Positions 1 to 49,398 of a stretch of DNA of 49,398 nucleotides are shown here, in pieces. The notes under the pieces were generated by a model that searched no databases, was not told the origin of the DNA, and saw only the letters and a program-made list of their open reading frames with translations. Source of the DNA: Chitinophagaceae bacterium (GTDB lineage: Bacteria > Bacteroidota > Bacteroidia > Chitinophagales > Chitinophagaceae). Each line of letters starts with the position of its first letter. Within the stretch, counting starts at the first letter, position 1. The position numbers were made by a program, and so were the translations under genes. The DNA is taken from positions 1 to 49,398 of the forward strand of contig CANCRO010000009.1 in assembly GCA_947380605.1 (NCBI GenBank), given 5' to 3'.

Positions 1-555
1 ATTGACATTTCCTTTCATTTTAGTCGTAGGCTGCACTCTTCCCTGCTTTTGCTGCACCACATGCCAAGTTTCGTGGGGTAGATGTTTCTCTTGACCAGTA
101 GCTAAATGTATATCTTTTCCCTTTGCATAGGCATGTGCTTTTAAATCCGCAGGCTCTTTTGAATTATAATGAACTTTTACGTCATCTAATGAGATACCAG
201 ATAACTGTTCGACTCCCGATTTTAGATTATTAGGTAATCCAGTTTTATTATTGGTAGCAGGTACCGGTGCATTGTTATTTTGACTCTTACGTTGAATAGC
301 AGGGAATGAAGGAGATGATTTTAGTTGTTTTGAACTAGTATGATCACTTGAAGGAATGCCTATCTCTCCAAAAGAATGAATACCTTTAATAGCCAGTGAT
401 CCATCTTCTTGTTTGAAGTCATCAGTTGACGGGTCATCTTTAAAAAGTTGCGCTACGGGTGAAGGGAGCGTAGCACTTGGGTTAATTCCATTAGAAGTAT
501 TCTTCTCATTAAAGGAATCATTGTTCTTTTTGGTTCTCGAGGTAAAGGTTGCCAT
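1..555 (-). CDS. DUF4157 domain protein, putative eCIS cargo (3' end beyond window)
   Basis: The frame is open from ATG at 555 to the window edge, giving 185 codons with no stop, so the C-terminal part is missing. Residues 1-105 are polar and low in complexity (Ser, Asn, Lys, Pro), which suggests a disordered leader. Residues about 106-180 match the DUF4157 pattern: an LPNNLKSGVEQLSG stretch, then VHYNS, then HAYAKGKDIH, then HLPHETWHVVQQKQGRV. HETWH at 161-165 is an HExxH zinc-metallopeptidase motif. DUF4157 proteins are known to be strongly associated with eCIS loci, often as N-terminal parts of toxins or cargo. The position upstream of the eCIS structural genes fits that role. Cargo function is inferred; the missing C-terminus would show whether a toxin domain follows. 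No signal peptide is visible. Confidence 0.85.
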   Translation of the reverse strand, partial: MATFTSRTKKNNDSFNEKNTSNGINPSATLPSPVAQLFKDDPSTDDFKQEDGSLAIKGIHSFGEIGIPSSDHTSSKQLKSSPSFPAIQRKSQNNNAPVPATNNKTGLPNNLKSGVEQLSGISLDDVKVHYNSKEPADLKAHAYAKGKDIHLATGQEKHLPHETWHVVQQKQGRVQPTTKMKGNVN

Positions 556-795
556 GGATAAAACATTTAAAAAAAGACAGTTAGTAAATATAATTATTTA
601 TAAACTAATCATCAAATCATTTAATAAATTTTAAAAGAGTGTTATTTTATAGACAATCTGTATTTACTTTAAAAAATATCTTAATATAAAGAAGAGGTTA
701 GAATAATTAAATAAAAATGTTTTAAATTAATTAATCAATTTGTAGATAATAATTAGATAAAATTTACCTTTTAAAAAGTAAATAGGAAAGTTCAA

Positions 796-1398
796 TTAAT
801 GATACATGAAAATTGAATAATCATTTTCCAAATAGTCATCATGTAAAATACAATGGGGAGTTAGTGTTTTACAAAAAGAAAATATCATGTTTTTATCATA
901 AGCTTTTATAAGAGAATTGTTTTCTGGTTCTTTCGAAAGCATGTTAAATGCTAATCCTAGTCTGCATCCTACAAAAAGCTTTTGTATCATTTCAAATGCA
1001 AATAAAGGGTTACTGTTTTTGTAATTCATTAACCCAGAGGCGATTGTGTAATCTAAAATTGGCAATGAAGCCATTTCTATATCTCCTTGAAAAAAAACTA
1101 CGTCTGGCATATTTCCGTAATCATTTAATGCTTTTAAAATAAATTCTGGTATTTGATCAATGCCATAATATCTACAGGTGGGATGAATATTTTTTAAATA
1201 GCCACATAAATCAGCATGACCACAACCTGCATCTAAAACAGAGCAATTATCGAAATTGGCTATTTTACTAAGAATAGAAAATCGTAGTTGCTGTGATTCA
1301 GCATTTACCCATCCTAGACTTCTTACATCACCTTTTTCGAACTTACGGGTTAAATTATTATGATATTTAAATATAGTGGCAGTATCTAGTAAAGACAT
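796..1398 (-). CDS. class I SAM-dependent methyltransferase in the eCIS locus
   Basis: This 200-residue soluble protein has the Rossmann-type methyltransferase motif I at residues about 54-60 (VLDAGCG). An acidic strand follows (YYGIDQIPEFI, about 77-87), where the Asp would bind the SAM ribose. A further acidic motif, FFQGDIE, comes near residue 105. The substrate cannot be read from sequence. It lies between the DUF4157 gene and the GH18-like gene on the same strand, with only 23 bases to the latter, so it is probably cotranscribed with it. It could modify an eCIS subunit or cargo, or be unrelated to the system. The family call is firm; any role in the eCIS is only inferred from position. 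Confidence 0.75.
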   Translation of the reverse strand: MSLLDTATIFKYHNNLTRKFEKGDVRSLGWVNAESQQLRFSILSKIANFDNCSVLDAGCGHADLCGYLKNIHPTCRYYGIDQIPEFILKALNDYGNMPDVVFFQGDIEMASLPILDYTIASGLMNYKNSNPLFAFEMIQKLFVGCRLGLAFNMLSKEPENNSLIKAYDKNMIFSFCKTLTPHCILHDDYLENDYSIFMYH

Positions 1399-1421
1399 AA
1401 ATACAATATGTATAATTTTTT

Positions 1422-3917
1422 TTAAGGGACATCTACCTTATTTAAAAGATTTTTGATGATTAAAAACCCTAAAACAATACCTACCAATACACCCAATGAA
1501 ATGATAATTAATAAAGTTTTAAAAGGCATATTAATACAGCTATTATCACTAGATTTAACACACAAAAGACTTGCTTTAATATCTAAGGAATCAGCTGTAG
1601 ATAATGCTGAATTATTATTTTCTTCCTCGATAGGACTAGATTTAGTTGATCCATAAAGTAACCTTCTAGTCATTATCCTTTGTGCTGTTCGAGGTAAATT
1701 TTTTATTTTGTTAAAATTGCTTTGAGATTTTCTTTTTTGAGTAGAAACCTTTTGATAAACAGCTGCCAAACTAGTGTTCTTTTTATTACTCTTGGTCTTA
1801 GTGCTATCTTTCGCATTAGCAATATCTTCTTGATTTTGAGAACTCTGCCCAAACCAAGGTATTGTATCATTGGTAAATAAAGCTAGAAACATTACAATCA
1901 AAAAACAATACCAAAATATTAATATAAATAGGGGGAGTATCTTTTGATGCTTATTAGCTTTAGTATTTTCCTTATTTTTAATTCTAAGAAAAAGAAGATA
2001 CGTAAGTAATAGGCAGATGATTAAAATTAATATAGCTAAGTAAGTAATATTTGTATTTAAACTATCGTTGGCAACCACAAAAGTGGTAGTTTGTTTTTTT
2101 CTAGCGAGCGTATCATAGCCTAGTATTTGAATAGCGAGATCTAAAGAAGATTTTAATTTTTTATCATCAATATTTTCAAAACAAATTTCACAGGGGTGAT
2201 CTAAGATATAAGCATATAATTTATATTTCAGAGCCATTTTTTTAAAAAAAGAAATTTTTCCGAGATCAAATTTTGAAATGGCACTATCACTTATTGGAAT
2301 AGTATCGATCTTTCCAAATTTGTAAAACATCATATCATTTAATTCTCCATACCCTTCATCAAATCCTACCGAGTAAAGCGCTACACCACCTAAACCATTC
2401 TCCAAAACAAAGTCATACTTTTTTGCCAAAGAATTCTCATCTTCAAAATAGATTCTTCTTTCTAGTGACCCTTTTTTATTAACACTGTCCATGGTGGCTG
2501 TGCCATTCTCTTCATCATAAATAACAGGCCATAAATAATTTCTTCTGATTTCAGAGTAGGTTAATTGTTGAGAAAACTTAAAACTTCTTGAAGAGGCGGA
2601 ATAACTCCAGCGAGTACCTTGATAGCCAAGACCTAGAATCAATTTGCTAGGTTCAATATTCATATTAGAATAATAAGAAACCGTGGATTCAATACTACTT
2701 AAATCTTTCCCCTTAATAGACGCTATAGGTCCTGGAATTTTAAAATCTGTTGGGTTGTAAAAATTTATAATATAAAAATCAATGAAATTATCAAAATTGG
2801 CTAGATCAAAAGGAGCATTGATTTTAGCATTGGGTAATATTAAATAGACTTCATATTCTTTATTAACTGACTTTATTTTAGCGCTAAATGCTTTAATAAA
2901 TTCTGACAATTCATTTTTCAACATTGGATCGGGTTGGTCAATCTGTAAACAAACCCCATTCGACTGATGAAGATTCATTACATACAACGTGTTTTTGAAA
3001 AATAGATCTTGATTCGATTTATTCAAAAGAATCGTAGAGAATTCATCTTTATTAGAAAAAATGACATTCACTATTGGCGTAAAACCAATTTGGGTGAGGG
3101 AGGCAAGGGTTTGGGAATTATCCCATCCATTTAAATTTTTAAAATTACCGGTTCTACCATCTACAAATAATCCATTGTAAATAATATTGTCGTAATTATC
3201 ATAATTATATTCTTGTTCAGGCTGACTATTATAATTTAAGAAGCCTAATACTTTAACCTTATTGGATGTAACCAGCGTAAATCTTTTGATAAGACCATTG
3301 GCAGTGTCTTTAGTTTCCCTGATAGTACCTAACTGTTGTAAAACTTTTTTTAGTTCAGCAATTTTTTCATTTTTCGCTTTTGCATTCACTGGTTGTGAGC
3401 CCTCTTTGGCTACTAGCGGAAGCATTTTGTTAGTCAACTCATCAATTTCAGAATCGGTAACTGGTTTGTTAGAAGAATTAATAGCATTATCTGGAGCATC
3501 AGTTACCACCGAACCATCTGGCTTAATTTTCAGACCGTTTATTAAATTCAGTAGGGTGTCATAATGTTGATTCTCAACTTTTGATAGTGCATCAATTAAA
3601 AATTTGATATTATCTGCAGACACATTTATAGAGTCTAGAATACCTAATGAATCGATTAGTTCGAGGGTTCTTTTTTGTTGGTTTTTTCTTACATTTGATT
3701 TAAATTTAAAAAAATCTATTACTTTATAAGCTAAACTCTTTTTAATCTTTTCAGCATCCTCTAATAATTTTTTTTGTGCATCCGCTGCAGCTTTAATTGC
3801 CGCTTCAGATTGTTTGGTAACACTTTTTGGTAATTGAGCGAAGGACGAACTATATAAGAAAATGCTGAATAAGAGTAAAAATGCTTTTTTAAATGACCTT
3901 ATCAAAAAAGTATTCAT
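1422..3917 (-). CDS. membrane protein with degenerate GH18-like domain
   Basis: This 831-residue protein begins with a clear signal peptide (residues 1-27, cleavage likely after SSFA). Next is a Lys/Ala-rich, helix-prone stretch to about 220 and a GH18 (chitinase-like) TIM-barrel region at about 221-536. Supporting barrel segments are VLGFLNYNS (223-231), a DFYIINFYNP strand (380-389), LILGLGYQGTRWS (426-438) and LGGVALYSVGFDEGYGEL (509-526). The usual DxxDxDxE catalytic motif is not preserved: the matching strand reads GVCLQIDQPD at 321-330, with no catalytic Glu. Three TM segments lie at about 624-644, 660-682 and 801-821, separated by a basic, Ser/Lys-rich linker. A binding or anchoring role towards peptidoglycan or another glycan is more likely than hydrolysis. 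It heads the operon divergent from the eCIS structural genes. Confidence 0.7.
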   Translation of the reverse strand: MNTFLIRSFKKAFLLLFSIFLYSSSFAQLPKSVTKQSEAAIKAAADAQKKLLEDAEKIKKSLAYKVIDFFKFKSNVRKNQQKRTLELIDSLGILDSINVSADNIKFLIDALSKVENQHYDTLLNLINGLKIKPDGSVVTDAPDNAINSSNKPVTDSEIDELTNKMLPLVAKEGSQPVNAKAKNEKIAELKKVLQQLGTIRETKDTANGLIKRFTLVTSNKVKVLGFLNYNSQPEQEYNYDNYDNIIYNGLFVDGRTGNFKNLNGWDNSQTLASLTQIGFTPIVNVIFSNKDEFSTILLNKSNQDLFFKNTLYVMNLHQSNGVCLQIDQPDPMLKNELSEFIKAFSAKIKSVNKEYEVYLILPNAKINAPFDLANFDNFIDFYIINFYNPTDFKIPGPIASIKGKDLSSIESTVSYYSNMNIEPSKLILGLGYQGTRWSYSASSRSFKFSQQLTYSEIRRNYLWPVIYDEENGTATMDSVNKKGSLERRIYFEDENSLAKKYDFVLENGLGGVALYSVGFDEGYGELNDMMFYKFGKIDTIPISDSAISKFDLGKISFFKKMALKYKLYAYILDHPCEICFENIDDKKLKSSLDLAIQILGYDTLARKKQTTTFVVANDSLNTNITYLAILILIICLLLTYLLFLRIKNKENTKANKHQKILPLFILIFWYCFLIVMFLALFTNDTIPWFGQSSQNQEDIANAKDSTKTKSNKKNTSLAAVYQKVSTQKRKSQSNFNKIKNLPRTAQRIMTRRLLYGSTKSSPIEEENNNSALSTADSLDIKASLLCVKSSDNSCINMPFKTLLIIISLGVLVGIVLGFLIIKNLLNKVDVP

Positions 3918-4258
3918 GGTAATTTGACTTTAGGATAAAAACATTTTAAATTTTATATTAAATTAGTTTGCCTTCAAAGCTCTCCAATCCATTAGACTAA
4001 ATTTAAATGCCTGTAGTATATTTTTTTTTAAGGTAATTTATAATTTTCCTAATTTTTTTAAATTAATCTATAAAGATGAACATTAATTTTTAAGTTTCAA
4101 TTTTTTTTGAGTGTAAATTTGATTATGGCTCAATTGGATAAGATTAAATTGGAACTATGTAATTGTGAATCAAATAATTATAAAGTTTATTTGACTAAGT
4201 TTATATAATCATTTTAAATATGTATTAATTTATTTAAATACTTTACTTTATTTGCTTT
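3918..4258. promoter_or_regulatory. AT-rich divergent intergenic region of the eCIS locus
   Basis: These 341 bases separate the minus-strand GH18-like/methyltransferase genes from the plus-strand structural genes, so they must hold both promoters unless transcription enters from outside. The region is very AT-rich with long A and T runs. I found no exact TAnnTTTG element, no strong hairpin and no convincing small gene; the only ATG-led frame noticed (4125-4208) encodes 27 residues with no recognisable features. Confidence 0.4.
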
Positions 4259-5374
4259 ATGATTTATGATGTAATACAAACTATTACCGATGGCTTAAAT
4301 ATTTTCTTTAAAACTCGACTTCGAACAATTGAAGATAAAGCTGTTATATCTGGAATAGTAAATCAGGATGGTTCTGTAGCTCAGTTAGAGGAAAACAAAG
4401 TATTAATTACTTTAGCTGGTATAGAAAAGGAGCCTACTAATTTTGGACCTAAAAAGGATGGCAAACAGCGTGTACATATTAATTTTTATTTACTATTTTC
4501 TTGTTATTTTTCTAATGCCAATTATAGCGAGTCGCTAAAATTTTTAGATTTTACCATGAATTTTTTGAACGATAATAGTTCAATGGATATTACAGAAGGG
4601 GGTGGTTTAAAAAGCACTAGTTCTAGCGGTGGATTAAAAGTTCAAATTGAAATTGAGTCATTGTCCTTAGATCAAACTAGTAATTTATGGAGCGCAATCG
4701 GAGCTAAACTGATGCCATCTGCTTTATACAAAATTAGAATGATTCCACTCGATAGTAACTCATTGACTGAATTTAGACCCTCAGCTGCTGCTGTGAGTGG
4801 TAATTCAAAGCAAATTGGAGGTGGAAGCAATACTAATCAAGGTTCAGAAACTGGTCAGGGAGATAATAATAGTGGAACGAATCAAACTACTACATCCAAA
4901 GAATCCTCTTCAGCTACAACTAGTCCTACAACACCTCCTCCTCAAAATACAAGGGGCAAAAGACCTCTCGTTGTTGGAGGGGAATATGCAAGAAGTATCA
5001 TTGAAAATGATAACGATGATGGAAAGGATGCTGCTGAGATCCCCGATCAAAATTCTAATGCGCCTGCATGGAACTTTAATCCTTCTTCAACCGTAGCAGA
5101 TAACTTACCCAATGATTCAGCAGCTGAAGTGGATGAAGCATCTTCTTTGAACGATCAACCAGATGATAATGCTGTTGACGAACCAGCTAAAAAAACAAAT
5201 CTACAGGGAGATAACCAAAATAATGATTTATTAAATAAAGTAAATCCATTGAATAAAAGTCAGGGTTCATTATTTTCTCCTTTTGCTTTACCTAAAAAAC
5301 CAGCTGATTCTAATTTAAAGGCTCAAGATACCGACCCAAATAAAAATTTAAATAAAGATTCAGATACTAAATAG
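4259..5374 (+). CDS. DUF4255/Pvc16-like eCIS tube terminator (cap) protein with long acidic tail
   Basis: Residues 1 to about 172 match the DUF4255/Pvc16 N-terminal family: an opening MIYDVIQTITDGLNIFF, then a VLITLAGIEKEPT strand, a NFYLLFSCYF strand, and an SLSLDQTSNLWSAIGAKLMPS stretch near 133-153. In PVC and Afp particles the homologous protein caps the distal end of tube and sheath. The remaining 200 residues or so are low in complexity (Ser/Thr/Asn/Gln, then Asp/Asn/Pro/Lys) and probably disordered, which is long for this family. It is the first gene of the structural operon, whereas the cap gene comes last in Afp/PVC. The next gene starts 40 bases downstream. Confidence 0.8.
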   Translation: MIYDVIQTITDGLNIFFKTRLRTIEDKAVISGIVNQDGSVAQLEENKVLITLAGIEKEPTNFGPKKDGKQRVHINFYLLFSCYFSNANYSESLKFLDFTMNFLNDNSSMDITEGGGLKSTSSSGGLKVQIEIESLSLDQTSNLWSAIGAKLMPSALYKIRMIPLDSNSLTEFRPSAAAVSGNSKQIGGGSNTNQGSETGQGDNNSGTNQTTTSKESSSATTSPTTPPPQNTRGKRPLVVGGEYARSIIENDNDDGKDAAEIPDQNSNAPAWNFNPSSTVADNLPNDSAAEVDEASSLNDQPDDNAVDEPAKKTNLQGDNQNNDLLNKVNPLNKSQGSLFSPFALPKKPADSNLKAQDTDPNKNLNKDSDTK

Positions 5375-5414
5375 CTTAATTAAATTTTCAATTGATATTT
5401 TTTTAATTTTCCTT

Positions 5415-6254
5415 ATGAGTTCGACCTATCAATTATTGTTTCGGATAAATTTTTTTCATACCTATTTTACCAATGGTAAGTTTACTGCTATTCAATTGAA
5501 ACCAGATCAATCCACTGAAAATATTTTTAAGAACTATGATTTAATTTTAAGAAACGAAGCAAATGGTGTAGGTATATTCTTTGCTGAACAATTTGCTGAT
5601 GAAAGAAGAACTAGAGAGCAAATATTATCCGATCAGTTAGGCTTTACTTTTAAATTAACTTGTGGAGATGCCAATTTTTATAATTATACAGATTACATGC
5701 CCTCTGTAATTGAAGAAAATCTCTTGTATTTTAAATATCCATTTTCTTTTACCCCTTCACCAAATGGATTGATGCATAGTAATAAATGTGTAACTGAATT
5801 TGATTTAAAAAATAATTTAACTTTAGAACAACCATATTTCTCCAAACCTTTTGGCCATATCGATATTACTACGGACGTAAATATTCCTACAGAATTAAAA
5901 ATTCAATTTTTTTCTCCCTCTCTTTACTGGCGATATATCATTTATAAGTCTCATCTTTTAGAATTTGAGGGACTTGCTATAGCTAATAAGAATAAGACTA
6001 TATTTTTCAAAGGACCGCAAAGTATTCTTTTGCCTAATGGCAATGCTGCTGTTGCTTTCACTTCACCAACCCCCCTTCAATTTACAGAACATCCTGAGCT
6101 GAATTGGCAATTATTGGAGCAATATAAACCAGGGGAGAGTTTAGGTCGTGTTATTATGCCTAGTCTGCCTGTTCCCAAAAACAATTTAGTTAGTTTTTTA
6201 GGCAAGGAATACGCTGTAGAAAATCAACAACGTGTTTTAGAAATTTTCATTTAA
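5415..6254 (+). CDS. conserved eCIS-associated protein of unknown function
   Basis: This 279-residue soluble protein has no signal peptide or TM segment. The N-terminus has a pattern I recall from Bacteroidota eCIS loci: a strand of type YQLLFRINFFHTYF, then GKFTAIQLKPD, then a FKNYDLILRNEANGVGIFF stretch. The rest is rich in aromatic residues and predicted beta, with a region near 120-175 that resembles a jelly-roll or beta-sandwich. I do not recognise a named domain. It lies between the cap and sheath genes, so a distal-end role (for instance adaptor between cap and tube) is plausible, but this is positional inference only. Confidence 0.6.
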   Translation: MSSTYQLLFRINFFHTYFTNGKFTAIQLKPDQSTENIFKNYDLILRNEANGVGIFFAEQFADERRTREQILSDQLGFTFKLTCGDANFYNYTDYMPSVIEENLLYFKYPFSFTPSPNGLMHSNKCVTEFDLKNNLTLEQPYFSKPFGHIDITTDVNIPTELKIQFFSPSLYWRYIIYKSHLLEFEGLAIANKNKTIFFKGPQSILLPNGNAAVAFTSPTPLQFTEHPELNWQLLEQYKPGESLGRVIMPSLPVPKNNLVSFLGKEYAVENQQRVLEIFI

Positions 6255-6424
6255 ATTAGTTAATATTACAAGTTAATTATATAATTATTTTATATAATAC
6301 CTCATTCCTTTTTTTAATTTAAAAATTAATATTCACTATTGATTTTTATGTTAATATTTTGTGTATTATTGTTGTCCGAATAAATAAAAAATTATTTTAT
6401 TTAACTCAAAACAAAAACACAAAA

Positions 6425-7924
6425 ATGGCTACAAAATTAATGACACCTGGTGTTTACATCGAGGAGAAGAATGCTTTTCCTAGTTCCGCTGGTGCAGTTG
6501 AAACAGCAGTTCCCGTATTTATCGGTTACACTGCTAAAGCAACAAGAAACGGTAAATCACTTTCTCACGTGCCAACAAAAGTTAATTCTTTTGCTGAGTA
6601 TGTTGAACTTTTTGGAGGTGGATTCCTTACAAAGTATGTTGTTGCAGATGCAGCGGCTACTGACAAGGATTCATTTACTTTAAATGGTAAGGAAGTTACC
6701 GTAAAAGCTAAAAGCAACAATGAATTTTTGTTGTACAGAGCGTTAAGGTTTTTCTATGCTAATGGAGGTAGTTCTTGCTACATCCTTTCTGTTGGAACTT
6801 ACTGGGATAAACCAGCAGGTTTTGATATAGCATTTGATGACTTTTTGGGAAGTGATACTAAACCCAATCCATTCAAAATTTTAGAAAAAGAATTTGAACC
6901 AACGCTAATTGTTATTCCAGATATTATTTCGAAAGGTGCAAGTTGCTATCCTGTATACCAACAGGTTTTGATGCATTGCGCTAAAACTCAAAGTAGATTT
7001 GGGATTTTTGATATAGCTAACGAACCAACAAAGACCACTACTGAAACAGTTACTGAGTTCAGAGAGCAAATTGGAATGAATTCTTTAAACTATGGTGCTG
7101 CTTACTTTCCTTGGGTAAAAACAAGTATTGTTACTGCCTCAGAAGTTACTTTTGAAAACATTGATGATTCAATCAATTTAGAAACTTTATTACCTGAACC
7201 AAATGCGCAAGAAGTAGCTAAGAAATTTAAAGCTTTAAAACCTGAATCTATTGATGCTGAAGCTCGTAAAAGTTATCATCAATCATTAAGTGCTTGTAGT
7301 AGTACTTATGTTAATTTGTTAGGTGAAATTCGCAATTCTTTAAATTTATTACCTCCTTCAGCTGGTATGGCTGGTATTTATACTTTAGTTGATACTAGTA
7401 GAGGTGTATTTAAAGCTCCTGCTAACGTTTCTATGAATGCAGTTAATGCTCCTTCTATCAACATCTCTCATGACGAACAAGAAAGTTTGAATGTGGATTT
7501 GATGGGTGGTAAATCTATTAACGTTATTCGTCCTTTCCCTGGTATCGGAACATTAGTTTGGGGTGCTCGTACATTGGATGGTAATAGTCAAGATTGGCGT
7601 TATATCAACGTTAGAAGAACATTAATCATGATTGAGCAATCATTAAAATTGGCTGCTCGTACTTATGTTTTTGAGCCAAATGATGGTGGTACTTGGTCAA
7701 CCATTAGTGCAACAATTAATAACTTCTTGTTCAATCAATGGAAATCTGGAGCCCTTGCAGGTTCTTCTCCTGAACAAGCCTATTCTGTTGCAGTTGGATT
7801 AGGTTCTACTATGACTCCTAATGACATATTAGACGGTGTTATGAGAATTGAAGTGAAACTTGCTATTGTAAGACCAGCTGAATTCATCGTATTAACATTC
7901 CAACAAAAACAACAAGAAGCTTAA
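6425..7924 (+). CDS. eCIS contractile sheath protein (Pvc2/Afp2-like)
   Basis: This is the outer sheath subunit, which contracts to drive the inner tube into the target. The ATG at 6425 gives 499 residues and the usual opening TPGVYIEEKNAFPSSAGA found in phage-tail-type sheaths. An in-frame ATG at 6359 would add 22 residues that break this conserved N-terminus, so it was not used. The C-terminal domain is also characteristic: VRRTLIMIEQSLKLAARTYVFEPN, then WSTISATINNFLFNQWKSGAL, ending with the AIVRPAEFIVLTFQQK strand that interlocks neighbouring subunits. Only one sheath gene is visible here, whereas Afp/PVC loci carry three. The tube gene follows after 57 bases. Confidence 0.93.
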   Translation: MATKLMTPGVYIEEKNAFPSSAGAVETAVPVFIGYTAKATRNGKSLSHVPTKVNSFAEYVELFGGGFLTKYVVADAAATDKDSFTLNGKEVTVKAKSNNEFLLYRALRFFYANGGSSCYILSVGTYWDKPAGFDIAFDDFLGSDTKPNPFKILEKEFEPTLIVIPDIISKGASCYPVYQQVLMHCAKTQSRFGIFDIANEPTKTTTETVTEFREQIGMNSLNYGAAYFPWVKTSIVTASEVTFENIDDSINLETLLPEPNAQEVAKKFKALKPESIDAEARKSYHQSLSACSSTYVNLLGEIRNSLNLLPPSAGMAGIYTLVDTSRGVFKAPANVSMNAVNAPSINISHDEQESLNVDLMGGKSINVIRPFPGIGTLVWGARTLDGNSQDWRYINVRRTLIMIEQSLKLAARTYVFEPNDGGTWSTISATINNFLFNQWKSGALAGSSPEQAYSVAVGLGSTMTPNDILDGVMRIEVKLAIVRPAEFIVLTFQQKQQEA

Positions 7925-7981
7925 TATTTTATTATTAAGTAGTATTAATTAAATTTAAAAAACCATTTAAAAAATAATTTT

Positions 7982-8440
7982 ATGGCAGAATTAGGAGATA
8001 ATCAATCGGAAAATACCTGGCCCTTAGTCAAATTTCAATTTCAAGTAAAAATTGATGACAAGGAATTACTTTTCTCGGAAGTTACTGGTCTTTCATCTGA
8101 AACCCAAGTAATCGAATATAGAGCTGGTCACAACACGCTTTATTCCGTAGTAAAAATGCCTGGTATCAAAAAGTTCACCAATGTTGTATTTAAGAAAGGT
8201 AACTTCAAAAATGATAATGATCTTTGGGATTACTACAGTCTTATACAAATGAATACCTTTAAGAGATCTGTTGTGTTGATTTCACTTTTGGATGAAGATG
8301 GAAACCCAATCATGACATGGACTTTGAATGAGGCATTCCCAGTTAAGATGACAATTACTGATATGAAAGCTGATGCTAATGAATCAGCTATTGAAACGCT
8401 AGAAATGGCGTACGAATCAATGGCGCAGGTTTCTAGTTAG
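7982..8440 (+). CDS. eCIS inner tube protein (Pvc1/gp19-like)
   Basis: This 152-residue protein matches the T4 gp19-like/Hcp-fold tube family. The diagnostic stretch is FQFQVKIDDKELLFSEVTGLSSETQVIEYRAGH at about residues 18-50 (key elements: VKID, the FSEVTGLS turn, the YRAGH loop). LKxxVF-type strands and WTLNEAFPVKMTITDMKADANESAIETLEMAYE follow towards the C-terminus. Stacked hexamers of this protein form the tube that holds cargo. It directly follows the sheath gene, and a strong terminator-like hairpin (8489-8531) lies 49 bases after its stop. This makes it the last gene before a likely drop in transcript level. Confidence 0.92.
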   Translation: MAELGDNQSENTWPLVKFQFQVKIDDKELLFSEVTGLSSETQVIEYRAGHNTLYSVVKMPGIKKFTNVVFKKGNFKNDNDLWDYYSLIQMNTFKRSVVLISLLDEDGNPIMTWTLNEAFPVKMTITDMKADANESAIETLEMAYESMAQVSS

Positions 8441-8488
8441 TAATATCAATATATTCATTTTTCTCAAATAGAATTTTGAAAGTTTATT

Positions 8489-8531
8489 AAGTTACCACTA
8501 TATAATTTACTTATAGTGGTAACTTTTTTTT
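8489..8531 (+). terminator. strong intrinsic terminator/attenuator inside the eCIS operon
   Basis: A perfect 12-bp stem (GTTACCACTATA at 8491-8502 with TATAGTGGTAAC at 8512-8523) has a 9-base loop, two further A:T pairs at its base, and eight T residues at 8524-8531. This is a textbook rho-independent terminator on the plus strand. It lies between the main tube gene and the second tube-like gene, while all following eCIS genes continue in the same direction. Partial termination would set sheath and tube levels above baseplate levels. Confidence 0.8.
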
Positions 8532-8549
8532 GATTTTAATAAAGTTTAG

Positions 8550-9002
8550 ATGCTACGAGTTGAACCATTGTTAAATTATCGATTTTCACTAACCGTTAGT
8601 GGTTTTATTAGCGATGTGGATTGTGGTTTTATGGAAGTCAGTGGATTTAGTTCTAAATTAAATGGTGAAAAATATAAAGAAGGTGGAACTAATACCTATG
8701 ATATTTTTTTACCAACAGGAATTGAGTGGGGCAATTTAGTTGCCAAAAGAGGAGTAATTAGAGGTTCTTTAATGATTGATTGGATAAAAACTTCTCTCAA
8801 TACATTTACTTTTGAACCTATGCCAATTATTGTTACCCTATGGGGGGATAATCGAACACCGGATGTTGTTTGGACTTTTTTAAATGCCTATCCGGTTTCA
8901 TTAAGTACTTCCAATCTAGATGCTGGTTCTAGAGGTAGTGCTGAAGTTTTAGTAGATACCATTGAGTTTAGGCATGAAGGTTGTCTAAGGGTTGATCCCT
9001 GA
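8550..9002 (+). CDS. second tube-like protein (Pvc5/tube initiator type)
   Basis: This 150-residue protein has the same fold signature as the main tube protein: PLLNYRFSLTVSG, then CGFMEVSGFSSKLNGEKYKEGG, and a C-terminal VWTFLNAYPVSLSTSNLDAGS stretch ending in EFRHEGCLRVDP. In related systems such minor tube proteins start the tube on the baseplate or connect spike and tube. It is the first gene after the internal terminator and so groups with the baseplate genes in expression, which supports a minor, baseplate-proximal role. The exact position in the particle is inferred. Confidence 0.82.
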   Translation: MLRVEPLLNYRFSLTVSGFISDVDCGFMEVSGFSSKLNGEKYKEGGTNTYDIFLPTGIEWGNLVAKRGVIRGSLMIDWIKTSLNTFTFEPMPIIVTLWGDNRTPDVVWTFLNAYPVSLSTSNLDAGSRGSAEVLVDTIEFRHEGCLRVDP

Positions 9003-9046
9003 TTTGAATTTAATAATTTTAAATTGAAATGCTTAAATAAAAATTT

Positions 9047-9217
9047 ATGCCAATAGAAATTCGGGAATTAGTGATTAGAGCAACAGTTGATCAAAAAAAA
9101 ACAACTGATAATGTAGTGAATATTGAAGAGCAGATGAATAAAATTAAGTTAGAAATTTTGAATGATTTATCCTATAAGATGAAAAGTCTTATAAAGGAAT
9201 CTATCTATAAACGTTAA
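9047..9217 (+). CDS. DUF5908-type small eCIS protein (56 residues)
   Basis: A short frame from ATG at 9047 to TAA at 9215-9217 encodes 56 residues starting MPIEIRELVIRATVDQ, which matches the N-terminal MPxEIRELxI pattern of the DUF5908 family found in contractile injection loci. The C-terminal half is a charged, probably helical segment (EEQMNKIKLEILNDL). It fills the gap between the second tube-like gene and the LysM gene, with 44 bases before and 4 after it. The placement between tube and LysM genes matches the small Pvc6-like position of Afp/PVC loci. Its function is unknown. Confidence 0.75.
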   Translation: MPIEIRELVIRATVDQKKTTDNVVNIEEQMNKIKLEILNDLSYKMKSLIKESIYKR

Positions 9218-9221
9218 TGAT

Positions 9222-9887
9222 ATGGCTTTAGTAAAATTGTGTTTTAGCACCCATACAGAAGATAGTTGTTCCATTACCAATTTAAAGGACATGTTTTATG
9301 TATGGCTCAACCCAAGTAATTATTCAAGATCTTTTTCTAATGATTGGTCTCCAATGCCAATCGGTGGATCTCCTGGTGAAACATTACATTTTAATGGAAA
9401 TAGTGAAACATTAACGCTTTCTGAATTAGTAGTTGATAATACCTTAATTACACCACTTTGGGCTACTCGTGATGTGGCAACCTATTGTGAAGATTTAAAA
9501 GAAGGTTTACAAGGCTATTATGGAACTGAACACAGACCTCTTTTTACAAAAGTTACATGGGGAACACTAGTCTTTTCAGGTGTTTGTGAAAGTGTTTCAA
9601 TTGATTATAATTTGTTTGATACTTTTGGAACTCCATTGCGTGCCAAAATTTCTGTCAAACTTAAAAAAACAGCTAATCGAAAAACTGTAGCTGCAGAAGC
9701 AGGCATGTCTTCACCAGATCTTACCCATGCTAGACCAGTTAAAGCTGGAGATAATTTAGCCATGATGTCTAATAATATTTATAAGGATAGTTCCTATTAT
9801 TTGGAATTAGCTAGGATTAATAATTTGAATAGTGTATTTGATATAAAGCCAGGTGATCAAATTTTGTTTCCTCCTATAAAAAAATAG
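9222..9887 (+). CDS. LysM-containing eCIS baseplate protein (Pvc7/gp53-like)
   Basis: This 221-residue protein has an N-terminal contractile-injection tube/baseplate domain (about residues 20-150: YVWLNPSNYSRSFSNDWSP, then SETLTLSELVVDNT, then KVTWGTLVFSGVCESVSIDYNLFD). A LysM-like module is at about 172-218 (VKAGDNLAMMSNNIY, LARINNLNSVFDIKPGDQILFPP). In Afp/PVC and T4 (gp53) the homologous protein sits in the baseplate and links hub, wedge and sheath. LysM here is a structural module and need not bind peptidoglycan. It starts 4 bases after the DUF5908-type gene and ends 6 bases before the spike gene, so it is tightly coupled to both. Confidence 0.85.
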   Translation: MALVKLCFSTHTEDSCSITNLKDMFYVWLNPSNYSRSFSNDWSPMPIGGSPGETLHFNGNSETLTLSELVVDNTLITPLWATRDVATYCEDLKEGLQGYYGTEHRPLFTKVTWGTLVFSGVCESVSIDYNLFDTFGTPLRAKISVKLKKTANRKTVAAEAGMSSPDLTHARPVKAGDNLAMMSNNIYKDSSYYLELARINNLNSVFDIKPGDQILFPPIKK

Positions 9888-9893
9888 AGTAGT

Positions 9894-11690
9894 ATGCCCG
9901 TTATTCCTGGAAATGATATTGTAGTTGGAAGTATTCGTACCACGGTGAAAATAAATGGTTCACCTTTATCTGATTCATATGGAGTGGGTGATGTCAATGT
10001 TTTTCATTCTATTAACCAGATTTCTTATGCTGAATTGAGCTTGTATGGTGAAGATCCTTCCTCTAACTCTTTACCTTCTCAAGATGGCACTACCTTTAAT
10101 CCTGGTAATCCAATTACGGTATCAATTGCCTATGACAATAATGCTGAAGTGATCATTTTCGATGGATTAATTGTACAGCAAGGTATTGAGATAGCCAAGA
10201 AATCTCCTTTAAAAATAAATCTGCTTTGTAAACATAAATTAGTAACGGCTACTTATAATAGAAAAGAGGAGGAATATCATGATAAAACCGATAGCAGTAT
10301 CATACAAACTATCTTGTCGGATTATGGGGTGACCGCTTCAGTTGATAGCACCAGTATTACCTATGAAATTCTTCTTCAAAAACTCGCTTCTGATTGGGAT
10401 TTTATTTGCTCTCGTGCTCAATACAATGGCTTTTTAATAACGATGGATGGCACTTCAGTGAATGTTAAAAAACCAGTTTTTTCAAGTTCTTCTGTTTTAA
10501 CCGTTGGTTACGGAATTTCAATAATTTCTTTTAAAGGTGATGTAAGTGCTGAAAGACAGCCACCTACTTTAGATGCTTCTGGTTGGGATATTAAAACAAT
10601 GGCCTTGATAAAATCTGATGCGGCAGAGCCTTCATTAAATTCACAAGGAAATTTAACTCCTAAAACACTTTCAGGAAAATTGAGTCAAAAAAAACTTAGT
10701 CTGCTTTCTAATACCCTGATGACTACTGCTGATTTAAAAGCTTGGGCTGATGGCACTTTACTCAAATTAAGGCTTGCTGCTATCAAGGGTGAAGTTACTT
10801 ATATTGGAAATTCAGTGGTGAAAACAGGTGATATTATCACCTTGGAAGGAGTAGGTGGAAAGTTTAATGGAAGTGCATTTGTTTCTTCAGTTACACATAA
10901 AATTAGACCAAAATCTGCATGGGAAACCACCGTCAAATTTGGACTAGATGAAGAATTCGTTCATGAAAAAATAAATTTGAATTACCCATCTGCAACAGGT
11001 CAATTACCTGCAATAGCTGGTTTACAAATTGGGAAAGTCAAACAACTCTCTAAAGACCCTCAATCATTAAATCGTATTCTAGTCATTTTACAGACTAATG
11101 CTACAACTAAAACGGGGGTTTGGGCTAGATATGCTAATTTTTATGCGACTGCTTCTGCAGGATCTACTTTTTTACCTGAAGTGGACGATGAAGTGGTGGT
11201 AGGTTTTTTAGAAAATGATCCTAGAAATCCTATTATTCTTGGCGCTCTTTATGGCAAAAATGCACCTGCAAATGTTCCTGCGGATGACAAAAATTACATC
11301 AAAGAAATTCTAACGAAAGCTAAATTGAAGATCAATTTTGATGATGAAAATAAAATCATTACTATTACTACTCCAGGAAATAATCTAATTACTTTCGATG
11401 ATAAAGAAAAGCAGATTTCCATTAAGGATCAGAATAAAAATACCCTTATCATGAGTAGTACTGGTATTGCGCTTACTAGTGATAAGGATATAAAATTAAC
11501 AGCAAAAGGAAGTATAATCCTTGATGCAACCAGCAAGCTTACCTTAACTGCTAAACAAGACGCTACCATAGAAGGGTTAAACGTAGCCATAACAGCAAAA
11601 GCAGGATTAACTGCCAAAGGTACTAGTCAGGCTGAGTTTAGTTCAGGTGGTCAAACGGTATTGAAGGGTGCTTTGGTCAATATAAATTAA
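9894..11690 (+). CDS. VgrG-like central spike/hub protein (Pvc8-like)
   Basis: At 598 residues this is a gp27-gp5 fusion, as in VgrG. Residues about 1-350 form the hub, rich in beta structure (SINQISYAELSLYGED, FDGLIVQQGIEIAKKSPLKI, a LQKLASDWDFICSRAQYNGF helix). About 375-465 is the gp5-type OB domain (GLQIGKVKQLS, GVWARYANFYA, FLPEVDDEVVVGFLENDPRNP, ILGALYG). About 480-598 is a repetitive beta-prism needle (ITITTPGNNLITFDD, GSIILDATSKLTLTAKQDA). No extra C-terminal effector domain is visible. The trimer would form the spike at the tube tip, with the PAAR protein of the next gene sharpening it. Confidence 0.9.
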   Translation: MPVIPGNDIVVGSIRTTVKINGSPLSDSYGVGDVNVFHSINQISYAELSLYGEDPSSNSLPSQDGTTFNPGNPITVSIAYDNNAEVIIFDGLIVQQGIEIAKKSPLKINLLCKHKLVTATYNRKEEEYHDKTDSSIIQTILSDYGVTASVDSTSITYEILLQKLASDWDFICSRAQYNGFLITMDGTSVNVKKPVFSSSSVLTVGYGISIISFKGDVSAERQPPTLDASGWDIKTMALIKSDAAEPSLNSQGNLTPKTLSGKLSQKKLSLLSNTLMTTADLKAWADGTLLKLRLAAIKGEVTYIGNSVVKTGDIITLEGVGGKFNGSAFVSSVTHKIRPKSAWETTVKFGLDEEFVHEKINLNYPSATGQLPAIAGLQIGKVKQLSKDPQSLNRILVILQTNATTKTGVWARYANFYATASAGSTFLPEVDDEVVVGFLENDPRNPIILGALYGKNAPANVPADDKNYIKEILTKAKLKINFDDENKIITITTPGNNLITFDDKEKQISIKDQNKNTLIMSSTGIALTSDKDIKLTAKGSIILDATSKLTLTAKQDATIEGLNVAITAKAGLTAKGTSQAEFSSGGQTVLKGALVNIN

Positions 11691-11708
11691 AAGTAAAATC
11701 AGTTAACT

Positions 11709-11999
11709 ATGGGAATGCCTGCTGCTAGAGTATTTGATTTACATGTATGTACCAAGACTACAGGTCCTATTCCTCATGTAGGAGGTCCAATACTTGGTCC
11801 AGGAGCTAAAAAAACAAATATTGGCGGAATGCCTGCTGCATTGGTGGGCGATATGGCGCTTTGTGTTGGACCTCCAGATACCCTTAAACAGGGTTCTGAA
11901 ACTGTAAAAATTGAAGGTAAAAAAGCAGTAAGATTAGGTGATCAGACTGATCATAGTGGAATTGTTACTTTCGGATTTCCAACTGTTTTAATCGGTTAA
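11709..11999 (+). CDS. PAAR-domain spike tip protein (Pvc10-like)
   Basis: This 96-residue protein is a complete PAAR domain with no extension. It has two related halves, each with a GMPAA element (GMPAARVFD at 2-10 and GMPAALVGD at 38-46), glycine/proline turns such as HVGGPILGPG, and His/Cys residues suited to metal binding at the tip (H12, H23, C52, H81). It caps the VgrG-like needle encoded 18 bases upstream. Here it precedes the gp25-like gene, while Afp/PVC have gp25 first. Confidence 0.92.
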   Translation: MGMPAARVFDLHVCTKTTGPIPHVGGPILGPGAKKTNIGGMPAALVGDMALCVGPPDTLKQGSETVKIEGKKAVRLGDQTDHSGIVTFGFPTVLIG

Positions 12000-12026
12000 A
12001 TTGAATATTATTATTGTAAGACTATT

Positions 12027-12440
12027 ATGAGTACAAATGTAAAAAGCTTTTTAGGAAAGGGTTGGTCATTTCCTCCTGTTTTTGATAAATTAAGCTTGGG
12101 GGTAAGAATGGAAGAAAATGAAAAGGATATCGAGTCTAGTATTCGATTGATTTTAAATACCCATCCAGGAGAAAGATTAATGCAACCTGATTTTGGTTGC
12201 AGTTTATATAGAATGAGTTTTGAAAACTTTGATAAAGGTTCAATTACTCAGATTGGAGAGGTAATAAGAGTGGCACTTTTACATTTTGAACCAAGAATTC
12301 TTTTTGAAAATGTTGAATTGGTAGAACATAACGTAAATGAAGGAATTGTTACTTTAAGATTGATATATAAAGTTATCATTACCAACACAAGATCTAATAT
12401 TGTTTTTCCTTATTATATTATGGAGGGTACCAATTTGTGA
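12027..12440 (+). CDS. gp25-like baseplate wedge protein (Pvc9, GPW/gp25 family)
   Basis: This 137-residue protein matches the GPW/gp25 family. It has a conserved central segment with the baseplate-sheath EPR-type motif (residues about 40-100: EKDIESSIRLILNTHPGER, QPDFGCSLYRMSFEN, and ALLHFEPRILFENVEL with EPR near 92-94). In T4, PVC and T6SS this subunit triggers sheath assembly on the baseplate, and its handshake domain mimics a sheath subunit. It sits between the PAAR gene and the large J-like gene (33 bases downstream), in the standard wedge gene cluster. Confidence 0.9.
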   Translation: MSTNVKSFLGKGWSFPPVFDKLSLGVRMEENEKDIESSIRLILNTHPGERLMQPDFGCSLYRMSFENFDKGSITQIGEVIRVALLHFEPRILFENVELVEHNVNEGIVTLRLIYKVIITNTRSNIVFPYYIMEGTNL

Positions 12441-12473
12441 TTAAATGTAAGTTAGTTAGTAGCGTATTAAATT

Positions 12474-15400
12474 ATGAAAAGGCAAAGGTATAACTATGAT
12501 GTAGCAAGTGGTTTAAGCCAATTGACTCGGGAACTTCCTGAGCAATTATATACCTATGCTAAAATTGACGAGAAATCAGAAAGTGATTTACTCAGTTTTA
12601 TTTATAGATTTTCTTCCATCGTAGATTATTATAATCTAAACAATAAAAAGGAAGGTGACTGGCAATATTTTTTTAGTTCAAATCCTCATATTCTGCTTTC
12701 GATACTGGAAGATATCAATGTTTATTCTTTCAATTTCACCTTTGACAAATTAAGTGATTTTATTCGGGCCAATAATACGGTTGCTGAAAAAGTGGAAGCA
12801 TTAGAAAAAACCTTTGTTTTTTTATATCAGCTTATTCTTGAAATGCATGCTACATTTGAAAAGATTTCAAAACTAGTCAATGCGTTAACGATTGTATCTG
12901 ACGTAAGTTGGCAAGACAATGATATCTTTTACTTATACAATCAACTCTATAATTGGAGAGAAGATGTTCAAAAGATAGAAGGGATTGTTTTTTCTACAAA
13001 AGAATGGCCAATTTTAGATGTTCCTCTAAAAGATAATTTCTCTATTACTCATCTTGAATTTGAACCTGAAGATGCCATTCAGGATAAAATAATAACTACG
13101 GTATCTACATTAGGCGTTTTTTTTGGTGATGTCCAGGGTAAATATGCTTATTATTTAAGTAATGGTAAATATTTATTGAAACAGGCGATTCAAGGTAAAG
13201 AAGTTTATTATGAACCTCATCTGGGAGTTGTTAAATCTTTTCTTGATATCTATACACATTTACAGGAAAAAATTAATTTAATTCCCAAAAGACATATTGA
13301 TTTTTATTACCAACAAATTCTAGGTCAGTCACCTACTCCTCAAAAAATTGATACGGTTCATTTGGCACTTACTTTAGGAAATAGTATTGATAATTATTTA
13401 CTAAAAAAAGATACTGTTTTTATAGCTCAATTACCTGAGTTAAATGAACCAATTCATTACAAAGCAGTAAGAGACAGTGTAATTAATAAATCAACAATAG
13501 CTTACTTACATAATATTTTGGTTAGCGAACATCAAAGTTCACTGATTAAAGATGACGCTAGCAATACTAAAGAAAAAACTGTTTTTCAAAACTCACTTGA
13601 TATTAAAAAAAACCAAGTGAAAGATGATATAAATAAAAAAGGATTTACCATTTTTGGACAAGACCCTTTTTATGAGTCAACTATTGAAAGTGAAATGGAG
13701 AAAGCTAAAATTGGGTTTATGGCAGGATCTGAAATTTTATATCAAACTGCAGGAAAGCGAATGTTTTCTTTAGATTTTTATTTAGATGAGTACTCATTTA
13801 ATTTGCTTAAAAAGTATGTTAATTCATACAGCAAAGAAATTGGTAGTAATGAAAAAGTATTACCAATTGAGTTGTTGAAATCTGCTTTTAAAATCTCCAT
13901 CACTGTTGAAGAAGGATGGTATGAGCTGGATTATTATAGTGTAAAATTTGATGTAGATAATATTGAGGATAAGGTGATTTCATATAATTTTCAATTAAAA
14001 GAAGATCAACCGCCCATTGGAATTTATAAAACTGAAATTCATGGTGGTGATTATCCATCTTCTATTCCATTAGTTTATTTTGAAGTTAATCCCAATTCAT
14101 TTCATAATTCCTATTCCTTTTTAAAAGGTTTAGTAATTGATAGAATTGGTTTTAATATGACAGTTTCTGGGAATAGTAAATTGGTTTTATCTAATAATCT
14201 TGGTTTAATTAATGCTGATAATCCTTTTACACCATTTGGACCACAGCCCTCAGAAAATGCTTATTTAGATATTCAAAATGAAAATGTATTCAATAAATTT
14301 ACTACTGATTTTTCAATCCAAATAGATTGGTTTAATCTACCAACGAATGAAAATGGTTTTGCAGAATATTTCAAAGAATATGGTGAAGTTATTGATAATG
14401 ATTCTTTTATACTGGGTATCAGTTCAATGGATATTAATAATTTTAAGCCTGGATTAGAAGAACAACAACAATTTCAAGTTTTTGGTTCCTTGCGAAAAAA
14501 TGATAAAGTAGGCATATTAAATCCTGTAACAAAAATTAATCAGATAGATTTTGGAAAATTGAAGTTTTCAAATCCTATGTCTTTAGAAAAAGAATCAGAG
14601 GATATCTTTTTAAATACTCAGAAGGGGATTGTTCGTTTACAATTACTTGGCCCCATTGATCCATTTGGACATAAAAGATATGGTAAAATTTTTTCTGATA
14701 CTTCAATTCATAATAGCAGAAAATTTGGATTTAAAAAACCAATGCCTAAAGAGCCTTTTACTCCTTTAATTAAATCCATAAATGTTAGTTACACTTTAAC
14801 TTCCACAGAAATTTTGAATAGAGGTATTATTGATGAAAAGTTTGAATCGGACTTACGTTTTATTCATATTCATCCTTTTGGGTATGATCTACTTTATCCA
14901 AATCATAAGTCTCCAGTTTTTAAAATTATTCCTGAATTTTCATTTGAAAGACAAAGTTACTTTGGAATTGAAAATATTTCCCCTTTAGAGGAGTTGACCT
15001 TATATTTTGAATTGACAGATTTACATCCAACGCACACTGTTATCAAAAAACCTATTGTAAGTTGGAGCTACTTGGTTGATAATAATTGGTATCCTTTGGC
15101 TGATACTCAAATTTTAGATGACACTACGGATGGTTTTTTAAAATCAGGATTAGTTACTATTCAATTGCCTTCCGATATTAGTACAAATAACACCATTCTG
15201 CCTGCTGGAATACATTGGTTATCTGCTCAATTAAATGGTAATGTAAATTATAATATGAAACTTTTGCATTTGCATACCAATACAATTGAATTAGAAAGAG
15301 TTGATAATGGCGTGCCTTTTCATTTGTCTTCTTTACCAGCTGGATCAATAAAACAAAGTGAATTTCCTATACCTGAGTTAGATACAGTTTTTCAACCTTT

Positions 15401-16286
15401 TTCATCTTTTGGAGGAGTTGTTGGTGAAACTTATCAACAATTCAATACTAGGGTAAGTGAACTACTAAGGACAAAAAATCGTTTCATTACTACTAGAGAC
15501 CTTACTCAAGCGATTTTAAATCGTTTTCCTTCTTTAGTTTATGTTCAGTGTATGGCGAATGGTCTTCAAACGGATTTGTTATTAGAAAACATGGATATTT
15601 TAATTACTGTAGTTCCTGTTTTAAATGAAATTTCAAATTATGATGAAGAAAAATTACCCTATGTAGATTATGAAGAACTAACGGTTATTTCTTCCTTTAT
15701 CAAAAATATATTACCTCCCTCAATAAAATTTGTTGTTACTAATCCTATCTACGAATTTATTAAGGTTAAATGTAATGTGTTATTTGCTCATTCAAGAATC
15801 AATCAAAATGTAAATACTAATATTGCACGTTTAAATGACGATATTATTCATTTTATTTCACCTTGGTTACGTAATAGTAATGTGGCGAATTTTAAAGATA
15901 GTCGAGTTATTTACCTCAATGATTTGATCAATTTTATAAAAAAAAGACCCTATATAAAGTATGTTTCAGGAGTTTCTCTCTTACATTTTTATAAGAAAAT
16001 GGACACTATAACTCATGAATTAGTCAATATTTTATCTGATTCTACTACTCAGTCTGAGGAAATCATTACAGCTAGTTTACCAGGTGCCATCCTGGCTCCA
16101 ATGTCTGAACATTTTATTCAATTACTCCCTTCAGAGGTTTTTGTACCTTCTTCTAAAGCAGGGATCAGTAACTTTAAATTAGGAAAAGAGTTAATACTTG
16201 CAGAAGAAGTAAATCAAATTAATGTTGATAAAGTGGTAATAAATCAATCCAAATTGTCTAATTTTACTATTACACTGAAATTGTAA
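12474..16286 (+). CDS. large baseplate J-like wedge protein (Pvc11-like)
   Basis: At 1270 residues this is the size expected for the Pvc11/Afp11 type of baseplate wedge protein, distantly related to gp6/gpJ. The N-terminus has the pattern common in eCIS J proteins: SDLLSFIYRFSSIVDYYN, then GDWQYFFSSNPHILL, around residues 38-80. A long beta-rich middle follows. The C-terminal third carries GETYQQFNTRVSELLRTKNR, then ITTRDLTQAILNRFP near 990-1020, typical of baseplate J-like domains, and ends with a TITLKL strand. It acts with the gp25-like and Pvc12-like proteins in the wedge ring around the hub. The next gene begins 2 bases after its stop. Confidence 0.85.
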   Translation: MKRQRYNYDVASGLSQLTRELPEQLYTYAKIDEKSESDLLSFIYRFSSIVDYYNLNNKKEGDWQYFFSSNPHILLSILEDINVYSFNFTFDKLSDFIRANNTVAEKVEALEKTFVFLYQLILEMHATFEKISKLVNALTIVSDVSWQDNDIFYLYNQLYNWREDVQKIEGIVFSTKEWPILDVPLKDNFSITHLEFEPEDAIQDKIITTVSTLGVFFGDVQGKYAYYLSNGKYLLKQAIQGKEVYYEPHLGVVKSFLDIYTHLQEKINLIPKRHIDFYYQQILGQSPTPQKIDTVHLALTLGNSIDNYLLKKDTVFIAQLPELNEPIHYKAVRDSVINKSTIAYLHNILVSEHQSSLIKDDASNTKEKTVFQNSLDIKKNQVKDDINKKGFTIFGQDPFYESTIESEMEKAKIGFMAGSEILYQTAGKRMFSLDFYLDEYSFNLLKKYVNSYSKEIGSNEKVLPIELLKSAFKISITVEEGWYELDYYSVKFDVDNIEDKVISYNFQLKEDQPPIGIYKTEIHGGDYPSSIPLVYFEVNPNSFHNSYSFLKGLVIDRIGFNMTVSGNSKLVLSNNLGLINADNPFTPFGPQPSENAYLDIQNENVFNKFTTDFSIQIDWFNLPTNENGFAEYFKEYGEVIDNDSFILGISSMDINNFKPGLEEQQQFQVFGSLRKNDKVGILNPVTKINQIDFGKLKFSNPMSLEKESEDIFLNTQKGIVRLQLLGPIDPFGHKRYGKIFSDTSIHNSRKFGFKKPMPKEPFTPLIKSINVSYTLTSTEILNRGIIDEKFESDLRFIHIHPFGYDLLYPNHKSPVFKIIPEFSFERQSYFGIENISPLEELTLYFELTDLHPTHTVIKKPIVSWSYLVDNNWYPLADTQILDDTTDGFLKSGLVTIQLPSDISTNNTILPAGIHWLSAQLNGNVNYNMKLLHLHTNTIELERVDNGVPFHLSSLPAGSIKQSEFPIPELDTVFQPFSSFGGVVGETYQQFNTRVSELLRTKNRFITTRDLTQAILNRFPSLVYVQCMANGLQTDLLLENMDILITVVPVLNEISNYDEEKLPYVDYEELTVISSFIKNILPPSIKFVVTNPIYEFIKVKCNVLFAHSRINQNVNTNIARLNDDIIHFISPWLRNSNVANFKDSRVIYLNDLINFIKKRPYIKYVSGVSLLHFYKKMDTITHELVNILSDSTTQSEEIITASLPGAILAPMSEHFIQLLPSEVFVPSSKAGISNFKLGKELILAEEVNQINVDKVVINQSKLSNFTITLKL

Positions 16287-16288
16287 TA

Positions 16289-17074
16289 ATGTCATTTTCG
16301 AAAAATAAAATATATGATAGGGAACACCTGAAAAATTTCTTTAGGAATGGTACTATCCCTACTGAAAAGCATTTTTCCTACCTAATTGACTCCTTCATTA
16401 ATAAGCAAGATGATGGTTTTAATAAAGATGATGATAGTGGATTAATTCTTAGTTCATCTGGTATTTCGAAAAAACTAATGACCTTTTTTAAAAGTGTAGA
16501 TGATCTTGAACCATTTTTTCATATTGAAGTAGATGATAAGGGGTCTTATAGTTTTAAACTTAGATCAAATATTCCTGGTTTAGAAGAAGAAGAACAGGAT
16601 AAAAAATCTTTTTTCTTTGATGAGGATGGTAGTTTAGGAATTGGAAAAAGGAGAGAAGAGGGGATGAGATTGGATGTAGATGGTTTTGTAACTATGAATG
16701 GCAGAATGGGAAGTTATCGATCTGGCTTTGTTGCTGCCGATGGTAAATGGCATTCTGTAATAAAGGGGCTTAACAATTGCCATGCTTTTGAATTGATAGC
16801 TAGAACAGGGAAAAAAACATCGGGTAGATTTGCCATTTTGCATGCAACAGCTTTAGCAACTTTTGGCAATTCAAAAAGTAAAATAAAGTATACGAGAGCC
16901 CGTTACGGTTTTTTCTGGAATAACCTTTGTATTCGGTGGAAATCCTTTGGTACCTATAATTATGACTTGCAAATAAAAACTTTTCGTAATTATGGGGATG
17001 ATACACAAATCTATTACCGTATAACTAATCTTTGGGATGATGAAATGATCTTGCCAGAAGAATATTTTTATTAA
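16289..17074 (+). CDS. conserved eCIS protein, possible fibre or baseplate accessory
   Basis: This 261-residue protein has two regions. The N-terminus (about 1-60: IYDREHLKNFFRNGTIPTE, HFSYLIDSFINKQDDGF) is a helical, polar module that I recall from Bacteroidota eCIS loci. The C-terminus (about 140-261) is beta-rich and aromatic (GFVAADGKWHSVI, CHAFELIARTGKK, GRFAILHATALATFG, RARYGFFWNNLCIRWKSFG, IYYRITNLWDDE) and looks like a compact receptor- or surface-binding domain. I do not recognise a named family. It sits between the two wedge genes, 2 bases after one and 17 before the other. It is the only candidate here for a fibre-like, target-contacting part, but a purely structural baseplate role is equally possible. 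Confidence 0.55.
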   Translation: MSFSKNKIYDREHLKNFFRNGTIPTEKHFSYLIDSFINKQDDGFNKDDDSGLILSSSGISKKLMTFFKSVDDLEPFFHIEVDDKGSYSFKLRSNIPGLEEEEQDKKSFFFDEDGSLGIGKRREEGMRLDVDGFVTMNGRMGSYRSGFVAADGKWHSVIKGLNNCHAFELIARTGKKTSGRFAILHATALATFGNSKSKIKYTRARYGFFWNNLCIRWKSFGTYNYDLQIKTFRNYGDDTQIYYRITNLWDDEMILPEEYFY

Positions 17075-17091
17075 GTTAATTTTAGTTGAAA

Positions 17092-19938
17092 ATGGTAGTG
17101 CCCGATATATCTAATATTGTAGAGAAGAATGTCTCGGATGTGTCGATGAACTTTGAAAAATTAAGAGACGAAGCTTTAGCATATGTTCAAAAATATTCTG
17201 GTGCTGAATGGACAGATTTCAACTTGCACGATCCTGGAATTACAATTTTAGAAGCACTCTGCTTTGCATTAACCGATCTTTCCTTTCGAACTGGATTTTC
17301 AATAACAGATATCCTATCTGATGCTAAAGGAAATGTTGATTATGAAGATCAATCATTTCACTTACCTCCAAAAATTTTAAATACCCATCCTGTTTCTATC
17401 AATGATTATAGAAAAATTGTAATTGATCAAGTTACAGAGGTTCAAAATATATGGATAAGCTCTCCTAAAGATTTATTTGGATCAAGATCTGTACGTGGTT
17501 TTTATAAGGTGAGCTTGCAATTAACTGTAAGTGCTTGGCAAACTTTGTTAGATATAGAAAATGAGCAGGAGAATAAAATAAAAAAAGAAGCAATTATTCA
17601 AAAAGTAAAAAATGTACTTTTTAAAAACAGAATGATTGGAAATGATTTCTTTAATTTTAAGATTGTTGAGCCTAAAAATATTAAAATTAATGCCAAAATT
17701 TCTGTTGATAACACGGAGTCATCAGAGGAGGTTTTGGCTCAGATTTTCTGGACTATAAATAATTTCCTTAACCCTTCAGTTGACTATTTTTCACCAAATG
17801 AATTGCTTGATAAAAACATTAAAGTAGAGGATATATTTAATGGACCTACTTTAGTGAAGGGCGTAATTAATGATGAAACGCTACGTGAACTTCCTAAACA
17901 AATTGACCCAGCTGATTTAGTTAGATTAGCTGGTAAAGTAAAGGGGGTAGTGAATGTTATTAGCCTATCCATTAGCGATGGAAACAAAACAACTTCAGAA
18001 GAGCCTATATTTTTAAAAGAGGGTGAATTTGGCTCTATAAAACCTTTACTTGATTTTACTACTATTGAACTTTATAAAGAAGGAGTCGATGTAATAGTTC
18101 GTAAACAAACTTTTGCTTCTATTTACAAGAAGTTTGTTAATGAAAGTGAAAATAAGTTTTTAGGATATTCTTCAGTCTTTTCGGATAAGTTTACCGGCCA
18201 ATTTAGGAATATATCAAATTACCATTCTATCCAACATCATTTTCCTATTATTTATGGTATTGGAAATGAGGGAATTAGTAGAAATGAGTCGAATGATAGA
18301 AAAGCTGCTGTAAAACAATTAAAGGCCTATCTACTTGTATTTGAGCAAATAATGGGAAATTATTTGAGTCAATTATCATCAGTGAATAAATTATTTTCTC
18401 ACAAAATAGATGCAAAGCATAGTCATACCTATTTCTCTCAGCCTATTTTGGATGTGCCTGGTATTAATGATTTAATAAGTTTTATCAGTTTGTTGCCTGT
18501 TGATAAAAATGGCTTGTTTAAGAAAAAGCAATATGAAACAGCTATTGTTCAATATCAGCAAACTTTAACCAGACTGGTCGAGGCTGATATTGATTATGTA
18601 GATAGAAAAAATGCATTTCTAGATCATATGTTATCTAGATTTAATTATTCCTTGAATAGTTATCCTGTAGAATTAGCTGAGCATTACTATCAATTAAAAA
18701 ATCTTCAAAAAAATGACGATGTACTTTTATGGAAATCTGAATTTTTAAAAAATATAGTATCGTATAGTGCTAACAGAGCAAGAGGAACTTATTATCAAAG
18801 TAATGATAATAATACATTTGATTTCATGCATTTGTTATATAAAATTCTTTTTATTAATAATGCACCTTATCAATCAACGCTTAAGTTTCTTTCTAATTCA
18901 GAAACTGCTAAAATTTCAATAGATCATACGTTGCCTTCAGATGAAAATGATATTGAAGTAGAAAAAAAATTAGTACTCTTAGACGAAGTAATCACTATTA
19001 GGAATCAATCCCATAAAAGAAATACTCCTACTCATTTAGATTTCGAAGATGAATTATTAATATTTGAACAACAAAATGAATTAATTTTTAGAGATGCTTG
19101 TAATCACGATAATTTTAAAATAACGCCGAATGTTTTTACTAATGAGGGGTATCTCATTTTATATAATCAAATTGTAGAAAAAGAATGGATTGTTGTTGGT
19201 AAATCAAAGAGTCTGTCAGAAGCTAAAATTAAAATTCAAAAAACCGTTCAATATTTTATAAATATTAGTTTGCAGTCTGAAGGGATTCATATTGTAGAAA
19301 ATATTTTGTTACTACCTAATGTATTAAGTAACTCTTTTGGATTTCAGTTTTTATTAAAAAATGACTCTACAGTCATATTAAAGAATAATAACTGGCTTTC
19401 TTTTGCTGACAGAAATAATTTATTAAGTTATGTTCATGAATTAATTCAGATTAATGATCTTTCTGTTAAAGAAAAATTAGTCATCTTAAATAAGTATTTT
19501 GATATTACTGATTTAAGAGGCCTTAGTTTAGAGGAAGCTTCACCAGAAATAATTACTACAATTTATGCTCAAATTGAATCTGTTTTTAAGGATTTTTCAA
19601 AAAATGATTATAAACTTATTAATGAACAAATTGTTTTATTAGTTCGTCTTTCAAACGGATATGAAATTGAAGAAGCCTTTTTTGATAGTCAACTCAGCTT
19701 TTTTATACCCCAATGGCCAGCTCGTTTCCAAGATGAAAATTTCAAGAAATTTATTAATAAAATTATTTCTGAGTTTACTCCAATTCATTTGAAGTTAAAT
19801 ATTAAGTATTTATCTATAGAAGAAATGAAAAATTTTGAAAGTATATATTTTTATTGGCTTTCTATGCTTCAGGTTAGCAATGGAAAAGATTTTCAAAAAA
19901 TAAGTTTTGATTTAATCTCCTTAATGAACAAATCATAA
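17092..19938 (+). CDS. second baseplate wedge protein (Pvc12-like)
   Basis: The ATG at 17092 gives 948 residues; a TTG two codons upstream is less likely to be the start. The diagnostic part is near the N-terminus: SGAEWTDFNLHDPGITILEA with DPGIT at about 48-52, followed by LCFALTDLSFRTGF. This motif is common to baseplate J/Pvc12 proteins. A second conserved stretch, FPIIYGIGNEGIS near 385-400, and a C-terminal block (QWPARFQDENFKKFINKIIS, then TPIHLKLNIKYLS) also match what I know of Bacteroidota eCIS wedge proteins. With the Pvc11-like and gp25-like proteins it would form the wedge. The tape-measure gene starts one base after its stop. Confidence 0.82.
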   Translation: MVVPDISNIVEKNVSDVSMNFEKLRDEALAYVQKYSGAEWTDFNLHDPGITILEALCFALTDLSFRTGFSITDILSDAKGNVDYEDQSFHLPPKILNTHPVSINDYRKIVIDQVTEVQNIWISSPKDLFGSRSVRGFYKVSLQLTVSAWQTLLDIENEQENKIKKEAIIQKVKNVLFKNRMIGNDFFNFKIVEPKNIKINAKISVDNTESSEEVLAQIFWTINNFLNPSVDYFSPNELLDKNIKVEDIFNGPTLVKGVINDETLRELPKQIDPADLVRLAGKVKGVVNVISLSISDGNKTTSEEPIFLKEGEFGSIKPLLDFTTIELYKEGVDVIVRKQTFASIYKKFVNESENKFLGYSSVFSDKFTGQFRNISNYHSIQHHFPIIYGIGNEGISRNESNDRKAAVKQLKAYLLVFEQIMGNYLSQLSSVNKLFSHKIDAKHSHTYFSQPILDVPGINDLISFISLLPVDKNGLFKKKQYETAIVQYQQTLTRLVEADIDYVDRKNAFLDHMLSRFNYSLNSYPVELAEHYYQLKNLQKNDDVLLWKSEFLKNIVSYSANRARGTYYQSNDNNTFDFMHLLYKILFINNAPYQSTLKFLSNSETAKISIDHTLPSDENDIEVEKKLVLLDEVITIRNQSHKRNTPTHLDFEDELLIFEQQNELIFRDACNHDNFKITPNVFTNEGYLILYNQIVEKEWIVVGKSKSLSEAKIKIQKTVQYFINISLQSEGIHIVENILLLPNVLSNSFGFQFLLKNDSTVILKNNNWLSFADRNNLLSYVHELIQINDLSVKEKLVILNKYFDITDLRGLSLEEASPEIITTIYAQIESVFKDFSKNDYKLINEQIVLLVRLSNGYEIEEAFFDSQLSFFIPQWPARFQDENFKKFINKIISEFTPIHLKLNIKYLSIEEMKNFESIYFYWLSMLQVSNGKDFQKISFDLISLMNKS

Positions 19939-19939
19939 T

Positions 19940-22900
19940 GTGATTACCGCTTCAAATTCTATACAAAAATTGGTCCTAGATGTTAGGGTCAATGTGGATA
20001 AATCTAATGATGATGTTTTTAATAAATTTAGCTCAATAGCTAATTTAAAAGCGATTCCTACCATTAGTAATTATTTCGATGCGATTATTCCAAAAGATGT
20101 TGTTATTGTGATTGATCATTTGGATTTAAACTTAGGATTAATAAAATACGAAGACCTAGAGTCTGTTTTTAAGGATAAATTGCTTGCTGCTTTAAAAGAT
20201 ACTTTTAGTAAATATTTTAATGAAAGTGGTAACTATCTGCCTCAGTCCAATAATTTATTTACAGTCAAAAATTTGCCAGATAATCAATTGGCATTTGTAA
20301 AGTATTATTTATTATTTGGTCGTGCTCCTTGGTGGGCTGAGACTTCTTCGATTAACTTTTCTGATTCTATCTTACAAGTTATTAATCAATCACCTGCAGA
20401 ATTTAGGAAATTGCTATATGAAATTGGGAGAAGTGAATTGGTTAGAAAAAGACTTGCCTTCTCTTTTGATGAGGGAGTTATTAAGAAAATTATTCATATT
20501 TTAGAACCTTCCCAGTCTGAATATATTTTTCAATATCATACTACTGTTACTAAATTAAATCATGTAAAACAAACTGTAAAAGGAGAAGAAAAGGAATTTA
20601 AACGTTCTTTATGGTACGTCATTTTAACGTATATTATTTATAATAGAGGAGGAGTTTTTAATAGACGTGAGTTTTTAAAGCAAAACTTATATAATGTTTC
20701 TACGTTGTATAATTTAAAATATAGTGATTTCATTTCTTTATTATATAAAGGATTGAAGGATAATAAATTGATAAAGGAAACTCCTATTTTATCTGATTTG
20801 TACGATGATGTATTTTACTTAGCTCAAGAATCGAATGTTTTAGAAATCAATAAAAAACCATCTGCTAATAAAAAAGAGAAAAAAATACTGAACAATGAGG
20901 ATTCTATAAAAGAGCAATTAGCAGTATTGCATTATTATCTTGAAAGGGGGTCATTTTCTATTTCTTTATTTAATTATTCTCAAAATGATTTACTATCAAT
21001 TCTAGACTCTTTATTAAATTATTATACCGATTTATTTATTCGATATCTAAAATCGATCGAATTAAATGCTTATATGATTAATAGGTTATATAATCTATTA
21101 CCAGCTTCACATTTTAATCAATTAATAGTTTTAATAACTCCTGCTAGTCTAGGTGTCAAAATTAGTGAAGTACAAAAATCATTTATTTTGTTTTTGATAA
21201 ATAGTAAATTAAGTACTCAAATTTTAAATAGTAATGATTTCAAAAAATCAATTCTATCTCTCATAGTTTCGAATAACTATTCAATCTCTTTTTCTGAATT
21301 GTTAAAACACTTTATAAAAAGGATATCTACTCAATTACATATATCTTATTCTAAAGCCTATTTATTATATGAACAGGACTTAAAACGTCAAATTCAGGTT
21401 AAAGAGTATAATTTGAATGTATTGAAAAAAATAGCTGAACAAATAGATAATTTACGTTATCAAAATGACTTCACTGAATTAACGAATAAAAATCTAAAGA
21501 GTGAAGTTGAAACGAATGATTTTGGAATTGCTGATTTTTTAAAATTTCTAATTCAAAGAGGTTTTATTCCATGGTGGGGTAAAGGTTATGTATCAAAACC
21601 ATTAGATAAACTATTGATGGATTTATTTTATAAAAATCCAAAAGAAGCTAATGCCATTTTTTATTTTGCCTCCTCACAAATTTTATATAGAAATCGGTTT
21701 ATTCAATATTTTTCTATAAATGTCACTAAAACATTTTTAGAAAATTTATGGAAAAATGAAAACGATTGGAAAATTTATGATTTATTAGAAAAGTTATTAA
21801 AATCTTTGCCAGCCAATTTTAAGCAACCTCCTAACGAGGTAAAAAGTATTATTTTGCTTCATTCATTTTGGAAAATTCTTTTGGAGGGTAATTTTTCTGT
21901 ATTTAATAATGATAAGTTTATTCAACTCAATTTTTTATTGTTAAAAAAATATCATTTATTTGAGATAAAGGAGTTTTTATCTTATTTAGAAGATAACCAT
22001 TTACATCTTTTGGGTAATGATTCTTTATTATCCAATGATCATTTTATTGAAATTGTTAATTCATTAGAAACTTATTCACTTGTTAATGAATCCATGGAGG
22101 AGCTTTCTAATAGTAACATTATTACAATAGACAGCTGGTTTGAATTAATTGTTACTAATGTCATTTTTGGCAATAAAAAATTATCCAAAACAAGAAAAAT
22201 AAAAGAAATTTTGTCTGTATTAAATTATTTCTTTAAAAATTTACTACTTCCATCATATCTTTTATCCTATTTGAAAGATAAGCAATCAATTTTCATTTCT
22301 TATTTATTAAGATATTATCTTTCATTAGATAGAAATAAATTTATTCAATATATACATTTAACTATTGATACAATTGATACCCCTGATTGGCTAGAAGAAA
22401 TTTTATTCAATTATAAGAATCAATTTTCTTCAGATAAAGTTAATTTAATTTCTTCTACTAATTTTGAAGCGCTTAATTTGGATAATCAAACTTTGTTTGA
22501 AAATGATGATTTATTTATTGCTACATTACTTGGTTTTAAACCCTTTTCTACTGTAAATACTGAAATTGAAAAGATTTCTAATGAAAGCTTTTATCTTTTG
22601 ATTTTTATATTAAATAGTAACAAATTACCCAATAAGTATGAATCACTCAATCGATTTGATTATTCTTTTTTAGTTACTTTATTGTTGAGATATATTTATG
22701 CTCACAACAAGGAATTGTTTAATCAATTTTTACTTAAGTTTTCTTTTTTTTCAGATACTAGTAGATGGTTAGTATTTAAATCTTTTACTGGAATTTCATC
22801 TTATGCTAACGATTTGTTAATTGTCGAGGAATTAATACCATTAATGAATGATGAGATTAATTTTCAAAACAAGCGAAATGAAATGATGGTTAGTGATAAA

Positions 22901-24847
22901 AGTTCTTTTAACTTAAGTTTTAAATTAAATGAATGGGTTAATAATGAATCTCTACTAGCTGGATTAAGTAAAGAGGATAAGTTATTTCAATTGTTCTCTT
23001 ATTTTTTATTAAATGGTAAATTATTTGACTCATTCTCTTTTTTATCAAATACTTATTTGCATGAATTTTTAAGAATTTTAATTTTTGAACTTGAAAAAAT
23101 TGATTCAAAAAAAATATTGCTACTATTGTCTAGTGATAAAAATAATTCTTTAGCTACTGATTTGGTTTACAACCTTTTTTCTAAAGGAAATTCAATTGAT
23201 GAAAGAAGGATTCATTCTTTGTTTCTATCTGCCATTCCCAAAAATTCATCTTTTGATATATTGAAAGATGATTTACTTGAATTTGACTTGCAATTTATTG
23301 ACCCTTCCTTTAATAATCGACCTTTAGTTGATTTGGATTTTAAAGAATTATTTTATCGAACTAAAGGTGTAGATAATATTAGTGATGAATTGATTGTAAA
23401 CAATTCGATTGAAATTTTTATATATTTTTTAACTCATAAGAAAAGAGAACCTCAATTTAAAAGAATTTCGGATAATCAATTTCTCATTTATTTAAAAGAA
23501 ATAATAGGGTTTATTTTCTTAAAACAATCAACTACTATAAGAGAAGCTATTGAAAATCCAATTTATCCTTTATCAAGTAAATTAGCAGTGTTTTCGCTTT
23601 TTTTCCAAACTTATGATAGTAAAGACAATGCTATAAAGACTTTTTTACAACCTTTGATTGAATTTCAAATTTTCAAATACATTGAATCTGTAGTTCAATA
23701 TCCAATTTCTACTATTAATTTCAAAGTTGCCATCAATACTATTTTAAAGTCTACTTACCCAATTGAAAATGTTAAAGTATTAAAACTTTTACAATTTGTT
23801 CAATCTGATGATTTGTTAGATGAATTGCCTCAATTATATTTATCCGATTTAGTGACTAAAAATATGGATAATTTACAAGCTGCTTATGTAAAACAAATTT
23901 TATTATTATTTCATTCTTCTCTATCTAATCATAAGGATAAAAATGAGTTGTCTAATTCTTTTATACGTTTTAATTCTTATTCACTTTCTGAGTTGAAATC
24001 ATTGGTTAGTTTAGAAATTTACCTTCGTAGATTGATTCAATTTTTATTGTATCAAAATAGATCTAGAGCCATTTATTTTTTCGAAAAGTTTTTATATTAT
24101 ACTAAAGATATTAATTTGAATTTTTCGTCTGAATATTTTTTAATTATTAATAAGTTAAGAAAGTTATTATTTGAATTAGTTAATGCATCAGACTATTCAA
24201 CTTTATCTGCTAATCACATTATTAATCGAGATAAGCCTGTTTTAGATAAAATTAATCAAGTAGTTTCAGATTTTACAGATGCTGAAAATGCCAAATTTTT
24301 AGAAGAGGTAGATTTACCTACTCCAATTGAAAATTATAAAGAATCAGATGAATCTATATATATTAATAATGCTGGTTTAGTTCTCTTTAATCCTTATATC
24401 ACTACTTTTTTATCTCGATTGGGTATGACTGAAAAGGGTAAATTTAAGGATGAGGAGTCAGCTTTTCGCTCTGTCCATTTATTACAATTATTAGTTACTG
24501 AAGCTACCTATGGAGAACATGAACTTGTTCTAAATAAAATTTTATGTAATTTGCCTGTATCATCTCCTGTTCCAATGGATTTTGTTTTAAAACCAGCTGA
24601 GAAACAATTAGCTAAAGAGCTTATTGAAGTAACTATGCAGCGCTGGAAGAAAGGAAGTTCTGGTTCTAAAGAAAGTTTTAGAGCTTCTTTTCTTAATAGA
24701 GATGCTCGATTATCAATGATGAATGAAGAATGGCATTTGAAAGTTGATCAACGTGGTTATGATGTTATTTTACAAACTTTGCCTTGGTCTTACGGTATGA
24801 TTAAATTACCCTGGATGTCAAAACCTCTTATCGTAGAATGGATATAA
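19940..24847 (+). CDS. contractile injection system tape-measure protein (Pvc14-like)
   Basis: The start is GTG at 19940, one base after the preceding stop; the ATG at 19938 is followed at once by TGA. At 1635 residues it is mostly helical and very rich in Leu, Ile, Asn, Ser and Lys. The N-terminus (IQKLVLDVRVNV, then VIDHLDLNLGLI) and the C-terminal block (NNAGLVLFNPYITTFLSRLGM at about 1475-1495, then HLLQLLVT, EHELVLNKILCNLP, TMQRWKKGSSGSKESFRASF, PWSYGMIKLPWM) match eCIS tape-measure proteins. Two modules share a PWW motif: FGRAPWWAE (Trp131-132) and RGFIPWWGK (Trp545-546). It sets tube length during assembly. Its 3' end overlaps the ATPase gene by 10 bases, so translation is probably coupled. 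Confidence 0.88.
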   Translation: MITASNSIQKLVLDVRVNVDKSNDDVFNKFSSIANLKAIPTISNYFDAIIPKDVVIVIDHLDLNLGLIKYEDLESVFKDKLLAALKDTFSKYFNESGNYLPQSNNLFTVKNLPDNQLAFVKYYLLFGRAPWWAETSSINFSDSILQVINQSPAEFRKLLYEIGRSELVRKRLAFSFDEGVIKKIIHILEPSQSEYIFQYHTTVTKLNHVKQTVKGEEKEFKRSLWYVILTYIIYNRGGVFNRREFLKQNLYNVSTLYNLKYSDFISLLYKGLKDNKLIKETPILSDLYDDVFYLAQESNVLEINKKPSANKKEKKILNNEDSIKEQLAVLHYYLERGSFSISLFNYSQNDLLSILDSLLNYYTDLFIRYLKSIELNAYMINRLYNLLPASHFNQLIVLITPASLGVKISEVQKSFILFLINSKLSTQILNSNDFKKSILSLIVSNNYSISFSELLKHFIKRISTQLHISYSKAYLLYEQDLKRQIQVKEYNLNVLKKIAEQIDNLRYQNDFTELTNKNLKSEVETNDFGIADFLKFLIQRGFIPWWGKGYVSKPLDKLLMDLFYKNPKEANAIFYFASSQILYRNRFIQYFSINVTKTFLENLWKNENDWKIYDLLEKLLKSLPANFKQPPNEVKSIILLHSFWKILLEGNFSVFNNDKFIQLNFLLLKKYHLFEIKEFLSYLEDNHLHLLGNDSLLSNDHFIEIVNSLETYSLVNESMEELSNSNIITIDSWFELIVTNVIFGNKKLSKTRKIKEILSVLNYFFKNLLLPSYLLSYLKDKQSIFISYLLRYYLSLDRNKFIQYIHLTIDTIDTPDWLEEILFNYKNQFSSDKVNLISSTNFEALNLDNQTLFENDDLFIATLLGFKPFSTVNTEIEKISNESFYLLIFILNSNKLPNKYESLNRFDYSFLVTLLLRYIYAHNKELFNQFLLKFSFFSDTSRWLVFKSFTGISSYANDLLIVEELIPLMNDEINFQNKRNEMMVSDKSSFNLSFKLNEWVNNESLLAGLSKEDKLFQLFSYFLLNGKLFDSFSFLSNTYLHEFLRILIFELEKIDSKKILLLLSSDKNNSLATDLVYNLFSKGNSIDERRIHSLFLSAIPKNSSFDILKDDLLEFDLQFIDPSFNNRPLVDLDFKELFYRTKGVDNISDELIVNNSIEIFIYFLTHKKREPQFKRISDNQFLIYLKEIIGFIFLKQSTTIREAIENPIYPLSSKLAVFSLFFQTYDSKDNAIKTFLQPLIEFQIFKYIESVVQYPISTINFKVAINTILKSTYPIENVKVLKLLQFVQSDDLLDELPQLYLSDLVTKNMDNLQAAYVKQILLLFHSSLSNHKDKNELSNSFIRFNSYSLSELKSLVSLEIYLRRLIQFLLYQNRSRAIYFFEKFLYYTKDINLNFSSEYFLIINKLRKLLFELVNASDYSTLSANHIINRDKPVLDKINQVVSDFTDAENAKFLEEVDLPTPIENYKESDESIYINNAGLVLFNPYITTFLSRLGMTEKGKFKDEESAFRSVHLLQLLVTEATYGEHELVLNKILCNLPVSSPVPMDFVLKPAEKQLAKELIEVTMQRWKKGSSGSKESFRASFLNRDARLSMMNEEWHLKVDQRGYDVILQTLPWSYGMIKLPWMSKPLIVEWI

Positions 24848-26190
24848 AAAAATCACAATTAAACGCGAAAGCGATTTTAGCTGACCTGGAATGGCTCCAT
24901 AAAGTTATTCAATGTAGATTTCAATTGTATTGGAATCAAGCGTGTCCTTATCTATCTATTCATGAGATTCATCCTCCTGATATTTCTACTAATCAATCTC
25001 CTTATGCCTCAATTATTTTAAATAATTCTATGGATTTTGATGAACGACTTATTTTCATTTTATCCCTAGCTCAGCATGTACAGCCTCAACTATTGGATAT
25101 TTTCTTTACTAAAAATTCTGATTATAATAGAGAATTTACTGAGTTTGGAGGGGTGAAAGGAAAAATTCATAATGGCTTTATTCCTACTGGTGAAACGGCT
25201 GTTTTTATTTTGTCTGGAAATTCTTTAGAACATCGCTTTAGAGTTTTAGAAATTTTAGATTCAGATCATTTTTTCTTTAAAAAAGGGATGCTTACACTGG
25301 AACATACTGAACCAAATGAACCTTTTTTTACTGGCATTCTTAACCTGTCTATTGAGTATTTAAATATTTGCACTCATGGCAATAATCATAAGCCTGATTA
25401 TAATTCAAGTTTTCCTGCTAAATTAATTAATACCAACTTAGACTGGTCTGATTTAGTTGTTTCAGATGAAGTACTGGATGAATTAGAAGAAATTAAAGAT
25501 TGGATGGCTCATGGAAATATTTTATTGAATGATTGGGGATTGGATAAAAAAATAAAACCTGGTTATCGTGCATTGTTTTTTGGTCCCCCAGGAACCGGTA
25601 AAACTTTAACTGCTTGTTTACTTGGAAAGTATGCCAATATGGATGTGTATCGAATTGATTTATCAATGATTGTTTCTAAATATATAGGTGAGACTGAAAA
25701 GAATTTGGGAAAAGTTTTCGATCAAGCAATGAATAAAAATTGGATTTTATTTTTCGATGAGGCGGATTCACTTTTTGGAAAAAGAACTCAGACTTCTAGT
25801 TCTAATGATCGCTTTGCTAATCAGGAAGTCTCTTATTTATTACAGAAAATTGAAGATTTTCCCGGTATTATAGTTTTAGCAACCAATCTAAAAGCCAATA
25901 TGGACGATGCTTTTTCAAGACGTTTTCAAAATATGGTTTATTTTACTATTCCGGATGCTAAACAAAGAGAAATTATATGGAAAAATGCTTTTTCTGATAA
26001 GTCAATTTTGGATAAAAATGTTCATTTAGAAGAAATTGCAGATAAATATGAAATTGCTGGAGGGTCCATCATTAATGTTATTCGTTACTGTTCTCTAAAA
26101 GCATTGAAGCGTAATGATAACATCATTAAAAAAAATGATATCATCACGGGTATAAAAAAGGAACTTTTGAAAGAAGGAAAGACTATTTAA
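24838..26190 (+). CDS. AAA+ ATPase of the eCIS (Pvc15-like)
   Basis: This 450-residue protein has an N-terminal domain of about 200 residues without known motifs, then an AAA+ module with Walker A GPPGTGKT (249-256), Walker B ILFFDEAD (303-310), a sensor-1 segment VLATNLKAN (347-354) and paired arginines FSRRFQN (361-362). It belongs to the ATPase type encoded at the end of nearly all eCIS loci, thought to help particle assembly or cargo loading; it is not a ClpV-type recycling ATPase. The ATG overlaps the tape-measure gene by 10 bases. It is the last gene of the eCIS operon. No clear terminator follows in the 177 bases before the next gene. Confidence 0.92.
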   Translation: MDIKKSQLNAKAILADLEWLHKVIQCRFQLYWNQACPYLSIHEIHPPDISTNQSPYASIILNNSMDFDERLIFILSLAQHVQPQLLDIFFTKNSDYNREFTEFGGVKGKIHNGFIPTGETAVFILSGNSLEHRFRVLEILDSDHFFFKKGMLTLEHTEPNEPFFTGILNLSIEYLNICTHGNNHKPDYNSSFPAKLINTNLDWSDLVVSDEVLDELEEIKDWMAHGNILLNDWGLDKKIKPGYRALFFGPPGTGKTLTACLLGKYANMDVYRIDLSMIVSKYIGETEKNLGKVFDQAMNKNWILFFDEADSLFGKRTQTSSSNDRFANQEVSYLLQKIEDFPGIIVLATNLKANMDDAFSRRFQNMVYFTIPDAKQREIIWKNAFSDKSILDKNVHLEEIADKYEIAGGSIINVIRYCSLKALKRNDNIIKKNDIITGIKKELLKEGKTI

Positions 26191-26345
26191 TTATATGTTT
26201 AATAAGCTTTCCTATTTTAATAAATAAGCATATTCAATCCATTCTATATTTTTTACTCCAGTTTACCTTTAATTCGGTCGAATTCTTCAAAAATTCAAGA
26301 GCTATATTCTAAATTTCTAATTTCTTAACTATCTTAAAAATGATT

Positions 26346-26353
26346 TAAATTTG
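26346..26353 (+). promoter_or_regulatory. possible -7 promoter element (TAAATTTG)
   Basis: This matches the Bacteroidetes TAnnTTTG consensus, 14 bases before the ATG of the FAD/Fe-S oxidoreductase. It would mark the point where housekeeping transcription starts after the eCIS operon. No good -33 TTG is seen, so confidence is low. Confidence 0.3.
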
Positions 26354-26367
26354 TTCTTTATTACAAT

Positions 26368-29301
26368 ATGAACAATTTGATCTCTACTAATCTACTCAAA
26401 GAACTCGCTGCTAAATTGGAGGGGGAGTTTTTTTTTGATACTAAAATGCGGGTACTTTACGCAACAGATGCCTCTGCATATCGTGAAATGCCTTTGGCAG
26501 TAGCTATTCCCCAATCCATAAATGATTTAAAAATACTTATTCAATTTGCTACTGAAAATGGCACTTCATTAATACCTCGTACCGCTGGCACCTCACTTGC
26601 TGGACAAGTAGTGGGAAATGGAATAGTAGTAGATGTTTCTAAAAATTTTACTAAAATACTTGAATTAAATGCGAATGAAAGTTGGGTAAGCGTTCAACCT
26701 GGTGTAATTCGGGATGAATTAAATATGTTTTTGAAACCCCATGGTTTATTTTTTGGCCCGGAAACTTCCACTGCCAACAGGGCTATGATTGGGGGAATGG
26801 TAGGGAATAATTCTTGTGGTTCAAATTCTGTAGTGTATAGAAGTGTTAGGGAGCATTTGTTGGAAGTAAAAGCATTATTAAGTGATGGCAAAGAAGTTGT
26901 TTTTAAAGCACTTTCCTTGGATGAATTTCACTTAAAATGTGATGGAACAGATTTAGAGGCAAACTTGTATCGCTCAATTCGTTCATTATTGGGTAACTAT
27001 GATAATCAGCAAGAAATTAGAAAGGAGTTTCCTAAAAAGTCTGTTGAAAGAAGAAATACAGGCTATGCAGTAGATATTTTGCTCGATTCTGCACCTTTTA
27101 CAGCGGGAGAAGAAGATTTTAATTTTTGTAAGTTAATAGCAGGTTCTGAAGGAACACTAGCTTTTATAACAGAAATTAAATTACATGTAAATCCCTTACC
27201 TCCAAAAGAAACAGGATTGCTTTGTGTCCATTTTAATACTATCAATGAGTCTTTATTAGCTAATTTGATTGCTTTAAAATATAAACCTAGTGCTAGTGAA
27301 TTAATTGATCATTATATTTTAGAATGTACAAAAGGTAATCTAGAACAAAGTAAAAATCGATTCTTTGTGAAAGGTGATCCTGGAGCTATATTAGTGGTAG
27401 AATTAGCAAGGTCTACCCGCGAAGAAATTAGTGTTATTGCTGCTCAGATAGAAGAAGAGATGCGCTCCGCTGGATTAGGATATCATTTTCCATTATTATT
27501 TGGAGAGGATACTAAAAAAATATGGACACTCCGCAAAGCTGGTCTTGGCTTATTAGGCAATTTACCTGGAGATGAAAAAGCGGTTCCAGTAATTGAGGAT
27601 ACTGCTGTAGCTGTAGAAGATCTTCCAGCCTATATCGCTGAATTTAATGACTTGCTTACAAAATATGATTTACATGCTGTTCATTATGCCCACGCAGGAT
27701 CTGGTGAAATTCATTTAAGACCTATTATCAATCTTAAGACAGCAGAAGGCAATCAATTATTTAGAACGATTGCAGAAGAAATTGCAACGCTAGTAAAAAA
27801 ATATAATGGTTCGCTGAGTGGGGAACACGGAGATGGAAGATTGCGAGGTGAATTTATTCAACAAATGGTAGGGGCTAAAAATTATGAACTGCTTCGAATG
27901 ATTAAATATACTTGGGATCCAAATAATATATTTAATCCTAATAAAATTGTGGATACGCCATCCATGAATACAATGCTTCGGTATACTCCAGGCCAAAAGA
28001 CACCTTTGTTTAATACAGTATTTCGATATCAAAATCAGGATGTATTGCAACATGCCGAACAATGTAATGGATCAGGAGATTGTCGTAAAACACATTTGTC
28101 TGGTGGTACCATGTGTCCTTCATTTATGGCTACAAAAGAGGAGAAAGATACTACTCGTGCTAGAGCAAACATTTTAAGAGAGTTTCTTACTAATTCTGAA
28201 AAGATGAACCGCTTTGATCATAAAGAAATTTATGAAGTGATGGATCTTTGTTTAAGTTGTAAAGGTTGTAAATCAGAATGTCCATCTAATGTAGATGTGG
28301 CTAAATTGAAAGCAGAATTTTTACAACAGTATTATGATGCGAATGGTGTTCCTTTTCGTTCTAAATTGATTGCTAATTTTTCAGCTTCAGCTAAATTAGG
28401 TGCTTTAGTACCTGGTATATATAATTTCATGATGACCAATACCATCATTAGTAATTTGATTAAGCAATTAGTGGGTTTCGGTATTAAAAGATCCATGCCA
28501 ACTTTGTATACTACCACTTTGCTAAAATGGTATAATAAAAGAAAGCATTCTTCAATTAATCAATCTGCTAAAAGGGTTTATTTATTTTGTGATGAGTTTA
28601 CTAATTACAATGATACCGCTATTGGCATTAAAGCCATTTTATTATTGGAAAAACTAGGTTATGAGGTAATTATACCAAAGCATGAAGAGAGTGGGAGAGC
28701 CTGGTTATCAAAAGGGCTTTTAAGAAAGGCAAAGGAAATAGCGAACAAAAATATTTCTATTTTTAGCAAAATTATAAGTGCCGAAAGTCCTTTGATTGGA
28801 ATAGAACCTTCTGCTATACTTACTTTTAGAGATGAGTATATAGACCTTGCGGATGATCATCTTTTAGAGGCTTCTAAAAAATTAGCAAAGAATGTTTTTC
28901 TAATTGATGAATTTATCGCATCTGAAATGGAAAAAGGAGCTATTCAACCCTCCCTGTTTACTACTGAGGAGAAATTAATCCAATTGCACGGTCATTGTCA
29001 ACAAAAAGCAATTTCTTCTGTATCTCCATCCGTTAAAATGATGTCATTTCCTGCCAATTATAAAGTGGAAATTATTCCTTCTGGATGTTGTGGAATGGCT
29101 GGTTCATTCGGTTATGAGAAGGAACATTATGATCTTTCAATGAAAATAGCTGAACTCGTATTATTACCAACGGTTAGAAATCAATCAGATCAAGTTATCA
29201 TTGCAGCTCCTGGAACCAGTTGTCGTCACCAAATAAAAGATGGTACAGGAAAAAAAGCGCTTCACACGATCGAGGTTTTATATGAAGCGCTAATTTCTTA
29301 G
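26368..29301 (+). CDS. FAD-linked oxidase with Fe-S domain (D-2-hydroxyacid/D-lactate dehydrogenase type)
   Basis: At 977 residues this is a fusion of a GlcD-like flavoprotein and a GlpC-like Fe-S protein. The FAD-binding part is at about 20-270, with PRTAGTSLAGQVVGNG and GPETSTANRAMIGGMVGNNSCG. The FAD-oxidase C-terminal domain follows to about 540 (HYAHAGSGEIHLRP, then GSLSGEHGDGRLRGEF). Cysteine clusters come next: CNGSGDC...MCPSF from about 565 and CLSCKGCKSECP from about 627, which would hold [4Fe-4S] clusters. A C-terminal CCG domain has SGCCGMAGSFGYEKEHYDLS near 905. Such proteins oxidise D-lactate or another 2-hydroxyacid and pass electrons to the respiratory chain. The exact substrate cannot be told from sequence. 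Confidence 0.85.
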   Translation: MNNLISTNLLKELAAKLEGEFFFDTKMRVLYATDASAYREMPLAVAIPQSINDLKILIQFATENGTSLIPRTAGTSLAGQVVGNGIVVDVSKNFTKILELNANESWVSVQPGVIRDELNMFLKPHGLFFGPETSTANRAMIGGMVGNNSCGSNSVVYRSVREHLLEVKALLSDGKEVVFKALSLDEFHLKCDGTDLEANLYRSIRSLLGNYDNQQEIRKEFPKKSVERRNTGYAVDILLDSAPFTAGEEDFNFCKLIAGSEGTLAFITEIKLHVNPLPPKETGLLCVHFNTINESLLANLIALKYKPSASELIDHYILECTKGNLEQSKNRFFVKGDPGAILVVELARSTREEISVIAAQIEEEMRSAGLGYHFPLLFGEDTKKIWTLRKAGLGLLGNLPGDEKAVPVIEDTAVAVEDLPAYIAEFNDLLTKYDLHAVHYAHAGSGEIHLRPIINLKTAEGNQLFRTIAEEIATLVKKYNGSLSGEHGDGRLRGEFIQQMVGAKNYELLRMIKYTWDPNNIFNPNKIVDTPSMNTMLRYTPGQKTPLFNTVFRYQNQDVLQHAEQCNGSGDCRKTHLSGGTMCPSFMATKEEKDTTRARANILREFLTNSEKMNRFDHKEIYEVMDLCLSCKGCKSECPSNVDVAKLKAEFLQQYYDANGVPFRSKLIANFSASAKLGALVPGIYNFMMTNTIISNLIKQLVGFGIKRSMPTLYTTTLLKWYNKRKHSSINQSAKRVYLFCDEFTNYNDTAIGIKAILLLEKLGYEVIIPKHEESGRAWLSKGLLRKAKEIANKNISIFSKIISAESPLIGIEPSAILTFRDEYIDLADDHLLEASKKLAKNVFLIDEFIASEMEKGAIQPSLFTTEEKLIQLHGHCQQKAISSVSPSVKMMSFPANYKVEIIPSGCCGMAGSFGYEKEHYDLSMKIAELVLLPTVRNQSDQVIIAAPGTSCRHQIKDGTGKKALHTIEVLYEALIS

Positions 29302-29376
29302 TGTTTTAACAATACTTTTTATAATAATAGCTAAGATGTGAGCGTTAGTTAAGGTAATGGGTAAAACGTACATCTT

Positions 29377-30171
29377 ATGAGAAATGTCCTTATCAAAAAA
29401 AGTAATTTATTTCTTCTGTTTTTGGTCATTCTATTGTTTAAGTTTTCATTTGTTTTTGCTAAATTTAAAACAGTTGACTTTGATCTAAATATAGATAATC
29501 CATTAGCTATAGTTAATAATAGTAAAAAAGTCAAAAGACTTTCACCATTAAATAGCATCATTTTTTCAAATAGTCTTTACGACAGTCTTCAGCTTCATAA
29601 AATGGGTCTAAATCGTCAGGTATTTGATTACGCAGTAAGAGGATTTAATTATATGTCTAGAATGGGATTGCTAAATAATACTAACATTTTATCTATTGTT
29701 GATTATAGTAAACCCTCTTCTGAGAAAAGATTATACATTATTGATCTTAAAAAAATTCAAGTTTTATATAAAACTTATGTTTCTCATGGGGCAAAGTCTG
29801 GAAGAGAATATGCCCATCAATTTTCAAATTCAATTGCTAGTAATAAAAGCAGTCTAGGTTTTTATGAAACATTGGATACCTACATTGGCGGGAATGGCTA
29901 TTCTTTGAAGTTACAAGGAATAGAAAGTGGGTTTAATGATAATGCTAATAAAAGAGCAATTGTACTTCATGGTGCACCTTATGTTGATGAGCGTCTTGTA
30001 AAGTCACAAGGTTATATTGGTAGAAGTTGGGGTTGTCCTGCAGTTCCTCCAGCTTTGCATCGTGCAATAATTGATAAAATAAAAAATGGAACCTGCCTTT
30101 TCATTTATAGTCCTAATGCCCAATACCTTTCACATTCTAAGGTGCTGAATCAAAAAAATCTGCCTTCTTAA
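29377..30171 (+). CDS. murein L,D-transpeptidase catalytic domain family protein
   Basis: This 264-residue protein has an N-terminal signal or anchor (residues about 10-28, LFLLFLVILLFKFSFVFA). Its domain is of the YkuD-related murein L,D-transpeptidase type: FNYMSRMGLLNN, then LYIIDLKKIQVLYKTYVSHG, with catalytic His199 in AIVLHGAPYV and Cys220 in GRSWGCPAVP. It probably acts in the periplasm on peptidoglycan cross-links. It stands alone on its strand, convergent with the small membrane protein gene whose stop is 32 bases away. It is 3 kb from the eCIS operon and I see no direct tie to it. Confidence 0.8.
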   Translation: MRNVLIKKSNLFLLFLVILLFKFSFVFAKFKTVDFDLNIDNPLAIVNNSKKVKRLSPLNSIIFSNSLYDSLQLHKMGLNRQVFDYAVRGFNYMSRMGLLNNTNILSIVDYSKPSSEKRLYIIDLKKIQVLYKTYVSHGAKSGREYAHQFSNSIASNKSSLGFYETLDTYIGGNGYSLKLQGIESGFNDNANKRAIVLHGAPYVDERLVKSQGYIGRSWGCPAVPPALHRAIIDKIKNGTCLFIYSPNAQYLSHSKVLNQKNLPS

Positions 30172-30202
30172 ATTTTCGATTTTTACTGCTTAAAACAGAA
30201 AC

Positions 30203-30574
30203 CTATTTATTTTCTTCTGATTTATTTTCGTTATCGAAAAGTTGTCTAAGAATTCCATTCAGAATAGGTATTCTAATTACTTTTTCTTTTAAATACCAAG
30301 TTATCACTGCAAGGAGTAAATAAATAAAGGAAACTATAATAAAGCCCGTAGACATTTTGCCTAATCTTTCACCTATTAAAAAAGCTAGCGAAAGGGAAGC
30401 AAATAAAATACCAATCAATAATAACCATATCAGTACCATAATGGCTAAAAAATTTGATAAAATTTTAGATAACTTTTCGGCAAAAAGTAATTTGATAAGC
30501 TCTATTTCTGTTTGAATATAAGCTTTGATGTGAAGCGCTAATTCTTCCACTTTTTTAAATTCTTCTTGCAACAT
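30203..30574 (-). CDS. phage holin superfamily-like (Phage_holin_3_6/DUF1469) membrane protein
   Basis: This 123-residue protein has an N-terminal amphipathic helix (FKKVEELALHIKAYIQTEIELIKLLFAEKLSKI), then two TM segments (about 40-66, ILSNFLAIMVLIWLLLIGILFASLSLAFLIG; about 75-97, STGFIIVSFIYLLLAVITWYL) and a charged tail. This layout is that of the Phage_holin_3_6 (actinobacterial holin-X) family, which is common in ordinary chromosomes and mostly not involved in lysis. A TAnnTTTG promoter with a TTG box lies 77-107 bases upstream. A role in eCIS release is conceivable but unsupported, because the gene lies outside the operon. Confidence 0.6.
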   Translation of the reverse strand: MLQEEFKKVEELALHIKAYIQTEIELIKLLFAEKLSKILSNFLAIMVLIWLLLIGILFASLSLAFLIGERLGKMSTGFIIVSFIYLLLAVITWYLKEKVIRIPILNGILRQLFDNENKSEENK

Positions 30575-30650
30575 TATTCTCTTTTATTTAGTTAAAAATT
30601 AAAAGGGTGATGAAAAGACTTTAGTAATAAATTAAAAATAAATCACATAT

Positions 30651-30681
30651 CAAATGTATCATTATTTAAAGGTGTTAGCAA
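30651..30681 (-). promoter_or_regulatory. Bacteroidetes-type promoter for the holin-like gene
   Basis: On the minus strand a TTG (30679-30681) stands 20 bases upstream of TACATTTG (30651-30658), which fits the -33 TTG and -7 TAnnTTTG consensus. The start codon of the minus-strand gene is 76 bases further on. Confidence 0.5.
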
Positions 30682-30787
30682 TTTTAATTACTTCAATGTT
30701 AGTTAAAACCATGAAAATGGGGAAAGTGGGAGTTATTTTTGTTTTCAAATTTCGAGGTATATTAATAACTTCACCGAAATTTTTATA

Positions 30788-31675
30788 ATGAATCTACGTG
30801 AGCAACTTAGCGGAACGGGTGTAGCAATTATAACACCATTTAAAGCCAATGAATCTGTCGATTTTGATGCTTTGGGTAAATTGATTGATTTTATCATTGA
30901 TAATGGTGTTGATTATGTTGTTAGTTTAGGTACAACTGGAGAAACTCCAACGCTAGATAAGCAAGAGAGACTAGATATCATTCAGTATACTTTTGAAAGA
31001 ATTAATGGAAGAATACCAGTAGTCATTGGAATAGGGGGAAATAATACGAAAGCAGTAGTTAATGAGGTACAAAATTATCCATTAGATAAGGCAGTAGCGG
31101 TTTTAAGCACCTGTCCATACTACAATAAACCATCTCAGGAAGGTATATTTCAGCATTATAAATTAATAGCGGAGGCTTCTCCTAAGCCAGTCATTGTCTA
31201 TAATGTTCCTGGTAGATCTGGTCGTAATATTGAGGCATCAACAACGCTTAAATTGGCTCATGAAGTTGCCAATATATCAGGTATAAAAGAAGCAGGAAAT
31301 AATATCAGTCAATGTATTCAAATTTTAAAAGATAGACCTGCTGACTTTTTAGTGGCTAGTGGTGATGATGATCTTGTTTTACCTGAATTAGCTTGTGGAA
31401 TTGACGGGGTAATCAGTGTGGCGGCGAACTGTTTTCCTAAACAATTTTCTGCAATGGTAAAAGCTGGATTAAATCATGATTTCACATTAGCCAAAAAATT
31501 GAATGATCCCTTGGTGGAAGCGTATAATTTATTGTTTGCAGAAAATAATCCTGCTGGAGTAAAGGCATTTTTATATGAGTTAGGAATTATTCAAAATGTT
31601 CTTCGTTTACCGGTCACACCTTTAAGTGCTCCCATTCATCAAAGGGTAAAAGAGTATTTAAAAACTATAGGATAA
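30788..31675 (+). CDS. dapA: 4-hydroxy-tetrahydrodipicolinate synthase
   Basis: This cytosolic enzyme condenses pyruvate with aspartate semialdehyde, the first committed step of lysine and diaminopimelate synthesis. The 295 residues are normal for the family. Visible signatures are LGTTGETPTL (48-57), the active-site Tyr138 in VYNVPGRSG, and the Schiff-base Lys167 in SGIKEAG. It is divergent from the holin-like gene and convergent with ribonuclease Z, whose 3' end it overlaps by 11 bases; no terminator separates the two. Confidence 0.96.
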   Translation: MNLREQLSGTGVAIITPFKANESVDFDALGKLIDFIIDNGVDYVVSLGTTGETPTLDKQERLDIIQYTFERINGRIPVVIGIGGNNTKAVVNEVQNYPLDKAVAVLSTCPYYNKPSQEGIFQHYKLIAEASPKPVIVYNVPGRSGRNIEASTTLKLAHEVANISGIKEAGNNISQCIQILKDRPADFLVASGDDDLVLPELACGIDGVISVAANCFPKQFSAMVKAGLNHDFTLAKKLNDPLVEAYNLLFAENNPAGVKAFLYELGIIQNVLRLPVTPLSAPIHQRVKEYLKTIG

Positions 31676-32570
31676 AATAGCAGGTTCCTTCTTTTGAAAC
31701 CTCTGTATGCTTAAATATTTCGGTCGTTTCAGTTAAAAAGTCATCTAAATGTTCATATTTTGATGAAAAATGTCCAATGATAAGTCTTTTAACCTTTGCT
31801 TTTAGAGCGATATTCGCAGCCTGACTAGTCGTAGAATGAAATCTTGCAGCGGCTTTATCAGCTGCTGCATTTAGGTAGGTAGTTTCATGATACAACATAT
31901 CTACTTCTCTTACAATATCAATCAACCCTTCATCATAAATGGTATCAGCGCAGTAGGCGTAACTTTTACTAGGAATATTGGCAGTAGTTACTAATTCATT
32001 CGCTATCACGGTTCCATCTTGATTAGTATAATCTTCTCCATTTTGAAGTCTAGGATAAAAGGAGGCTGGAATTTTAAAATCTTTGATTTTAGCTGCATCA
32101 ATACTTCTCGGTTTCTTTTTTTGTCTAAACAAAAAACCCCAACACTCAATACGGTGGTTTACTGTGAAAACAGTCACGGTAAATTTATTTTCATCCAATA
32201 AAATACCAGATGAATGAATAGCATGAAAATAAAGTGAATAGGTTAGCTTAGTATCGGCAACTTCTAGCTGAATTTTTATTATTTGCTCAAGTTGAGCTGG
32301 ACCATAGATATGTAAGTCTTGTGTTCTACTTAATAAACTCATACTCGTTAAAAGTCCAATCAAACCAAAATAATGATCACCATGTAAATGAGATATAAAA
32401 ATATGATTGATTTTACTTCGACGAATTTTGTATTTGGATAGCTGTGATTGAGTGCCTTCTCCACAATCAATTAAAAAGTAGTCATCTTGCAATTGAAGTA
32501 CTTGTGCAGTCGGATTTCTTCCAAAGGCTGGTATAGCAGAATTATTGCCTAAAATAGTAAGTGATAACAA
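31665..32570 (-). CDS. rnz: ribonuclease Z
   Basis: This 301-residue metallo-beta-lactamase-fold nuclease matures the 3' ends of tRNAs. The zinc motif is SHLHGDHYFGL (His61, His63, Asp65, His66). Other family marks are the opening LTILGNNSAIPAFGRNPTAQ, the FLIDCGEGTQ stretch at 32-41, YCADT near 215, and IIGHFSSKY with the later zinc His near 265. Length and order of motifs are typical of the short tRNase Z form. It lies 87 bases downstream of the STAS gene on the same strand and is probably cotranscribed with it. It overlaps dapA by 11 bases tail to tail. Confidence 0.95.
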   Translation of the reverse strand: MLSLTILGNNSAIPAFGRNPTAQVLQLQDDYFLIDCGEGTQSQLSKYKIRRSKINHIFISHLHGDHYFGLIGLLTSMSLLSRTQDLHIYGPAQLEQIIKIQLEVADTKLTYSLYFHAIHSSGILLDENKFTVTVFTVNHRIECWGFLFRQKKKPRSIDAAKIKDFKIPASFYPRLQNGEDYTNQDGTVIANELVTTANIPSKSYAYCADTIYDEGLIDIVREVDMLYHETTYLNAAADKAAARFHSTTSQAANIALKAKVKRLIIGHFSSKYEHLDDFLTETTEIFKHTEVSKEGTCYFIL

Positions 32571-32657
32571 AATTTGGTATGAATTATATTAAAATGAATA
32601 GTCTATTGATATAGACTTTGTTATTGACTTTTAAGCTGCATTTGTTTTAATAAATTA

Positions 32658-33056
32658 CTATTGTCCTCCTAATAATTCTCTTTCAATCTCTTCCATTTGA
32701 ACAATGTCCCATGCTTCACTTTCTGTTGGAGTTACATTCAATAATTCAAGTATTTCTAGTTCATCTAGTTTCTTTGACACCTTGGTTTGCAAATCACAAA
32801 TTACAAAGGAGCAATTGTTTTCATAAAATCGCTGTTGAACTTCTACTAGTAAGTTTGCCACTTCTTCCTCTAGGTCTAAAATAGAAGTCATTTTAAATAT
32901 AATATGTGGTATGTCTTTTTGTAGGTAGGGAAGCAACAAATTGGAGATTTCTACTGTCATATTAGCAGAAAGTTGAGTAACTTGAGGAGTAATTACGGTG
33001 AATTTCTCTTTGGTATCTATTTTGACATTCATTTGTACGAACTTTGATAAAATCAT
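32658..33056 (-). CDS. STAS domain protein (anti-anti-sigma factor-like)
   Basis: This 132-residue cytosolic protein is little more than one STAS domain. It has an N-terminal strand (VKIDTKEKFTVITPQV), a loop and helix with Thr/Ser in KMTSILDLEEEVANLL near the usual phosphorylation site, a CSFVICDLQTKVSKKLDELEILELL segment, and an acidic tail. Such proteins usually act in phospho-switches with kinase or anti-sigma partners, but no partner gene is nearby. It leads a likely two-gene operon with ribonuclease Z and is divergent from clpC across 265 AT-rich bases in which I see no clear element. Confidence 0.7.
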   Translation of the reverse strand: MILSKFVQMNVKIDTKEKFTVITPQVTQLSANMTVEISNLLLPYLQKDIPHIIFKMTSILDLEEEVANLLVEVQQRFYENNCSFVICDLQTKVSKKLDELEILELLNVTPTESEAWDIVQMEEIERELLGGQ

Positions 33057-33321
33057 AGAAAATGGGTATCAATTTTCCATTTTCTTAAATTATAAATTAT
33101 TTTGTTATAATATTTGTTTTTGGTATTTTGTAAAGTAAAGGAAATTTTAGCTTTTATTCGTTTTAATGAAAGATTTTGAATGATATTTAAAAGTTACTGA
33201 TTCAATTGTTTTGACCTAGTAATGAATTTCATAGAAGGCATTTTTCTCAAGACAATAGAATGATTATTTCCAAACAATTCAATTAATTATTCGTTATTAT
33301 TAAAATATAAATACACTATAA

Positions 33322-35871
33322 ATGGACAATAATTTTTCAGCACAGGTAAAGGAAATTATTTCTTACAGCAGAGAAGAAGCTTTGCGATTAGGAAATGATT
33401 TTATAGGCACTGAGCATTTAGTGTTAGGATTGATACGTGATGGTGAAAATACGGCCATTAAGATTTTAAAATCATTGAATGTTGATTTGTATGAGTTAAG
33501 GAAAGAAATTGAGGTGGCTGTTAAGGATAAAACTGGTAAAAATATTGCTAATATTAATTCCCTCCCATTAACCAAGCAGGCAGAAAAAGTCATTAGAATT
33601 ACTGTTCTTGAGGCAAAGGCATACAAGAGTGTGATGGTAGAGAGTGAGCATTTGATGTTATCAATTTTAAAAAACAAAGAAAATATTGCCACTCAAATAT
33701 TAAATCAATTTGATGTGGATTATGACATTTTTAAAAATGAATTAGGATTTGTTTCTTCTACACCCCCAGCTGCTGAATTTTCTGACGAGTCAGAAGAAGA
33801 TTTTGATGAAGAAAGGAAACAATTTAGTCAACAACAAAAATCGCAACGAGGTGGTGCAGGGACTCAGCCAAAAACAAAAACCCCTGTTTTAGATAATTTC
33901 GGTAGAGATATCACTAGATTGGCTGAAAATGGAACCCTAGATCCTATTGTAGGAAGAGAAAACGAAATTGAGCGGGTTTCCCAAATTCTTTCTAGAAGGA
34001 AAAAGAATAATCCTATTTTGATTGGAGAACCTGGGGTGGGTAAAACAGCCATTGTGGAAGGATTAGCACTTAGAATTGTTCAACGAAAAGTGAGTAGGGT
34101 ATTATTCGATAAAAGAGTAGTATCGCTGGATCTTGCTGCATTAGTGGCAGGTACTAAATATCGTGGTCAATTCGAAGAAAGGATGAAAGCGATCATGAAT
34201 GAGCTTGAAAAAAATAGAGATGTTATTTTGTTCATAGATGAAATTCATACCATTGTAGGAGCTGGTGGAGCTAGTGGATCATTAGATGCAAGTAATATTT
34301 TTAAACCAGCACTTGCAAGAGGTGAATTACAATGTATTGGTGCATCCACTTTGGATGAATACCGTATGCATATTGAAAAAGATGGTGCATTAGATAGGCG
34401 TTTTCAGAAGGTGATTGTAGAACAACCCTCAGTGGAAGAAACCATTCAGATTCTTACGAATATCAAAAGTAAATATGAGGATTATCATAATGTTACTTAC
34501 AGCGAATCTTCCATTGATGCCTGTGTAAAATTGAGCGAAAGATACATGACTGATCGTTTATTGCCAGACAAGGCGATTGATGTATTAGATGAAGTGGGTG
34601 CACGCAAGCATATCAAAAATATTAATGTTCCAGAAAATGTAATTGATTTAGAAAAGAAAATAGAGGACATTAAATTAGAAAAAAATAAGGTAGTAAAAAG
34701 TCAACGTTTTGAAGAAGCGGCTTCTTTAAGAGATTCTGAAAAAAGATTGCAAGAAGAACTTGAAAAAGCTAAAAACGATTGGGAAGAAGAAAGTAAACAT
34801 AAGCGTTTCCCCATTGAAGAGGAAGATATTGCAGAAGTAATCAGCATGATGACGGGAATTCCAGTAAAACGGATGGTTCAGGCTGAAACTGATAAGCTTC
34901 GTCGTATGGGAGAAGATCTTAAAAATGTAGTGGTAGGTCAGGAAGATGGCATTTTAAAGGTGGTTAAAGCGATTCAACGGAATAGAGTCGGTCTTAAAGA
35001 TCCTAAGAAACCAATTGGTACATTTATTTTCCTTGGCCCTACAGGTGTAGGTAAAACTGAGTTGGCTAGATCGCTCGCGCGCTACATGTTTGATAATGAT
35101 GATTCACTGATTCGAATTGATATGAGTGAATACATGGAAAAATTCACTGTTAGTCGTTTAATTGGGGCTCCTCCAGGTTATGTTGGTTATGAAGAAGGAG
35201 GTCAGCTTACTGAGCGTGTTCGTCGAAAACCATATAGCGTAATATTGCTTGATGAGATTGAAAAAGCCCATCCAGATATTTACAATATTCTTCTACAGGT
35301 TTTAGATGATGGTTTACTAACAGACGGTATGGGAAGAAAAATTGATTTTAAGAATACTGTTATCATCATGACTTCCAATATTGGAGCTAGGCAGCTGAAA
35401 GATTTTGGTGAGGGGGTAGGTTTTGCTACTGCCTCTAGGATTCAAAACGCAGAAGAAAATAATAAAGCGGTCATAGAAAAAGCATTAAAGCGCACCTTTA
35501 GTCCAGAATTTTTGAATAGGATCGATGACGTGGTAATTTTCAATTCGCTTACCCGCGAAAATATATTTGAAATTATAGACATCTTAATGAAAGGTGTGAT
35601 GAAAAGATTAGTTAATCTAGGCTTTACTATGGAACTCAGTTCAAAAGCAAAAGATTTCATTGCAGATAAGGGATATGATGCTCAATTTGGAGCTAGGCCA
35701 TTACACAGAGCTATCCAAAAATATTTAGAAGATCCTTTAGCGGAAGAAATTTTAAATATGATGGTAAAAGCAGGGGATACGCTTATAGCTGACTTAGATG
35801 AAAAAGGGGAGAAAATCTTATTTACGCTGAAAGTTGAAGAGAAAAAAGAAGAAGCTCCATCAAAAGCCTAA
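33322..35871 (+). CDS. clpC: ATP-dependent Clp protease ATP-binding subunit ClpC
   Basis: This 849-residue Hsp100 unfoldase passes substrates to ClpP. Two Clp_N repeats occupy about 1-150 (REEALRLGNDFIGTEHLVLGLI, then VMVESEHLMLSILK). A short acidic/Gln linker leads to AAA-1 with Walker A GEPGVGKT near 235 and VILFIDEIHT. A UVR-like coil (about 441-480, SQRFEEAASLRDSEK) separates it from AAA-2, which has Walker A GPTGVGKT near 572, VILLDEIEKAHP and FGARPLHRAI. The UVR motif distinguishes ClpC from ClpB and ClpA. It appears to be a single gene unit ending in a strong terminator at 35892-35919. Confidence 0.95.
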   Translation: MDNNFSAQVKEIISYSREEALRLGNDFIGTEHLVLGLIRDGENTAIKILKSLNVDLYELRKEIEVAVKDKTGKNIANINSLPLTKQAEKVIRITVLEAKAYKSVMVESEHLMLSILKNKENIATQILNQFDVDYDIFKNELGFVSSTPPAAEFSDESEEDFDEERKQFSQQQKSQRGGAGTQPKTKTPVLDNFGRDITRLAENGTLDPIVGRENEIERVSQILSRRKKNNPILIGEPGVGKTAIVEGLALRIVQRKVSRVLFDKRVVSLDLAALVAGTKYRGQFEERMKAIMNELEKNRDVILFIDEIHTIVGAGGASGSLDASNIFKPALARGELQCIGASTLDEYRMHIEKDGALDRRFQKVIVEQPSVEETIQILTNIKSKYEDYHNVTYSESSIDACVKLSERYMTDRLLPDKAIDVLDEVGARKHIKNINVPENVIDLEKKIEDIKLEKNKVVKSQRFEEAASLRDSEKRLQEELEKAKNDWEEESKHKRFPIEEEDIAEVISMMTGIPVKRMVQAETDKLRRMGEDLKNVVVGQEDGILKVVKAIQRNRVGLKDPKKPIGTFIFLGPTGVGKTELARSLARYMFDNDDSLIRIDMSEYMEKFTVSRLIGAPPGYVGYEEGGQLTERVRRKPYSVILLDEIEKAHPDIYNILLQVLDDGLLTDGMGRKIDFKNTVIIMTSNIGARQLKDFGEGVGFATASRIQNAEENNKAVIEKALKRTFSPEFLNRIDDVVIFNSLTRENIFEIIDILMKGVMKRLVNLGFTMELSSKAKDFIADKGYDAQFGARPLHRAIQKYLEDPLAEEILNMMVKAGDTLIADLDEKGEKILFTLKVEEKKEEAPSKA

Positions 35872-35891
35872 TTATTAAACTAAGTATATTT

Positions 35892-35919
35892 AGCCATCCT
35901 ATTTTGGATGGCTTTTTTT
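35892..35919 (+). terminator. rho-independent terminator of clpC
   Basis: A perfect 8-bp stem (AGCCATCC with GGATGGCT) has a TATTTT loop and a seven-T tract. It lies 20 bases after the clpC stop and before cmk. Confidence 0.88.
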
Positions 35920-35993
35920 ATAAATTTAGAGTTCTATTCAAACCATCAATATATTTTTTGTTGATTGGATTTTTTTACTTGACTTTTGCATAA

Positions 35994-36659
35994 ATGGATA
36001 AAAAAATTATAACTATCGATGGCTGGTCAGCTTGTGGAAAGAGTACACTAGCTAAACAATTGGCCAATAAGTTAGGCTATGTTTATATTGACAGTGGAGC
36101 TATGTATCGTGCCATTACTTTATTTTTTTTAAGAAACAGTATTGATTTATCAAATAAAGAAAAGGTGTCTGAAGCCTTAAAAAATATCAATATCGATTTT
36201 CGTTTCAATCCTGATTCTACCCATGCTGATATTTATCTCAATGACGAAAATATAGAAACTTTGATTAGAGATCTTTCCGTTGCTGAAAAAGTAAGTGCTA
36301 TTGCTGCAATTGAAGCAGTAAGGACTTTTGCTGTAGCTCAACAACAAAAGATGGGTGTTAATAAAGGTATTGTTATGGATGGCAGAGATATCGGAACTAC
36401 TGTTTTTCCTGCTGCTGAAATAAAGCTTTTTATGACGGCGGATAGTGATATTAGAGTAGAGAGAAGACTAAAGGAATTAAGTCCTAAAAACCCTCAAATT
36501 ACCAGGGAAGAAGTCAAAAAAAATTTAGAGACTAGGGATCACCTCGATTCTACAAGAGAAATTAGTCCTTTGAGAAAAGCAGAAGATGCGATTGTTTTGG
36601 ATAATTCTCACCTTAGTATGGAGGAACAATTAGCATTTGCTCTTCGATTGGTTTACTAA
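35994..36659 (+). CDS. cmk: (d)CMP kinase
   Basis: This 221-residue cytosolic nucleotide kinase phosphorylates CMP and dCMP. The P-loop is TIDGWSACGKST (Gly10 to Thr18). The CMP-binding region has YIDSGAMYRAIT, and the later motif VMDGRDIGTTVFPAAEIKLFMTAD is diagnostic of bacterial Cmk, followed by the RRLKEL lid region. The length is normal. The stop is only 9 bases from the stop of the convergent ispH gene, and no hairpin fits between them. A TTGACTTTTG stretch just upstream resembles a -7 element with one mismatch. Confidence 0.95.
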   Translation: MDKKIITIDGWSACGKSTLAKQLANKLGYVYIDSGAMYRAITLFFLRNSIDLSNKEKVSEALKNINIDFRFNPDSTHADIYLNDENIETLIRDLSVAEKVSAIAAIEAVRTFAVAQQQKMGVNKGIVMDGRDIGTTVFPAAEIKLFMTADSDIRVERRLKELSPKNPQITREEVKKNLETRDHLDSTREISPLRKAEDAIVLDNSHLSMEEQLAFALRLVY

Positions 36660-36668
36660 ATTTCTATT

Positions 36669-37901
36669 CTAAGTATTCTCAAATTCTTTGGTAAGATCTT
36701 CTATAGTTTTACTGCTGGTATAGAACGATACAAGTTTTTTGATTACATTTTCTACCATTGTATCTGGACAACTAGCTCCACTAGTTAATAATATTCTTAT
36801 CGGCTTTTTGTTGGGTAGAAAGTTGGTAGAAATAGTACTTTCTTTTTTATGAAAATTAAAATGCTCAATCGATGAGTTAGATTTAATTTTCTGTTCACCA
36901 TCAATAAAATAAGTAGGTAATTTTTCTTCGCATAATTCTACCAAATGTGAAGTGTTACTACTATTATAGCCACCAACTACAATCGCTAAATCTGCTGGTT
37001 GCTTTAATAATCCGTAAACAGCAGATTGGTTATCATTTGTAGCATAACAGAGGGTGTCTCTAGTTTCAGCAAATTTTTCACTGACTGTTTCTTCAGTAAG
37101 CTGATAATGATTAATCATTAATTCCTTTAGATAGTCAGCTATAGCTTGGGTATCACTTGCTAGCATGGTAGTTTGGTTTACTACCCCAAATCTTTGTAAA
37201 TCCTTTTGAATATCAAAGCCTTCAGAATACCTACCGGAAAAATCACTGTAAAAATCTTCGTTATTTTTTTCTCCTGTGATGTATTTTCCTAATAAAATGG
37301 TTTCTTTCATATCATTCACCACAAGGGTAGGCGTATTAAATGCTGCATGAGAAAAGGTAGCTCTTGTTTCTTCATGGGTAGGTTTACCATGAATAATTAC
37401 ACTGTATTTTTTTTGTGCAATTTGTTCGCTTCTATTCCATACCTTTTCTACAAAAGGACAGGTGGTATTGTATTGCTCAGTTTTTATGCCAATATCTTTT
37501 AGTCTCTTCTCAATAGCTAAAGTTGTTCCAAAAGCAGGAATAATAACTACATCATCACTTGTAATTGTATCGAAGGGGATAATTTCTTTTCCATTTGTAT
37601 CTTGAATAAACTGAATACCTCTTTGTTTTAAATCTGCATTTACCTGGGGATTATGAATCATTTCACTTAATAAGAAAATTCTTTTCCCAGGATTCTCATC
37701 AATAGTTCTAAAAGCAATATCTATTGCATTTTCGACTCCATAACATAAACCAAAATGACGGGAAAGATAAAGCTGAATTTCGCCAAAATCGAGCAGGGTA
37801 GGACTAAAGTCCTTCTTCATTTTATCCTTTATTTTACGACTATTTTTAACAGCGGCTATTAAAGTACTTCTATAAATTGCTGGAACATTGAATTGTTTCA
37901 T
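36669..37901 (-). CDS. ispH: 4-hydroxy-3-methylbut-2-enyl diphosphate reductase
   Basis: This is the last enzyme of the MEP isoprenoid pathway; it converts HMBPP into IPP and DMAPP using a [4Fe-4S] cluster. The three cluster cysteines are in place: Cys53 (HFGLCYGVENA), Cys148 (NTTCPFVEKVW) and Cys378 (TSGASCPDTMVE). The conserved His residues appear in SEMIHNPQV and HGKPTHEET. At 410 residues it is clearly longer than the roughly 316 residues of the E. coli enzyme, with a 40-residue N-terminal extension and an insertion in the middle (about 205-240), as in the longer IspH class. A TAnnTTTG promoter element lies 20 bases upstream of its start. Confidence 0.94.
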   Translation of the reverse strand: MKQFNVPAIYRSTLIAAVKNSRKIKDKMKKDFSPTLLDFGEIQLYLSRHFGLCYGVENAIDIAFRTIDENPGKRIFLLSEMIHNPQVNADLKQRGIQFIQDTNGKEIIPFDTITSDDVVIIPAFGTTLAIEKRLKDIGIKTEQYNTTCPFVEKVWNRSEQIAQKKYSVIIHGKPTHEETRATFSHAAFNTPTLVVNDMKETILLGKYITGEKNNEDFYSDFSGRYSEGFDIQKDLQRFGVVNQTTMLASDTQAIADYLKELMINHYQLTEETVSEKFAETRDTLCYATNDNQSAVYGLLKQPADLAIVVGGYNSSNTSHLVELCEEKLPTYFIDGEQKIKSNSSIEHFNFHKKESTISTNFLPNKKPIRILLTSGASCPDTMVENVIKKLVSFYTSSKTIEDLTKEFENT

Positions 37902-37921
37902 AATAATTGCAATAATATACT

Positions 37922-37929
37922 CAAAGGTA
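37922..37929 (-). promoter_or_regulatory. -7 promoter element for ispH
   Basis: The minus strand reads TACCTTTG, an exact TAnnTTTG match, 20 bases upstream of the ispH start. No clear -33 box is seen. Confidence 0.45.
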
Positions 37930-38090
37930 CAATGTTGTGAGTTAATTTTGAATAGATGATTTATCGAAAATCCATCTTACTTTTGAGCCTTAATTTATAC
38001 CGCCAATCAGTTAAATTGGTAGATTAAAGTAGTGTATTCTTTTCATTGGTAATTAATTTTAAGTCCTCATTAAATCAATCTTTTTCTACT

Positions 38091-39371
38091 ATGATTTTTA
38101 AAAAAGCAGATTGGATCAATACTACCAATGTATATGAAGTGAATATTCGACAATATAGCCAAGAAGGGACTTTTAAGGCTTTTGAAAACGAATTACCCAG
38201 ATTAAAAGATATGGGGGTATCCACTTTATGGTTCATGCCCATTACCCCAATTGCTCAAAAACTCAAAAAAGGTACAATGGGTAGTCCATATGCCTGTAGC
38301 GATTATACTTCTATTAATCCTGAATTTGGAAATTTGGAGGACTTTAAATCTATTGTAAAAATTGCTCATGAATTAGGATTTAAAATTATTATCGACTGGG
38401 TGGCTAACCATACAGGTTGGGATCATGTTTGGACTATTACTCATCCTGAATATTATAAAAAAGATAATACAACTGGAGATTTTAAAATTGCTAGTGGAAT
38501 GGATGATATCATTGAATTGGATTATAATAACCCTAATTTAAGGTTAGCAATGATTGATTCAATGAAATATTGGATTACTGAATGTGATATCGATGGATTT
38601 CGATGTGATTTAGCATTTTGGGTTAGACTCGATTTTTGGTTAGAAGCAAGAACAGCAATTGAAAAAACAAAAACCTTGTTTTGGTTAGCTGAAACTGATC
38701 CATTGGAAAATCCTGATTATTATGAAGCTTTTGATGCTTGTTATACTTGGACTTGGATGCACCAGACAGAAGATTTTTATAAGAAACATCAGGATAAAAA
38801 TATTTTAGATGGAGTATTAAATAGATATTCCCATGTTGGAAAAAAGGATAATTTAAAATTGTGGTTTACTTCTAACCATGATGAAAATAGTTGGAATGGA
38901 ACTGAATATGAAAAATATGGTGATGCCGCAAAAGCCTTTGCAGTGCATAGTTTTACTTGGGACGGAATACCGCTAATTTATAGTGGTCAGGAGTTACCTA
39001 ATTTGAAAAGGTTACAATTTTTTGAGAAAGATGCCATTGATTGGTCGGATAAATTTGAATTGCATCATTTTTATAAAACCCTACTAAAGCTTCGAAGAAA
39101 TAATCCAGCGCTAAGAGCGGGTGATACCGAATCAGCAACTATTGTTTTACAAACCAATGTAGAAAATAAGGTATTAGCCTATTTAAGAAAAAATGGAGAA
39201 CATGAAGTTTTAGTAGTATTAAATTTAAGTAGCCAATTGGTTCATTTTTCTATATTGGATAGAAACTTAGGAGGAATATTTAAAAATGTATTTACTCAAG
39301 GGGATTATAATTTATCAGTGAATAAATCATTTGAACTGAATCCTTGGGACTATAGAGTTTTTGAAAAATAG
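38091..39371 (+). CDS. alpha-amylase family glycosidase (GH13)
   Basis: The ATG at 38091 gives 426 residues; a TTG at 38046 would add 15 residues with no support. Visible GH13 motifs are IIIDWVANHTGWDH (99-112), GFRCDLAFWV with nucleophile Asp173, LFWLAETDP with acid/base Glu201, and FTSNHDENSW with Asp264. A small C-terminal beta domain follows (about 340-426). No signal peptide is present, so it probably acts on maltodextrin or storage glucan in the cytoplasm. It is a single gene, convergent with the HtrA gene across a shared bidirectional terminator. Confidence 0.9.
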   Translation: MIFKKADWINTTNVYEVNIRQYSQEGTFKAFENELPRLKDMGVSTLWFMPITPIAQKLKKGTMGSPYACSDYTSINPEFGNLEDFKSIVKIAHELGFKIIIDWVANHTGWDHVWTITHPEYYKKDNTTGDFKIASGMDDIIELDYNNPNLRLAMIDSMKYWITECDIDGFRCDLAFWVRLDFWLEARTAIEKTKTLFWLAETDPLENPDYYEAFDACYTWTWMHQTEDFYKKHQDKNILDGVLNRYSHVGKKDNLKLWFTSNHDENSWNGTEYEKYGDAAKAFAVHSFTWDGIPLIYSGQELPNLKRLQFFEKDAIDWSDKFELHHFYKTLLKLRRNNPALRAGDTESATIVLQTNVENKVLAYLRKNGEHEVLVVLNLSSQLVHFSILDRNLGGIFKNVFTQGDYNLSVNKSFELNPWDYRVFEK

Positions 39372-39400
39372 GATAATCTATTTTGAATAATTCAACTATT

Positions 39401-39434
39401 AAAAAAGGCGCATTGAAATCAACGCGCCTTTTTT
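39401..39434. terminator. bidirectional terminator between amylase and HtrA genes
   Basis: An 11-bp perfect stem (AAAAAAGGCGC at 39401-39411 with its complement at 39424-39434) can be extended inward by a TTG/CAA pairing. It has A and T runs on both sides, so it can work in both directions for the two convergent genes. Confidence 0.88.
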
Positions 39435-39449
39435 AAAGAAAGTCAATTT

Positions 39450-40982
39450 TTAATCCAAAGTGATCGGATAATCATATAATCCATCATATCCTGGATAAAA
39501 ACCACTGATCGTTATGGTCTTAACATTATTCAGTGCTTTGGTTAAATCCTCTATCGTTTTGATTTCAGTGTCATCTACTTTTACAATGATAAATCCATCT
39601 CTCATTCTTGTCTGATCACTTAAGGCTCCATCAGCAATTTTCTTAACTATTACACCACCTGGTATTCCGTATTCTTTTGCTTTTTTTGGAGTTAAAGTAA
39701 TGAATTCTGCACCCAATTTTGACATGGCCGAATTATCACTCTTTACTAAATCAAAATTTCCTGCTTTGTTTTTTAAAGTAGCTACGATGGTTTTTTCTGT
39801 ACCATTTCTAGAGAACACTACGGTTACTTTATCGCTCGGTTTGTATCGAGTTACCAATTCCTGTAGTTCAGAAGGAAGTGTTACAGCAACACCGTTGACT
39901 GATTTAATAATATCTCCCTTTTTCAATCCTGCATCTGCAGCACCACTGTTGGCAGAAACTTCAGTGATTACTAATCCGTCACCTTTGAAATTTAAATTCA
40001 TTTTTGTCTTTGCCTCTGCAGAAATATCATTGGTATTCACTGTAGCTACCCCTAAATAACCTCTTTGCACACTACCATATTTGATAAGGTCATCCACAAC
40101 TTTTTTTACAATATTTACTGGTATTGCATATGAATAACCTGAATAATAACCTGTTGGAGAGGCTATTGCCGAATTAATACCTATTAAATATCCATTCGTA
40201 TTAATGAGTGCACCACCACTATTCCCCTGGTTTACGGCTGCATCTGTTTGAATAAATGACTCTACCGGAGAGTTGGTCTTGGTCCCTTTATTTAGTCCTA
40301 GACTCCTAGCTTTTGCACTTACAATACCAGCTGTAACGGTAGTTTCTAAATTTAAAGGATAGCCTAATGCCAATACCCATTGACCAATTTTTACTTCATC
40401 TGAATTTCCATAGAGTAAAAATGGTAAACCTGATTCTTCTATTTTGATAACGGCTAGGTCATAGGCAGCATCTGTACCAATTACTTTGGCTTTGTATGAT
40501 TTTTTATTACTTAAAGTAACGTCTAGTTCATCTGCATTTTCAACAACGTGATTATTAGTAACAATATAACCATCGGCGCTAATAATTACTCCAGAACCTG
40601 ATGCCTTTTGTTCAGGTATATAACCTCTTTGATTACCAAAAAATTGTTCCATCATATCATCACCAAAAAAATCACTAAAAGGGTTTTTAGGTCGCTGATT
40701 TCTGGGTAAATTATTGTTTATTTGCTTTGCATTGGTTTTAGTTTTAATATGAACTACCGTTGGCAAAGCCGCTGCCGCTGATTGTGTAAAATCGACTGCA
40801 CCCGGAGGATTAACTGAAGTGTTTTCAGCAAGTTTAGCAAATTTGTAATTTGAAGGAATCACTCCTGCTTCTTGACCTCCATAAGTTTTGGAATTTTGTA
40901 AATATTTGTTGTAAGTAAACATTACCCCAAAAGCAGTAACCGCACTGATAGCAACTGTTAAGAAAACCTGTTTTAATTTCAT
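39450..40982 (-). CDS. Do/HtrA-family periplasmic serine protease
   Basis: This 510-residue protein has an N-terminal signal or anchor (residues about 5-24). A linker is followed by a trypsin-like domain with the triad His145 (TNNHVVENAD), Asp175 (AAYDLAVIKI) and Ser255 (NQGNSGGALI). Two PDZ domains follow (about 300-395, with RGYLGVATVN and GLKKGDIIKSVNGV; and about 410-505). A Gly/Pro/Asn/Phe-rich LA-loop-like stretch is at 95-125. This is the DegP/DegQ layout for envelope protein quality control. Upstream there is a TACTTTG near-match to a -7 element (about 41041-41047). Confidence 0.93.
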   Translation of the reverse strand: MKLKQVFLTVAISAVTAFGVMFTYNKYLQNSKTYGGQEAGVIPSNYKFAKLAENTSVNPPGAVDFTQSAAAALPTVVHIKTKTNAKQINNNLPRNQRPKNPFSDFFGDDMMEQFFGNQRGYIPEQKASGSGVIISADGYIVTNNHVVENADELDVTLSNKKSYKAKVIGTDAAYDLAVIKIEESGLPFLLYGNSDEVKIGQWVLALGYPLNLETTVTAGIVSAKARSLGLNKGTKTNSPVESFIQTDAAVNQGNSGGALINTNGYLIGINSAIASPTGYYSGYSYAIPVNIVKKVVDDLIKYGSVQRGYLGVATVNTNDISAEAKTKMNLNFKGDGLVITEVSANSGAADAGLKKGDIIKSVNGVAVTLPSELQELVTRYKPSDKVTVVFSRNGTEKTIVATLKNKAGNFDLVKSDNSAMSKLGAEFITLTPKKAKEYGIPGGVIVKKIADGALSDQTRMRDGFIIVKVDDTEIKTIEDLTKALNNVKTITISGFYPGYDGLYDYPITLD

Positions 40983-41124
40983 AATTAATCAAATTTTAAT
41001 CGGTAATAAAATTTACAATAATCAATTTTCATGCCTTAAAATACAAAGTAACGATGCACTGACAAAATGCAAATTAATCATTGTCATCTTTAACAATTTA
41101 TTAGGAGGCAATGGGTAAATATAA

Positions 41125-42117
41125 TTACAATTTGCGTAAAAAATCTAAGGTATCAATTCCATCTGCATAATCCCTTAACCCAGGTTGCTGTGCCCTTCCA
41201 AATGGGATATCTAGTCCTACAACACATTGGATATCTTCCTGATTTTTTAAATTTTCTATTAAAGTTTCTTTATTATTATAAAAGCTATAATTTAACTGAC
41301 TAATAGGAGAAAATAAGGAATCATTTTCAACTAATAAAGTGCTCTCATTCGTCATATAATATCGGTTATTCATTAATTGAATAGACAAATTATAATCGTA
41401 ATTGTTTTTATATTTATGGTGATCGGAGAAATATTTATATTGATGAAATGACTGTAACAAGGGTAGGAAATTATATTCTTCAGGAACATAGATTTTGGTG
41501 ACATTTCTACACCCTAACCCAAAAAATAAATGGATATCATCTGACAATTTTTCCAGATTTTCATTTGTTTCACTACCGTCAAGAATTGCTATTGAAGTAC
41601 GGTTTTTCCTTATAATACTGGAATATTTTGCAAAATATTGCTCAAAATAACGAGCAGTATTATTGCTTCCAGTAGCTATATAGGCGTCACAACCTTTCAA
41701 TAGACTAGCAAATTGTGCATATTGTTTCATTTTGCTATCCCATTCATACATTTTTAATACCAAATGTTTGAGAAGTTGGTTGTCTTTTTCAGACAATTTA
41801 ATGGTCTGAAAATGTCCACTGATGAATACCGATAGAAAATCGTGAAATCCAACCATTGGAATATTACCTGCCATTACAATGCCTATATTTTTTGGACTAG
41901 GGGGATCTATGATTGAATAGTCCTTTACCCATGCACGAAGATCATTTTCATCCAGATATCGTTCAACAATATTATTGATCGATAAATCGATGAAACCTGG
42001 CGTAAACCAACCATTGTGGATAGAGGCAGTATGCTTTACTTGTTGCCATTCCTCAGAATTATTGATTAAATAATCTTTGAGTTTACACAAAATTTCAATT
42101 CGATTTTGTAATTTCAT
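41125..42117 (-). CDS. acyl-CoA reductase (LuxC-like)
   Basis: This 330-residue protein resembles the LuxC/acyl-CoA reductase family of the aldehyde dehydrogenase superfamily. Key stretches are [26 protein letters not shown] (about 97-122), [32 protein letters not shown] and [13 protein letters not shown], whose Cys is a candidate active-site residue. It lacks much of the C-terminal part of classical LuxC and is short for the family. It would reduce fatty acyl-CoA to aldehyde, but the physiological substrate is unknown. The gene is divergent from a ferredoxin gene, with 58 bases between start codons, an association I know from other Bacteroidota. Confidence 0.75.
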
Positions 42118-42131
42118 TCTTATCTACTTAT

Positions 42132-42143
42132 TTTGTATACAAA
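42132..42143. promoter_or_regulatory. perfect 12-bp palindrome between divergent genes
   Basis: TTTGTATACAAA is a perfect palindrome in the 58-base gap between the acyl-CoA reductase and ferredoxin start codons. It could be an operator for a dimeric regulator. It could also be two back-to-back TTTG -33 boxes. Confidence 0.35.
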
Positions 42144-42175
42144 TTTCGTATTTACTTAACTCTAAATCAAATCAA

Positions 42176-42523
42176 ATGGCTATTAAAATAACTGATGAAT
42201 GTATTAATTGTGGAGCATGTGAGCCAGAATGCCCTAATAACGCAATTTATGAAGGTGGTGTTGAATGGGCCATCGCTGATGGTACAACAGTAAAAGGTTC
42301 TTTCACACTTCTAGACGGATCAACAGTTGAAGCTGATCAAAGGAATTCCCCAGTAAGTGCAGATACTTACTATATTACACCTAATAAGTGTACTGAATGC
42401 CAGGGCTTTCATGAAGAACCTCAGTGTGCTGCAGTTTGTCCGGTTGATTGCTGTGTACCAGATGATTTATACAAAGAAACTGTAGATGATTTGATGGCTA
42501 AAAAAGCCAAATTACATATTTAA
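42176..42523 (+). CDS. ferredoxin, 4Fe-4S dicluster type
   Basis: The ATG at 42176 gives 115 residues beginning [20 protein letters not shown], the normal ferredoxin start; an earlier frame opening at 42077 would run into the divergent gene. The first cluster motif is [12 protein letters not shown] (CxxCxxCxxxCP). The second is [18 protein letters not shown], with an 8-residue spacing typical of the Alvin/bacterial dicluster type. A 40-residue polar insertion ([20 protein letters not shown]) separates them. It is a cytosolic electron carrier. It ends before a strong terminator at 42609. Confidence 0.92.
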
Positions 42524-42608
42524 TATTTTTCTAATTAAATATTCTTTTAGATAGAATTTTCTTTAATTCAACCTATAAGTTTCATTTAATTACTTTTTTT
42601 AATTTGTT

Positions 42609-42641
42609 AGCGAATATATCGATAGATATGTTCGCTTTTTT
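42609..42641 (+). terminator. rho-independent terminator after the ferredoxin gene
   Basis: A 12-bp stem with one G:U pair (AGCGAATATATC with GATATGTTCGCT) has a GATA tetraloop and is followed by T residues at 42636-42641. It lies 86 bases after the ferredoxin stop. Confidence 0.85.
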
Positions 42642-42671
42642 ATATATATTATTATTTAAATATAATTACGA

Positions 42672-43133
42672 ATGATTAAAAATTTTAATGGACTATTGAT
42701 TGTAATTATTTGTGTTATGTTTTCTTGTAATACCAAAAAGCCTTCAACTAATTCAGTTGACAATATCTTTCAATTATTGGATACCGACAGATCGTTTTCT
42801 AAATTAAGTGAGCAAAAGGGGATTAAATTCGCTTTAATTCAATTTATAGATAATAAAGGGGTATTTCTTAGACCCGGAACTTTCCCCTTAATAGGAGGAC
42901 AGGCTTTAAATTATGTAAGTCAATTAGACAATAATTCCTATATGATGACTTGGGAACCGAGAGGTGGATCTGTCGCTAGCTCCGGCGAATTAGGCTATAC
43001 CTATGGTGTATATTCTTTAAAACCAAACAACAAAGACACGATTTTATATGGAACATACGTTAGTGTTTGGAAGAAACAAGCTGATGGTAATTGGAAATTT
43101 GTTCTTGAGTCTCAAAATGAAGGTATTGAATAG
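42672..43133 (+). CDS. small lipoprotein with SnoaL/NTF2-like domain
   Basis: This 153-residue protein has a lipoprotein signal (residues 1-19, IVIICVMFSC) with the lipobox Cys at 19. The mature part begins with a helix containing LDTDRSFSKLSEQKGIKFAL, a pattern of DUF4440/SnoaL-like proteins. It ends with YTYGVYSL, then YGTYVSVWKKQADGNWKFVLES, which matches the terminal strands of that cone-shaped fold. The biological role is unknown. It sits alone between the ferredoxin terminator and ddl. Confidence 0.65.
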   Translation: MIKNFNGLLIVIICVMFSCNTKKPSTNSVDNIFQLLDTDRSFSKLSEQKGIKFALIQFIDNKGVFLRPGTFPLIGGQALNYVSQLDNNSYMMTWEPRGGSVASSGELGYTYGVYSLKPNNKDTILYGTYVSVWKKQADGNWKFVLESQNEGIE

Positions 43134-43241
43134 CACACTTTAATCTTTTATTAAAGTATTCTTCTTTAAAATTATCCTAAAATCCGTTTCCTTCGTTCAA
43201 GTCAAATTTCGTTTCTTTGTATTATTAATTTTTGTCAACAA

Positions 43242-44222
43242 ATGAAAAAAACAATCGCACTAGTTACTGGTGGTTTTTCAGGAGAAGCCGTCATCTCTTA
43301 TAAATCTGCCATAACCATTCAAAATAACCTGGATTCTGAAAAGTGGATGGGTTATTTGATTGACATCTCTACTACTGGGTGGTTCTATACTCAGCCAAAT
43401 GGAGAGAAAGTGGTGGTTGATAAAAATGATTTTTCCATAAATGTTGACGGAAATAAAATTTTATTTGATGCTGTCTTAATAGGATTACATGGTACTCCTG
43501 GAGAAGATGGTAAATTGCAAGGCTATTTTGATTGTTTGAATATTAAATATACTTCTTGTAACACTGCTACCTCTGCTTTAACTTTTAATAAACGTTATAC
43601 AGTTGCTGTAGCTGCTTTTGGAGGAATTAAAGTAGCTAAGTCCCTTCACCTATTTAAGCAATCTACTTTCTCAATTAAGGAAATACTTTCTACACTCACC
43701 TTACCCGTTTTTGTAAAACCAAATAATGGAGGAAGTAGTATCGGTATGAGTAAGGTAAATATTGAAAATGATTTGCCTCAAGCTATAGAAAAAGCCTTTA
43801 AAGAGGATGAACAGGTGCTTATAGAAGAATATATTAAAGGAAGAGAATTTACCATTGGAGTTTTTAAGTCAAAAGGGGAGATCATTGCTTTGCCAATTAC
43901 TGAAGTAATTACGACAAAAGAATTTTTCGATTTTGAAGCTAAATATAATGGAGCCAGTCAAGAAATAACTCCTGCAAAATTAGATGAATCAATTGCTGAA
44001 AAAATAAGATCAGCTGCTATAAAAGCCTATACTATTTTTAATTGTAATGGGGTTATTCGTATTGATTTTATATATAATGAATCTAATGGTGAGCCTTATA
44101 TGTTAGAAATAAATACGGTGCCAGGTCAAAGTGAGGCAAGTATCATACCTCAGCAAGTAAAAGCAATGGGATGGTCTTTACAAGATTTTTATTCTAGCTT
44201 GATTGAAGAATGTTTAATTTGA
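43242..44222 (+). CDS. ddl: D-alanine--D-alanine ligase
   Basis: This 326-residue ATP-grasp enzyme makes the D-Ala-D-Ala end of peptidoglycan precursors. Signatures include the N-terminal VTGGFSGEAVIS, HGTPGEDGKLQGYFD (about 84-98), KPNNGGSSIGMSKV (about 163-176), EEYIKGREFTIGV (202-214), FEAKYNGASQEITPAKL, and the C-terminal YMLEINTVPGQSEAS with the metal-binding residues. The length is normal. The PASTA gene follows after 57 bases in the same direction, so both may form a cell-wall operon. Confidence 0.95.
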   Translation: MKKTIALVTGGFSGEAVISYKSAITIQNNLDSEKWMGYLIDISTTGWFYTQPNGEKVVVDKNDFSINVDGNKILFDAVLIGLHGTPGEDGKLQGYFDCLNIKYTSCNTATSALTFNKRYTVAVAAFGGIKVAKSLHLFKQSTFSIKEILSTLTLPVFVKPNNGGSSIGMSKVNIENDLPQAIEKAFKEDEQVLIEEYIKGREFTIGVFKSKGEIIALPITEVITTKEFFDFEAKYNGASQEITPAKLDESIAEKIRSAAIKAYTIFNCNGVIRIDFIYNESNGEPYMLEINTVPGQSEASIIPQQVKAMGWSLQDFYSSLIEECLI

Positions 44223-44279
44223 TGCTAATTTTAAAAGTATTTTGATTAATTAAATGGTAATTTAACTTAAATTTTCACT

Positions 44280-45086
44280 GTGTTCAAGTTCATCACTAAT
44301 AAATCTATTTGGGTTAATCTGCTAGCTGCTATTACATTGGCTATATTGATGATTTTTTTATTGCTACAATTATTAGGTTGGATTACAAAACATGGTGAAT
44401 ATTTGACAGTTCCAGGAGTAATTGGTAAAGATTATCAGCAATCAATAGTATTACTTGAAAGCAAGGGATTTGATGTAATTGTTAAAGATTCAATTTTTAA
44501 TGATACCATAGCCAGAGGTACAATTATTAAGCAATTACCCGATTCAAATTCGACTGTTAAAATAAATCGTACTGTTTATATCACCGTTAATAGATATATT
44601 CCTCCAATGGTAACAATGCCATCATTAGAGGGAAGGAGTTATGGTTTTGCATTAGAACTATTAAAAAGAAATCATTTGCAATTAGGCGATACCACTATGA
44701 AGGCAGATTTTATGAAGGGTACTATTCTGGAGCAATATTATAAAGGAAGTAGAATTTCACCTGGAGATAAAGTGCAGTGGGGTAGTAGAATTAGTTTATT
44801 AATTGCAGGAGGTCTGATGGATCAAGAAACTATGGTGCCAGATTTAATTGGATTAACTTATGGTGAAGCAAAAGCTCAATTAGATTTATTAGGCGTTAAT
44901 ATTGCTGCAGTAATTGCCGAAGGGGTGGTTACAGATACTGCCTCTGCTTTTATTTACAAGCAAATTCCAGAAACTATGGATGAGCAAAAAAGGCCTTTAT
45001 TTATACGGTCAGGTCAACTAATGGATTTGTATATTTCTTCCATTAAAAAATCACCAATAGATACTACTCAATCAAGAATAAAATAA
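44280..45086 (+). CDS. PASTA domain membrane protein
   Basis: The start is GTG at 44280, giving 268 residues; no nearby ATG would keep the TM segment intact. A single TM helix (about 13-36, LLAAITLAILMIFLLLQLLGWI) is followed by three extracytoplasmic PASTA repeats. These are at about 40-108 (TVPGVIGKDYQQSIVLLESKGFDV), 110-177 (VTMPSLEGRSYGFALELLKRNHL) and 182-255 (TMVPDLIGLTYGEAKAQLDLLGV). There is no kinase domain, unlike PrkC-type proteins. PASTA repeats can bind peptidoglycan or lend length. The position between ddl and a rhodanese gene suggests a cell-wall role, by inference. Confidence 0.85.
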   Translation: MFKFITNKSIWVNLLAAITLAILMIFLLLQLLGWITKHGEYLTVPGVIGKDYQQSIVLLESKGFDVIVKDSIFNDTIARGTIIKQLPDSNSTVKINRTVYITVNRYIPPMVTMPSLEGRSYGFALELLKRNHLQLGDTTMKADFMKGTILEQYYKGSRISPGDKVQWGSRISLLIAGGLMDQETMVPDLIGLTYGEAKAQLDLLGVNIAAVIAEGVVTDTASAFIYKQIPETMDEQKRPLFIRSGQLMDLYISSIKKSPIDTTQSRIK

Positions 45087-45090
45087 AAAA

Positions 45091-45399
45091 ATGACAACTA
45101 TTTCAATCGAGGAATTAAAAGACAGAATAAATGCTGGGGAGAAATTAAATATTTTAGATGTTAGAGAACCTCATGAAAATTCTGAATTTAATATAGGAGG
45201 AATATTACTTCCTCTTGGTCAAATCCAATCAATGCAGTTAGATGAAATTGAAAATTGGAAAGATGAAGAAGTGATTGTTTATTGCAGAAGTGGAAATAGA
45301 AGTGGACAAGCATGTTTAATTCTAGCCGCTGCTGGATTCTCCAATGTAAAAAATTTAACTGGTGGTATGCTTCATTGGAGAGATAAATTCCAAGTCTAA
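45091..45399 (+). CDS. rhodanese-like domain protein
   Basis: This 102-residue single-domain rhodanese has the typical ILDVREPHENSEFNIGG opening (21-37) and an active-site loop VIVYCRSGNRSG with Cys65, then a GFSNVKNLTGGMLHW end. It is cytosolic and may carry sulfane sulfur; the specific acceptor is unknown. It starts 4 bases after the PASTA gene and is probably cotranscribed. Its stop is 3 bases from the stop of the convergent receptor gene. Confidence 0.9.
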   Translation: MTTISIEELKDRINAGEKLNILDVREPHENSEFNIGGILLPLGQIQSMQLDEIENWKDEEVIVYCRSGNRSGQACLILAAAGFSNVKNLTGGMLHWRDKFQV

Positions 45400-45402
45400 T
45401 TT

Positions 45403-47559
45403 TTATAAACTTATATTAACACCCAACATCCCATTTAAAGGAGCCATTGGAAAATAATAATTTTCAGTAGTCAAACTTCCATATACATAACTAAAAGTAT
45501 ACCCATTAGATTCATATCTTTTATTGAAAATATTGTTTAATTGTCCTATCAATCTTACTTCTTTTAATATTTTGCATTTCAACAGATAGCTTACTTTAAT
45601 ATCCTGAACATAATATTCATTAAGGCTTCTGCTATTATTCTCAGTATTATCTAAATATTGCCTGCTGACATATTTATTGATAAAGCTTATTTCACCTTTC
45701 TTGAATGCAATAAAATTTAACGAACTTCCAGCTATTAAAGCTGGAGAAAATGACAGGGTTGACTTTTGGTATTTATTCGTAATCTGTCCTCCATTGTCAT
45801 AATCATCAATATATTCTGTAAAATCTTTTACCTTATTTTCACTAAGGGTTAAATTTGCTCCAATATTAAACCATTTCGTAAGCACTAATTTGGATTGTAA
45901 TTCTATTCCAGCTCGATAGCTTTTTGCTATATTAGTTCTTGTATAAGCTCCTACATCATTTATTTTACCAGTTAGTACCAACTGATCTTTGTAATTCATA
46001 AAATATAAATTGGCACCATAAGTAATTATATTACTTTTTCTTTCCACTCCCAATTCTATATCCTGTAATTTTTCTGATTTGGGCTGTAATGACTTGCCTG
46101 CTTCAAAATCATCTCGATTAGGTTCTTTCGAACTCATTGCATAAGATAGAAATGCTTGCCATTTATCTTTAGTGAAAGTTAAACCAGCTTTTGGGTTTAT
46201 AAAATTATAATTTGTATTTATTAAAAGACTTGGGTTATCTCTAAATCCATTTATAGTATAAGTAATATTTCTATATTGAATATCAAGGAAACTTTGCCAA
46301 TATTTAAAAATTTGTTGCGTCCATTTAGTATAAAAAGAAAAATCATTTTTAAAAGCAGTATGATTATACCATTGGTAATTTGAACTTATTGATGGTTGTA
46401 CCTTGGTCCAAATAACATTTCCAAAATTTTTACCGTCGTATTTATTTACTCCACCACCAATTATTAATTGGGACTTATTTTTGCTTTGTTGAAACGAAAA
46501 AATACTACCATAAAAATTATTTTCTAGCCATAACTGTCTAATTAAATCAGATTGAGTTATACGTAAACTACCGGAATAAAAATCAGCAATTCCGTAATTA
46601 GCGAGACTTTGATTGGCTTTATATTGTTCATAGTATCCAGCTCCTTTAGTAAGAAACACAGCTACATTAGTTTTCCAGTAATTACTTAGCTTGTTATTGT
46701 AAAAAAGTTGATAATGGGTTTGTGTATAATTATCTGTTTCATTATCATAGGGTTTGTCTGGATGATCTTGACCAGCCGAATTATAAGTTCTATTCGTATT
46801 CAACATATGCTCTGGAATTCCATACCAAGATTGATATGTTTTTTCTTTTCCTGAAAATATGTTTAGGCGTAGTGAGGTATTTTTATCGATAAAGGCTGTA
46901 CTAAAATAAAATGATTTAAGATTAGATGAAGCCCTGTCTACATATCCGTCACTACTAATTCGACTTAACCTGCCATCAATGGTGAAATGTTTATGAATTA
47001 TTCCAGAGCCCAATTTGATGGTATTTTTCATAGTATTAAAAGAACCATAGCTATTATTAAATTCAGCGTAGGAGGAATCATTGACCTCATTGGTAGAAAG
47101 ATTGATGCTAGCACCAAATGCCCCAGCTCCATTACTACTAGTTCCAACCCCTCTTTGAACTTGAATGCTATTTACAGAGGATGTAAAATCTGGAAGATCA
47201 ACAAAAAAAGTTCCTTGACTTTCAGCATCGTTATAAGGTATTCCATTTAAGGTAACGTTGATTCTTGTTCCATCGGTACCTCTTATTCGGATTCCTGTAT
47301 ATCCTATTCCATTTCCTGCATCAGAATTCACTACAACTGATGGAGTTTGATTTAATAAATAGGGTAGATCTTGACCAAGGTTATTGCTTGCGATTGATTT
47401 TTTATTGAGATTAACCTTTGAGAAAGGGGATTTTTCACTAGCTCTTATTGAGTTTACTTCTATTGGTTGAAGATATAAAGTATCTTTTACTTTAAATGGT
47501 TCTTGCGCTTGCACAAGTAATGCTAGTGTACTAAAAAAAGTACCCAATAGAAATTTCAT
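45403..47559 (-). CDS. TonB-dependent outer-membrane receptor, probably for thiamine or a precursor
   Basis: This 718-residue protein has a signal peptide (about 1-18, ending VQAQ), a plug domain (about 50-155: PYLLNQTPSVVVNSDAGNGIGYTGIRIRG, NVTLNGIPYNDAESQGTFFVDLPD) and a 22-strand-type barrel. The barrel ends in NNIFNKRYESNGYTF and a final aromatic/hydrophobic strand LNGMLGVNISL. The N-terminal CarboxypepD_reg repeat of SusC proteins is absent, so this is a classical siderophore/vitamin type. The decisive clue is the TPP riboswitch upstream, which implies repression by thiamine pyrophosphate and thus import of thiamine or a related compound. The ligand is inferred from regulation. Confidence 0.88.
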   Translation of the reverse strand: MKFLLGTFFSTLALLVQAQEPFKVKDTLYLQPIEVNSIRASEKSPFSKVNLNKKSIASNNLGQDLPYLLNQTPSVVVNSDAGNGIGYTGIRIRGTDGTRINVTLNGIPYNDAESQGTFFVDLPDFTSSVNSIQVQRGVGTSSNGAGAFGASINLSTNEVNDSSYAEFNNSYGSFNTMKNTIKLGSGIIHKHFTIDGRLSRISSDGYVDRASSNLKSFYFSTAFIDKNTSLRLNIFSGKEKTYQSWYGIPEHMLNTNRTYNSAGQDHPDKPYDNETDNYTQTHYQLFYNNKLSNYWKTNVAVFLTKGAGYYEQYKANQSLANYGIADFYSGSLRITQSDLIRQLWLENNFYGSIFSFQQSKNKSQLIIGGGVNKYDGKNFGNVIWTKVQPSISSNYQWYNHTAFKNDFSFYTKWTQQIFKYWQSFLDIQYRNITYTINGFRDNPSLLINTNYNFINPKAGLTFTKDKWQAFLSYAMSSKEPNRDDFEAGKSLQPKSEKLQDIELGVERKSNIITYGANLYFMNYKDQLVLTGKINDVGAYTRTNIAKSYRAGIELQSKLVLTKWFNIGANLTLSENKVKDFTEYIDDYDNGGQITNKYQKSTLSFSPALIAGSSLNFIAFKKGEISFINKYVSRQYLDNTENNSRSLNEYYVQDIKVSYLLKCKILKEVRLIGQLNNIFNKRYESNGYTFSYVYGSLTTENYYFPMAPLNGMLGVNISL

Positions 47560-47641
47560 TTTTTAAAAATTTGGACTGAAATCCAGAGAGGAGAATAGAA
47601 CGTACAGGGAAATACCAACGAAAAGTTCATTAAGTATTTGC

Positions 47642-47721
47642 ATTTCTCCCTTCGCAAGTATTATCTTGAGCAGGTTGTACGGGTTTTATCTCAGCCTCTC
47701 AAAAAGAAGCACCCCGGAAAT
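47642..47721 (-). ncRNA. TPP riboswitch (THI element)
   Basis: On the minus strand the order of conserved blocks is that of the thi box: CCGGGGTGC, then AGGCTGAGA, then ACCC, then AACCTGCTCAAGATAATACTTGCGAAGGGA. P1 can form between ATTTC (47717-47721) and GAAAT (47642-47646). It lies 82 bases upstream of the receptor start codon. No strong terminator is evident in between, so control may act on translation or through a weak hairpin near 47571-47585. The rest of the gap between 47560 and 47998 holds the promoter elements listed here and otherwise nothing I can recognise. Confidence 0.92.
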
Positions 47722-47751
47722 TCAGACGATGAAAAAGAACAAATTATTTTT

Positions 47752-47759
47752 CAAAGGTA
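47752..47759 (-). promoter_or_regulatory. -7 promoter element for the riboswitch/receptor transcript
   Basis: The minus strand reads TACCTTTG, an exact TAnnTTTG match, 30 bases upstream of the riboswitch 5' stem. This is the expected distance for a leader that begins just before the aptamer. Confidence 0.55.
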
Positions 47760-47987
47760 GGGGAATTGAGATAATAAATTCTTAATCTATTTGCTAATTA
47801 AGAAATTTGAAAATTGAAAGGTTTCAAAAAGATGGCTTTGATCAATTGAGTTATATCTGTACAAATCAATTTATATAAGAGGATAGCATTGCCTCATTGA
47901 TAAATTAATTACCGTATCATTTTCTTCAATTTTTATAGGTATTTCACAAATTTTTTAATCATAATCAAAGAATTGATAAAAATCCAT

Positions 47988-47995
47988 TACTTTTG
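47988..47995 (+). promoter_or_regulatory. -7 promoter element before tRNA-fMet
   Basis: TACTTTTG matches TAnnTTTG and ends 3 bases before the tRNA 5' end. Transcription would start at or within a few bases of the mature 5' end, leaving almost no leader for RNase P. Confidence 0.45.
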
Positions 47996-47998
47996 CAT

Positions 47999-48070
<72 letters not shown>

Positions 48071-48078
48071 CTAACACT

Positions 48079-48100
48079 GGGCTCATTTTGAGCCCTTTTA
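48079..48100 (+). terminator. rho-independent terminator of tRNA-fMet
   Basis: A perfect 7-bp stem (GGGCTCA with TGAGCCC) has a TTT loop and ends in TTTT. It starts 8 bases after the tRNA and lies before era. Confidence 0.85.
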
Positions 48101-48204
48101 TTCTTAGCAACTTTTTAGCTAATGAATTTGATTACCTCCTCCATTCTACGAATTTGCATGCGGTAGTCAAAGTCATCTATCTAGATTTATTTTATAAAAC
48201 AGGC

Positions 48205-49071
48205 ATGAAATCAGGTTTCGTTAATATTTTTGGAAAGCCCAATGCGGGAAAAAGTACTTTATTGAACGTCCTAATGGGTGAAAAATTGGCTATTGTTTCG
48301 CATAAGGTTCAAACTACTCGACATCGAATTAAAGCTATTCTAACTGATCCTGAATACCAGATTGTTTTTTCAGATACCCCAGGCATCATTGAACCTAAAT
48401 ATAAGCTTCACGAAAAAATGATGCAAGCTGTGAAGGGTAGTTTAGAAGATGCTGATGTAGCACTTTTAATCACAGACGCAAGAGAAAATCCTGAAGAAAG
48501 TCATGCTATCTTCACTTTTCTTAATCTTAAAGCTCCTGCACTAGTAGTCATTAATAAGATTGATGGGGTTAGTGATGAGGATATTAAAACGATTTCAAAC
48601 TTTTTCAAATCCCAGAGCTATTGCAAAGAAGTTGTTCTTATTTCTGCACTTAAAAAGAAAGGCATTGATCATTTGTTAAAAGTGATTCTTGATTTATTAC
48701 CAGAAGGACCAGCTTTTTATGAAGGTGATGACATCAGTGACTTACCTACCAAATTCTTTGTAAGCGAATTAATAAGAGAAAAAATATTTTTACTCTATGG
48801 TGAGGAAATACCTTACCATGCGACTGTTTTGGTGCAGGAATTTAAAGAAAAATCTACTTTGATAAAAATAGGAGCTGAAATCATTGTACAACGGGATACC
48901 CAAAAAGGTATTATTTTAGGTGAGGGGGGTAAAATGATCAAACAACTAGGAACCCTTGCTAGAAAGGATATTGAAGAGTTTTTAGATAACAAAGTTTTTT
49001 TAGAGTTATTTGTAAAAGTTAGACCTAAATGGAGAGACAACGAAATGCAGTTGAAAGAATATGGTTATTAA
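48205..49071 (+). CDS. era: GTPase Era
   Basis: The ATG at 48205 gives 288 residues starting MKSGFVNIFGKPNAGKST; the longer open frame from 48088 would begin inside the tRNA terminator and was rejected. G motifs are GKPNAGKST (10-18), DTPG in FSDTPGIIEP, and NKID in VVINKIDG. The C-terminal KH domain has IVQRDTQKGIILGEGGKMIKQLG. Era binds 16S rRNA 3' end and helps assemble the 30S subunit. The der gene follows 37 bases later; this era-der pair is common in Bacteroidota. Confidence 0.96.
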   Translation: MKSGFVNIFGKPNAGKSTLLNVLMGEKLAIVSHKVQTTRHRIKAILTDPEYQIVFSDTPGIIEPKYKLHEKMMQAVKGSLEDADVALLITDARENPEESHAIFTFLNLKAPALVVINKIDGVSDEDIKTISNFFKSQSYCKEVVLISALKKKGIDHLLKVILDLLPEGPAFYEGDDISDLPTKFFVSELIREKIFLLYGEEIPYHATVLVQEFKEKSTLIKIGAEIIVQRDTQKGIILGEGGKMIKQLGTLARKDIEEFLDNKVFLELFVKVRPKWRDNEMQLKEYGY

Positions 49072-49108
49072 TCAACAATCATTTATTTACATCAATTATT
49101 AATATACA

Positions 49109-49398
49109 ATGAGTTTTACAGTCGCAATAGTAGGAAGGCCAAATGTGGGGAAAAGTACTTTCTTTAATAGAATGTTGGAACAGAGAAAAGCAATCGTTGA
49201 TGATGTCAGTGGAGTTACACGAGATCGTCAATATGGAATTGCGGAATGGAATGGTAAATTTTTCAATGTGATAGACACTGGAGGATTTGTTCCAAAAAGT
49301 GAAGATATATTTGAAAAGGAAATCAGAAAGCAGGTTTTAATCGCATTAGAAGAAGCAGATGCTATCATTTTTATGGTAGATGTGGCAACTGGTATTAC
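49109..49398 (+). CDS. der: GTPase Der (EngA), 3' end beyond window
   Basis: The ATG at 49109 opens a frame that runs to the window edge (96 codons plus 2 bases). It encodes [20 protein letters not shown] with the first G1 motif GRPNVGKS, the switch I stretch [14 protein letters not shown], and the G3 motif VIDTGGFVP. These are characteristic of the first of the two GTPase domains of Der, which acts in 50S ribosome assembly. The second GTPase domain and KH-like domain lie outside. Confidence 0.95.

What the first reader, a model, noticed from the sequence alone, without database searches (positions are those of the whole stretch)
1..26190. Complete Bacteroidota extracellular contractile injection system with divergent accessory genes
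The sequence shows sheath, two tube proteins, LysM, VgrG-like, PAAR, gp25, two J-like wedge proteins, a tape measure and a AAA+ ATPase in one direction, with a cap gene first. No capsid, portal or terminase gene and no T6SS membrane complex (TssJLM) are present, which from knowledge of these families means an eCIS and not a prophage or T6SS. The divergent genes (DUF4157, methyltransferase, GH18-like membrane protein) are not part of the Afp/PVC core and may define a lineage-specific system.
Basis: partly seen in the sequence, partly recalled or inferred. Interest (0 to 1): 0.85.

Follow-up and report, generated by a model that had tools for sequence, protein, structure and literature searches.

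The report
Phage-tail injector with a membrane partner
A Bacteroidota bacterium carries the genes for a phage-tail-like injection machine of a known kind, but beside them sits a membrane protein with an apparently inactivated sugar-cutting domain that most close relatives of this machine also carry, which suggests that the machine works together with its maker's own membrane.

Summary
The contractile injection system (CIS) is really there (4259-26190, +) and is of the AlgoCIS/SalCIS/tCIS kind. DUF4157 is the standard eCIS-associated domain, not a lineage novelty. The methyltransferase had no match in 12 other clusters. The third divergent gene is the real finding: 1422-3917 encodes a signal peptide, a GH18 fold, three C-terminal membrane helices and a short tail ending in proline. 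Of 80 X261-type clusters from named genomes, 56 have a homologue on the same contig, 3 more a diverged one by sequence, and 3 a look-alike by architecture only; two readable clusters have none. No GH18 hit lay within 25 kb of the tape measure in 69 CIS genomes without full-length X261. The membrane module is absent from 31 CIS-unlinked GH18 homologues. The catalytic D-x-E is missing in 65 of 79 CIS-associated copies (window NGVCLQID) but present in 26 of 26 free ones. A membrane-held GH18 protein became a CIS partner and mostly lost its catalytic residues. Most likely it docks the cytoplasmic particle or gates firing or release, as CisA is proposed to do in Streptomyces. That role is inferred. 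I found no description in nine open-access literature searches.

The parts
1..555 (-). eCIS_core (DUF4157) protein, probable cargo/effector, C-terminal part cut by the contig start
   Evidence: Pfam PF13699 E 1.3e-9; contig starts here; only such match in the assembly
796..1398 (-). class I SAM methyltransferase, not a conserved part
   Evidence: Pfam; no match in 12 other clusters
1422..3917 (-). GH18-TM: signal peptide, GH18-fold domain (res. 230-520, catalytic D-x-E replaced: Q325, D327), three C-terminal TM helices (626-644, 663-681, 803-821), C-terminal tail ...KVDVP
4259..5374 (+). cap (Alg16A/Pvc16-like)
   Evidence: Pvc16_N E 4.4e-24
5415..6254 (+). cap adaptor (Alg16B/SalCis16b-like)
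   Evidence: phmmer E 0.0028 to 9r9n_C, position; match in 32 of 35 related stretches
6359..7924 (+). sheath
   Evidence: SalCIS sheath E 2.6e-133, AlgoCIS 3e-103
7982..8440 (+). inner tube protein
   Evidence: gp19 E 1e-39
8550..9002 (+). second gp19-type tube protein, by position the tube initiator (Alg5-like)
   Evidence: gp19 E 1.7e-22
9047..9217 (+). plug (Alg6-like by position, DUF5908, 56 aa)
9222..9887 (+). CIS_tube/LysM tube initiator (Alg7-like)
   Evidence: Pfam E 1.3e-29
9894..11690 (+). VgrG-like spike
   Evidence: Phage_base_V E 1.3e-17
11709..11999 (+). PAAR tip
   Evidence: E 2.5e-21
12027..12440 (+). gp25-like baseplate protein
   Evidence: E 9.7e-21
12474..16286 (+). baseplate wedge 11 (J-like)
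   Evidence: SalCIS 9rce_A 2.9e-74, AlgoCIS 4.8e-70
16289..17074 (+). X261: short tail fibre at the Afp13/Cis13 position; N-terminus like tCIS Cis13 (All3316), shaft motif, conserved tip with a possible T4 gp9-like fold
17086..19938 (+). baseplate wedge 12
   Evidence: tCIS All3315 4e-62, AlgoCIS Alg12 2e-52
19940..24847 (+). tape measure protein, 1635 aa, with several CIS_TMP matches (long form)
   Evidence: CIS_TMP E 5.5e-103, 4 stretches
24838..26190 (+). AAA+ ATPase (Afp15-like)
   Evidence: AAA E 8.9e-27

Best explanation
The locus encodes a CIS of the AlgoCIS/SalCIS lineage together with a dedicated inner-membrane partner, GH18-TM. Shown by sequence: GH18-TM is a GH18 protein with a C-terminal membrane module that usually accompanies X261-type CIS, although its place in the cluster varies. 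The membrane module and a C-terminal tail that nearly always ends in Pro with an acidic residue just before are kept. The catalytic residues are usually lost, as in the window. Inferred: the GH18 fold faces the periplasm and binds peptidoglycan or another envelope glycan. The loop between TM1 and TM2 and the C-tail face the cytoplasm and hold or sense the assembled particle, perhaps through the conserved tip of X261. The partner thereby positions the CIS at the membrane and couples an envelope signal, or loss of envelope integrity, to firing or release. DUF4157 cargo is delivered by the tube.
For: Linkage: of 80 X261 loci kept (of 192 relatives), 56 have a GH18-TM homologue on the same contig (43 upstream divergent, 10 upstream same strand, 3 downstream). 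L187 and L188 have one by profile (E 5e-11 and 5e-12; contigs checked) and L190 by hhalign (E 9e-5). L183, L185 and L189 have a look-alike by architecture and position. Phylum sample of 395 genomes: 13 have an X261 match, 6 of them full length; 4 of these 6 have a linked GH18 hit and the other 2 a diverged homologue (hhalign E 8e-18 for one; its near-twin). 0 of the other 69 CIS_TMP genomes have a GH18 hit within 25 kb. Module: at least 2 C-terminal TM helices in 70 of 70 and terminal Pro in 69 of 70 uncut CIS-associated copies, against 0 of 31 and 1 of 31 CIS-unlinked homologues. D-x-E present in 14 of 79 CIS-associated against 26 of 26 free copies. Topology: median net charge +3 (loop 1-2), -1 (loop 2-3), +1 (C-tail) in 63 proteins; loop 1-2 more positive than 2-3 in 57 of 63. 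GH18 fold in the model (4wiw E 2.8e-17, SleL 5.4e-17). Analogy: CisA, a membrane protein on which CIS contraction depends in Streptomyces (abstract and passages, PMC12237407).
Against: No interaction between GH18-TM and any CIS part was tested. Two X261 clusters read over about 18 kb on both sides have no such membrane protein (Paludibacteraceae L169, Desulfoluna L179), so it is not obligatory and X261 need not bind it. In 14 of 80 records the homologue was not shown to be on the X261 contig; in one of them (L116 = G030) the stretch upstream of the cap was read and it is not there, it lies on a small contig with two DUF4157 genes. Fourteen copies keep D-x-E and may be enzymes; 3 of the 65 others keep the Glu. 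For the Dysgonomonas/Tannerellaceae proteins homology is not established (hhalign E 0.004, probability 8.5). AlgoCIS, a close sheath relative, floats free in the cytoplasm and is found in culture supernatant (PMC8894135). One search scored at most two candidates per genome, so 0 of 69 is not exhaustive. Helices come from a simple hydropathy scan.
Confidence: 0.45

Rival explanations
1. Release factor: GH18-TM is a membrane-held peptidoglycan hydrolase that opens the wall so that an ordinary eCIS can be released, a stand-in for a phage endolysin.
For: Nearest solved folds include the spore-cortex-lytic enzymes SleL. D-x-E is intact in 14 of 79 copies. The two Nitrospirota-type copies carry a PG_binding_1 match (E 1e-4 and 2.9e-4, just under Pfam's cut-off).
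Against: The catalytic Glu is missing in 62 of 79, including the window copy, and the full D-x-E in 65 of 79, including every copy from records named as Chitinophagaceae or Sphingobacteriaceae genera. A lytic enzyme that loses its catalytic residue while its membrane module stays is hard to explain.
Confidence: 0.2
2. Self-protection or regulation: GH18-TM shields the producer's inner membrane or wall from its own particle, or senses envelope stress and controls expression of the divergent operon.
For: Usually divergent from the CIS genes (43 of 56). Membrane-bound with a periplasmic sensor-like domain.
Against: No cytoplasmic signalling or DNA-binding domain was found in the window protein; only a short loop and a tail of median 13 residues face the cytoplasm. 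Position and orientation vary.
Confidence: 0.15
3. Plain eCIS; GH18-TM is cargo or an unrelated neighbour.
For: A predicted chitinase is among the reported eCIS-associated toxins (EAT3, passages of PMC8213781).
Against: Signal peptide plus three TM helices does not suit a cargo packed in the tube. Linkage by sequence in 59 of 80 clusters with varying gene position makes chance neighbourhood very unlikely.
Confidence: 0.06
4. Prophage tail, tailocin remnant or T6SS.
For: The sheath has phage sheath matches in PHROGs (1.4e-50 and weaker).
Against: Cap, CIS_tube, CIS_TMP, AAA and eCIS_core all present; no IcmF in the genome; the flanking genes scanned in three relatives are chromosomal; the right flank of the window is housekeeping.
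Confidence: 0.03

Closest known systems
SalCIS (PDB 9r9h, 9r9i, 9r9n, 9rce)
   Same: Nearest solved sheath, wedge 11 and cap adaptor.
   Different: No paper found for it in the library, organism not identified; a sheath fragment of it is at most 75% identical to any locus held (Desulfoluna, a cluster without GH18-TM). No fibre or GH18-TM chain of it was hit in the PDB searches.
AlgoCIS (Algoriphagus machipongonensis, PMC8894135; abstract and section 5 parts 1-2 of 4 seen)
   Same: Single sheath, cap plus cap adaptor, plug, LysM tube initiator, two wedges with an extended Alg11.
   Different: Putative Ig-like fibre Alg19; free-floating in the cytoplasm and found in the supernatant; no GH18 membrane partner is mentioned in the parts I read.
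Thylakoid-anchored CIS (Anabaena, PMC8894136; passages seen)
   Same: Fibre with the same N-terminal attachment segment (Cis13/All3316; profile E 2.5e-5); a CIS held at its own membrane.
   Different: There a TM helix in Cis13 itself helps to anchor the particle; X261 has no TM helix (0 of 10) and ends in a conserved beta tip.
CisA of Streptomyces CIS (PMC12237407; abstract and passages seen)
   Same: Accessory membrane protein encoded with the CIS, with an extracytoplasmic domain, needed for contraction.
   Different: CisA is single-pass with a long cytoplasmic N-terminus and a C-terminal domain said to resemble periplasmic substrate-binding domains; no homology tested or claimed.
GH18 N-acetylglucosaminidases (SleL, chitinases)
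   Same: Fold and Pfam family (1.8e-21).
   Different: Catalytic D-x-E lost in the window copy; added three-helix membrane module.

Membership tests
eCIS lineage (AlgoCIS/SalCIS-like) | sheath, tubes, LysM tube initiator, spike, PAAR, gp25, two wedges, tape measure, AAA ATPase, cap in one cluster | tested here: met
eCIS lineage (AlgoCIS/SalCIS-like) | cap adaptor and plug of the AlgoCIS type | tested here: met
   plug DUF5908 E 3.7e-8 (that DUF5908 is the plug family rests on position and recall); cap adaptor E 0.0028 plus position
eCIS lineage (AlgoCIS/SalCIS-like) | sheath phylogeny within the eCIS clade | not tested
   only ranked matches
eCIS lineage (AlgoCIS/SalCIS-like) | release and action outside the cell | not testable with these tools
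   needs microscopy
Thylakoid CIS (tCIS) | Cis13 fibre carrying a C-terminal TM helix | tested here: not met
   hydropathy scan: no TM segment in 10 of 10 X261 proteins
T6SS | TssM/IcmF membrane protein | tested here: not met
   0 matches in the genome, control rings in E. coli; weak as a test, since T6SS of Bacteroidota may lack it (recalled)
Prophage or tailocin remnant | capsid, portal, terminase beside the tail genes | tested here: inconclusive
   none among the window proteins scanned nor among the few flanking genes scanned in three relatives; left side of this contig is missing
Active GH18 hydrolase | D-x-E of the DxxDxDxE motif (motif recalled) | tested here: not met
   Q-I-D at residues 325-327
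CisA-type membrane adaptor | needed for CIS contraction | not testable with these tools
   genetics required
Afp13/Cis13-type tail fibre | N-terminal baseplate-attachment segment followed by shaft and C-terminal binding domain | tested here: met
   All3316 N-terminus E 2.5e-5; shaft motif matches Bdellovibrio fibre 8ond E 3.9e-7; trimerisation and binding not tested

The most novel reading that the evidence does not exclude
A third way of membrane-coupled CIS action beside tCIS and CisA: across Bacteroidota and relatives, cytoplasmic CIS dock on an inner-membrane pseudo-glycosidase that reads the peptidoglycan, with the conserved gp9-like fibre tip as the trigger contact, so that these 'extracellular' CIS are in fact fired from or at the maker's own envelope.
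Probability: 0.3. Interest if true: 0.82.

Novelty: new variant of a known kind. Interest (0 to 1): 0.62.

Why it matters
CIS clusters are often called extracellular from gene content alone. A widespread, dedicated inner-membrane partner with a decayed enzyme domain suggests that a large group of them has a membrane-coupled step (docking, firing or release) that I found no report of. It gives one gene to delete in cultivable Chitinophaga or Pedobacter species to find out. It also looks like a case of an enzyme fold turned into a structural or sensing part of a nanomachine.

Full report
Observation. The window is the start of contig C9 of a 2.9 Mb genome. Three were missed: a cap adaptor (5415-6254), a 56-residue plug (9047-9217, DUF5908) and a tail fibre (16289-17074). 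By phmmer the sheath is closest to SalCIS, then AlgoCIS, then tCIS; pyocin and T4 sheaths are barely detectable. IcmF is absent from the genome. The right side of the window is housekeeping. The flanking genes scanned in three relatives are SusD/TonB, thioredoxin, peptidase, ABC transporter and DUF4157 genes. So it is a CIS of the eCIS lineage, by ranked matches and gene content; no phylogeny was built. The left end is cut inside the DUF4157 gene.

The membrane protein GH18-TM. In 98 same-family genomes, 22 with CIS_TMP, a single-sequence search gave strong hits (E below 1e-40) in four besides the window, all of them CIS genomes. In G055 and G065 it lies beside the cap gene on one contig, and in G006 beside the cap at a contig end. 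In G030 it lies on a 7.6 kb contig with two DUF4157 genes and not upstream of the cap. An alignment-based search of the 80 named X261 genomes found a strong hit (best E at most 3.5e-77) in 50 of the first 50 and E below 1e-46 in 20 of the other 30. Three more have a diverged homologue on the contig: L187 and L188 (profile E 5e-11 and 5e-12, ORFs) and L190 (hhalign E 9e-5). L183, L185 and L189 have a 427-437 aa protein at the cluster end with the same architecture and tail (KR[RQ]EKP) but no established homology (hhalign E 0.004, probability 8.5). Five of these six end in Pro. Fourteen records have a homologue not shown to be on the X261 contig. Four have none found; two of these are readable absences (L169, L179) and two are on short contigs. 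In the phylum sample 75 of 395 genomes have CIS_TMP; 13 have an X261 match, 6 of them full length (one of the 7 partial ones, G192, has stops inside). Four of the six have a linked GH18 hit. The other two, G158 and G249, have a diverged homologue upstream of the cap (hhalign E 8e-18 for G249), without the terminal Pro. None of the other 69 CIS_TMP genomes has a GH18 hit within 25 kb of its CIS_TMP match (compared by eye; at most two candidates per genome were scored; hits on other contigs cannot be placed). Three X261-negative clusters that I read (G403, G407, G077) have no such gene.

Module and decay. Of 70 uncut CIS-associated copies all have at least two C-terminal TM helices, 66 have three, 69 end in Pro, and 66 have an acidic residue in the four before it. 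Of 31 CIS-unlinked GH18 homologues 0 have the helices and 1 ends in Pro (simple hydropathy scan). D-x-E is intact in 26 of 26 free homologues used for the tree and in 14 of 79 CIS-associated rows. Of the 65 others, 3 keep the Glu (G065, G542, G550), so the Glu is missing in 62 of 79; the window has Q325 and D327. On a FastTree tree without the motif columns, rooted on the free copies, the CIS-associated rows are one side of a branch (support 92). The state needs 3 changes on that tree, of which starred branches force 2 (several deep forks are weak, L190 is a long branch). Every copy from records named as Chitinophagaceae or Sphingobacteriaceae genera lacks D-x-E. The flavobacterial (Aquimarina, Tenacibaculum, Lutimonas), Balneolaceae/Gracilimonas and most of the few Cytophagales copies keep it (Roseivirga does not). 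Net loop charges (+3, -1, +1) put the GH18 domain in the periplasm and the C-tail in the cytoplasm. The model has a GH18 barrel close to chitinases and SleL. Two Nitrospirota-type copies add a PG_binding_1 match just under Pfam's cut-off.

How it most likely works. A membrane-held GH18 protein was recruited by this CIS lineage. What evolution kept in most copies is not the chemistry but the fold, the membrane module and the cytoplasmic tail. That is what a docking or sensing part should look like: the periplasmic domain holds the wall, and the cytoplasmic tail meets the particle. The closest working analogue is CisA: contraction of the Streptomyces CIS depends on it and it is proposed to recruit the CIS to the membrane (abstract and passages, PMC12237407). 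In tCIS the fibre carries a membrane anchor (passages, PMC8894136). AlgoCIS, a close sheath relative, is free in the cytoplasm and found outside cells (PMC8894135, section 5 parts 1-2 of 4). So docking as a resting state is not a given; the partner could act only at firing or at release. These steps are inference.

Verdict. The CIS is of a known kind. DUF4157 is ordinary for it, and the methyltransferase is incidental. The GH18 membrane partner is a testable component of a wide CIS lineage that I did not find described in nine searches of an open-access library (some listings capped). Subscription papers, preprints and any SalCIS paper are not covered.

Noticed in passing
window 19940-24847: Tape measure of 1635 aa with the N-terminal part of CIS_TMP matched several times over (19958-20902, 20843-21490, 21410-21928). 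The six full-length-X261 genomes of the phylum sample all have long forms (825-1640 aa), but so do some X261-negative ones (for example G403, G407, G378), so length is no marker.
   Followed up: partly
L183:18185-19468, L185:18128-19411, L189:16278-17591: Dysgonomonas and Tannerellaceae X261-type clusters carry a 427-437 aa protein with no Pfam match above cut-off, three C-terminal TM helices and the tail KR(R/Q)EKP: perhaps a shrunken GH18-TM, homology not established.
   Followed up: partly
L318:2438-4831, L319:2394-4634: Nitrospirota-type MAGs have a GH18-TM homologue with an added N-terminal PG_binding_1-like stretch, shortly after the tape measure.
   Followed up: partly
G192:C56:147840-148142: A stretch matching only the X261 tip, with four stop codons inside, in a genome without a CIS_TMP match: possibly a decayed fibre remnant.
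   Followed up: no
window 26368-29301: Fusion of an FAD-linked oxidase with a 4Fe-4S domain (977 aa) directly after the CIS.
   Followed up: no
window 30203-30574: Small Holin-X (holin superfamily III) protein, away from the CIS and probably unrelated.
   Followed up: no
window 3918-4258: 341-base, very A+T-rich divergent spacer between GH18-TM and the cap gene; regulatory sites not analysed.
   Followed up: no
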